A stretch of DNA of 35,585 nt, taken from Amycolatopsis rhizosphaerae (GTDB lineage: Bacteria; Actinomycetota; Actinomycetes; Mycobacteriales; Pseudonocardiaceae). Position 1 is the stretch's first letter; every line of letters starts with the position of its first letter. Positions 1-35,585 of this stretch are shown here, in pieces. A program made the translations under genes and the position numbers. Location: positions 1-35,585 of the forward strand of contig NZ_VJWX01000014.1 of NCBI RefSeq assembly GCF_007713715.1, written 5' to 3'. The notes below the pieces were generated by a model that made no database searches, was not told the DNA's origin, and was given only the letters and a program-made list of their open reading frames with translations.

Positions 1-439
1 GGCCGTAGGGGTTTACCCAGGACCGGTACTCATTGTCCGAAGTGGCCTGCGTCCTCGCCGGGGGTGGGCCCTGTCCGAACCGGACGCCGGACCGCTCGTT
101 GAAGGCCCGGTAGGCAACGACGACGTCGGCGATCCCTGAAGCGATCGCCATGGCGGCCTGCTGCACGGGCCCGCAGGCACCCCCACCGCCATAGGGGATC
201 CGGGAGAAGAACTTCAGCTCCGGCACCCCCAGGCTTCGGGCGATCATGTTCTCCGGGTTGGTCTCCATGGTGAAGCTCGTCATGCCGTCGACGTCGGCGG
301 CGGTGAGTCCCGCGTCGGCCAGCGCGGCCTGGACCGCCTCCACTGCCAACTGGAGCTCACTGCGGCCCGAGTTCTTGGAGAACTCGGTGGCGCCGATGCC
401 GACAATCGCCGTGCGACCCGACAGGTGGTTCGAGGTCAT
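1..439 (-). CDS. ltp2: Ltp2-type thiolase-fold aldolase, N-terminal part (cut by window edge)
   Basis: The first 146 residues of a thiolase-superfamily lipid-transfer protein are visible; the rest lies beyond base 1. The start reads MTSNHLSGRTAIVGIG and is followed by ATEFSKNSGRS, typical of SCP-x/Ltp thiolase-like proteins. A glycine-rich GGGGACGPVQQAAMAIASG segment lies near residue 105. In mycobacteria Ltp2 is a retro-aldolase that removes the final steroid side-chain carbons as propionyl-CoA, and it works in complex with the DUF35 domain of ChsH2. Both neighbours fit that role: a MaoC protein ends one base upstream of this ATG, and a MaoC-DUF35 protein lies two genes further up. The ATG was chosen because it follows the upstream stop directly (TGAcATG). 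It could be a paralogue for a different steroid acid; family membership is clear, exact substrate is not. Confidence 0.82.
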   Translation of the reverse strand, partial: MTSNHLSGRTAIVGIGATEFSKNSGRSELQLAVEAVQAALADAGLTAADVDGMTSFTMETNPENMIARSLGVPELKFFSRIPYGGGGACGPVQQAAMAIASGIADVVVAYRAFNERSGVRFGQGPPPARTQATSDNEYRSWVNPYG

Positions 440-440
440 G

Positions 441-863
441 TCACTCCCCTGTCCCACGGGGCAGCCGCACGGTCACCTCGGAGATGGCGTGCGCGCCCAA
501 GCTGTTCGTCCCGCGCACCGCGACGCGGACAATGTCGTCGTCGACGGCCACGACCTCGCCGGTGAGGGTCATCGTGTCGCCGGGGAAGTTCGGGACACCG
601 AGCCGGGTACACAGCCGCAGCAGCCGGGCGGCGGGACCGGCCCAGTCGGTGACGAAGCGGCCGACGAAGCCGTTGGTGTTGTTGATGCTCATGTAGGTGT
701 CCGGCGTGCCCCGCTGCTCGGCCAGGGACGGGTCGTGGTGCACGTCCTCGTAGTCGCGCGTGGCCAGGGCCCCGGCGACGATGAGGGTCCGGGTCAGCGG
801 GATCTCCAACGGCGGGAGGGTGTCGCCGACCCGCACGCCCGCGATGGTCCGGGTGCCGTTCAC
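441..863 (-). CDS. chsH1: MaoC-like enoyl-CoA hydratase subunit, ChsH1-like
   Basis: A 140-residue single hot-dog domain protein. The segment YEDVHHDPSLAEQRG near residues 38-52 carries the Asp-x(4)-His pattern of the MaoC hydratase motif. Mycobacterial ChsH1 is about 130 residues and pairs with ChsH2 to hydrate the double bond of the C3-type steroid side-chain CoA before the Ltp2 aldol cleavage. The start is GTG, overlapping the upstream acyl-CoA dehydrogenase stop (GTGA), so translation is probably coupled. Its size, catalytic pair and position between ltp2 and the other igr-like genes support the call. Gene order differs from Mycobacterium, where chsH1 sits directly beside chsH2. Confidence 0.82.
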   Translation of the reverse strand: MNGTRTIAGVRVGDTLPPLEIPLTRTLIVAGALATRDYEDVHHDPSLAEQRGTPDTYMSINNTNGFVGRFVTDWAGPAARLLRLCTRLGVPNFPGDTMTLTGEVVAVDDDIVRVAVRGTNSLGAHAISEVTVRLPRGTGE

Positions 864-1975
864 AACCGCTCCCCCTCGTCGATGAGATCACCGAGATGCT
901 CCAGGTGCCAGGCGGCCGAGCCGGCGGTGTTGGTCAACTGGGTGGTCCAGAGCAGGTAGCGGTGGATCGGGTAGGTGACGTCCGCGCCGATCCCGCCGTG
1001 GACGTGCAGCACGGTGCGGGCGATGCGGTCACCGGCCTCGGCCGCCCAGTACTTCGCCACGTGGGCCGCCGCCGTGGCCGGGCGGCCAGTGCTCTCGCGC
1101 CACAGTGCGTTGAGGTAGGTGGCCTCCATAGCCTCGGTGGCGATGTGGCAGTCCGCGATCTGGTGGGCCACGGCCTGGAATGTCGCGATCGGGACCCCGA
1201 ACTGCTCGCGGCCGGAGGTGTACTCGGCGGCCTGCCGTACGGCTGCCTGGCTGATGCCCGTCTGCAGCGCGGCGAGGGCGATCCAGGCCTGGCGAAGCAG
1301 CCACTCCAGCCGGTCCTCATCGGGGCCCCCGTCGAGTGGCTCGGCGGCGGCGCCGTCGAAGTGCAGGTCGCAGGCCAGACCACGATCGGTGCGCTCGAAG
1401 GTTTCGCGGCGCACCCCCTCGCCGGAGGTCGGCACGAGGTAGAGGCCGAGGGCGCCCCGCTCGTCCGCGGCCGGGACGACGACGGCGTCGGCCAGGTGGG
1501 CCGACCGGACGTCGGCGACGGTGCCGGTCAGCCGTGGCCCCCGCCCGGTGTTCGCGGCACGCACCCTGGCACCGAAGCGGCGGGCGTCGGCGACGTCGTC
1601 GACGGCAACGCTGAGGATCACGTCCCCCGACGCGACCCGCGGTAGCCATTCGGTGCGCATCTTCGCGTCGCCGTAGCGCACGATGGGCAGGACACCGCCG
1701 ACCAGGGTCTCCCAGAGCGGCACCGTGCCCAGGGCGCGGCCCTGCTCGACGAACACGCCGGCGGCCTCCCAGAGCCCGAGGCCCGCGCCGCCGTACTCCT
1801 CAGGCACGAGCAGCCCGAGTACACCGGCCTCGGCGAGGTGGCGGTACAACGCCCGGTCGATGCGCTCGGCGCCGGCTTCCACGGCGACCAGTCGTTCCGG
1901 GTTTCCGTTGCGGGAGAACACGTCTCGGGCCAACTCGTTGATCGTGACCTGGTGCTCGGTGAGCCGGAAGTCCAT
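860..1975 (-). CDS. fadE28: Acyl-CoA dehydrogenase, non-catalytic-type subunit (FadE28/ChsE1-like)
   Basis: A 371-residue acyl-CoA dehydrogenase family protein beginning MDFRLTEHQVTINELARDVF. The N-terminal helical domain contains LGLLVPEEYGGAG, and the C-terminal helical domain carries REQFGVPIATFQAVAHQIAD and HGGIGADVTYPIHRY. The helix that holds a Glu-Arg pair in catalytic partners reads QAWIALAALQTG here and lacks the glutamate, so this looks like the partner subunit of an alpha2beta2 enzyme. Mycobacterial steroid dehydrogenases such as ChsE1-ChsE2 are built this way. The ATG was chosen because it overlaps the upstream stop by one base (ATGA); the frame stays open upstream, but that extension is an arginine-rich shadow of the neighbour. 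The likely partner is the dehydrogenase at 2991-4175. Confidence 0.85.
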   Translation of the reverse strand: MDFRLTEHQVTINELARDVFSRNGNPERLVAVEAGAERIDRALYRHLAEAGVLGLLVPEEYGGAGLGLWEAAGVFVEQGRALGTVPLWETLVGGVLPIVRYGDAKMRTEWLPRVASGDVILSVAVDDVADARRFGARVRAANTGRGPRLTGTVADVRSAHLADAVVVPAADERGALGLYLVPTSGEGVRRETFERTDRGLACDLHFDGAAAEPLDGGPDEDRLEWLLRQAWIALAALQTGISQAAVRQAAEYTSGREQFGVPIATFQAVAHQIADCHIATEAMEATYLNALWRESTGRPATAAAHVAKYWAAEAGDRIARTVLHVHGGIGADVTYPIHRYLLWTTQLTNTAGSAAWHLEHLGDLIDEGERL

Positions 1976-3003
1976 CAGTGGTCCTCCTTTTCGAGAGACG
2001 GCGCCCCGGTGACCGCCCGGAACCGGGGCAGGGTGAGTTCGCCGTCGTAGTCGAGCCACTCGACCTGTACCGGCATCCCGATCTCGACCTCCTCGGTGCG
2101 GCCGGCGAAGTCGGCAATGAGGCGGGTGCCCTCCTCGAGATCGACGAGCAGGACGGTGAGTGGATAGTCGTAGCCGGGAGCCTTCGGATGGTGGCTCACG
2201 ACGTAGCTGTGCACGGTGCCGCGGCCGGTGGCCTCCTGCTCGTGCCAGGCGTACGAGTGGCACCTCGGGCAGATCGGGCCGGGCGGGTGGCGCAGCATCC
2301 CGCAGTCCGAGCAGGCCTGGATGACGAGCCGGCGCTGCGCGGCGGCGCTGAACCAGAACTCGTTGTCCCGCAGAATGAACGGCTTGTGCCGCAGCCCGGG
2401 ATCGGCGGACACGGGCTCGGCGGCCCGCTTCGCTTTCGAAGGATCGAAACGCAGGATGCGGAACCGCTGCCGGGCCACCACCTCATCGTGCTGGTCGGTG
2501 TAGGTGCGCAGCGTCGTGACGAAGTGACCGGGACCAAGCCCCGTGATCTTGCGGGCCGAGACGTCCTCGATCACCGTCGTCATTTTCAGCTCGTCACCTA
2601 GGCGCAACTCGCGCACGTACTCGTGCTCGTCGTCGGTGGCCACGACGCCGACGAAGCCGGCGTCGGCGAGGAGACCGAGCAGCCGGGCCATCGGGCTGTC
2701 CGGCGCCTTGCCGGACGCGGCGGTCTTGTGGGCCTTGTAGCCGACCATGAGCCAGGTCGAGAGCATCGGCGGGGGCGCGACGATGCCGTCCCGCCCGGTG
2801 GCGATGGCCGCCCGCTCGTCGACGTAGATCGGGTTCTCGTCGCCGAGGGCCTCGACGAAGTGGCGGATCATCGGCTGGTTGACCGCGTCCTGGGCGTAAC
2901 GGGTCGGGGTGGCCTCGATGCCGACGAACTCCCGCAGCCGGGCGAGGAAGGCGTCCCCGTCAGCGGCTTCTGCCGGGATGGCGGTGGCGCTCAGGCGGAC
3001 CAC
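1975..3003 (-). CDS. chsH2: MaoC hydratase / DUF35 (Zn-ribbon, OB-fold) fusion, ChsH2-like
   Basis: A protein of about 342 residues with two domains. The N-terminal half (about residues 15-180) is a MaoC-type hot-dog domain, with RHFVEALGDENPIYVDERAA marking the family. The C-terminal part (about 195-335) is a DUF35 domain: a four-cysteine zinc ribbon CSDCGMLRHPPGPICPRC followed by an OB-fold (TGRGTVHSYVVSHH). This architecture is that of mycobacterial ChsH2, whose MaoC half forms the hydratase with ChsH1 and whose DUF35 half binds the Ltp2 aldolase. Both partners are in this operon. The start is uncertain: GTG at 3003 overlaps the upstream gene by 13 bases, but an AGGAGG sequence abuts that codon too closely for a normal ribosome site, so the true start may lie a few codons downstream. 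Confidence 0.87.
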   Translation of the reverse strand: MVRLSATAIPAEAADGDAFLARLREFVGIEATPTRYAQDAVNQPMIRHFVEALGDENPIYVDERAAIATGRDGIVAPPPMLSTWLMVGYKAHKTAASGKAPDSPMARLLGLLADAGFVGVVATDDEHEYVRELRLGDELKMTTVIEDVSARKITGLGPGHFVTTLRTYTDQHDEVVARQRFRILRFDPSKAKRAAEPVSADPGLRHKPFILRDNEFWFSAAAQRRLVIQACSDCGMLRHPPGPICPRCHSYAWHEQEATGRGTVHSYVVSHHPKAPGYDYPLTVLLVDLEEGTRLIADFAGRTEEVEIGMPVQVEWLDYDGELTLPRFRAVTGAPSLEKEDH

Positions 3004-4175
3004 CTCCTGCGGGGCATGCCGAGGCCGGTCACCGCGATCATGTCGCGCAGCACCTCGTTGGTCCCGCCGCCGAAGGTGTTGATGTAGGAGCCGCGGGTAT
3101 AGGCCTCGAGCCGGCCGCCGAGCACCGCGCCGGGGGCGCCGGGGCGGCGTGTCGCGCGGGGGCCGACGACGGAAACGAGGTCGCGGCAGACCCGGTCGTG
3201 GGTCTCGGTGCCGTAGACCTTGGCGACCGACGCGGCCGCGGGATTGGGGTTCTGGTCCTCCTCGACGACCGCGATCTTCCAGTTGAGCAGGCGCATCGCG
3301 GTGAGCTCCGCGTAGTCGCGAGCCAACTCGGTGCGCACCCACGGCTTGTCCATCGCACGCACCCCATCGGCACCGGGCCGGCTCGCCCAGGCGGCGACGT
3401 CCGACCACAACTGCTCGGTACGCCCGCCCATCGCCGCCAGGCCGACCCGCTCGTGGCCGAGCTGGCCGTTGATCAACTGCCAGCCACCGTTCACCTCACC
3501 GACGACGGCGTCGGGGCCCACCCGCACATCCTCGTAGTAGGTGGCGTTCGTGTGGGTGATGCCGCTCGTCACGATCGGGGTGCAGCTGAAGCCCGGAGCG
3601 GAGGTGGGCACGATGAGGATCGTGATGCCCCGGTGCTTCGGGGCATCACGATCTGTGCGCACCGCCATCCAGACGAAGTCGGCCTGGCTGGCCCCACTGG
3701 TGAAGACCTTCTGCCCGTTGATGTTCCAGCCGCCCTCGGGCAGCGCCTCGGCTCGGGAGTGCAGCGAGGCGAGGTCGGTACCCGAATCGGGCTCGCTGTA
3801 GCCGATCACGAAGAGGACGTCCCCGGTGAGCATTCCTGGCAGGTAGCGCTTCTTCTGTTCCGAGGTCCCGTGGCGCATGAGCATCGGACCGATGGTGTTG
3901 ATCGTCACGAACGGGAACGGCGCCTGGGCCCGGTTGATCTCGTCGAAGAGGATGTACTGGTCGGCCGCGGGGCGGCCCTGTCCGCCGTACTCCGTGGGCC
4001 AGCCGAGACCGAGCAGCCCGTCCTTGCCGATCCGCCGGATGATCTCGCGGTAGGCCGGGCGATCCTCATTCGTGCCGCCGAGCGCCTCACGCACCTCCGG
4101 GGTGAGCAGGCGCGAGAAATAGGCCCGCAGCTCCCGGCTCAGCTCACGCTGCTCGGGGGTGTACTCCAGGAACAT
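2991..4175 (-). CDS. fadE29: Acyl-CoA dehydrogenase, catalytic-type subunit (FadE29/ChsE2-like)
   Basis: A 394-residue acyl-CoA dehydrogenase starting MFLEYTPEQRELSRELRAYF. It has the N-terminal motif LGLGWPTEYGGQG, the flavin-side YSEPDSGTDLASL, and WNINGQKVFTSGA. The helix GQLGHERVGLAA contains the Glu-Arg pair proposed as the catalytic base in heteromeric steroid dehydrogenases. The C-terminus has TFGGGTNEVLRD, with Gly rather than Glu at the position used by medium-chain enzymes. It is probably the catalytic partner of the subunit at 860-1975, making the alpha,beta double bond in a steroid side-chain CoA. The ATG is supported by a GGAGAGAGGA ribosome site just upstream. The gene lies 23 bases downstream of the CoA-ligase gene. 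Confidence 0.87.
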   Translation of the reverse strand: MFLEYTPEQRELSRELRAYFSRLLTPEVREALGGTNEDRPAYREIIRRIGKDGLLGLGWPTEYGGQGRPAADQYILFDEINRAQAPFPFVTINTIGPMLMRHGTSEQKKRYLPGMLTGDVLFVIGYSEPDSGTDLASLHSRAEALPEGGWNINGQKVFTSGASQADFVWMAVRTDRDAPKHRGITILIVPTSAPGFSCTPIVTSGITHTNATYYEDVRVGPDAVVGEVNGGWQLINGQLGHERVGLAAMGGRTEQLWSDVAAWASRPGADGVRAMDKPWVRTELARDYAELTAMRLLNWKIAVVEEDQNPNPAAASVAKVYGTETHDRVCRDLVSVVGPRATRRPGAPGAVLGGRLEAYTRGSYINTFGGGTNEVLRDMIAVTGLGMPRRRWSA

Positions 4176-4198
4176 CGGTGTCCTCTCTCCTGGCCGCG

Positions 4199-5899
4199 TC
4201 AGCAGGTGACCGGCAACAGCGCCGCGCGCCCGTGGGTGGTGAACTGGTTCTCGAACTCCTCGACGTCTGCGGGCGTCAGCCTGCGGTACGTCGTCGATGC
4301 CCCGTCGCGGACGAACACCGGGTCGGTCGTGACCCAGGCGGCGCGTCGCAGTACCTGCTTGGCGATCTTGTTGTTTCCCGTCGTCGGCACCTCCTCGACG
4401 ATCCGCACGAACCGGGGGCGCCACTTGGGCCCAAGGTCGGTCTGAGCGGCGAGGAAGGCGGTGAAGGCGTCCGGATCGAAGCGGAACCCATCGCGCAGCT
4501 GCAGCGCGCACATGACCTGGTCGCCCGTCCGCGGGTCGGGCACGGCGAACACGGGAGCGACGGCGACCGGCTCCCAGCGCTCGAGGATCCGCTCGACCGG
4601 GCCGGCGGCGAAGTTCTCGCTGTCGACGCGCAGCCAGTCCGACGACCGGCCGGCAAAGTAGAAGTAGCCGCCGGCGTCGCGGTAGGCCAGGTCACCGGAC
4701 CAGAAGTCGTCTCCGCGGACGCGCTCGGCGGTGGCCTCGGGGTTTTTGTAGTAGCCCTCGAACCGGGCGGCCATGCCGATCCCGACGAGCTGGCCGATGG
4801 CCTCTTCGGCATTGACGAGCCGGCCGTTTCCGTCGAGCCTGCCGGGGGGACATTCGAGGCCGGTGACCTCGTCCAGGACCTTGACGACGCTGCCGCCGAC
4901 GGCCACGCCGAGCGCGTCGCCGGGTGTGTCCGGGGTGCGGTTGATTCGCATGACGCCTTCGCTGGAGCCGTAGCCCTCGGACACGACCACGTCGAAGCGC
5001 TCCGTGAACCGGGAGATGTCCACGGCGGACGCCTCGGTGCCCACGGCCCGCCGCAGCGTGCTCGTCGCGTCGCGGGGGTCGGAAGGCTGCGCCAGGACGT
5101 AGGCGAGCGCCCGCCCGACGTAGTTGAAGAAAGTCACGCCGTGCTCGTGCACGTCGCGGACGAAGCCGGACGCGGAGAACTTGCGGACCACGGCGATGGT
5201 GGCGCCACAGACCATGGCCGGGCCGAGGTTGAGCATCAGGGCGTTACCGTGGAAAAGGGGCATGGCCAGATAGGCCACCGAATCGCGGGTCAGCTCGCAG
5301 CGATCCAGCATCGCCTCGGAAACGGCGGCAAGGCGGGCGTGGGTGCAGATGACGGCCTTGGGCACACCGGTCGAGCCGGAGGAGAACAGCAGCAGGAGAT
5401 TGGCGGCCGGGTCGATCTCGCCCATGGGCATCGGTGAGCCGGAGTACCGCGCGAGCCAGGCGGCGTACCCGGGCGTGTCCACGTTGTGGATCCGCTCGGC
5501 CGGGATGCCGAGGTCCAGGCCATCGACGAGCCCGGCGAGGCGGTTCTCGGTGATGAGCAGGTCGCAGTCGGTGTGCCGCACATCGTGGGCCAACTCGGCG
5601 CCACGACGGGTCGCGTTGATGCCCACCACCGTGGCGCCGCACAGCGCCGCGGCGCAGACCCACTGGACGTAGTCCGGGATGTTCTCGAGCAGGACACCCA
5701 CGTGCAGCGGCCGGCCGGTGGGCCACGACAAGTCGGCGAGAGCCGCGGCCCGGTCGGCGGCTCCTTGGACGATCTCACCCCACGTGAGCACGCGGCCCTC
5801 GAACAGCACTCCGGGGCGATCGTCGCCGATACGCCCGCGGACGATGTCCGCGAACACGGTGCGCCGCGCGGGGAGTACGGCAGCGTTCTGAGTCGTCAT
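4199..5899 (-). CDS. fadD17: Steroid acyl-CoA ligase, FadD17-like
   Basis: A 566-residue ANL-superfamily acyl-CoA synthetase and the first gene of the igr-like operon. The ATP/AMP-binding loop LLLLFSSGSTGVPKAVICTH lies near residue 185. Later come YGSSEGVMRI, WSGDLAYRDAGGYFYFAGR, and a C-terminal TTGNNKIAKQVLRR with the adenylation lysine. GINATRRGAELAHDVRHTDC resembles the corresponding part of mycobacterial FadD17, and the ending TTDPVF is also FadD17-like. FadD17 and CasG-type ligases act on steroid acids with shortened side chains; exact chain length cannot be read from sequence. It is longer than the roughly 500-residue mycobacterial protein. The ATG follows GGAGG with good spacing. A KstR2-type operator lies about 100 bases upstream, so steroid-derived CoA esters probably induce the operon. 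Confidence 0.8.
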   Translation of the reverse strand: MTTQNAAVLPARRTVFADIVRGRIGDDRPGVLFEGRVLTWGEIVQGAADRAAALADLSWPTGRPLHVGVLLENIPDYVQWVCAAALCGATVVGINATRRGAELAHDVRHTDCDLLITENRLAGLVDGLDLGIPAERIHNVDTPGYAAWLARYSGSPMPMGEIDPAANLLLLFSSGSTGVPKAVICTHARLAAVSEAMLDRCELTRDSVAYLAMPLFHGNALMLNLGPAMVCGATIAVVRKFSASGFVRDVHEHGVTFFNYVGRALAYVLAQPSDPRDATSTLRRAVGTEASAVDISRFTERFDVVVSEGYGSSEGVMRINRTPDTPGDALGVAVGGSVVKVLDEVTGLECPPGRLDGNGRLVNAEEAIGQLVGIGMAARFEGYYKNPEATAERVRGDDFWSGDLAYRDAGGYFYFAGRSSDWLRVDSENFAAGPVERILERWEPVAVAPVFAVPDPRTGDQVMCALQLRDGFRFDPDAFTAFLAAQTDLGPKWRPRFVRIVEEVPTTGNNKIAKQVLRRAAWVTTDPVFVRDGASTTYRRLTPADVEEFENQFTTHGRAALLPVTC

Positions 5900-5999
5900 C
5901 GACTCGCCTCCGTCCGTATCGGGTGATGGCAGAACAAGCACGCTCAAAAGCAGGGAAAGATGCCCGGCCGGAGGGGCGCGCACGTCGCCCAGAAAACCA

Positions 6000-6013
6000 A
6001 TCAAGCGCTTGGT
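6000..6013. promoter_or_regulatory. KstR2-type operator, fadD17/igr-like operon
   Basis: ATCAAGCGCTTGGT matches AnCAAGnnCTTGnT at every fixed position. It lies in the 332-base divergent gap between fadD17 (minus) and the MaoC gene (plus). Reading toward fadD17, the operator ends in a T that begins the -10-like hexamer TTGGTT (5995-6000), the same geometry as at five other sites in the window. Confidence 0.75.
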
Positions 6014-6166
6014 TACTCCAACTTAGACGCCCCCTTCCCCGTCGTCAACCGTGTCGACAGCGACAGCCACGGGCACCTTGCCCGCGGCGCTCAGGGCAGC
6101 CCGAATCCATGTTCCAGACGTTCGCCGGACTGGAATGTCGTCCCACCGGCTGCGCCCGGGGAATGA

Positions 6167-6191
6167 ACCGAGCGCTTGCTTGGCATATGAT
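6167..6191 (+). promoter_or_regulatory. Near-consensus KstR2-type operator and -10 box before the MaoC gene
   Basis: ACCGAGCGCTTGCT (6167-6180) differs from AnCAAGnnCTTGnT at one fixed position (G for A). A good -10 box TATGAT follows at 6186-6191, about 40 bases before the MaoC start at 6232. It is the second site in this divergent gap and probably controls the plus-strand operon. Confidence 0.6.
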
Positions 6192-6231
6192 GCCGGTCGG
6201 GGCCAGGGCAACGACCGAGAGAGGAGCCGCC

Positions 6232-6717
6232 ATGCCGGCGGAAGCGGAAACCGCACAAGAGGACCGGTTGGTCGTCCGGGGACTCGCCGGGCTGCGCGCA
6301 GCGGTCGGCACGATGCTCGGTCCGACCGCGTGGCTCTCGATCGACCAGCAACGGATCGATGCCTTCGCCGACGTCACCGGCGACCACCAATGGATTCACG
6401 TCGACCCCGGTCGAGCCCGCGAGTCGCCCTTCGGCTCCACCATTGCCCATGGCTATCTGACCTTGTCGCTCTGCAACTACTTCCTGCCACAACTGCTCAG
6501 CGTCGAAGGCGTGAGCATGGGGCTGAACTACGGCGCCAACCGGGTCCGCTTCCCCGCGCCGGTACCCACCGGAGCCCGGATTCGTGGTCGCGGAGAAATC
6601 CTTACCTGCGAAGATATTCCCGGCGGCGTGCAGGCGACGATCCGGATTGTCGCCGAGGTCGAGGGCGGGACCAAGCCGGGCTGTGTCGTCGAGACGCTCA
6701 ACCGCTGGCTGGTCTGA
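6232..6717 (+). CDS. MaoC-family (R)-enoyl-CoA hydratase
   Basis: A 161-residue single hot-dog protein. It carries the complete hydratase motif: DVTGDHQWIHVDP, then ESPFGSTIAHGYLTLSL (about residues 48-80), with the catalytic Asp and His. Length and motif match stand-alone (R)-specific hydratases such as mycobacterial HtdZ, so it probably hydrates a trans-2-enoyl-CoA. A later segment, MGLNYGANRVRFPAPVPTG, is also typical. The ATG has a clear GAGAGGAG ribosome site. It is the first gene of a plus-strand unit with two SDRs, divergent from the igr-like operon and behind its own operator. The natural substrate is likely a steroid-derived CoA ester, inferred from context only. Confidence 0.85.
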   Translation: MPAEAETAQEDRLVVRGLAGLRAAVGTMLGPTAWLSIDQQRIDAFADVTGDHQWIHVDPGRARESPFGSTIAHGYLTLSLCNYFLPQLLSVEGVSMGLNYGANRVRFPAPVPTGARIRGRGEILTCEDIPGGVQATIRIVAEVEGGTKPGCVVETLNRWLV

Positions 6718-6783
6718 CGGGGCCAGCGGCGGGCTACCCACCCGTCACCGCACACCAGCGCCGACCTCGCAGAAGCGTCTACT

Positions 6784-7368
6784 GTGGATAGTCTGGGATT
6801 CGAACCGGGTGACGTCGTCGTGGTCACCGGCGCCGGGAGCGGGATCGGCCGCGCCATCGCCGTCGCCGCGGCCGCCGCGGGGCTGACCGTCGCGGTCTGG
6901 GACCTCGACACGGACAGCGCGCACGCGACCGCGGCGGAGATCGGCGAGGCCGGGCACAAGACCGTCGCGGCCGCGGTCGACATCGCCGACGCCGGTGCCG
7001 TGACGGCCGCGATGTCGTCGGCCTCTTCGGCGGGGCCGGTCCGGTACCTGGTGAACAACGCCGGTCCCTCGAGCGCGTCCGCGCTGGGCTTCGACGATGC
7101 CGTCCGCATAGCACTGGGCGGTACCCGCGGGGTCACCGAGGCATTTCTCGCCACCGGCACCGCGCACAGCCTGGTCAACGTCGCCTCCGTCTCGGGAACC
7201 ACACTCGGCTCGGCCCCGGACTGGTACCCCGCGGTGAAGGCGGGCATCGCCGGGTACACCCGGCACCTGGCCACCTATCGAAGCGAGGAGGTGCGGGCGA
7301 ACGCGGTGGCACCGGGTCTGATCGCCACCCCGCGCATGCGGGACGGCGGCTGGACGGTGGCCCAGTGA
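6784..7368 (+). CDS. Short-chain dehydrogenase/reductase, C-terminally short
   Basis: A 194-residue SDR with the NAD(P) loop VTGAGSGIG (about residues 14-22), the NNAG motif, and catalytic Ser and Tyr-x3-Lys in VASVSG and WYPAVK, spaced 13 residues apart as in the family. Classical SDRs run about 250 residues. This one stops after APGLIATPRMRDGG and lacks the usual 40-residue tail that closes the substrate pocket and dimer interface. The stop is followed by no recognisable continuation in another frame, so this is a genuinely short protein or an old truncation. The start is GTG at 6784 with only a weak ribosome site, 66 bases after the MaoC stop. The function is probably oxidation of a hydroxyacyl-CoA or steroid hydroxyl, by context. 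Confidence 0.7.
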   Translation: MDSLGFEPGDVVVVTGAGSGIGRAIAVAAAAAGLTVAVWDLDTDSAHATAAEIGEAGHKTVAAAVDIADAGAVTAAMSSASSAGPVRYLVNNAGPSSASALGFDDAVRIALGGTRGVTEAFLATGTAHSLVNVASVSGTTLGSAPDWYPAVKAGIAGYTRHLATYRSEEVRANAVAPGLIATPRMRDGGWTVAQ

Positions 7369-7425
7369 CGCATTTGCGGTGAGCGGGCGCGCGGGTGGCC
7401 CTATCGCTTTCTCAAGGAGGACGGC

Positions 7426-8244
7426 ATGGTGACGAAACACCAACCCGGACCACTGCTCGCCGGCCGCACGGCCGTGATCACCGGCGCCGCAGCGGGAATC
7501 GGCCGCGGTATCACCGAGGCCTTCCTCGCCCACGGCGCCCGGGTGCTGGCCGTGGACGTCGATGCGGCCGCGCTGGCGGGCCTGGACAAGAGGGCCGGTG
7601 ACAGCCCGCTTGCCACGCTCCGGGTGGACGTGACCGCTCCGGGCGCGGCGCGCCGGATCGCCGACGAGTGCGAGCCCGACGTGGTGGTGCACAACGTGGG
7701 CCATTTCCTGCGCCCACCCACCGAGTTCGGCAGCGAGGCCCCGGCCGCGTGGGCCCGGTCGCACGACGTGAACTTCGGCCACGTGCTGACCCTGACGCAT
7801 GCGCTGCTGCCCGGAATGGTCTCACGAGGCCGGGGCGGCAGCATCATCACCCTGACCACTGTGGAGGCCTTTCGGGGAATCCCAGGGCACGTCGCGTACT
7901 CGGCCTACAAGGCGGCGGCCGGGCAGTTCACCCGCAGCCTCGCCGTGGAAACGGGACGGCACGGGGTACGGGTCAACGCGATAGCACCGGACGTGGTGGA
8001 AAGCCGCCAGCTGCCGTACTCGGACTGGGTCGGCGAAACCGACCGGTGGCGGTGGGCCACCTGGGCGCCGCTGGGCAGGCACGGTACCGCCGACGACGTG
8101 GCCGGGGCCGCGCTGTTCCTTGCCTCCGACCTGTCGTCCTTCGTCACCGGCACCACGGTCCACGTGGACGGCGGCACCCTGGCGGCGGGTGGCTGGTATC
8201 CCCGGCATGGCGGCGGGTGGACCAACCGTCCCCTCGATCCTTGA
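7426..8244 (+). CDS. Short-chain dehydrogenase/reductase with altered active site
   Basis: A 272-residue SDR starting at an ATG with a strong AAGGAGG ribosome site. The Rossmann loop VITGAAAGIGRG lies at about residues 18-29 and YSAYK is the Tyr-x3-Lys pair. Two family positions are changed: NNAG reads HNVG, and the catalytic Ser 13 residues before Tyr is Thr (TLTTVEAF). The usual PLGRHGTADDVAGAALFLAS and a glycine-rich C-terminus are present, extended by a tail GGWTNRPLDP. Threonine can sometimes replace the serine, so activity is possible but unproven. It is the last gene of the plus-strand unit and converges on fadD3. Confidence 0.8.
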   Translation: MVTKHQPGPLLAGRTAVITGAAAGIGRGITEAFLAHGARVLAVDVDAAALAGLDKRAGDSPLATLRVDVTAPGAARRIADECEPDVVVHNVGHFLRPPTEFGSEAPAAWARSHDVNFGHVLTLTHALLPGMVSRGRGGSIITLTTVEAFRGIPGHVAYSAYKAAAGQFTRSLAVETGRHGVRVNAIAPDVVESRQLPYSDWVGETDRWRWATWAPLGRHGTADDVAGAALFLASDLSSFVTGTTVHVDGGTLAAGGWYPRHGGGWTNRPLDP

Positions 8245-8271
8245 CGGCACCGCCGGAAAGGCCACGGAGGA

Positions 8272-8300
8272 CGGCACGACTCGACGGGCGCGTCGTGCCG
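8272..8300. terminator. Hairpin between convergent SDR and fadD3 genes
   Basis: A perfect 9-base stem, CGGCACGAC (8272-8280) with GTCGTGCCG (8292-8300), and an 11-base loop. It lies in the 205-base gap between the ends of two convergent genes. No T-run follows, so this is a candidate terminator or transcript-end hairpin. The rest of the gap shows nothing recognisable. Confidence 0.45.
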
Positions 8301-8449
8301 GTGGCGACCGGCGTCAAGATCCCGCGAACGTGATGCCCCGGGACGCACCGGAGCGCGAGTCGCCGTGTGCGACCGGGACAGCGCGTCGCCTCGGCGCCGT
8401 GGCGGAGCGGACCGTCGCCGGACGCGACAGGCACCACGAGCGGGCCCGG

Positions 8450-10057
8450 TCAGACCTGCTCCTTCAGTTCACGCTTCAGCAGTTTCCCGGAGGCGTTGCG
8501 CGGCAAACTGCGGACGAACTCGACCGATCGGGGCCGCTTGTAATTGGCCAGCCGCTCCTTGCAGTACGCCAGCACATCCTGCTCGGTCAGGTCCGCCTCC
8601 TCGGAGCGGATCACGAACGCCTTGCCGACCTCACCCATCCGCTCGTCCGGCACGCCGACCACCGCGACGTCATGAACCCCGCCGAGGTAAGCCAGTGCCT
8701 GCTCGACCTCCGCCGGATAGACGTTGAAACCACCGGACACGTACATGTCCTTCAGCCGGTCGGTGATCGTCAGGTAGCCACGCTCGTCCAGGACACCGAC
8801 GTCGCCGGTGTGCAGCCATCCCCCGTCGTCGATGACCTCCGCCGTCGCCGCCGGGTCGTCGAGATAGCCGACCATCGCGTTCGGGCCGCGGACCACGACC
8901 TCACCCGCCTCGCCCGGAGGCAGGAACCTGCCCTCGACGTCGACCGTCGCGACTTCGAAACCGGAGGTGGCACGGCCCGACGTGTGCGAAACCGTCTCCG
9001 CGTCGTCGCCGGGCCGGCACATCGTCACCACCACGGCCTCGCTGAGCCCGTACGCGGTGAGCACCGTTTCGAACCCGAGGTCGGCCTGCATCCGTTCCAC
9101 CAGTGCGACCGGAACGGTCGCGGCACCCGTCACCGCCAGCCGGAGGCTGGGCAGTGCGCGGCCCGCCCGTTCCGGAGCGTGCAGCAGCGTCTGGAAGACC
9201 GTCGGCGCGCCCGCGAGCACGCTGATCCGCTCGCGTTCGGCGAGCTCAAGCAGACCGGCCGGGTCGAAGACGGCCTGCGGCAGCATCGCGGCGCCGGTCA
9301 GCAGGCACACCAGGATTCCGGCCTTGTAGCCGAAACTGTGCGAGAACGGGTTCACCAGCAGGTACCGGTCACCGGCCCGCATCCGCCCGCAGTCGGCCCA
9401 CGCGGCCGCCACACCGAGCGCCTGGCGGTGTTTCGACATCACACCCTTGCTGCGCCCGGTCGTGCCCGAGGTGAACAGAATGTCGGCGAGGTCCTCACCG
9501 GACACCCCGTCCGCACGCGCCTCGACCTCGGCTGCCGTCACCCTTTCCGCGTACGAGGGCAGCTCGTCCCAGCCGACCTCGCCGCCGGCCGGTACATCCG
9601 GCTCGCCCATCGGTACCCTGACCACCGCGCGCAGCTCCGGCAGGCCCGCCACCACCTCACCCGGCCCTTCCCCGGCGGCGTCCCGGATGCCGGCCAGCCG
9701 GTCGGTGCCCAGGAACGTTCCGGCGACCACGAGCGCGCGGGCCCGGCTGCGCCGCAGCAGATCGACGGTCTCGGGACCGGTGAACCTGGTGTTGACAGGG
9801 ACGAGCGTCGCACCCGCGTAGGAAGCTCCCAGCGCGGCGAGAATCCAGTGGTGGGTATTGGGCGAGTTCAGCGCCACCCGGTCACCGGGCCGCACCCCGA
9901 GAGCCGCGAAGGCCCTCGCCACCTCCCGCACCCGAACGCCGAGCTGCGCGAAGGTCAGCCGTACCCGACCGTCGACGAGTGCCTCGGCATCCCCGAAGCG
10001 CTCGGCCGCGGCCCGCACCGCCGAAGGGATCGAATCCACCCAGCGCGCCTGTTCCAT
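8450..10057 (-). CDS. fadD3: HIP-CoA ligase, FadD3-like acyl-CoA synthetase
   Basis: A 535-residue ANL-superfamily ligase. The adenylate loop ILFTSGTTGRSKG lies at about residues 193-205, YGLSEAVVVTMC and GWLHTGDVGVLDERGYLTITDRLKDM follow, and the end LPRNASGKLLKRELK holds the adenylation lysine. FadD3 in Mycobacterium and Rhodococcus activates HIP, the propanoate left after rings A and B are removed, to HIP-CoA, the first step of C/D-ring catabolism and the source of the KstR2 ligand. The call rests on similarity to FadD3 and on lying in one operon with ipdA, ipdB and echA20. The ATG follows GGAGG, 12 bases after ipdB. It is the last gene of the minus-strand operon that starts at 14099. Confidence 0.85.
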   Translation of the reverse strand: MEQARWVDSIPSAVRAAAERFGDAEALVDGRVRLTFAQLGVRVREVARAFAALGVRPGDRVALNSPNTHHWILAALGASYAGATLVPVNTRFTGPETVDLLRRSRARALVVAGTFLGTDRLAGIRDAAGEGPGEVVAGLPELRAVVRVPMGEPDVPAGGEVGWDELPSYAERVTAAEVEARADGVSGEDLADILFTSGTTGRSKGVMSKHRQALGVAAAWADCGRMRAGDRYLLVNPFSHSFGYKAGILVCLLTGAAMLPQAVFDPAGLLELAERERISVLAGAPTVFQTLLHAPERAGRALPSLRLAVTGAATVPVALVERMQADLGFETVLTAYGLSEAVVVTMCRPGDDAETVSHTSGRATSGFEVATVDVEGRFLPPGEAGEVVVRGPNAMVGYLDDPAATAEVIDDGGWLHTGDVGVLDERGYLTITDRLKDMYVSGGFNVYPAEVEQALAYLGGVHDVAVVGVPDERMGEVGKAFVIRSEEADLTEQDVLAYCKERLANYKRPRSVEFVRSLPRNASGKLLKRELKEQV

Positions 10058-10069
10058 CTTTCTTTCCTC

Positions 10070-10792
10070 CTACGCGGGGATCTCCCGATCCCGTAACGAT
10101 TTCGGGTCGAGGATCTCGCGGATCAGACGCAGTTCCGTCTCGTCCGGACCAGGCGTGACGGACGCATCCGAGCAGTCGACCGGGAACGACGTCGCCGCCG
10201 CCACGTCGGCCGAGGTCACGCCGGGATGCAGGGACACGGCGCGCATCGACCGGTCCGGGGCACCGAAGTCGAACACGCCGAGGTTCGTCACGACCCGGTA
10301 CAGATCGTGGAAGCGCAGGCCCGCCTTGGCCGCGTTGTCGTAGCCGACGCCGGACACGACGTCCACGGACTCGACGAAGACCCGCTTGCTGTGCTTGGGA
10401 ACCCAGTAGCTGGTCCGGTGGTTCGCCGTGTTGCCGGGTGCACCCCGCATGCCGAGCAACTGTCTGGCCGGGCGGGCGTGCCCGCCGATCGCGGAGATGT
10501 TCTGGTTGCCGAACCGGTCGATCTGGCTCGCCCCCATCACGACGTGCCGGCGCCCGTACGGCACGATGACCTCGAGCATCCTGCCGAACGGCTGCCAACC
10601 CTCGACGACACCGTCGGCGTCCACCAGACGGGCTTCACCGTCCGACATCAGCAGTTCGGGCTCGAAGGTGAGCCGGGCGAGCTTGGCGCCCAGTGACGGG
10701 ATCACCCCGAACGGACTCGCCAGTACGGCCCCGTCACCCCGGAACAGCTCGGCCGCCGCCTTGACCGCGACCTCCGCCCTCGACACGCTCAT
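10070..10792 (-). CDS. ipdB: COCHEA-CoA hydrolase beta subunit, IpdB
   Basis: A 240-residue class I CoA-transferase-fold beta subunit. The segments GASQIDRFGNQNISAIGG and GAPGNTANHRTSYWVP are characteristic of IpdB. Where true CoA transferases carry the SENG catalytic glutamate loop, this protein has LMSDGEARLV, agreeing with the published view that IpdAB is a ring-opening hydrolase rather than a transferase. With IpdA it opens ring C of COCHEA-CoA during steroid C/D-ring degradation. The ATG overlaps the ipdA stop (ATGA), giving coupled translation and equal subunits. The length is close to the roughly 250 residues of mycobacterial IpdB. Confidence 0.92.
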   Translation of the reverse strand: MSVSRAEVAVKAAAELFRGDGAVLASPFGVIPSLGAKLARLTFEPELLMSDGEARLVDADGVVEGWQPFGRMLEVIVPYGRRHVVMGASQIDRFGNQNISAIGGHARPARQLLGMRGAPGNTANHRTSYWVPKHSKRVFVESVDVVSGVGYDNAAKAGLRFHDLYRVVTNLGVFDFGAPDRSMRAVSLHPGVTSADVAAATSFPVDCSDASVTPGPDETELRLIREILDPKSLRDREIPA

Positions 10793-11655
10793 CGAGCAGC
10801 CTCCGCTTCAAAACGGTCTACTTCGGACAGATAAGTTCGCTCGTCGCCGGAGAGGAACCTGTCCACGAACCCCGGCCACTCCTCGAGATCCTTGGCGCAG
10901 GCCGCATAGTGGCGCTGGAACCGCTCGTCCCGGCCGTAGTCGGGCACCGCGCTGGTGAAGTGCGCGCCGCGCGGCGCTTCCACCACACCCTCCACCATCG
11001 ACCGGTTGAGCAACAGCGACTGGAGAGGGCCGCTCTCGGTGAGCTCCCCGGTGCCGACGATCTTCTCCACCGAGACGAACCGCTTCCTCGCGGCCAGGCA
11101 GTACAGGTCGTCGAAATACGGATCGGGCCCGAGGTACTGGGCGTTGCCCCGGGCATCGGCGCGGTTGAGGTGCACCAGCGCCACGTCCAGGTTCAGCGAG
11201 GGAACCGCGAGCAGGTCTTCGCCGTCGTCATAGGGTGAGCGCACCGTCCGCAGTTGCGGGTTGAGCCGTGGCACATCGGAACCGAGACCGGCGCGCGTCG
11301 GCAGGAACGGCAGGCGCTCCGCCGCCGCCCGCAGCGCGACACAGAACATGCCCTCGTCGTACTCGGTCACCTCGATCGCCCCGGTCTCCCTTGCCCGCCC
11401 GAACCAGGGGTCGAAAGCGATCGAGTCGAGGGTCACGAACCCGAACACGACCCGGCGGACCTTCCCGGCCGCGCACAGCAGCCCGACGTCCGGGCCGCCG
11501 TAGGACACCACGGTCAGGTCCTTCACCGAGGTCCGTAGCAGGGCACGGACCAGGGCCATCGGCTTGCGCCGCGAGCCCCACCCGCCGATCCCGATCGTCA
11601 TCCCGTCGTTGATCTCCGCCGCCACCTCGTCGGCGGTCATCCGCTTGTCAGTCAT
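10789..11655 (-). CDS. ipdA: COCHEA-CoA hydrolase alpha subunit, IpdA
   Basis: A 288-residue class I CoA-transferase-fold alpha subunit. The N-terminal GMTIGIGGWGSRRKPMALV is the CoA-transferase glycine loop. VTEYDEGMFCVALRAA near residues 96-110 contains the acidic residues that correspond to the region important in mycobacterial IpdA, and LPFLPTRAGLGSD follows. It forms the IpdAB heteromer that hydrolyses the C ring. It overlaps echA20 by 8 bases upstream and ipdB by 4 bases downstream, so it sits in the middle of a tightly coupled operon. The length agrees with mycobacterial IpdA (about 292). A generic glutaconate CoA-transferase is the alternative, but echA20 and fadD3 beside it make IpdA much more likely. 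Confidence 0.92.
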   Translation of the reverse strand: MTDKRMTADEVAAEINDGMTIGIGGWGSRRKPMALVRALLRTSVKDLTVVSYGGPDVGLLCAAGKVRRVVFGFVTLDSIAFDPWFGRARETGAIEVTEYDEGMFCVALRAAAERLPFLPTRAGLGSDVPRLNPQLRTVRSPYDDGEDLLAVPSLNLDVALVHLNRADARGNAQYLGPDPYFDDLYCLAARKRFVSVEKIVGTGELTESGPLQSLLLNRSMVEGVVEAPRGAHFTSAVPDYGRDERFQRHYAACAKDLEEWPGFVDRFLSGDERTYLSEVDRFEAEAAR

Positions 11656-12406
11656 CGTCTTTTTCTTTGTCCTTCAGGAATGCTTCGCGGGCCTCGTCCG
11701 AGGCGCCGAGGAGGTTGAGTTCGAAGGTGAATCCCTGCTCGAAGCGGTAGCTGCGGTGCACGTGCTGGGTGTCGATGCCGTTGAGTGCTTCCTTGGCCGC
11801 GCGGATCACCCGGGGGTCCTTCGCCGCGATGTCCCGGGCCACCTCCAGCGCGGCCTCGTCGAGACCCTCGCGTGGCACCACCCGGTAGACCGAGCCGTAG
11901 GCGTGCAGTTCGGTGGCGGTGATGGTGCGCGCGGTGAAGTACAGGGTGCGCATCAGGTGCTGCGGCACCAGGCGGGCCAGGTGGGTCGCCGCGCCCAGCG
12001 CGCCGCGCTCGACCTCGGGCACCCCGAACGTCGCGTCCGCCGAGGCGATCACGACGTCGGAGTTGCCGACGAGCCCGATGCCACCGCCGAGGCAGAACCC
12101 GTGCACCGCCGTCACCACCGGCACCGCGCAGTCGTAGACCGCGCCGAACGCCGCATGACAGCCGCGGTTCGCGCCGACCAGCGCGCCGTAGCCGCTGTCA
12201 CGCTGGATCTCCTTGATGTCGACACCGGCGTTGAACCCGCGGCCTTCCGCGCGCAGCACCACCACGTGCACGTCCGGGTCCTCGCCCGCCCGACGGACCG
12301 CGGTGGCGAGGTCGAACCAGCCCTGCACGGGCAGGGCGTTCACCGGCGGGAAGTCGACGGTGACGACCTCGATGTGTTCCTCGATACGCTTGACTGTGAT
12401 CGGCAT
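11648..12406 (-). CDS. echA20: Ring-D-opening crotonase, EchA20
   Basis: A 252-residue crotonase-superfamily protein. The oxyanion-hole loops are GRGFNAGVDIKEI and HGFCLGGGIGLVGNSDVV. Compared with enoyl-CoA hydratases, the first catalytic glutamate (GGGCELA) is Gly here (GGGIGLV), while the second is kept in FGVPEVERGALGA. EchA20 in Mycobacterium hydrolyses the D ring of HIEC-CoA rather than hydrating a double bond, which fits this altered site. Length (247 in M. tuberculosis) and position directly before ipdA match. The ATG overlaps the stop of the upstream SDR by one base. A generic enoyl-CoA hydratase is less likely given the context. Confidence 0.9.
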   Translation of the reverse strand: MPITVKRIEEHIEVVTVDFPPVNALPVQGWFDLATAVRRAGEDPDVHVVVLRAEGRGFNAGVDIKEIQRDSGYGALVGANRGCHAAFGAVYDCAVPVVTAVHGFCLGGGIGLVGNSDVVIASADATFGVPEVERGALGAATHLARLVPQHLMRTLYFTARTITATELHAYGSVYRVVPREGLDEAALEVARDIAAKDPRVIRAAKEALNGIDTQHVHRSYRFEQGFTFELNLLGASDEAREAFLKDKEKDDD

Positions 12407-13314
12407 CAGTTCGCTCCGTACACGGGTTCGGGCTCGGCGGCCCCGGCGATCAGCTTCTCCACGACCGGCCCCAGCTCGCCCGGCTCCCACCGCGCGCCCT
12501 TGTCCACCGGCGGCCCGTGCCGCCATCCCTGCGCCAGCGACACCTTGCCTCCCTCCACTTCGAACACCCGCCCGGTCACCCCGGCCGACTCGGCGCTGCC
12601 GAGCCAGACCACGAGCGGCGAGATGTTCTCCGGAGCCATCGCGTCGAACCCCGAGTCCGGCCTCGCCATCGTCTCCGCGAACACCTCCTCGGTCATCCGG
12701 GTCCGCGCGGACGGGGCGATCGCGTTCACCGTGACCCCGTACCGGCCCAGTTCCGCGGCCGCCACGAGCGTCAGCCCCGCTATCCCGGCCTTGGCCGCCG
12801 AGTAGTTGCCCTGCCCCACGCTGCCCAGCAGGCCCGCGCCCGAACTGGTGTTGATCACCCGCGCGCTCGGCACCCGCCCCGCCTTCGCCTCGGCGCGCCA
12901 GTACCCGGCCGCGGACCGCAGCGGGGCGAAATGTCCCTTGAGGTGCACGCGGATCACCGCGTCCCACTCGTCCTCACCGAGGTTCACCAGCATCCGGTCC
13001 CGCACGAAACCCGCGTTGTTCACCAGCACATCCAGGCGGCCGAAAGACTCCAGCGCGGTGTTCACGAGGTTGCCGGCGCCCCCGAAGTCCGCGACGTCGT
13101 CGGTGTTCGCGACCGCGACACCCCCACGCTTTTCGATCTCGGCGACCACCTGGGCGGCCGGGCCTTCCCCGGTTGCCGAGCCATCCAGCGCGACGCCGAC
13201 GTCGTTGACCACCACCCGGGCGCCCTCCGCGGCGAACGCCAGCGCGTGGGCGCGCCCGATTCCCCGGCCGGCACCGGTGACGATCACGACCCGGTCCTTG
13301 CACAATCCGGTCAC
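12406..13314 (-). CDS. Short-chain dehydrogenase, Rv3548c-like
   Basis: A 302-residue SDR, longer than the classical type and matching the roughly 304 residues of Rv3548c, which occupies the same place in the mycobacterial HIP cluster. It has VTGAGRGIGRAHALAFA near the N-terminus with VNDVGVALDG after it, the pattern of the MFE-2/17-beta-HSD4-like hydroxyacyl-CoA dehydrogenase group. VNNAGFVRD follows, and catalytic Ser and Tyr-x3-Lys lie in SSGAGLLG and NYSAAK at the standard spacing. The extended C-terminus (LAQGWRHGPPVDKGARWEPGE) is also shared with that group. It probably oxidises a 3-hydroxyacyl-CoA of the C/D-ring pathway; the exact step is not settled by sequence. The GTG start overlaps the previous SDR's stop (GTGA). 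Confidence 0.87.
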   Translation of the reverse strand: MTGLCKDRVVIVTGAGRGIGRAHALAFAAEGARVVVNDVGVALDGSATGEGPAAQVVAEIEKRGGVAVANTDDVADFGGAGNLVNTALESFGRLDVLVNNAGFVRDRMLVNLGEDEWDAVIRVHLKGHFAPLRSAAGYWRAEAKAGRVPSARVINTSSGAGLLGSVGQGNYSAAKAGIAGLTLVAAAELGRYGVTVNAIAPSARTRMTEEVFAETMARPDSGFDAMAPENISPLVVWLGSAESAGVTGRVFEVEGGKVSLAQGWRHGPPVDKGARWEPGELGPVVEKLIAGAAEPEPVYGAN

Positions 13315-14099
13315 GAATCCTCCTTCTGATTCACATCGGCCGCGCTCTGGAAGGCGGGCACTTCACCACCGCCGTGCACGAGCAACGTCGCCCCCGACAC
13401 ATAGGACGCCAACCCCGAAGCGAGGAACGCGGCACACTGCCCGACCTCCTCCGGCTCGGCCAGCCGGCCCAGCGGCACGGTCCTGCCGACCGCGGCCACC
13501 GCCGCCTCGCTGCCGTAGTGCAGGTGTGCCTGCTCGGTCCGGACCAGGCCCACCGTGACCGCGTTGACCCGCACCTTCGGGGCCCACTCCACCGCGAGGG
13601 ACGCCGTAAGGTTGTTCAGGCCGGCCTTCGCCGCCCCGTAGGCCGCCGTGCCGGGTGAGGGACGGGTGGCACTGACACTGGACACCATCACGATCGCCCC
13701 GCCACCATCCTGCCGCTGCATCACGGCATTGGCGTGCTGAGCGACGAGCAACGGCGCCAGCAGATTCAGGTTCACGACCCTCTCGTGGAACCGCGGCGAC
13801 CCCTCCGCCGCCGCCACATAGGGGCTGCCACCGGCGTTGTTCACCACGACGTCCAGCCGCCCGTACCCGGCCACGACACGCTCCATCAGCACAGCCACCT
13901 GATCGGGATCACGCACATCACACGACAGGAACGCCGCCGTGCGCCCGCCCGCGGTGACGTCGGCCTCCGGCTCGTGCCGGGCGCAGGTGACCACCACGGC
14001 ACCGTGGCCGAGGAATGCCCGGGTGATCCCGGCGCCCACTCCGCGCACGCCTCCGGTCACCAGGACCACGGCACCGTCCAAGCCCAAGTCTCTCGTCAC
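13311..14099 (-). CDS. Short-chain dehydrogenase, Rv3549c-like, first gene of the ipd operon
   Basis: A 262-residue SDR, close to the 259 residues of Rv3549c, which neighbours Rv3548c in Mycobacterium. It has VTGGVRGVGAGITRAFLG, VNNAGGSPY, and the catalytic set SSVSA and YGAAK with 13-residue spacing. Rightward starts (TTG 14117, GTG 14111) fall in the operator/-10 region. GTG 14099 is preferred because a -10 box TAGTGT ends 8 bases before it, which would put transcription start at or beside the codon (leaderless). The gene heads the unit SDR-SDR-echA20-ipdA-ipdB-fadD3. A role in C/D-ring oxidation is inferred from operon membership. Confidence 0.85.
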   Translation of the reverse strand: MTRDLGLDGAVVLVTGGVRGVGAGITRAFLGHGAVVVTCARHEPEADVTAGGRTAAFLSCDVRDPDQVAVLMERVVAGYGRLDVVVNNAGGSPYVAAAEGSPRFHERVVNLNLLAPLLVAQHANAVMQRQDGGGAIVMVSSVSATRPSPGTAAYGAAKAGLNNLTASLAVEWAPKVRVNAVTVGLVRTEQAHLHYGSEAAVAAVGRTVPLGRLAEPEEVGQCAAFLASGLASYVSGATLLVHGGGEVPAFQSAADVNQKEDS

Positions 14100-14107
14100 A
14101 AAGCAGG

Positions 14108-14130
14108 ACACTACCAAGCACTTGCTTGGT
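14108..14130 (-). promoter_or_regulatory. KstR2-type operator overlapping a -10 box, ipd operon promoter
   Basis: ACCAAGCACTTGCTTGGT (14113-14130) is a near-perfect 18-base palindrome; its first 14 bases match AnCAAGnnCTTGnT exactly. On the minus strand it runs directly into TAGTGT (14113 to 14108), a plausible -10 box sharing one T with the operator. A bound repressor would cover the -35/-10 spacer. Confidence 0.75.
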
Positions 14131-14187
14131 TAGCCAGAGGCAATTCACGGCCGCCCAGCAATCCACAGTGGACTCATGCCACGGACA

Positions 14188-14240
14188 GCCGTGAAGGGTC
14201 CCTTCACAGCCAATACGACTGTGAAGGGACCCTTCACGGC
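14188..14240. repeat. Perfect 22-base inverted repeat made of two nested palindromes
   Basis: The two arms are 14188-14209 and 14219-14240, separated by 9 bases. Each arm contains a 17-base palindrome, GTGAAGGGTCCCTTCAC at 14191-14207 and its complement form at 14221-14237. The arms could pair as one long hairpin or as two small ones. It sits 29 bases after the livF stop, so it may end importer transcription before the ipd promoter. There is no T-run. It may also belong to a dispersed repeat family; copy number cannot be judged here. Confidence 0.8.
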
Positions 14241-14268
14241 ATCCCGCAACGGACGCGAACCGCACGCC

Positions 14269-15012
14269 TCAATCCGGCGTCGCCGCCACACCGTCGATGC
14301 GCCCGAAATAGGCTTCCCGAACCACATCGAGGTCCTCGACCTCAGCGGCGCGCGCGGACAGCACCACGCGGCCGACGTCGAGCACCGCGATGTGGTCGGC
14401 GATCCCGAGCGCCGCCTCGACCGCCTGCTCGACCAGGAGGATCGCGAGCCCGGTCTGCCTGAGCTCGCCGATACGCTCCATCACCTCCGCGACGATCACC
14501 GGTGCCAGGCCGCCGGAGGGCTCGTCGAGCAGCAGCAGGGACGGTTCGGCCATCAGCGCCTGGCCGATGGCCAGCATCTGCTGCTGCCCGCCCGACATCG
14601 AGCCCGCCGGATCCGCTCGTTTCTGGCGCAGGACTGGGAAAAGATCGTAGATCTTGTCCACCGGGCCACGCAGCTTCGCACGGCTGAGCCGCCGGGTGTA
14701 GCCGCCCAGCAGGAGGTTCTGCTCCACGCTGAGCTGATGGAAGACGCGCTTGCCCTCCTGCACGTAGGCCATCCCGTGCCGGACCCGCTGGTGAGCGGGC
14801 AGCCTCGAGACGTCCTTCCCGTTCAGCTCGACCGTGCCGTGCGCGAGCTTGTTCAGCCCGGACACCGCGCGCAAGGTGCTGGTCTTGCCCGCGCCGTTGC
14901 GTCCCAGCAAGGCCGTCACCGCGCCGGGCCAGACATCGACCGAGACATCCCACACGACCCGCAGATCGCCGTACCCCGTGGCCAGCTCACGCACCCGCAG
15001 CACCGGTTCCAT
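14269..15012 (-). CDS. livF: ABC importer ATP-binding protein, LivF-like
   Basis: A 247-residue cytoplasmic ATPase of the branched-chain/hydrophobic amino acid ABC class. It has Walker A GRNGAGKT (37-44), signature SMSGGQQQM (138-146), Walker B LLLDEPSGGLA (about 160-170) and the switch His region (ILLVEQAVEAAL, where Gln replaces the usual His context as in LivF proteins). It is the last gene of a four-gene minus-strand importer operon. The ATG overlaps the previous stop by one base (TGATG). The C-terminus VREAYFGRIDG is typical of LivF. Together with the fused LivM-LivG it would supply the second ATPase. The operator upstream of the operon suggests the cargo is a steroid-derived acid rather than leucine, by inference. 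Confidence 0.9.
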   Translation of the reverse strand: MEPVLRVRELATGYGDLRVVWDVSVDVWPGAVTALLGRNGAGKTSTLRAVSGLNKLAHGTVELNGKDVSRLPAHQRVRHGMAYVQEGKRVFHQLSVEQNLLLGGYTRRLSRAKLRGPVDKIYDLFPVLRQKRADPAGSMSGGQQQMLAIGQALMAEPSLLLLDEPSGGLAPVIVAEVMERIGELRQTGLAILLVEQAVEAALGIADHIAVLDVGRVVLSARAAEVEDLDVVREAYFGRIDGVAATPD

Positions 15013-16847
15013 CACCGCTCCCCCGCTTTCGTCTCGAGCGCGTCGGCGACCTCGGGCAACCGCGCGTCGTCGGACCGGACACCCAGGTACTCGCTGAGCA
15101 CGCGGGGGTCGCGTTCGATGACCTCGGGCGGACCGGACGCGATCACCTGACCGTGGGCCAGCACGAAGATCTCGTCGGCCAGCGCCAGGATCAACCGGAA
15201 GTTGTGCTCGACGAGCAGCACCGTCCCGCCGGCATCGCGGATCCTGCGGATCAGCTCGGCCAGCCGGTCCACCTCGTCTTCGTCGAGACCCGACGCGGCC
15301 TCGTCGAGCAGCAGCACGCTGGGCCTGGTCACCAGCGCCCTGGCGACCTCGAGCAACCGCCGCATGCCCAGCGGCAGCGAGACGGCCTCGGCATCGCGAA
15401 GGTGCGTCATGCCGACGAGTTCGAGCACCCGCAGGGCTTCCGCGATGTCCGCGTCCCGCACCCGGCGAAACCGTGGCAGCCGCAGCACCGCGTCCAGCAG
15501 GGAGGCACGTGCCGTGCTGCACCGGCCGGATGCGACGGCCTCGAGCACGCTCACCCCCTCGGGCAGGTTCGGCGTCTGGAATGTGCGCGCCACTCCTGCC
15601 CTGGCCACGTGATGGGCCGGGAGGCGCTGCAACTGCGTGCCGCCCACGGTGATCCGCCCGGCGTCGGTCCGGTAGAAGCCGCAGATCATGTTCAGCATCG
15701 TCGTCTTCCCGGACCCGTTGGGGCCGATGAGCGCGGTCACCCTGCCGGGCCGGGCCGTGATCGAGACGTCCCGCAGTGCCTGATTCCCGCCGAAAGCCTT
15801 GGCCACTCCCGAAACCGCGAGCTCGGCACCGTGCAGTGCGGGTATGTCCGGCGCGACGGCCGACGCGGTGGGCTGGGTGTCCAGCCCGGCCGCCCGGTCC
15901 AGGCGCGCCACCAGCCTGCGGAACAACTGCGCGAAGCCACCGCCGAGCAGTACCCCGCCGGCGATCAGGAACGCACCGTAGAAGACGAGCGCGTACTGCT
16001 GGAACGCGCTCGACTGGTTCGGCCCGAGCTGGATGATCGCCGCGCCAACGGCCGCACCGTACACGCTGGCCGAACCACCGAGGATCGACGCCGCCAGCAC
16101 GGAGGTGGCGAGCGTGAAGCTGAACGTCTCCGGTGAGAGGTAACCGTCGAGGTTCGCGAACAGCGCACCGGCCAGCCCCGCGGGGAACGCGCCCAACGCG
16201 TAGCCGAGCAGCTTCATGCGGAACACGGAGATACCGACCGACGAAGCCAGCACCGGACTCTGCTTGAGCACCCGGAACGCCACCCCGTGCCGGGACACCA
16301 CGATGTTGCGCAGCACGGCGAACCACAGGATCGCCACGATCACGATCACGATGTAGAAGGAGTTCGGGTCCAAGACGGACCCGAACAACGTCGCGCCCGC
16401 GATTCCGCTCAGCCCGCTGTGCCCGCCGGTCACGTTCTCGAACACCGAGAGCACATCGGGCACGAGCAGCACCAGGAAGAACGAGGTCATCGCGAGCGAC
16501 CAGCTGCCCAGCCGCAGCCCCGGGATCCCGGTGAGCACCCCGACCGCGAGCGCGACCAGCCCGGCCACCAGCAACTGCAGCAGGATGTCGGTGTACCCCG
16601 CGATGGACATCAGCCCCGCGGTGTAGGCCCCGGCGGCATACATCGCGGCCTGCCCCAGCGCCAGCTGGCCCGCGTAGCCGAGGGAGAGGTTCAGACCACT
16701 GACGATCAGTGCGAGAATGCAGGTCAGCTGGATCTGCCGTGAGGTCGCGAAGTCCAGGCCGATACCCGGTAACACCAGCACGACCACACCGATGAGCAGC
16801 GGCGGCACCCAGCTGGGCGCGGCTCGCAGTGTCCTCCAGACGACCAT
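15012..16847 (-). CDS. Fused ABC importer permease and ATPase, LivM-LivG
   Basis: A 611-residue single-chain fusion. Residues 1-310 form a LivM-type membrane domain with several hydrophobic segments, including GLNLSLGYAGQLALGQAAMYAAGAY (first part near residue 51) and LGGSASVYGAAVGAA. A linker of about 30 residues (311-340) follows. Residues 341-611 are a LivG-type ATPase with Walker A GPNGSGKT (375-382), Q-loop TFQTPN, Walker B VLLLDEAASGLD and switch VEHN. The ABC signature is degenerate, LPLGM (491-495) in place of LSGGQ. The reading frame is continuous, so the fusion is real in this sequence. It lies 3 bases after livH. LivM-LivG fusions occur in some actinobacterial and proteobacterial importers for aromatic or other acids. 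Confidence 0.9.
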   Translation of the reverse strand: MVVWRTLRAAPSWVPPLLIGVVVLVLPGIGLDFATSRQIQLTCILALIVSGLNLSLGYAGQLALGQAAMYAAGAYTAGLMSIAGYTDILLQLLVAGLVALAVGVLTGIPGLRLGSWSLAMTSFFLVLLVPDVLSVFENVTGGHSGLSGIAGATLFGSVLDPNSFYIVIVIVAILWFAVLRNIVVSRHGVAFRVLKQSPVLASSVGISVFRMKLLGYALGAFPAGLAGALFANLDGYLSPETFSFTLATSVLAASILGGSASVYGAAVGAAIIQLGPNQSSAFQQYALVFYGAFLIAGGVLLGGGFAQLFRRLVARLDRAAGLDTQPTASAVAPDIPALHGAELAVSGVAKAFGGNQALRDVSITARPGRVTALIGPNGSGKTTMLNMICGFYRTDAGRITVGGTQLQRLPAHHVARAGVARTFQTPNLPEGVSVLEAVASGRCSTARASLLDAVLRLPRFRRVRDADIAEALRVLELVGMTHLRDAEAVSLPLGMRRLLEVARALVTRPSVLLLDEAASGLDEDEVDRLAELIRRIRDAGGTVLLVEHNFRLILALADEIFVLAHGQVIASGPPEVIERDPRVLSEYLGVRSDDARLPEVADALETKAGER

Positions 16848-16850
16848 GAC

Positions 16851-17708
16851 TCACACCACCCGTTCTCGGACCCGGCCGAACAGCCCCGCCGGGCGGGCCA
16901 GCAAGATGATCAGCAGCACGGCGAACACCATGATGTTGCTGAACTCGGCGCCCAGGTAGCGCGCCGTCACCGACTCGATGAGCCCGACCGCGAGGCCACC
17001 GACCAGAGTTCCGGGCAGCGACCCGAAGCCGCCGATGGCCAGTGCGACGAATCCCTTGAGCGCCAGTGCGGCGCCGAGGGTGGCCACCGCGTAGGTCTTC
17101 GGGCCGACGAACAAGCCGAGTACCCCGGCCAGCGCGCCGGAGAATGCGAAGGCACCGAACACCAGCCGTCTGGTATTGATGCCGCGCAGCACAGCGGCCT
17201 CGCGATCTTCCGACATGCCGAGCAGCGCGAGCCCGAGCAGCGTCCGCTTCCCCCACTGCCCGAGCACCACGACCAGGACCACGGCGAGGATCAGCAGCAC
17301 GATCTCCACCGGATAGACCCGGCCGCCGAACACGGTCACGACCTCGTTCGAGCCGAAGAAGGGCACCGTCAGCGGCTGGCCACCCCAGACGAGCTGAGCG
17401 GCGCCGTTGAGCAGGGTCGACACACCGAGCGTGGTGACGAGTTGCGTCTCGTGCGATGCGGCGGGGCGGACGGCGAACCGCTCCTCCAGCCCCGCCAGCA
17501 CGAGCACGACCACCGCGGCCAGCACGGCGACGACCGCGGCGGGCAGCCGGAAGGTAACCAGTCCCGTGTAGGCGACGAAGGTCCCGACCATCATCAACTG
17601 CGCATGGGCGAAGTTGAACGTGCGCGAGGAGATGAAGACGATGTTGTAGCCGATCGCAACCAGTGCGTACACCGCACCGAGTGCGAGGCCAGACCAGATC
17701 AGGGTCAT
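16851..17708 (-). CDS. livH: ABC importer permease, LivH-like
   Basis: A 285-residue integral membrane permease. The start MTLIWSGLALGAVYALVAIGYN is characteristic of LivH. SRTFNFAHAQLMMVGTF follows near residue 28, and GIGGFGSLPGTLVGG-type glycine-rich sequence (ALAIGGFGSLPGTLVGGLAV) near residue 220 is the coupling-helix region of this family. Several hydrophobic segments fill the rest. It would pair with the LivM half of the neighbouring fusion to form the channel. The gene lies 16 bases after the binding-protein gene and 3 bases before the fusion gene. Family assignment is firm; cargo is unknown. Confidence 0.92.
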   Translation of the reverse strand: MTLIWSGLALGAVYALVAIGYNIVFISSRTFNFAHAQLMMVGTFVAYTGLVTFRLPAAVVAVLAAVVVLVLAGLEERFAVRPAASHETQLVTTLGVSTLLNGAAQLVWGGQPLTVPFFGSNEVVTVFGGRVYPVEIVLLILAVVLVVVLGQWGKRTLLGLALLGMSEDREAAVLRGINTRRLVFGAFAFSGALAGVLGLFVGPKTYAVATLGAALALKGFVALAIGGFGSLPGTLVGGLAVGLIESVTARYLGAEFSNIMVFAVLLIILLARPAGLFGRVRERVV

Positions 17709-17724
17709 CGCGAAACTCCCGCCG

Positions 17725-18933
17725 TCATGCGCCGGGGTGACCGAACTGCCCGTTCAGGACCTTCGATGGCACCACGAAGGTGAATGCGTCGGGGTCCGCG
17801 TTGGGGGCGTGTGAGGTCGAAGAGAAGTGGTAGCGCGAGACCACCGCCGTGCCCGCCGCCTGCTGCACCTCGGGCTTCTCGAGCGACTTGGCCAGCGCGG
17901 CCCCGTCGGTGGATCCGGCGTCCTTCGCCGCGGCGGCCAGCATCGCGAACACGTCGTAGTTGTAGGCGAGGACCAGGTTCCCCGGGATCTTGCCCAGGCC
18001 CGACATCGTCGTCACCATCGCGTTGACCTTCTGGTCGGCAGGATCGAAGGAGGTGCTCTTGAAGACCTCCATCAGCAGGTTCGCCACCTGCGGTGTGCCC
18101 AGCACGCCTGCCGGCGGCGGGGACGACACTAGACTGGTCGCCGAGACCGAGGTGTTCCCGAGTAACGGCACGTTCCAGCCGAGCTTCTGCAGGCTCTGCA
18201 GCAGGTACCCGACCGGCGCTCCATACCCGTCGACGATCAGCGCCTGCGGATTCTTCGCCTGCAGGTTCTGCAACTGCGGCGTCATGTCCAATGAGGACAC
18301 GTCGTACTGCTCGTTGCCCACCATCGGAATCCCGGCCGCGCTCAGGGCCTGCTGCGTTTGCGCTCCGAAGGTCTGCCCGTAGGCGCTGTTGCCGTGAATC
18401 ACGCCGACCGAGGTGTAGCCCTTCTGCTTGATGTGGGCGACGAATCCACGGAGCTGGTCCACCGGTCCCGGTGCGATGTCGAAGTTGAGCGGGAACTGCT
18501 TGGGATCGGCGGAGTCCTTCGTCGGCCCGATGTTGAACGCGAGGACCTTGTTCTGCTTGAGGATCGGCAGGGTCGCGCTCGCGACCGTGGACGGCCCCGA
18601 GTTGAGGAACACGTCCGGCTTGCTGTCCGACGCCAGTGCCTCACGGAGCTTCGTGACCGCGGTCGTCACGTCACCGGCGTCGTCGACCACGGTCAGCTCG
18701 ACCTTGCGCCCGCCGATACCACCGGCCTTGTTGATGTCCTCGACGCCGGCCTTCGCGGCCAGTACCGAGGTCTGGGCATTCGCGGCAAGGACACCGGCCG
18801 CACTCAGCCCGCCCGTGATCAGCACGCGAAACGGGGCATCCGAACCGCCGGCCCCGGAAGAACCCGTGCTTCCGCAGGCGGTCAGGACCAGCGCCGCGGC
18901 CGTTGTGGCGGCGATGAACCTCATTGTTCTCAT
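17725..18933 (-). CDS. ABC importer substrate-binding lipoprotein (Leu/Ile/Val-binding type)
   Basis: A 402-residue periplasmic-binding-protein type 1 domain exported as a lipoprotein. The signal MRTMRFIAATTAAALVLTAC ends in a lipobox with Cys20, followed by a Ser/Gly-rich tether. The mature domain begins PFRVLITGGLSAAGVLA and includes INKAGGIGGRKVELTVVDD and YTSVGVIHGNSAYGQTFG, typical of LivK/urea/amide-binding relatives. Such proteins also bind aromatic or other carboxylates, so leucine is not implied. It is the first gene of the importer operon. The ATG is preceded by AGAGAGGA. A KstR2-type operator lies 29 bases upstream, linking the importer to the steroid regulon; uptake of HIP-like or side-chain acids is the working guess. 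Confidence 0.9.
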   Translation of the reverse strand: MRTMRFIAATTAAALVLTACGSTGSSGAGGSDAPFRVLITGGLSAAGVLAANAQTSVLAAKAGVEDINKAGGIGGRKVELTVVDDAGDVTTAVTKLREALASDSKPDVFLNSGPSTVASATLPILKQNKVLAFNIGPTKDSADPKQFPLNFDIAPGPVDQLRGFVAHIKQKGYTSVGVIHGNSAYGQTFGAQTQQALSAAGIPMVGNEQYDVSSLDMTPQLQNLQAKNPQALIVDGYGAPVGYLLQSLQKLGWNVPLLGNTSVSATSLVSSPPPAGVLGTPQVANLLMEVFKSTSFDPADQKVNAMVTTMSGLGKIPGNLVLAYNYDVFAMLAAAAKDAGSTDGAALAKSLEKPEVQQAAGTAVVSRYHFSSTSHAPNADPDAFTFVVPSKVLNGQFGHPGA

Positions 18934-18956
18934 GATGTCCTCTCTGGACCTCAGCA

Positions 18957-18975
18957 AGCCAACCAAGCGCTTGAT
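18957..18975 (-). promoter_or_regulatory. KstR2-type operator, importer operon
   Basis: ACCAAGCGCTTGAT (18962-18975) matches AnCAAGnnCTTGnT fully. Reading toward the importer genes, the operator runs into the weak -10-like TTGGCT (18962 to 18957), with the same offset as the ipd promoter. It is 29 bases upstream of the binding-protein start. Confidence 0.75.
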
Positions 18976-18976
18976 C

Positions 18977-19341
18977 AGGGGAGCGTAGTTTTCGCTTGCG
19001 GCGCGCGTCAAGCAATCCGGGGTGCCGTTACTCCGGCGGTCCGTTCAGTGACCGATCGAAGCGATCAGCGGTCTCAGCACCAGGGCGAGAACCCGTTGGG
19101 TCACGACGATAGCCCTCGCGGGGAACCGTCCATCCCGGACAGCGCCCGCCGCGAAACCCTCTGCCGCCGCCACCTCACGCGCGACACCGGCAACCGGTCT
19201 CACCCGAGCGCTGCCGGCCGTCTTTGCACGGCGTCAGAGCCATCAGCAGAGAAGTGATCCGGAACCGAGACGCCGCGGGCCGGACAGGTCTGGCCGCGGC
19301 ACGTTTCGAGCCGCATGAGGCCCTTCTTGACGCGCGGCATG
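18977..19341. other. Intergenic stretch without a recognisable gene
   Basis: This is most of the 511-base divergent gap between the importer operon and the TetR gene at 19445. I see no gene with family features, no RNA gene and no clear hairpin in this part. The regulatory sites lie at its two ends. Confidence 0.6.
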
Positions 19342-19370
19342 ATTTTCCGGAAAATTACCAAGCATTTGCT
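19342..19370. promoter_or_regulatory. AT-rich palindrome plus near-consensus KstR2-type operator before a TetR gene
   Basis: ATTTTCCGGAAAAT (19342-19355) is a perfect 14-base palindrome in otherwise GC-rich DNA. One base later ACCAAGCATTTGCT (19357-19370) matches the operator consensus with one mismatch. The TetR gene starts 75 bases downstream, so it is probably controlled by itself or its paralogues. The first palindrome may be a second, different operator. Confidence 0.6.
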
Positions 19371-19444
19371 CAACTGCTACGCCGGGAGGGGCTGCCTGGC
19401 GGGTCCGGAAGGTCACGTGTGAGCCCTTGGAGAGGTGGGGCCGC

Positions 19445-20059
19445 ATGAAAGAGCAACAGGAACGCCGCGTGGTGATCCTCGCCAGCGCCGCGCGGTTGTT
19501 CGCGCAGAAGGGCATCGCCGCCACGACCGTGCGCGAGATCGCCGGCAGCGTCGGCATGCTCTCCGGCAGCCTCTATCACCACTTCCCCTCCAAGGATGCG
19601 ATCGCCGGGGAGGTCGTGCGGGAGTACCTGCGGGACCTGCTGACCGGCTACCGGGCAATCATGGCGCGCGACTTCGATCCCCGCGACGCACTGCGCGAAG
19701 TCGTGTCCGCCTCGCTGGGGGCGGCGCACCGGCACCCGCACGCGACCGAGGTCTACCAGCGCGAGATGCGCCGTCTCCGCGAAAGATCGATGATCGACGA
19801 ACTCGTCGAGGCCGCGAACGAGGTGAAGCTGACCTGGCTCGCCGTGCTGTCGAAGGGACGTGAGCGGGGCGTGTTCCGGCGCGATGTCCCACTATGGGTC
19901 CTGTTCCGTTTCATCCGCGACACGCTCTTCCACGTCGATCCCGGTGAACTGGGAGAGATGACCGATCCGGCAGGCATGTTCGCCACGGCCTATCTCAAGA
20001 CCTTCCTGGACGGTTTCGCCGCGCCTGGCGCCTTCCCGGCCGCGGGCGAATCCGCATAG
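19445..20059 (+). CDS. TetR-family repressor, KstR2-type paralogue 1
   Basis: A 204-residue TetR regulator. The N-terminal DNA-binding domain (about residues 8-55) contains ATTVREIAGSVGMLSGSLYH, then HFPSKDAI, almost identical in the recognition segment to the three other TetR proteins in the window. The ligand domain has VPLWVLFRFIRDTLFHV, like KstR2's YRFIRDT region, but otherwise diverges. An upstream TTG (19427) is in frame; ATG 19445 is preferred because GGAGAGGTGGGG lies just before it. A near-consensus KstR2-type operator precedes the gene. It is divergent from the importer operon and convergent with a thiolase gene, and may control either. The ligand is probably an acyl-CoA of the pathway, by family. 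Confidence 0.87.
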   Translation: MKEQQERRVVILASAARLFAQKGIAATTVREIAGSVGMLSGSLYHHFPSKDAIAGEVVREYLRDLLTGYRAIMARDFDPRDALREVVSASLGAAHRHPHATEVYQREMRRLRERSMIDELVEAANEVKLTWLAVLSKGRERGVFRRDVPLWVLFRFIRDTLFHVDPGELGEMTDPAGMFATAYLKTFLDGFAAPGAFPAAGESA

Positions 20060-20106
20060 CCCACAACCACTGCACGCCGTCCTTGGCAGGTGGACGGGTC
20101 GGCGAA

Positions 20107-20139
20107 CGCACCGCCCGCCCCGGAACGGAAGGCGGTGCG
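20107..20139. terminator. Hairpin between convergent TetR and thiolase genes
   Basis: A perfect 9-base stem, CGCACCGCC (20107-20115) with GGCGGTGCG (20131-20139), and a 15-base loop. It lies in the 141-base gap between two convergent gene ends. There is no T-run, which is common in high-GC actinomycetes. Confidence 0.45.
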
Positions 20140-20200
20140 AGCCACCGGCCCTGCGCCGTCAGCGCGCACCACTCCCGAAGCCACTTCAAGCACGTTCCGG

Positions 20201-21424
20201 CTACGCCAGGCGTTCGAGCACCAGTGCCATGCCCTGCCCACCCGCGGCGCACATGGTCGCCACACCGATCTCCTGATCGGCCTCCTGGAGTCCGTGCAGC
20301 AACGTCGTGACGAGTCGCGCTCCGGTCTGGCCGAACGGATGTCCGAGGGCGATCGCACCGCCGTGCACGTTGACCCGCTCGACGTCGATCCCGATCTGGT
20401 CCACGCAGGGCAGCACCTGAGCCGCGAAGGCCTCGTTGAGCTCCATCAGACCGATGTCCGCAACCGCCATCCCCGCCAGCGAGAGCGCCCGCCGGACGGC
20501 CACCACGGGACCCATCCCCATCACCTCGGGGCTCAGCGCGGAGACACCCGTGGACACGATCTGCGCGAGCGGCCGGAGCCCGAGTTCCGCGGCCCGGGTG
20601 CCCGACATCACCACGAGCGCGGCCGCGCCGTCGTTGAGCGGGCAGCAGTTGCCCGCGGTCACCGTGCCGTCCTCGCGGAACACGGGTTGCAACCCGGCGA
20701 GCCGATCGACGGTGACCCCCGGCCGCGGACAGTCGTCACTGTCCACCATGGTGCCGTCCGGCAGGGCCACCGGAGTGATGTCGCGGCGAAAGAATCCGGA
20801 GGCAATGGCGGCCTCCGCGCGGCGCTGGCTCAGTGCCGCGTACTCGTCCTGTGCCGCACGACTCACCTGGTACACCTGCGCGACGTTCTCCGCGGTCTGC
20901 CCCATCGTCACGTAGAGATCGGGCAACCCGCCGTCGAGTCGAGGGTCCTTCCACGGCTGTGCCTGCGCCTCGGAGCGCGCCCGTGCCGCACTGAACCGGG
21001 GGTTGTGGGTGTCCGGCATCCCATCGGCCTTGCCGAAGCCGTATCGGGACACGCATTCCACACCGGCCGAGATGACGGTGTGCGCCTCACCGCTGCGGAT
21101 CGCGTGTGCGGCCATTCGTGTCGTGAGCAGGCTGGACGCACAGTACCGCTGCACCGTCGCGCCGGGCAGCTCGTCCAGGCCGAGCAGGACGGCGACCGCC
21201 CGGCCCAGCCCGTAACCCTGCTCGCCGGCCGGCTGCGCGCACCCCAGCAGCAACTCGTCGACCTCCGCCGGATCCAGCGCGGGAACCTGGTCGAGCGCCG
21301 CGCGGACGAGTTGCGCGGCGAGGTCGTCGGCACGCAGCTCGCGCAACGAGCCTTTGTATGCCCGGCCGATGGGCGATCGCACCGCCGCGACGAGGACAGC
21401 CTGCGGTTCATCCGTCGTGTTCAT
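20201..21424 (-). CDS. Acetyl-CoA C-acyltransferase (thiolase)
   Basis: A 407-residue thiolase with a complete active site: nucleophile Cys95 in QRYCASSLL, the NEAFAAQ motif, His in GGAIALGHPFGQTGAR, and the second Cys in CAAGGQGMA near the C-terminus. It cleaves 3-ketoacyl-CoA, releasing acetyl-CoA or propionyl-CoA. Family resemblance is to FadA-type thiolases of steroid catabolism, but it is distinct from the FadA6-like protein at 34747, so the window encodes two thiolases. The ATG has no ribosome site, and a -10 box TAGAGT ends 7 bases before it, suggesting a leaderless transcript. Operator sites lie directly upstream, shared with the divergent TetR gene at 21654. Confidence 0.9.
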   Translation of the reverse strand: MNTTDEPQAVLVAAVRSPIGRAYKGSLRELRADDLAAQLVRAALDQVPALDPAEVDELLLGCAQPAGEQGYGLGRAVAVLLGLDELPGATVQRYCASSLLTTRMAAHAIRSGEAHTVISAGVECVSRYGFGKADGMPDTHNPRFSAARARSEAQAQPWKDPRLDGGLPDLYVTMGQTAENVAQVYQVSRAAQDEYAALSQRRAEAAIASGFFRRDITPVALPDGTMVDSDDCPRPGVTVDRLAGLQPVFREDGTVTAGNCCPLNDGAAALVVMSGTRAAELGLRPLAQIVSTGVSALSPEVMGMGPVVAVRRALSLAGMAVADIGLMELNEAFAAQVLPCVDQIGIDVERVNVHGGAIALGHPFGQTGARLVTTLLHGLQEADQEIGVATMCAAGGQGMALVLERLA

Positions 21425-21431
21425 TGCCGGA

Positions 21432-21450
21432 ACTCTACCAAGCGCTTGAT
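21432..21450 (-). promoter_or_regulatory. KstR2-type operator overlapping the -10 box of the thiolase gene
   Basis: ACCAAGCGCTTGAT (21437-21450) matches the consensus fully. On the minus strand it runs into TAGAGT (21437 to 21432), sharing one T, and the thiolase ATG lies 7 bases further on. This is the same layout as the ipd promoter. Confidence 0.75.
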
Positions 21451-21469
21451 CAAACGAGAACTGGATTCA

Positions 21470-21483
21470 ACCAAGCGCTTGTC
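21470..21483. promoter_or_regulatory. Second KstR2-type operator, toward the TetR gene at 21654
   Basis: ACCAAGCGCTTGTC matches the consensus except for the last base. It is centred 33 bases (about three helical turns) from the operator at 21437, so two repressor dimers could bind the same DNA face. It probably serves the plus-strand TetR/NTF2/LLM operon. Confidence 0.7.
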
Positions 21484-21653
21484 CAACTAGTCGCCGCTGC
21501 GTATCTTCGACGGGCAGGAGCTGCACCACCGTCGCCTCGCCCCGAGGCCTGCGGCCAGGAAGGCAGCCAAAGACCACAATGGACCCGTCAGCGCCACTGG
21601 CGGACCGGATGCGGTCCGCGCTCGCGTGACACGCCAGGAGATACGGAGAGACG

Positions 21654-22241
21654 ATGGCCGAGAGGCTGCAGTCGGATCGGTCCACCGCGATCTTGCGTGG
21701 CGCGGCGAAACTGTTCGCACGCAAGGGAGTGCGGTCCACGACGGTGCGGGAGATCGCGGACGAATCCGGGGTACTCTCCGGCACCCTGTACCACTACTTC
21801 CCGTCGAAGGAAGCCATCGTCGACGAGATCGTCACGCGGTACCTCGACGCCCTGCTCTCCCGCTATCACAGGGCGCTGGCCCCGGCCGCCGATCCGCGCG
21901 CCCGGTTACACGGCCTGGTGGTGGCTTCGCTGGAGTGCGCGAAGGTGTTCCCGCACGCGACCCAGATCTACCAGAACGAACTGGGGTACCTGCGGCAGCG
22001 CCCCGGCTACGAGCGCATCAAGGCGGCCGTGTACGACGTCCAACAGGCCTGGATCGACGTCATCGAGGACGGCCGTGCGCACGGCGTGTTCCGTGACGAT
22101 GTCCCGCCGCGGATGTTCTACCGTCTGATCAGGGACGCGGTATGGTTGTCGGTCCGGTGGTACCGCCCGGACGGCTCGTACCCGATCGACCAGTTCGCCC
22201 GCGACACCACATCCGTCTTCCTGCAGGGGATCGGCCGATGA
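21654..22241 (+). CDS. TetR-family repressor, KstR2-type paralogue 2
   Basis: A 195-residue TetR regulator and the first gene of the NTF2/LLM operon. The DNA-binding domain spans about residues 10-58, with STTVREIADESGVLSGTLYH and YFPSKEAI. The ligand domain keeps KstR2-like landmarks: HATQIYQNE, FYRLIRDAVWLSVRWYRPDGSYP near the C-terminus. The ATG follows GGAGAGACG. The stop overlaps the next gene's start by four bases, so regulator and enzymes are made together. Two operators upstream suggest autoregulation and control of the divergent thiolase. The ligand is not predictable beyond being a likely CoA ester of the pathway. Confidence 0.88.
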   Translation: MAERLQSDRSTAILRGAAKLFARKGVRSTTVREIADESGVLSGTLYHYFPSKEAIVDEIVTRYLDALLSRYHRALAPAADPRARLHGLVVASLECAKVFPHATQIYQNELGYLRQRPGYERIKAAVYDVQQAWIDVIEDGRAHGVFRDDVPPRMFYRLIRDAVWLSVRWYRPDGSYPIDQFARDTTSVFLQGIGR

Positions 22242-22768
22242 GCGGGACCTGGCCTGGGGACCGGCAGCAGATCGTGGACGTGGTGGCCCGCTACTGCCGA
22301 TCGATCGACCGGCGGGACTTCGCGCTGCTGCGCACCTGCTACCACCCCGACGCAACGGAACACCACACCGGTTTCTCCGGATCGGTCGACGAGTACGTCG
22401 ACTGGCTCCGCCTCGCGCTCAGCCGCTACGCCGGCACACATCACATGCTCGGCCAGCAACTGGTGGACATCGATGGCGACGTGGCGCGGTGCGAGTCCTA
22501 CGGGACGGCGACGCACTGGGTCGGCTCGAACAGCGATCCGAAGTGGGACTACACCACGGGTTTCCGCTACGTCGACCGGATGGAGCGCCGGGACGGTCAC
22601 TGGAGGATCGCCGAACGGATCGCCGTCCGGGACTTCTCGCGCAGCGACGCCGGGCGCTTCCGGGCAAAGGAAGGCGCCGGCCCTTCCGGAAGCGCCGCGG
22701 CCGACGACCCGCTCTACCACCTGCCCGGCTGGCCGCCCGCCGCCCGTGCCGAGAAGGGTTCCCGGTGA
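22238..22768 (+). CDS. NTF2-fold (SnoaL-like) protein
   Basis: A 176-residue SnoaL/NTF2-like protein. The N-terminal helix VDVVARYCRSIDRRDFALLRTCYHPDA is the family hallmark (first 20 residues near 14-33). DGDVARCESYGTATHW and DGHWRIAERIAV form the later beta strands, and the last 35 residues are a Pro/Ala-rich tail. NTF2 enzymes act as isomerases, cyclases, hydratases or hydroxylase partners, so the reaction cannot be named. The ATG overlaps the TetR stop (ATGA), and its own stop overlaps the LLM start (GTGA). A related NTF2 gene, next to another LLM gene, lies at 24585-25073. Confidence 0.82.
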   Translation: MSGTWPGDRQQIVDVVARYCRSIDRRDFALLRTCYHPDATEHHTGFSGSVDEYVDWLRLALSRYAGTHHMLGQQLVDIDGDVARCESYGTATHWVGSNSDPKWDYTTGFRYVDRMERRDGHWRIAERIAVRDFSRSDAGRFRAKEGAGPSGSAAADDPLYHLPGWPPAARAEKGSR

Positions 22769-23688
22769 AGTTCGACATCGCACTTCCTGGCACGAATCAC
22801 CTTCCCGGCCGTTTCGGGTGGGCGCGCGAACTGCCACCAGCCGGGCTGAAGCGCATCCTGAAAGTGGCCGACGCACTCGGCTTCGCCTCGGTCACGGTTT
22901 CCGAGCACTACGCCATGCCCTACTTCGAGGTGCCGCGCCTGGGTGCCTACTGGCAGGACGCACTTTCTGTGATGGCCTTCGCCGCCGCCGCGACGGAGCA
23001 GGTCCGCATCGACGCCACCGTGCTGGTGCTGCCCTACCATCGGCCGCTCCAGCTTGCCAAGGCGCTGGCGACGATCGACGTGCTCTCCGGCGGCAGGCTC
23101 AACGTCTCGGTCGGAGTCGGCCACGCCGAGCAGGAGTTCGAGGCGCTGGGGGTACCGTTCCGGCGGCGCGGGGCGATCACGGACGAGATCCTGACGGTCT
23201 TGCACACCCTGTGGCAGGAGGACACGCCCGAGCATCACGGCGAGCACTTCGACGTTTCCGGGCTCGCCTTCGAACCGAAGCCGGTGCAGCGCCCGCGCCC
23301 GCCGATCTACGTCGGCGGGAACTCCAAGCCCGCCCTCCGCCGAGCCGCACGGCACGACGGGTGGCAGCCCAACCCCATCGGCTTCACCCTGGCGGAGATC
23401 CCGCCACTGCTGGACTACATCCGTGCACAGCCGGAGTTCGCGGGCAAGGAGGACAGTTTCGACCTGAACTGGCTGGAACACCCTTCCGATGTGGACCTGC
23501 CACACTCGTTCGCCGGCCAGGATCTGCGGGAGTACCGCGACCGGCTGGTGACGGCCTACACGAGTTCCTACCCGGCCACGGGCGTCACGCGCACCGCGAT
23601 CGGCGTCCCGCCCGGGATCGCTTCGACCGGCGAATATCTCGACTATCTGCACTGGTTCGCTGCCGAGGTCATGTCCGCCATTTCCTGA
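22765..23688 (+). CDS. Luciferase-like (LLM) flavin or F420 oxidoreductase
   Basis: A 307-residue TIM-barrel oxidoreductase of the LLM class. It shows GFASVTVSEHYAMPYFEVPR near residue 38, RIDATVLVLPYHRPLQLAKALATIDVLSGGRLNVSVGVGHAEQEFEALG (first half near residue 77), and RPRPPIYVGGNSKPALRRAA near residue 175, all typical of F420- or FMN-dependent members. Such proteins include Rv3520c of the mycobacterial cholesterol region. The reaction could be a dehydrogenation, ene-reduction or monooxygenation. The GTG start overlaps the NTF2 stop, indicating a joint product. The cofactor cannot be decided from sequence; actinomycetes commonly have F420. Confidence 0.85.
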   Translation: MKFDIALPGTNHLPGRFGWARELPPAGLKRILKVADALGFASVTVSEHYAMPYFEVPRLGAYWQDALSVMAFAAAATEQVRIDATVLVLPYHRPLQLAKALATIDVLSGGRLNVSVGVGHAEQEFEALGVPFRRRGAITDEILTVLHTLWQEDTPEHHGEHFDVSGLAFEPKPVQRPRPPIYVGGNSKPALRRAARHDGWQPNPIGFTLAEIPPLLDYIRAQPEFAGKEDSFDLNWLEHPSDVDLPHSFAGQDLREYRDRLVTAYTSSYPATGVTRTAIGVPPGIASTGEYLDYLHWFAAEVMSAIS

Positions 23689-23701
23689 CAGGGACGGTCT
23701 C

Positions 23702-24460
23702 ATGTTCGCACCTCTTGCTTTCTTCTCCTTCGTCCGGCTCACCGACCCCGCCCGATACCGGGAGTACAACGAATGGCATCAGCTCGACCATCGTCCCGAG
23801 AACCTGCTGCTGCCCGGCGTCGCGTGGGGTGAGCGCTGGGCCGCCACGGCGGACTGCGCCGAGCTGATGGCCGCACCCGCGGCCGAGTACTCGGCACTGG
23901 ACTTCGTCGCCATGTACTGGTTCCGCGACCCGGTCGAGCGCAGTGTGGCGGAATGGTCCGAACTGGCCGAGCGGTCCTTCCAATGGGGACGCCGACCTGA
24001 GTTGTCCTATGTGGAGCGCCCGTTCCTCGGTTTCTTCACACCGGTGAAGGGATATGTCGCACCCCGCGTGCTCGTGTCACCGGAGGCGCTGCCGTTCCGG
24101 CCGAACCGCGGCATCCGGTTGAGCCTGACCCGCCTTGCCGCACCCCACAGCCTCGAGGCCGAGCAGGCGTTCCGCCATTACGACACCGTGGCCATGCCGG
24201 AGCTGCTGGCCGTTCCGGGTGTCGCCGGCGGGTGGACCTTCTCGTTCAGCTACACCCAGCGCCACGCCACAACACCTCGCGACGGCGGACCGGACTTCGA
24301 ACCGGGCTCGCTTCGCCTGCGGCTGCTGTTCCTCGACGAGGACCCGGTCGAAGTGGAGCAGGAGATCCGCCGCCGGGAAGCGGCCTGGGACACCGGCAAG
24401 GCCGAGGAGTTGCTGCTGTCCGGGCCGCTGCGCAGGATCATCCCGTGGCAGGACTGGTGA
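23702..24460 (+). CDS. Protein of unknown function with a duplicated dimeric alpha/beta-barrel-like motif
   Basis: A 252-residue protein that I do not recognise as a named family. Two segments resemble each other and the EthD-type dimeric alpha/beta-barrel pattern (Tyr, acidic/aromatic, Pro-Glu, hydrophobics, then Pro-Gly): EYNEWHQLDHRPENLLLPG at 21-39 and FRHYDTVAMPELLAVPG at 157-173. This suggests an internal duplication giving one full barrel per chain. There is no signal peptide or membrane segment. Such barrels occur in ring-modifying monooxygenases, decarboxylases and isomerases. The ATG is 13 bases after the LLM stop, with AGGGACGG upstream. It is the last gene of the TetR-NTF2-LLM operon, so it probably acts with the LLM and NTF2 proteins on the same compound. 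Confidence 0.75.
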   Translation: MFAPLAFFSFVRLTDPARYREYNEWHQLDHRPENLLLPGVAWGERWAATADCAELMAAPAAEYSALDFVAMYWFRDPVERSVAEWSELAERSFQWGRRPELSYVERPFLGFFTPVKGYVAPRVLVSPEALPFRPNRGIRLSLTRLAAPHSLEAEQAFRHYDTVAMPELLAVPGVAGGWTFSFSYTQRHATTPRDGGPDFEPGSLRLRLLFLDEDPVEVEQEIRRREAAWDTGKAEELLLSGPLRRIIPWQDW

Positions 24461-24491
24461 GTCCCCAGGCCACGCAGCCGGACAACATGTT

Positions 24492-24522
24492 GCCAGTGAG
24501 GTAACACCGATCCCTCACTGGC
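24492..24522. terminator. Hairpin 1 between convergent operons
   Basis: A perfect 10-base stem, GCCAGTGAGG (24492-24501) with CCTCACTGGC (24513-24522), and an 11-base loop, 31 bases after the plus-strand operon ends. Confidence 0.6.
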
Positions 24523-24542
24523 GACGATGTCCTGCCGCGGGT

Positions 24543-24569
24543 CGCCAATCCGGCCCGGCCGGATTGGCG
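24543..24569. terminator. Hairpin 2 between convergent operons
   Basis: A perfect 12-base stem, CGCCAATCCGGC (24543-24554) with GCCGGATTGGCG (24558-24569), and a 3-base loop. It lies 15 bases beyond the stop of the minus-strand NTF2 gene and probably ends that transcript, perhaps both. Confidence 0.65.
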
Positions 24570-24584
24570 CCGCCGGTCATCACC

Positions 24585-25073
24585 TCACACCGGCCGGCCC
24601 CGCACACCCTCGACCAGCAGCGTCCGCGCCTCCACCGAGCCATCGAGCAACCGGGTCTTCCGGTGCGCGATGCGCCAGCCCTCCGGCAGTCGCCGGAGCT
24701 GGAAGTGGCTGACTCCCGCCCGCTCGATCACGAAACCGTCGTCCCGGCGGCGGACCAGGATCGAATCGCACACCGCGATCGCCTCGTCGCCGTCCACGGT
24801 CACATGGGCCGGCCCAAGGAAATGGCAGCTGCCGCCGGTGATGATCTCCTGATGGGAACCCGACAGCACCATCGCGCGCACGTCCTCGCGGGAACTCATC
24901 CGCCATCCTTCGACGTCGTACGAGCCGTCCTCGGCCCACAGCGCCGCCGTACCGTCGGCATCGCCCGCGTCGACAAGCGGCCCGTAGGACGCGATGAGCG
25001 CAGCGATGGCGGCCTCGTCTTCGAGCTTGCGCAACCGGCCTTCCAGCGCCGCGATACGCATGTCGTCGGTCAT
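24585..25073 (-). CDS. NTF2-fold (SnoaL-like) protein
   Basis: A 162-residue SnoaL/NTF2-like protein with an N-terminal helix containing coiled-coil-like charge spacing (MRIAALEGRLRKLEDEAAIA), followed by LIASYGPLVDAGDADGTAALWAEDGSYDV and later GFVIERAGVSHFQL and EGWRIAHRKTRLLDG, which form the curved sheet. The family covers isomerases, dehydratases and accessory proteins, so no reaction is given. The ATG overlaps the LLM stop (ATGA), forming a two-gene minus-strand operon. It is a distant relative of the NTF2 protein at 22238, and the two LLM/NTF2 pairs face each other. Confidence 0.82.
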   Translation of the reverse strand: MTDDMRIAALEGRLRKLEDEAAIAALIASYGPLVDAGDADGTAALWAEDGSYDVEGWRMSSREDVRAMVLSGSHQEIITGGSCHFLGPAHVTVDGDEAIAVCDSILVRRRDDGFVIERAGVSHFQLRRLPEGWRIAHRKTRLLDGSVEARTLLVEGVRGRPV

Positions 25074-25936
25074 CGCACGTTCGCTTCCATGCCGTCCGCC
25101 AGCTGCCGCAGACTCGCCAGCTGATCGCGGTAATGGGCACTCGATTCGGCGGCGATCGTGACCGTCACCCCGGTCGCGCCGGCCTCTCGCAGTTCCACCA
25201 ACCGCCGCGTCGTGCCCTCCGGATCACCGCCGGGGTCCAGCGGTCCGGCGGGCAGCACGACCTCGAAGCCTTCGGGCAGCTCGACCTTCGCGAGCATCTC
25301 ACCAAGCGCGGAGTCGGACAGGCCGAACGGCATCCATCCGTCGCCGAAGGCACACGCGCGCCGCAGCGACCGGAGGCTCCGGCCCCCCACCCACAACGGC
25401 ACCCTGGCCTGCACCGCATGGGGTTCGACGAGCATTCCCTCGAACTCGTAATGGGTGCCCGAGTACACCGGTTCCCGCTGCGACAGCGCGGCCCGCAGCG
25501 CGCGCATGGCGTCGTCGGCACGCACTCCCCGGTTCGCGAAGTCCGCGCCCAGCAGGTCGAACTCCTCCGGCAGCGATCCCACGCCCACACCGAGCACCAG
25601 CCGTCCTCCACTGATCCTGTCCAGCGTGCCGTAGCGTTTGGCGAGCGCGAGCGGATGGTGATAGCCGAGGACGACCACCGAGGTGGCCAGTTTGATCCGC
25701 TGGGTGCAGGCGGCGAGGTAGGCCAGCGTCACCGCCGGATCCCAGTACGTGCCGCCTCGCTGGGCCGCGACCTCGACGGGGACCGCCACATGCTCGGCGC
25801 AGGTCAGATAAGCGAAGCCGAGCTCGTCCGCGGCTTGGGCGATCTCGGCCAGGTCTTCGATCTCGCCGTCCCGTTCCCATTTCGAGCACGAGCCCGGAAA
25901 CTGGAAAACCACCGGTGTCGACACACCGATCTGCAC
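25070..25936 (-). CDS. Luciferase-like (LLM) flavin or F420 oxidoreductase
   Basis: A 288-residue LLM-class TIM-barrel oxidoreductase. It has ADELGFAYLTCAEHVAVPVE near residue 35, IKLATSVVVLGYHHPLALAK, DRISGGRLVLGVGVGSLPEE and VPLWVGGRSLRSLRRACAFG, which are the standard cofactor-side motifs. It is a divergent paralogue of the LLM protein at 22765. The frame is open far upstream, but GTG 25936 is chosen because GGGAGGT lies 4-5 bases before it and the following VQIGVSTPVVFQF matches family N-termini. The operator at 26132 lies about 200 bases upstream. The cofactor and substrate are undetermined; a steroid-related oxidation is inferred from the regulon. Confidence 0.85.
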   Translation of the reverse strand: MQIGVSTPVVFQFPGSCSKWERDGEIEDLAEIAQAADELGFAYLTCAEHVAVPVEVAAQRGGTYWDPAVTLAYLAACTQRIKLATSVVVLGYHHPLALAKRYGTLDRISGGRLVLGVGVGSLPEEFDLLGADFANRGVRADDAMRALRAALSQREPVYSGTHYEFEGMLVEPHAVQARVPLWVGGRSLRSLRRACAFGDGWMPFGLSDSALGEMLAKVELPEGFEVVLPAGPLDPGGDPEGTTRRLVELREAGATGVTVTIAAESSAHYRDQLASLRQLADGMEANVR

Positions 25937-26131
25937 AGGTACCTCCCTCTCGGCTCGCCGCAGGTCACGGCAAAGCCCCTCTCGCTGAACGGGGAACCGC
26001 CCCGACGCCGGATCGAAGCAGCGAGGCTGGTGCACGTGGTAGCCCGGCACGAGACCCAGGCTCCCGAGGGCGCGCGGCCCGACCGGGGGCCGCTGTGGTG
26101 CCGGCCGCATCGCCTCGGACCCTACGCCTGT

Positions 26132-26145
26132 ATCAAGCGCTTGTT
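26132..26145. promoter_or_regulatory. KstR2-type operator upstream of the LLM/NTF2 operon
   Basis: ATCAAGCGCTTGTT matches the consensus fully. It lies 196 bases before the LLM start at 25936 and almost 390 bases before the TetR ATG, so it more likely controls the minus-strand operon. The hexamer at the position used for -10 elsewhere (TACAGG) is poor here; TAGGGT lies slightly further downstream. Confidence 0.7.
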
Positions 26146-26520
26146 CAAGTTCAGCGGCAGGCAGGGCATCGATTACCCCTGCAGGCGCGCACACGGTTAC
26201 GCTCAGTAACACGAGACCGGTTCGACACGCCGCCCTCTTCACCAAGCAGCGGCCGCAGTAGTGGCGCGCACGAGCTGAACCACGGTAAGAAGACGAAGGA
26301 GTCCGGGGAATCCAGGGATGAACCGCCGGGAATTGCACGCACGCAGAGCTTTCCGGGTTACTGAGCGAAAATTCCGGACCGACGATGCGGATCACAGTGC
26401 GCGGAAATGCAGCCCGACCGAGAAACTCACCCGGCGTGTCCCGCTCGGGTTGCCACGCCCGGCGGGAGGCGCGCGACCGTACCGCCGCAGGGTCCGCATG
26501 AGCAGTTATCCGGTGCCCGG

Positions 26521-26532
26521 CATAATTGTCCC
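26521..26532 (+). promoter_or_regulatory. Possible -10 box of a leaderless TetR transcript
   Basis: CATAAT (26521-26526) ends 6 bases before the TetR ATG at 26533, the spacing expected when transcription starts at the start codon. There is no ribosome site before this ATG, which agrees. No good -35 box is visible. Confidence 0.45.
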
Positions 26533-27213
26533 ATGCCAGGCAACGAACGCAAACCTGCGAGCACCGCCACCCCAGGGCGAGCCCGCGACGGGTCGCCCCA
26601 GAACCGGCGACAGGCGCTGATCGACATCGCGGCCGAACTGTTCGCCGAGCATGGCTTCCAAAGCACCACCGTGCGCGATATCGGACGGGCCGCCGGGGTG
26701 CTCTCCGGCAGCCTTTACCACCACTTCCAGTCAAAAGAGACAATTCTCGAGGAGATCCTCTCGACCTTCCTCGACGAGTTGCTGGAATCGTGCCGGGAGA
26801 TCGTGGCCGCCAACTCCGATCCGGCGGCGGCGCTGCGAGCGCTGATCGAGGCCGCGTTCGTGTCGATCGGTCGGCACAAAGCGGCCATCACGGTGCTGCA
26901 GAACGAACGCAAACACCTGGCCCGGTTCACCTGGTTCGACCACGTGTCCAAAACGGAGGCCGGCGTGCGGCGGATCTGGGTCAAGGTGCTCGAGGACGGC
27001 GTCGCCGGTGGCCGGTTCCGCACCGACCTCGATCCGAAAATCACCTACCAGTTCATTCGCGACTCCGTCTGGTCAGCGGCGCGCTGGTACACCCCGTCCG
27101 GTCGTCTCACGCCTGCTCAGCTCACCGAGCAGTACCTCACCCTCGTCATGAACGGGCTCTCCGCGCCGTCCGGCGGCCGCGCCCGCCGGACGGGAACACG
27201 GGCGGCCTCCTGA
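26533..27213 (+). CDS. TetR-family repressor, KstR2-type paralogue 3
   Basis: A 226-residue TetR regulator with a basic, disordered N-terminal extension of about 24 residues before the DNA-binding domain (about 26-74), which holds STTVRDIGRAAGVLSGSLYH and HFQSKETI. The ligand domain shares KstR2 landmarks: VLQNERKHLARFTWFDHV, TYQFIRDSVWSAARWYTPSGRLTPAQLTEQYLTLVMNGL. ATG 26533 was chosen over an upstream in-frame ATG (26407) because the intervening residues look non-coding and a -10 box sits just before 26533. It converges on the fadE33-32-31 operon, with a strong hairpin between them. A second KstR2-type regulator for the same regulon is the simplest reading. Confidence 0.87.
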   Translation: MPGNERKPASTATPGRARDGSPQNRRQALIDIAAELFAEHGFQSTTVRDIGRAAGVLSGSLYHHFQSKETILEEILSTFLDELLESCREIVAANSDPAAALRALIEAAFVSIGRHKAAITVLQNERKHLARFTWFDHVSKTEAGVRRIWVKVLEDGVAGGRFRTDLDPKITYQFIRDSVWSAARWYTPSGRLTPAQLTEQYLTLVMNGLSAPSGGRARRTGTRAAS

Positions 27214-27271
27214 TCGGCCGGCCGGCCGCCCGGACGACACCGCGGGCGAGGGCGGTGCGAGGTTGGTTCCT

Positions 27272-27311
27272 CGCGGCCTCACGGCACCCTTCCGGGGGTC
27301 GTGAGGCCGCG
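27272..27311. terminator. Strong hairpin between convergent TetR and fadE33
   Basis: A perfect 12-base stem, CGCGGCCTCACG (27272-27283) with CGTGAGGCCGCG (27300-27311). Inside the loop ACCC (27286-27289) can also pair with GGGT (27296-27299). It lies 9 bases beyond the fadE33 stop. Confidence 0.65.
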
Positions 27312-27319
27312 GGCGAACA

Positions 27320-28339
27320 TCAGGTGCCGACGGGCACCACCCGGCGAAGATGGTGGTGTGGCTGCCCGAACAACTGCGCCGTGCCGTGGGCGCGTTTGAA
27401 GAAGCGATGCGCTTCGTGCTCCCACGTGATCGCGATACCACCGTGCAACTGGACCATTTCGGCGGCTACGGCCGAGAACGCTTCGGAACAGTAGGCCCTC
27501 GCGACCGCAGCGAGCCGAGGCAGGTCTGCGTTGGGCTCGCTCGTCGCATAGGCTGCCGACCGGGCGGTCTCGGTCGCGACGTACATGTCGGCCATCCGGT
27601 GCTTCAACGCCTGGAACCCGCCGATGGGGCGGCCGAACTGCTTGCGCTGCTTGGTGTAGGAAATCGTGATCTCCAGGGCACGCGTGGCCGCTCCCGCCTG
27701 CTCCGCCGCCAGGACGGCGCAGGCCAGGTCACGGGTACGGCCGAGCCCACGCCGGAAGTCACCGCTGCCGATCCGCACCGCCTGCACCGCGGTGAGTTCG
27801 ATGTCGGCCAGGCGCCGGGTCTCGTCCATCGCGGGCGTGTGCCTGCGACGAGCCTGTTGAAGATCCACCTCGAACAGGCCCAGTTCACCGCCGGTATCCG
27901 CCACCACGAGCAGGACATCGGCGATATCGCCGTCGAGGACGTACCGAGCATGACCATCCACAACGGATCCCGACGCGGTGAAGGCCGCTCGTGACGGATC
28001 CCAGGTGCCCTCCGCCGAGGTCCAGGCGAGCGCCGCGACCGCGCCCTCAGCCAGCAACGGCAGCAGGCGTGCCGCCGCTTCCTCGTCACCCGTCTCAAGA
28101 ATGGCCTGCGTGGCGAGTACCCCGGATCCGAGAAACGGGGCGGGACTCAGTGCCCTGCCCAGTTCCTCTGCCACGACTTGCGCTTCTCGCAGGCTCGCGC
28201 CAAGTCCGCCGTGCGACTCGGGAATCAGCAGCGCCGCGACGCCGACCTGGTCGCAGAGCAACTTCCAGGGCTCGGCGTGCCGCTGGAGCACGGACCGGAC
28301 CGTATCGCGGAGTGCCTCCTGTTCAACGGTGAAGGTCAT
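27320..28339 (-). CDS. fadE33: Acyl-CoA dehydrogenase, FadE33-like non-catalytic-type subunit
   Basis: A 339-residue short acyl-CoA dehydrogenase, near the 318 residues of mycobacterial FadE33, and third of the fadE31-32-33 set in the same order. It has VGVAALLIPESHGGLGASL, YTKQRKQFGRPIGGFQALKHRMAD, and MVQLHGGIAITWEHEAHRFFKRA. The central helix (GLGRTRDLACAVLAAEQAG) lacks the Glu-Arg catalytic pair, so it is probably the partner subunit of a heterotetramer. This group dehydrogenates the open-chain CoA ester after IpdAB ring opening. The ATG overlaps the fadE32 stop (ATGA), which excludes the longer upstream reading. Confidence 0.85.
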   Translation of the reverse strand: MTFTVEQEALRDTVRSVLQRHAEPWKLLCDQVGVAALLIPESHGGLGASLREAQVVAEELGRALSPAPFLGSGVLATQAILETGDEEAAARLLPLLAEGAVAALAWTSAEGTWDPSRAAFTASGSVVDGHARYVLDGDIADVLLVVADTGGELGLFEVDLQQARRRHTPAMDETRRLADIELTAVQAVRIGSGDFRRGLGRTRDLACAVLAAEQAGAATRALEITISYTKQRKQFGRPIGGFQALKHRMADMYVATETARSAAYATSEPNADLPRLAAVARAYCSEAFSAVAAEMVQLHGGIAITWEHEAHRFFKRAHGTAQLFGQPHHHLRRVVPVGT

Positions 28340-29286
28340 ACCAACGCCTCCAGAATTCGCCGACGGTGGAACGCCGGTGTGCCCCAAGCGCCCACGAGCG
28401 CCCGCACCTTGGTAAGGCTGAGGCCGAGCGAGTGCTCCGCGGTGTAGCCGATCGCGCCGTGCACCTGCAGACCGGTGCGCGCCGCCAGAGAGGCGGCCTC
28501 GCCCGCGGCGACCTTGGCCGCGGACACGTCACGGGTACGTACCGGCGAGCCGGTGGCGACAGCGGCGGCGTACAGCAGGGGGCGAGCCAACTCGAGCTTC
28601 GTCGCGACGTCGGCGAGGAGGTGTTTGATCGACTGGTACTGGCCGATCGCCCGGCCGTACTGCCTGCGTTGTTTCGCGTACGCGACGCTGGTATCCAGCA
28701 GCCGTTGTCCGGCGCCGAGCAGCTGGGCGGCCGTGGCCAGCGCACCGAGATCGAAGGCACGCCCGGGATCGTCGGCGACACCAAGACGCTCGCCCGGCTC
28801 GACGGCAAACAGGCGCCGGGCACCGTCTACGGAGGACAGTGCGCTCGTCGGTGTGCCCGCCCGCAGGTCGGTTCCCGCCACGTAGACGCAGAGGTCCGCG
28901 ATATCCGCGTCCAGAGCGTACGGGACATGGGGCGGGTTTGCGATCGACACGAGCTTCTCGCCCGCGGCGACTCCTTCCAGACTCTCGTCTTCGAAGAGCG
29001 CGGGCAACACCGCGACCGTCTCGACCCAGGGGCCCGGCACGGTGTGATAGCCGAGCCGTTCGAACGCGACGACCAGATCGACGGCGGTCGCGGCAAGGCC
29101 GCCGAATCGTTCCGGTATCACCAGCGCGGTGACGCCCAGCTCCGCGAGCGCGTGCCACACCTTGCGCCCGGGCTCGTGCTCGCCCACCGTCCAGGCGCGG
29201 ATGACGGCGGTCATGTCGAGATCGGACAGCAGGTGGTCCATGCTGGCCGCGAAATCGGTCTGCTCCTGCGACAGTGCGAATCTCAT
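28336..29286 (-). CDS. fadE32: Acyl-CoA dehydrogenase, FadE32-like non-catalytic-type subunit
   Basis: A 316-residue short acyl-CoA dehydrogenase (mycobacterial FadE32 is about 319). It starts MRFALSQEQTDFAASMDHLL and shows GVTALVIPERFGGLAATAVDLV, YAKQRRQYGRAIGQYQSIKHLL, and VHGAIGYTAEHSLGLSLTK. The catalytic Glu-Arg pair is missing in the central helix (LGALATAAQLLGAGQRLLDT). It likely pairs with FadE31, as in the mycobacterial alpha2beta2 enzymes. The ATG and upstream stop overlap (ATGA), and the same happens at its own end, so the three fadE genes are strictly coupled. Confidence 0.87.
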   Translation of the reverse strand: MRFALSQEQTDFAASMDHLLSDLDMTAVIRAWTVGEHEPGRKVWHALAELGVTALVIPERFGGLAATAVDLVVAFERLGYHTVPGPWVETVAVLPALFEDESLEGVAAGEKLVSIANPPHVPYALDADIADLCVYVAGTDLRAGTPTSALSSVDGARRLFAVEPGERLGVADDPGRAFDLGALATAAQLLGAGQRLLDTSVAYAKQRRQYGRAIGQYQSIKHLLADVATKLELARPLLYAAAVATGSPVRTRDVSAAKVAAGEAASLAARTGLQVHGAIGYTAEHSLGLSLTKVRALVGAWGTPAFHRRRILEALV

Positions 29287-30428
29287 CGGTCACCTCTCGG
29301 CAGGCCCAGCAGGCGTTCCGCAATGGTGTTGCGTTGGATCTGGTCGGTACCGCCATAGATCGGTCCGGCCAGCGAGAACAGCCAGCCGTCGAGCCAGGGG
29401 CTCTTCACCTCGGCGGCCGGACCGAGCAAGTCGAGCGCCGTCTCGTGCAAGTCCACGTCGAGGTGGGACCAGAACAGCTTGTTGACACTCGACTCCGGAC
29501 CGAGGTCGCCGCCTTCGGCGAGCCGGGTCACGGTGCCGTACGTGTAGAGCTGGTAGGCACGGGCGCCGATCCAGGAGTCCACCACGCGGTCGGCGAGGGA
29601 ATCGGGCGCTTGCCCCGGGGTGGCCGACTCGCGCCACAGCGCGATGAGGCGGTCCGCGGCGGCGAGGAACCGGCCGGGGCTGCGCAGGGACAGTCCGCGT
29701 TCGTTGTTCGCGGTGGTCATGGCGACACGCCACCCTTCGCCGGGCTCGCCGATCACGTCGGCGTCCGGGACGAAGACCTCGTCGAGGAAGATCTCGGCGA
29801 ATCCCGGTTCGCCATCAAGCTGCGGGATGGGGCGCACCTGCACACCTGGCGCACGCAGGTCGAACATGAAGTAGGTAAGCCCCTTGTGGCGTTTGCTCTC
29901 CGGGTCGCTGCGAAACAGTCCGAAGGCACAATCGGCGAACGTGGCCCGTGAGCTCCACGTCTTTTGCCCGGACAGCAGCCAGCCGCCGTCGACGCGGGTC
30001 GCCCTGCTACGCAGCGCCGCGATGTCGCTGCCCGCCTCCGGCTCCGACCAGGCCTGCGCCCAGACCTGCTCGCCGCGCGCCATTTTCGGCAGGATACGAC
30101 GTTGCTGCTCGATGGTGCCGTGCGAAAAAAGGGTAGGCGCCAGCATGAAAATACCGTTCTGGCTCACTCGGCCCGGCGCGCCCGCGGCGTAGTACTCCTC
30201 TTCGAAGATGACCCATTCCAGCAGGCTCGCGTCCCGGCCGCCGAACTCGGCGGGCCAGGACACCACCGACCACCGGGAGTCGGCAAGTTTGGCTTCCCAC
30301 AAGCGGTGCTGCTCGAATCCCCGTGTGGTGTCGAACGAATCGAGTGGCTGGGCCGGCACATTGCCGGCGAGCCAGGCGCGTGCCTCGTCACGGAAGACAA
30401 GGGTGCGCTCGTCGAGGTCAAGATCCAT
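29283..30428 (-). CDS. fadE31: Acyl-CoA dehydrogenase, FadE31-like catalytic-type subunit
   Basis: A 381-residue acyl-CoA dehydrogenase (FadE31 is about 377). It has SWPAEFGGRDASLLEWVIFEEEY (core WPAEFGGRDA), WSEPEAGSDIAALRSRA, GWLLSGQKTWSSRA, and a C-terminal IYGGTDQIQRNTIAERLLGL. The helix TTANNERGLSLR holds the Glu-Arg pair proposed as catalytic base in steroid heteromers; YGG replaces the YEG of medium-chain enzymes. It is probably the catalytic partner for FadE32/FadE33 in beta-oxidation of ring-opened C/D intermediates. It begins 9 bases after the crotonase stop. The synteny fadE31-32-33 strongly supports the name. Confidence 0.88.
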   Translation of the reverse strand: MDLDLDERTLVFRDEARAWLAGNVPAQPLDSFDTTRGFEQHRLWEAKLADSRWSVVSWPAEFGGRDASLLEWVIFEEEYYAAGAPGRVSQNGIFMLAPTLFSHGTIEQQRRILPKMARGEQVWAQAWSEPEAGSDIAALRSRATRVDGGWLLSGQKTWSSRATFADCAFGLFRSDPESKRHKGLTYFMFDLRAPGVQVRPIPQLDGEPGFAEIFLDEVFVPDADVIGEPGEGWRVAMTTANNERGLSLRSPGRFLAAADRLIALWRESATPGQAPDSLADRVVDSWIGARAYQLYTYGTVTRLAEGGDLGPESSVNKLFWSHLDVDLHETALDLLGPAAEVKSPWLDGWLFSLAGPIYGGTDQIQRNTIAERLLGLPRGDR

Positions 30429-30437
30429 GCTCTGCCC

Positions 30438-31283
30438 CTATCCGGCCTGCTGGTTCGCGGCACGCATGGTCCGGGCGTCCTGGCCCGCCAGTGAATCGCC
30501 GCCGGTTTCGGCATTGTGTGCATGGGCAAGATGGTGCAGGCCGAACACCGAATCCATGCCCGAGCGCAGCCCCATCAGGTCCTCCGCCTGGTTGACCGCC
30601 TTCTTGGTCAGGGCAAGACCGAATTGCGGCATCTCCGCGATCTTCTCCGCCAACGCGAACGTGGCCTCCTCCAGGGATTCTCTCGGCACGACGCGGCTGA
30701 CCATCCCCCACTCCTTCGCCTGCTGTGCCGAGAACCGCTCGCCGGTGAACAGCACCTCCTTGGCCGCGCGCGGGCCCAGTATCCAGGGGTGCGCGAAGTA
30801 CTCCACGCCGGGAATGCCCATTCGCACCACCGGATCCGCGAAGAACGCATCGTCGGACGCCACGATCAGGTCGCACACCCAGGCCAGCATCAGGCCACCC
30901 GCGATACACGCCCCCTGCACCGATGCGAGCATCGGCTTCGGGATCTCGCGCCAGCGGCGGCACATGCCCAGGTACACTTCGGACTCACGCGCGAAACGTT
31001 GATCACCGCCCGCACGGTCGACGTGATCCCACCACATCACCGCCCTGCGCTCGAACGTTACGTCCACGTCTCGCCCCGGCGTGCCGATGTCGTGCCCCGC
31101 CGAAAAATGCTTGCCGGCACCGGCCAACACGATCACCTTCACCCCGGGATCGTCCACAGCCCGCGTGAACGCCTCGTCCAGCGCGTAGGTCATTGCCGAG
31201 TTCTGCGCGTTCCGGTACTCCGGCCGGTTCATCGTCACCAGCGCGACCGGCCCGTGCCGGTCGTAGCGCACGACCTCGCTCAT
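30438..31283 (-). CDS. Crotonase-superfamily protein lacking both hydratase glutamates
   Basis: A 281-residue crotonase fold protein, first gene of the fadE operon. The oxyanion-hole loops are AGKHFSAGHDIG and GACIAGGLMLAWVCDLIVAS. In enoyl-CoA hydratases the two catalytic Glu fall in GGGCELA and FxxPE; here those positions are Met (GGLMLAW) and Val (FADPVVRMG), so classical hydration is unlikely. Hydrolase, isomerase or decarboxylase chemistry is possible, as with EchA20. The C-terminal half contains GERFSAQQAKEWGMVSRVVP and a long tail ending in a Gly/Asp-rich segment. ATG 31283 follows GGGAGGG; the open frame further upstream is non-coding. The operator at 31354 is shared with the divergent fadE30. 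Confidence 0.83.
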   Translation of the reverse strand: MSEVVRYDRHGPVALVTMNRPEYRNAQNSAMTYALDEAFTRAVDDPGVKVIVLAGAGKHFSAGHDIGTPGRDVDVTFERRAVMWWDHVDRAGGDQRFARESEVYLGMCRRWREIPKPMLASVQGACIAGGLMLAWVCDLIVASDDAFFADPVVRMGIPGVEYFAHPWILGPRAAKEVLFTGERFSAQQAKEWGMVSRVVPRESLEEATFALAEKIAEMPQFGLALTKKAVNQAEDLMGLRSGMDSVFGLHHLAHAHNAETGGDSLAGQDARTMRAANQQAG

Positions 31284-31353
31284 GAGCCCTCCCTCAGCAG
31301 CCTTCCCGGCCGCTTTTCGCGACACCATGGGAACATCGTGATTCCCTCTCCCT

Positions 31354-31372
31354 AACAAGTGCTTGGTAGGGT
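31354..31372 (+). promoter_or_regulatory. KstR2-type operator overlapping the -10 box of fadE30
   Basis: AACAAGTGCTTGGT (31354-31367) matches the consensus fully and runs into TAGGGT (31367-31372), sharing one T. The layout equals that of the ipd and thiolase promoters, but here a 5' leader of about 35 bases with AGGAG follows. The crotonase/fadE31-33 operon diverges from the same gap. Confidence 0.75.
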
Positions 31373-31413
31373 AGCGTACGCACGAGAACCGGCTTTGAAC
31401 AACAGGAGTGGCC

Positions 31414-32547
31414 GTGTCGGATTTCCGAGAACGTGTGCGAGCCTGGCTCGAGGACAACCTCAGCGGAGAGTTCGCCGGCCTGCGCGGTCTCGGCGGGCCC
31501 GGGCGCGAGCACGAAGCCTTCGAGGAGCGCATCGCCTGGGAGCGGCATCTCGCGACCGCCGGCTGGAACTGCCTCGGCTGGCCGAAGGAGCACGGCGGCG
31601 CCGACGCTTCTCTGGAGGAACAGATCATCTTCCACGAGGAGTACGCGCGCGCCGAGGCGCCGGCGAAGGTCAGTCACCTCGGGCAGGAACTGCTTGGGCC
31701 CACGCTGATCGCGTTCGGCACGCCGGAGCAGCGCCGGCGGTTTCTGCCGAAGATCGTCGCGGTCGACGAACTGTGGTGCCAGGGTTACTCCGAGCCGGAC
31801 GCCGGTTCCGACCTCGCCGCGGTGTCCACCAGTGCACGGCTCGACGGTGACGAGTGGGTGCTGCGCGGCCAAAAGATCTGGACGTCGCTCGCGCACGTCG
31901 CCGACTGGTGCTTCGTGCTCGCCAGGACCGAGCCGGACTCCAAGCGGCATCACGGCCTGTCGTACCTGCTGGTCCCGATGAAACAGCCCGGTATCGAGGT
32001 GCGGCCGATCCGCCAGCTCACCGGCACCAGCGAGTTCAACGAGGTCTTCTTCGACGGCGCCCGCACGGCCAGGGACATGGTCGTGGGTGCGCCGGGCGAG
32101 GGCTGGCGCGTCGCGATGGGCACGCTGGCTTTCGAGCGCGGCGTCGCCACGCTGGGACAGCAGGTCGGCTTCCGCCGCGAACTCGCGAGGCTGACCAAGC
32201 TCGCCGAGGCGAACGGCGCCACGGAGGATCCCGCCATCGCCGAGCGCATCTCCCGCGCCTGGATGGGGCTGGAGGTGATGCGCGCGCATGCGCTGCGCAC
32301 TCTCGGTTCGCGGACGCCCGGCGTCGCGGAAGTGTCCAAACTGGTCTGGGCGAACTGGCACCGCTCACTCGGCGAACTCGCGATGACGGTGCGCGGCGCC
32401 GCGTCGATGACCGGTGAGGACCTCGACGAGTGGCAGCGCCTCTACCTGTTCACCCGGGCGGACACGATCTACGGCGGCTCCAACGAGATACAACGCAACG
32501 TCATCGCCGAGCGCGTGCTCGGACTGCCCAGGGAGGTACGTCCATGA
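31414..32547 (+). CDS. fadE30: Acyl-CoA dehydrogenase, FadE30-like
   Basis: A 377-residue acyl-CoA dehydrogenase (mycobacterial FadE30 is about 385). It shows CLGWPKEHGGADASLEEQII, GYSEPDAGSDLAAVSTSA, WVLRGQKIWTSLAHVADW and a C-terminal IYGGSNEIQRNVIAERVLGL. GTLAFERGVATL carries the Glu-Arg pair, and no second subunit lies next to it. In Mycobacterium FadE30 dehydrogenates the propanoyl-CoA side chain of HIP-CoA-type intermediates early in C/D-ring breakdown. GTG 31414 is preferred over GTG 31408 because AGGAG at 31404-31408 is correctly spaced only for the former. Order fadE30-ipdF-kstR2-fadA6 equals that in Mycobacterium. Confidence 0.9.
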   Translation: MSDFRERVRAWLEDNLSGEFAGLRGLGGPGREHEAFEERIAWERHLATAGWNCLGWPKEHGGADASLEEQIIFHEEYARAEAPAKVSHLGQELLGPTLIAFGTPEQRRRFLPKIVAVDELWCQGYSEPDAGSDLAAVSTSARLDGDEWVLRGQKIWTSLAHVADWCFVLARTEPDSKRHHGLSYLLVPMKQPGIEVRPIRQLTGTSEFNEVFFDGARTARDMVVGAPGEGWRVAMGTLAFERGVATLGQQVGFRRELARLTKLAEANGATEDPAIAERISRAWMGLEVMRAHALRTLGSRTPGVAEVSKLVWANWHRSLGELAMTVRGAASMTGEDLDEWQRLYLFTRADTIYGGSNEIQRNVIAERVLGLPREVRP

Positions 32548-33311
32548 TCCCCGTTCCGAAGTATCCGGAAGGATCGAATCTGTTGCGGGACAAGGTGGTC
32601 GTGGTGACCGCGGCGGCTGGCACAGGTATCGGGTCCGCCGTGGCCAAGCGCAGCCTCGAGGAGGGCGCACACGTCGTGCTCAGCGACTGGCACGAGCGCC
32701 GGCTCGCCGAGAAGGCCGAAGAACTCGGCGATGTGCATGCCATTCCCTGTGATGTCACGGACGAGGCGCAGGTCCAGTCGCTGATCGACGGGACGATCGC
32801 GCACTACGGCCGCATCGACGTATTGATCAACAATGCCGGGCTCGGGGGCAGCAGGTCCATCGTGGACATGACCGACGAAGAGTGGTCGCGCGTGCTCGAC
32901 GTGACGTTGGGCGGTACCTTCCGCGCCACGCGGGCGGCACTGCGCGCGTTCATCGCACAGGGAACCGGCGGCGCGATCGTCAACAACGCCTCGGTCATCG
33001 GCTGGCGAGCCCAGGCCGAGCAGGCGCACTACGCCGCCGCGAAGGCCGGTGTCATGGCACTGACCCGGTGCGCGGCCGTCGACGTCGCCGAACACGGGAT
33101 CCGGGTCAACGCGGTGGCGCCGAGCCTGGCGATGCACCCGTTCCTGGCCAAGGTCACCACCGAGGACCTGCTCGAGGAGCTCACCGCACGGGAGGTATCG
33201 GGGCGGGCCGCACAGCCGTGGGAAGTGGCGAACGTGATGGTCTTCCTGGCCAGCGACTACGCGTCCTACCTGACCGGCGAGGTGATCTCCGTGAGCAGCC
33301 AGCATGCTTGA
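32544..33311 (+). CDS. ipdF: Short-chain dehydrogenase, IpdF-like
   Basis: A 255-residue SDR with VTAAAGTGIGSAVAKRSLEEG (cofactor loop near residues 20-30), INNAGLGG, and catalytic Ser and Tyr-x3-Lys in NNASVIGW and HYAAAKAG, correctly spaced. Its C-terminus EVISVSSQHA matches the serine-rich ends of the Rv3559c group. IpdF oxidises the hydroxy group of a HIP-derived CoA ester. The ATG overlaps the fadE30 stop (ATGA), and GGGAGG precedes it. Position between fadE30 and kstR2 is conserved with Mycobacterium (Rv3560c-Rv3559c-Rv3557c), which is the main reason for the name. Confidence 0.88.
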   Translation: MIPVPKYPEGSNLLRDKVVVVTAAAGTGIGSAVAKRSLEEGAHVVLSDWHERRLAEKAEELGDVHAIPCDVTDEAQVQSLIDGTIAHYGRIDVLINNAGLGGSRSIVDMTDEEWSRVLDVTLGGTFRATRAALRAFIAQGTGGAIVNNASVIGWRAQAEQAHYAAAKAGVMALTRCAAVDVAEHGIRVNAVAPSLAMHPFLAKVTTEDLLEELTAREVSGRAAQPWEVANVMVFLASDYASYLTGEVISVSSQHA

Positions 33312-33921
33312 CCAGGGGTCGCGTCGGCGCGCCGAACTCCTCGGAATCGCGGCCCAGTTGTTCGCCGAGCACGGGTACCGGTCCACCACAGTGCGCGATA
33401 TCGCCGAGGCCGCCGGAATCCTCTCTGGCAGCCTCTACCACCACTTCGACTCGAAGGAGTCGATAGCGGACGAGATTCTCAGTGGATTTCTGGACGAGCT
33501 GTTCGCCAGCTACACCGAGATCCTCGCGGCGGGCCTGAAACCGCGGAACGCGATTGAAGCCGTCATCATCGCGTCGTTCGAGGCCATTGATTCCCACCCA
33601 CACGGGGTGTCGATCTACCAGACCGAGACGAAACACCTCGCCAAGCTTTCCCGGTTCGACTATCTCGAACACCGCAACACCGAGTTCCGCAAGCTGTGGA
33701 CAACCATGCTCTCGGACGGCGTGCGCCAAGGCGCGTTCCGTGAGGACCTCGACATCGAGGTCGTCTACCGCTTCATTCGCGACACCGTGTGGGTGGCGGT
33801 GCACTGGTACAACCCCAACGGCTCACTGCCCGTCGGGCAAGTCGCCCGGCAGTACCTGACGATCGTGCTGGAAGGCATCGCGGTACGGCGTCGGCCGGCG
33901 AAGAGGGGGTCCGGCACCTGA
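33304..33921 (+). CDS. kstR2: TetR-family repressor KstR2
   Basis: A 205-residue TetR repressor closely resembling KstR2 over its whole length. The DNA-binding domain (about residues 8-56) has STTVRDIAEAAGILSGSLYH and HFDSKESI. The ligand domain keeps ASFEAIDSHPHGVSIYQTE, YRFIRDTVWVAVHWYNPNGS and QYLTIVLEGI, as in the mycobacterial protein. KstR2 represses the C/D-ring regulon and is released by HIP-CoA, the product of FadD3. It is the third gene of the fadE30 operon, overlapping ipdF by 8 bases, so it would be autoregulated through the operator at 31354. Three paralogues with the same recognition segment lie elsewhere in the window. Confidence 0.93.
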   Translation: MLDQGSRRRAELLGIAAQLFAEHGYRSTTVRDIAEAAGILSGSLYHHFDSKESIADEILSGFLDELFASYTEILAAGLKPRNAIEAVIIASFEAIDSHPHGVSIYQTETKHLAKLSRFDYLEHRNTEFRKLWTTMLSDGVRQGAFREDLDIEVVYRFIRDTVWVAVHWYNPNGSLPVGQVARQYLTIVLEGIAVRRRPAKRGSGT

Positions 33922-34007
33922 AGCGATCCTGCTCGTTCGATGACGTGATCCTCTGGTCCCGTCCGCCGTCCGCGGATCCGAGGCACCCAGGGGAGAAACG
34001 CGGGGGA

Positions 34008-34370
34008 TCACCGATTCTCGTCCGGCGCGGTCGCGGCATCCGGGGCCGAGAGCGGATACGGCGAGGGCCATGCGGCCTCCGCCGGCCGAACCCCCGGCAC
34101 CGTAGGCCGCTCGATCCAGAGTCGATGAAGCTCCCTGCGCGCGAATCGCAGGCACCCGTCCCGCACGAGGTACCTGTCGAAGTACCGGATCACCCATCGA
34201 CTATCGGCTCGGCTCCCGTCCGGAGGTGCCCGGCGGTGGCGCTGACGATCGCTTCCGCGCCATCGCGCCGCTGCGAAGTCAGCGTCACGCCCAGGATTCC
34301 GTGTACCGTCGCGCGATTTGACGCAACCCGTCCGAGGGCCGTGCGGATGGCCGCCCGGCCAACGCACGAA
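34008..34370 (-). pseudogene. Remnant of an NTF2-fold (SnoaL-like) gene
   Basis: The minus strand encodes recognisable NTF2 sequence split between two frames. The first part reads VGRAAIRTALGRVASNRATV and ends HGILGVTLTS...AIVSATAGHLR; the second, one frame away, reads PDGSRADSRWVIRYFDRYLV, then RDGCLRFARRELHRLWIER. The frames would join if one C were restored near 34219-34224 (CTCCGG for CTCCCGG). No N-terminal half is found on this strand, so the gene looks inactive. The 825 bases from kstR2 to fadA6 hold only this remnant, an opposite-strand NTF2-like segment (about 34357-34470) and two operators. A sequencing error could explain the frameshift but not the missing N-terminus. Confidence 0.6.
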
Positions 34371-34476
34371 GTCGACGCTCGTCGGCTGGACGCGGCGGCC
34401 GACCTGTTCCTGCCCGAGGCGGTGCTCGCCCTGCCCGCCAATGCCGACGGCGGTCATGGTCGCATTGTCCGGCACA

Positions 34477-34490
34477 CGCAAGCGCTTGCT
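34477..34490. promoter_or_regulatory. Near-consensus KstR2-type operator beside the NTF2 remnant
   Basis: CGCAAGCGCTTGCT matches the consensus except for the first base. It lies just upstream of the decayed NTF2 gene, so it may be a leftover of that gene's promoter, and about 260 bases before fadA6. Confidence 0.6.
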
Positions 34491-34680
34491 CAAATACTCG
34501 AGGTCCGCGAGGCGCCCATGAGAGCGATCCCACAGACGCTCGCGACCGGAGTCCGCTGGAGACACCGAGACGAATTCGTCCTGCACCAACGGTTCCAGAC
34601 CGAAACGCCGGACTCGCGAACACCGACCGGCAGCGCCGTGGCGCTGGCCAAACCCGGACTCAACTTCTATCGTCAATTTG

Positions 34681-34699
34681 TACAAGCGCTTGGTCGGCT
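34681..34699 (+). promoter_or_regulatory. KstR2-type operator before fadA6
   Basis: TACAAGCGCTTGGT (34681-34694) matches the consensus except for the first base, and runs into TCGGCT (34694-34699) with the same offset as other -10-like hexamers. The fadA6 ATG lies 53 bases downstream of the operator. Confidence 0.68.
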
Positions 34700-34746
34700 C
34701 GAGATGCGGGCCGACGTTGCCGGAGTAACACGAAGGAGCAGCCCCC

Positions 34747-35585
34747 ATGGCAGAGGCCTACCTTGTCGAAGCGGTGCGGTCGCCGGTCGGACGGCGCGGC
34801 GGTGGGCTCGCCGCGACCCACCCGGCCGACCTCGGGGCCGCCGTGCTGACCGCGCTCGTCGAGCGCGCGGGGATCGACCCGGGCGCGGTCGACGACGTGA
34901 TCTTCGGCTGCGTGGACACCATCGGCCCGCAGGCCGGGGACGTCGCCCGCACCTGCTGGCTTGCCGCCGGACTGCCGGAAGAGGTGCCGGGAGTGACCGT
35001 CGACCGGCAGTGCGGCTCGTCGCAGCAGGCGGTTCACTTCGCCGCGCAGGCCGTGCTCAGCGGTACCGCCGATCTCGTCGTGGCCGGCGGGGTGCAGAAC
35101 ATGAGCGCCATCCCGATCAGCTCGGCGATGACCGTGGCTCAGCCGATGGGCTTCCCGGACCCGTTCTCCGGCTCGATCGGCTGGCAGCAACGCTACGGCG
35201 CGCAAGAAGTCGACCAGATCCGCTCGGCAGAGATGATCGCCGAGCACTGGGGCATCTCCCGTGAAGCGATGGAGGCGTTTGCCGTCACCTCCCACGAGCG
35301 CGCGATCGCGGCACGCGCCGAGGGCCGCTTTGTCCGTGAGATCGTGCCGGTCTCCGGGCTGACCCAGGACGAGGGGCCGCGCGAGCCGAACCTGGAGAAG
35401 ATCCGCTCCCTGAAGCCGGTCCGGGAAGGCGGCTCCATCACGGCCGCGGTGTCCAGTCAGATCTCCGACGGCGCCGCCGCACTGCTGGTCGCGTCGGCGG
35501 ACGCGGTGCGCCGCTACGGACTGACCCCGCGAGCGCGCATCCACCACCTGTCCGCACGCGGCGCGGACCCGGTGTGGATGCTGAC
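34747..35585 (+). CDS. fadA6: Thiolase FadA6, N-terminal part (cut by window edge)
   Basis: The first 279 residues of a thiolase; the frame is open to the end of the window and the C-terminal His and Cys active-site motifs lie outside. Cys89 in DRQCGSSQQ is the nucleophile. VAGGVQNMSAIPISSAMTVA, SDGAAALLVAS and RARIHHLSARGADPVWMLT closely follow mycobacterial FadA6 (386 residues). FadA6 releases acetyl-CoA in late C/D-ring breakdown. ATG 34747 has an AAGGAG ribosome site. It follows fadE30-ipdF-kstR2 as in Mycobacterium but has its own operator and is separated by 825 bases. Confidence 0.92.
   Translation, partial: MAEAYLVEAVRSPVGRRGGGLAATHPADLGAAVLTALVERAGIDPGAVDDVIFGCVDTIGPQAGDVARTCWLAAGLPEEVPGVTVDRQCGSSQQAVHFAAQAVLSGTADLVVAGGVQNMSAIPISSAMTVAQPMGFPDPFSGSIGWQQRYGAQEVDQIRSAEMIAEHWGISREAMEAFAVTSHERAIAARAEGRFVREIVPVSGLTQDEGPREPNLEKIRSLKPVREGGSITAAVSSQISDGAAALLVASADAVRRYGLTPRARIHHLSARGADPVWML

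Follow-up and report, generated by a model that had tools for sequence, protein, structure and literature searches.

Control by KstR2 is a central switch of actinobacterial steroid breakdown, known in the form of a single regulator acting at three sites. According to the sections of Kendall 2010 cited here (PMC3068626), the KstR2 regulon of Mycobacterium and Rhodococcus has the operator AnCAAGnnCTTGnT, for which EMSA probes are published, and counts three sites and 15 genes, with a single KstR2. In both genera, a single KstR2 with HIP-CoA is described in the cited parts of the literature (PMC3068626, PMC5380842). For Nocardioides simplex, the excerpted reports predict 29 KstR2 operons, with genes of 10 induced by phytosterol (PMC7807495, PMC7593942). 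A further relevant system is CamABCD of Rhodococcus jostii RHA1 (ro04888-ro04885), which the cited passages describe as an ABC importer of cholate metabolites (PMC6498646, PMC8399759, PMC6678751).

We analysed a window, by which we mean the whole stretch of 35,585 bp of NZ_VJWX01000014.1, from the 7.67 Mb genome of the soil-type actinobacterium Amycolatopsis rhizosphaerae. A codon-usage gene caller placed 36 genes in the window, in 12 transcription units (Table 1). The C/D-ring set is present, with FadD3 (profile score 706 bits, over its cut-off) and homologues of IpdA, IpdB, EchA20, FadE30-33, FadA6 and IpdF, the numbering of FadE31-33 being assigned by operon order; an IpdC-like gene was found, among the loci read, only on C288. 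The structures matched by the side-chain operon (Tcur3483, 4X28, 6OK1 and 4WNB) are ones we take to be M. tuberculosis igr and Thermomonospora curvata side-chain enzymes.

Table 1 Called genes and operator sites of the window, in order of position.
Feature	Positions	Strand	Description
Side-chain operon	1-5899	-	CasI-type ligase, ChsE1, ChsH2, ChsE2, ChsH1, Ltp2-like
Ltp2-like, N-terminal part	1-439	-	truncated at contig end; name rests partly on operon order
ChsH1	441-863	-	named partly by operon order
ChsE2	860-1975	-	named partly by operon order
ChsH2	1975-3003	-	best PDB hits 6OK1 and 4WNB, both named ChsH2
ChsE1	2991-4175	-	best PDB hits Tcur3483 and 4X28
CasI-type steroid-22-oyl-CoA ligase	4199-5899	-	best model scores 630 bits against a cut-off of 900
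Operator	6000-6013		exact, CG centre; divergent promoter of CasI operon and MaoC-SDR operon
Weak operator	6167-6180		one core mismatch; 7 nt before MaoC start
MaoC-SDR operon	6187-8244	+	MaoC hydratase 6187-6717; SDRa 6784-7368; SDRb 7426-8244
C/D-ring operon	8450-14099	-	six genes: FadD3 8450-10057; IpdB 10070-10792; IpdA 10789-11655; EchA20-like 11648-12406; SDR 12406-13314; SDR 13311-14099
Operator	14113-14126		exact, CA centre; 14 nt ahead of SDR-SDR-EchA20-IpdA-IpdB-FadD3 operon
Liv-type ABC importer, CamABCD-like	14269-18924	-	four genes: ATPase 14269-15012; fused permease-ATPase 15012-16847; permease 16851-17708; binding protein (LivK) 17725-18924
Operator	18962-18975		exact, CG centre; 38 nt upstream of importer operon (LivK)
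Weak operator	19357-19370		one core mismatch; 75 nt upstream of TetR_A
TetR_A	19445-20059	+	KstR2-subfamily repressor; C-terminal half most diverged
FadA6-like thiolase	20201-21424	-	
Operator	21437-21450		exact, CG centre; FadA6/TetR_B divergent region
Operator	21470-21483		intact core, single mismatch in flank; 33 bp from 21437 site
TetR_B	21654-22241	+	KstR2-subfamily repressor
SnoaL-LLM genes	22238-24460	+	SnoaL-like 22238-22768; LLM flavin oxidoreductase 22765-23688; conserved unknown orf 23702-24460
LLM2-NTF2 genes	24585-25936	-	NTF2-like 24585-25073; LLM oxidoreductase 25070-25936 (start perhaps up to 26110)
Operator	26132-26145		exact, CG centre; LLM2-NTF2/TetR_C divergent region
TetR_C	26533-27213	+	KstR2-subfamily repressor; start may be 26407
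ECH-FadE31-32-33 operon	27320-31328	-	FadE33 27320-28339; FadE32 28336-29286; FadE31 29283-30428; enoyl-CoA hydratase 30438-31328
Operator	31354-31367		exact, TG centre; between ECH-FadE31-32-33 and FadE30-IpdF-KstR2 operons
FadE30-IpdF-KstR2 operon	31408-33921	+	FadE30 31408-32547; IpdF-like SDR 32544-33311; canonical KstR2 33304-33921
Operator	34477-34490		intact core, single mismatch in flank; thiolase 257 nt downstream
Operator	34681-34694		intact core, single mismatch in flank; thiolase 53 nt downstream
Thiolase	34747-35585	+	cut by contig end

The sequence-only reading had proposed that eleven intergenic palindromes tie almost the whole window into one KstR2 regulon. Allowing at most one mismatch, ANCAAGNNCTTGNT was found in the window at exactly the 11 places given by that reading; 6 are exact and 5 have one mismatch, compared with a mean of 0.29 and a maximum of 2 in dinucleotide shuffles of the window (n = 100). 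All 11 sites also proved to be intergenic by the codon-usage gene call; intergenic DNA makes up 3,481 of the 35,585 bp (9.8%), and the probability of 11/11 is ~8e-12. Three of the one-mismatch sites (21470, 34477 and 34681) retain a perfect CAAGCGCTTG core, and two of the 11, at 6167 (ACCGAGCGCTTGCT) and 19357 (ACCAAGCATTTGCT), are weak. Across the genome, 13 places match the 14-mer exactly, versus 3 for a reversed-pattern control; the window has 6 of them, C288 has 4, and C632, C84 and C39 have 1 each, and 6/13 in a window representing 0.46% of the genome corresponds to a binomial probability of 1.7e-11. The core CAAGYRCTTG occurs at 23 genome places, 9 of them in the window (0.11 expected, 7.7e-16). 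A genome scan had been suggested as a check for the motif inside unrelated genes: none of the 13 exact places and 7 of the 23 core places lie wholly within called genes.

Chance or compositional palindromes without function could be invoked on the basis of two genome-wide totals. At one mismatch the 14-mer shows no excess over the genome (165 places versus 170 for the control), so a lone one-mismatch match means little, and the reversed core is commoner than the core itself (57 versus 23), so that the significance of the core rests in its clustering and not in its total. However, the exact and core sites are strongly clustered and intergenic, and in other genera, where the clusters are rearranged, they are again present ahead of orthologous genes, making this explanation highly improbable. 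Exact sites of TNNAACNNGTTNNA, the KstR-type operator motif, number 40 genome-wide with none in the window, and one of them precedes a separate kstR gene on C162 (338 bits). The 14-bp palindrome present in the window promoters is of the KstR2 operator type; its match to the operator in the cited part of Kendall 2010 (PMC3068626), together with the C/D-ring genes, upholds the earlier assignment.

Operator palindromes head 12 of the 12 called transcription units of this steroid-breakdown cluster. The earlier statement that nearly all the sites directly precede a unit was found to hold well for 10 units. The distance between site 26132 and TetR_C is about 260 nt if the gene starts at 26407 and about 390 nt if it starts at 26533, and the operator assignment of TetR_A rests on the weak site 19357. 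The same operator is present at two more loci: on C288, 4/4 core sites are intergenic and surround IpdA/IpdB/IpdC-like genes, a TetR and a thiolase, while C632 carries a second KstR2-FadE30-FadD3 set.

The motif, its placement and conservation, the family of the regulators and the likeness of their helices are direct observations. The importer, CasI and LLM/NTF2 operators recur, in a different gene order, in other Pseudonocardiaceae genera, though not in every relative. Ten loci with LivK homologues were identified in the family, and 9 of them have a core site upstream, a tally in which 3/9 sites fall inside the gene by the caller's start and G001 and G013 are near-twins; no exact operator was found ahead of LivK in G106. 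Among CasI homologues of at least 60% identity, 8/13 have the operator ahead of the unit, and operators ahead of CasI homologues occur in 7 other genomes; the five lacking an exact operator are all three of genus g47, G085 and G012, the last with an operator only at the head of a long gene run. CasI homologues at 47-50% identity gave 0/14, the unit head lying outside the stretch in 3. The exact operator was likewise not found at LLM2 and TetR_C of G012, and the 20 kb examined with the G208 LLM/NTF2 genes contain no site. In rearranged clusters of two other genera, core sites are intergenic in 9/9 (G252) and 8/8 (G032) cases, and CasI is preceded by a pair of sites in each, with spacings of 109 and 135 bp. 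Across 80 named KstR2 loci, 72 core sites occur in 141,115 intergenic bp versus 31 in 1,416,106 genic bp; a site is located ahead of 51/68 FadE30 units, and an exact site is rare at ipdA units (5/43). A regulon wider than that of Mycobacterium, as the sequence-only reading had put forward, is supported, with the importer, the CasI/igr operon, LLM/NTF2 and TetR genes also carrying the operator, the first three in other genera as well; it is not unprecedented, however, in view of the predictions excerpted for N. simplex (PMC7807495).

The Liv-type importer is probably CamABCD, on the basis of gene number and position, and we infer a corresponding substrate. Orthologous four-gene sets were found in 4/15 named genomes searched. 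Three belong to cholate-degrading Rhodococcus: over the four genes, identity is 58-76% for the records of R. jostii and R. koreensis and 59-73% for that of R. hoagii. The fourth, from A. acidicola, is at 47%; it runs into the contig end, with no site in 13 kb. The Rhodococcus importer operator is present as one site in R. koreensis and two in R. hoagii; the R. jostii LivK has a near-match only and no exact operator.

The genome contains six KstR2-like genes at an identity of at least 38% (next best TetR ≤31%), four in the window, one on C288 and one on C632. All four window TetRs have KstR2-type best PDB hits (2IBD, 4W97 and 4W1U; 255, 192, 154 and 121 bits). The canonical KstR2 (255 bits to 2IBD, 225 to 4W97) falls in a clade with the KstR2 of two named Amycolatopsis (support 100/98), and the C632 paralogue is at 72% to it. 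TetR_A, TetR_B, TetR_C and the C288 TetR have 38-49% identity to KstR2; the tree sets them apart from four outgroup TetR (99/96), outside the canonical clade and grouped with orthologues in other genomes. The recognition helix [IVM]LSGSLYHHF is directly observed in 5/6 proteins, TetR_B having VLSGTLYHYF with two changes, and this KstR2 helix is kept while the effector domains have diverged. An operator heads or adjoins the unit of each of the six genes (TetR_A via the weak site only), and no core site was found in the loci of the six next-best TetR genes. The notion of one KstR2 regulon under a single HIP-CoA sensor is therefore too simple, with four KstR2-subfamily TetRs in the window and two elsewhere in the genome.

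A single canonical KstR2, perhaps with the C632 paralogue, might nevertheless control all sites via HIP-CoA, with TetR_A, B and C as mere targets that bind other sequences. This would agree with the single KstR2 of Mycobacterium and Rhodococcus, with the binding of CG, CA and TG probes by M. tuberculosis KstR2 in the cited part of Kendall 2010 (PMC3068626), and with the importer operator in R. koreensis and R. hoagii. We consider it unlikely, as TetR_A, B, C and the C288 TetR have a recognition helix almost identical to that of KstR2, and lie outside the canonical clade with orthologues elsewhere. Moreover, the 60 kb of G252 covered here contain 9 sites but just one called KstR2-like gene, which belongs to the C288 type.

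The central bases of the operator suggest another arrangement, in which canonical KstR2 would take the CA/TG sites of the classic C/D-ring promoters (14113, 31354 and C632) and the TetR_A/B/C288 group the CG sites of the added modules, giving two overlapping regulons whose operators look alike. Of the nine core sites of the window, CA/TG centres occur at the two exact ones of C/D-ring operons, and the remaining seven have CG. The 80 named loci have CA/TG centres in 62/72 core sites, in contrast to CG in 21/21 sites of C288, G252 and G032 (Fisher 1.2e-13), where the ipdAB, FadD3 and FadE30 promoters are CG. The importer operator has CA in R. koreensis and R. hoagii and CG in the family, and the TetR_A/B/C288 group has VREI versus VRDI in 22/22 named KstR2. 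However, 51/62 of the CA/TG sites represent one orthologous promoter (FadD3/FadE30) and are not independent, 9/11 sites beside kstR2 in the named loci are CG, TetR_C keeps VRDI, and the M. tuberculosis protein bound all three centres. We consider a strict division of sites unlikely.

We favour, with a probability of roughly 0.56, the reading that the window forms a branch of an enlarged, multi-paralogue KstR2-type regulon coupling metabolite import, the last side-chain step and C/D-ring breakdown. KstR2-family dimers would bind the CAAGNNCTTG palindromes at or beside the promoters of the 12 units and repress them, and an intermediate of the breakdown pathway in CoA-thioester form, as HIP-CoA is in the described system, would bind and release the dimers. 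Given the near-same recognition helix and the diverged effector domains, the six paralogues most likely share an operator code, at least partly, but respond to distinct intermediates. Full opening of an operator used in common would then require the release of every paralogue on it. The split in central bases speaks against complete sharing, and the two weak sites count against the reading as a whole. The output would join CamABCD-like re-import of steroid metabolites to C22 side-chain activation and removal (CasI, ChsE1/E2, ChsH1/H2, Ltp2) and to C/D-ring breakdown (FadD3, IpdAB, EchA20, FadE30-33, FadA6). A more tentative elaboration, possible though short of probable, is a multi-sensor regulon of six paralogues at three loci with one operator code, whereby the shift from CA/TG to CG centres would mark a second layer on top of the classic KstR2 regulon. 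Importer, side-chain and ring genes might then open stepwise, as an AND-type gate, when different CoA-thioesters appear, for example perhydroindanes with and without the residual C22 side chain, and loss of the A/B rings before final side-chain removal in these bacteria would explain the passage of the side-chain operon to KstR2-type control.

The control network looks broader than the textbook KstR2 case, that of the last cholesterol-breakdown steps in mycobacteria, and the cluster is a natural setting in which to ask how related repressors apportion ligands and nearly identical operators among themselves. The Rhodococcus cholate-metabolite importer is accordingly predicted to be a KstR2 target. 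The cluster may also bear on an Amycolatopsis strain described, in the passage cited, as metabolizing cholate without the known actinobacterial cholate cluster (PMC4810484).

The cluster shares with the Mycobacterium and Rhodococcus regulon the KstR2 repressor, fadD3, ipdAB, echA20, fadE30-33, fadA6 and ipdF and, going by the cited sections of Kendall 2010 (PMC3068626), short motif-to-start distances at most promoters. It differs from that regulon in its 11 sites, 36 called genes in one contig, two more loci and six KstR2-subfamily genes, and in the addition of the importer, the CasI/igr-type operon and the LLM/NTF2 genes. RHA1 CamABCD has four genes by locus tags, as does the window importer (R. 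jostii record orthologues 58-75%). In R. koreensis, 363 kb separate the importer genes from the KstR2 sites, whereas the window importer is within the cluster; the separation of RHA1 ro04598 (KstR2, from the part of PMC3068626 cited) and ro04885 by 287 locus tags agrees with the R. koreensis distance. As here, the excerpts on N. simplex indicate more KstR2 sites than in Mycobacterium and two ipdAB sets (PMC7807495, PMC7593942). Its top phytosterol-induced gene there, KR76_25195, annotated as an 'ABC amino acid transporter', belongs to the KstR2-predicted cluster C. The N. simplex table places chsE2, chsH1, chsH2 and ltp2 under KstR, whereas here they stand behind a KstR2-type operator, and the part of the table cited lists one kstR2 gene compared with six KstR2-subfamily genes here. 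ChsE1, ChsE2, ChsH1, ChsH2 and Ltp2 are common to the window, the igr operon of M. tuberculosis and the cholate side-chain enzymes of Thermomonospora curvata. The mycobacterial igr operon is a member of the KstR regulon. In the window, by contrast, the operon begins with the gene for a CasI-type ligase, and the operator ahead of it is of the KstR2 type.

The sequence-only reading had placed 11 KstR2-type operators in the window, and a pattern search for the 14-bp palindrome recovered the same 11 places, six of them exact and five carrying a single mismatch, compared with 0.29 matches in the shuffled window. All 11 lie outside called genes, with intergenic DNA making up only 9.8% of the window. 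The 36 genes, called by codon usage trained on window genes, were grouped by strand and spacing into 12 transcription units, each of which has an operator ahead, bearing out the claim that the sites precede transcription units. When the genome (7.67 Mb in 896 contigs, at 96% completeness) was scanned, the exact 14-mer was found at 13 places, 6 of them within the window (control pattern, 3). The core, CAAGYRCTTG, occurs at 23 places, 9 of them within the window; as its control pattern is more frequent still (57), only the clustering of the core is notable. A motif just as frequent inside unrelated genes had been named beforehand as refuting. No exact place out of the 13 is contained completely in a called gene, and the one on C632, another contig of this genome, overlaps the called start of FadE30 by 9 nt. 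Seven of the 23 core places are inside genes (contigs C11, C108, C156, C543, C895 and, twice, C777) and were set aside as probably unrelated, as was a place on C532 (GTCAAGTACTTGAC), where neither flanking gene has a Pfam match. A genome scan allowing one mismatch gave no excess (165 places, control 170), so that sites 6167 and 19357 are supported by position more than by sequence. On the window, exact, core and intergenic counts, a chance origin of the sites was rejected. KstR-type control of the window was likewise rejected, since the genome scan placed no exact KstR-type site there.

Called transcription units of the window, from left to right, and coordinates of individual features
Feature	Content or remark	Coordinates
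Unit 1	Side-chain operon: CasI-type steroid-22-oyl-CoA ligase, ChsE1, ChsH2, ChsE2, ChsH1, start of Ltp2	
Unit 2	MaoC-SDR-SDR operon	
Unit 3	SDR-SDR-EchA20-IpdA-IpdB-FadD3	
Unit 4	Four-gene Liv-type ABC importer	
Unit 5	TetR_A	19445-20059
Unit 6	FadA6-type thiolase	
Unit 7	TetR_B-SnoaL-LLM-unknown	TetR_B 21654-22241
Unit 8	LLM-NTF2	
Unit 9	TetR_C	26533-27213
Unit 10	Enoyl-CoA hydratase-FadE31-32-33	
Unit 11	FadE30-IpdF-KstR2	KstR2 33304-33921
Unit 12	Thiolase, cut by contig end	
252-aa protein		23702-24460
Exact site, CA centre	At classic C/D-ring operon	14113-14126
Exact site, TG centre	At classic C/D-ring operon	31354-31367
Perfect core site	257 nt upstream of thiolase, within an 825-bp region where no gene was called	34477-34490
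C632 side-chain set	L017/L055 joined	19781-21605
C84 FadD8-type ligase	L016; 1024 bits	3361-5040
R. hoagii palindromes	L210/L211 joined; 20 bp apart, on a contig other than that of KstR2	23705 and 23725

Gene names in the window derive from family matches together with the order within operons, and are in part inferred. Both ChsE1 and ChsH2 have matches among solved side-chain enzymes, the best for ChsE1 being Tcur3483. The 252-aa protein matched nothing in Pfam, even at E 5, or in NCBIfam at 0.001; it is conserved in two other Pseudonocardiaceae genomes (84% in G012, 44% in G252), adjoining side-chain genes, and represents a steroid-linked family that the libraries searched do not name.

The closest solved relatives of all four window TetR genes are KstR2-type proteins. 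A whole-genome search found six KstR2-like genes, with the next ones falling to ≤31% identity. The recognition helix is nearly identical across these six and 22 named KstR2 proteins, while the C-terminal halves of the six diverge, most in TetR_A. TetR_A keeps the helix, but the RWY/HWY-like stretch that follows RFIRDT in some form in the other five is missing from it; it may sense a different ligand or have lost ligand binding. VREI precedes the helix in the group of TetR_A, TetR_B and the C288 regulator, and VRDI in TetR_C and the 22 named KstR2. A tree was built from 22 named KstR2 loci (24 had been chosen from 80 fetched) and four outgroups out of five, the others having failed at gene calling or on length. 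It placed the window KstR2 and the C632 gene among canonical KstR2 proteins, paired each of TetR_A, TetR_B and TetR_C with a G012 orthologue, and grouped the C288 TetR with those of the G032 and G252 clusters; among the paralogues the branching order is only partly settled, and long branches were flagged there. KstR2-like genes occur in 9 of 19 genomes of the genus, with 2 to 6 copies in the four that carry the importer binding protein and one in each of the other five. The KstR2 of two same-genus genomes is identical to that of Amycolatopsis acidicola and A. sacchari, which makes an Amycolatopsis-like member of Pseudonocardiaceae the most probable source of the window. KstR3 of Mycolicibacterium neoaurum was considered as a namesake rival; the text on it does not contain the word "motif" (PMC10398937).

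Several paralogues probably act on the operator set, although they could instead divide the sites by their central bases. The 80 named KstR2 loci contain 72 intergenic sites, of which 62 are centred on CA/TG (51 of these representing one FadD3/FadE30 promoter), and 9 of 11 sites beside kstR2 itself have CG. All 21 sites of the C288, G252 and G032 clusters have a CG centre, as do the seven window core sites other than the CA and TG sites at the classic C/D-ring operons. The split within the window parallels that between the named loci and these clusters, which lowers the case for sharing and raises that for division. It may reflect different paralogue preferences or only common descent of promoters. 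In M. tuberculosis, sites with any of the three centres were bound by KstR2 (PMC3068626). The exact place on contig C39 has an AT centre.

The claim of a regulon wider than in Mycobacterium is supported by relatives: in the rearranged G252 and G032 clusters the importer, CasI and LLM/NTF2 units are also operator-headed. Core sites there are intergenic in 9/9 and 8/8 cases, respectively, despite different gene order, and also precede ipdAB, FadD3, thiolase and FadE30 units. At the 80 named loci the core lies ahead of 51/68 FadE30 and 55/73 FadD3 units, but of only 5/43 ipdA units and 37/718 other genes. With 6 and 4 candidates scored per genome, respectively, the importer binding protein was found at at least 10 loci in at least 9 of 297 family genomes and CasI-type ligases in at least 27, both lower bounds. 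At 9 of 10 binding-protein loci an exact core site precedes the gene or its aligned start by approximately 30-90 nt, 3 of these sites being inside an over-long gene call. CasI homologues of ≥60% identity have an operator ahead of their unit in 8 of 13 cases; among the other five, that of G012 belongs to a long gene run whose first gene is LivK-like and has a site. At 47-50% identity the count was 0/14, with 3 unit heads unseen.

Orthologous importers occur in Rhodococcus. In R. koreensis one core site lies 22 nt before the called start (12 core places in the genome), and in R. hoagii there are two, approximately 170 and 190 nt before it (10 core places); the R. hoagii importer is likely to be a KstR2 target on this evidence. 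The R. jostii record has a near-match only (ACCAAGCAATTGCT). Its CamABCD serves re-uptake of cholate metabolites (PMC8399759, PMC6678751), and the window importer is probably CamABCD, based on its four genes, 58-76% identity and a matching distance to KstR2.

Further loci of the genome carry the operator. On C632, an exact site separates KstR2 (72% to the window KstR2), an IpdF-type SDR and FadE30 from FadD3, enoyl-CoA hydratase and FadE31-33. Four sites on C288 surround an IpdA-IpdB-nitronate-monooxygenase type (IpdC-like) set, a KstR2-like TetR, a thiolase and a thioesterase. The window yielded no recognisable IpdC-like gene, so the C/D-ring pathway appears to be distributed among loci under one operator. 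A single C/D-ring set is described as usual in earlier surveys, R. equi being an exception (PMC5380842, PMC4810484), and two ipdAB sets are listed for Nocardioides simplex (PMC7807495). A second Ltp2-ChsH1-ChsH2 set, 44-66% identical to that of the window, lies at the C632 contig end, with no exact KstR2-type site close by in the sequence read; by homology, one genome holds two side-chain systems. On contig C84, an operator-like site (AGCAAGTGCTTGGT) is located ~88 nt upstream of a FadD8-type ligase, outside any steroid cluster among the stretches read, making this ligase a possible extra target.

Starting from the observed motif, its placement and conservation and the family of the regulators, we infer the steps of binding, repression, ligands, sharing and importer substrate. 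KstR2-family dimers near promoters would repress and, on binding CoA-thioester intermediates, be released, as established for KstR2 and HIP-CoA (PMC5380842). CasI would, by family name, take C22 steroid acids, the ChsE/ChsH/Ltp2 set would remove the remaining side chain and FadD3 would start C/D-ring breakdown; with a CamABCD-type importer, these form a chemically sensible gene set. In the literature searched, largely open-access, nothing was found on camABCD being controlled by KstR2 or on a genome with several KstR2 paralogues.

The operator and repressor of the window belong to the KstR2 system, but the regulon differs in extent from that of Mycobacterium (three sites, 15 genes; PMC3068626), adding paralogues, the importer and the side-chain operon. 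The nearest precedent is N. simplex, with 29 operons predicted under KstR2, including a cluster with an ABC transporter gene induced 59-fold by phytosterol (PMC7807495).
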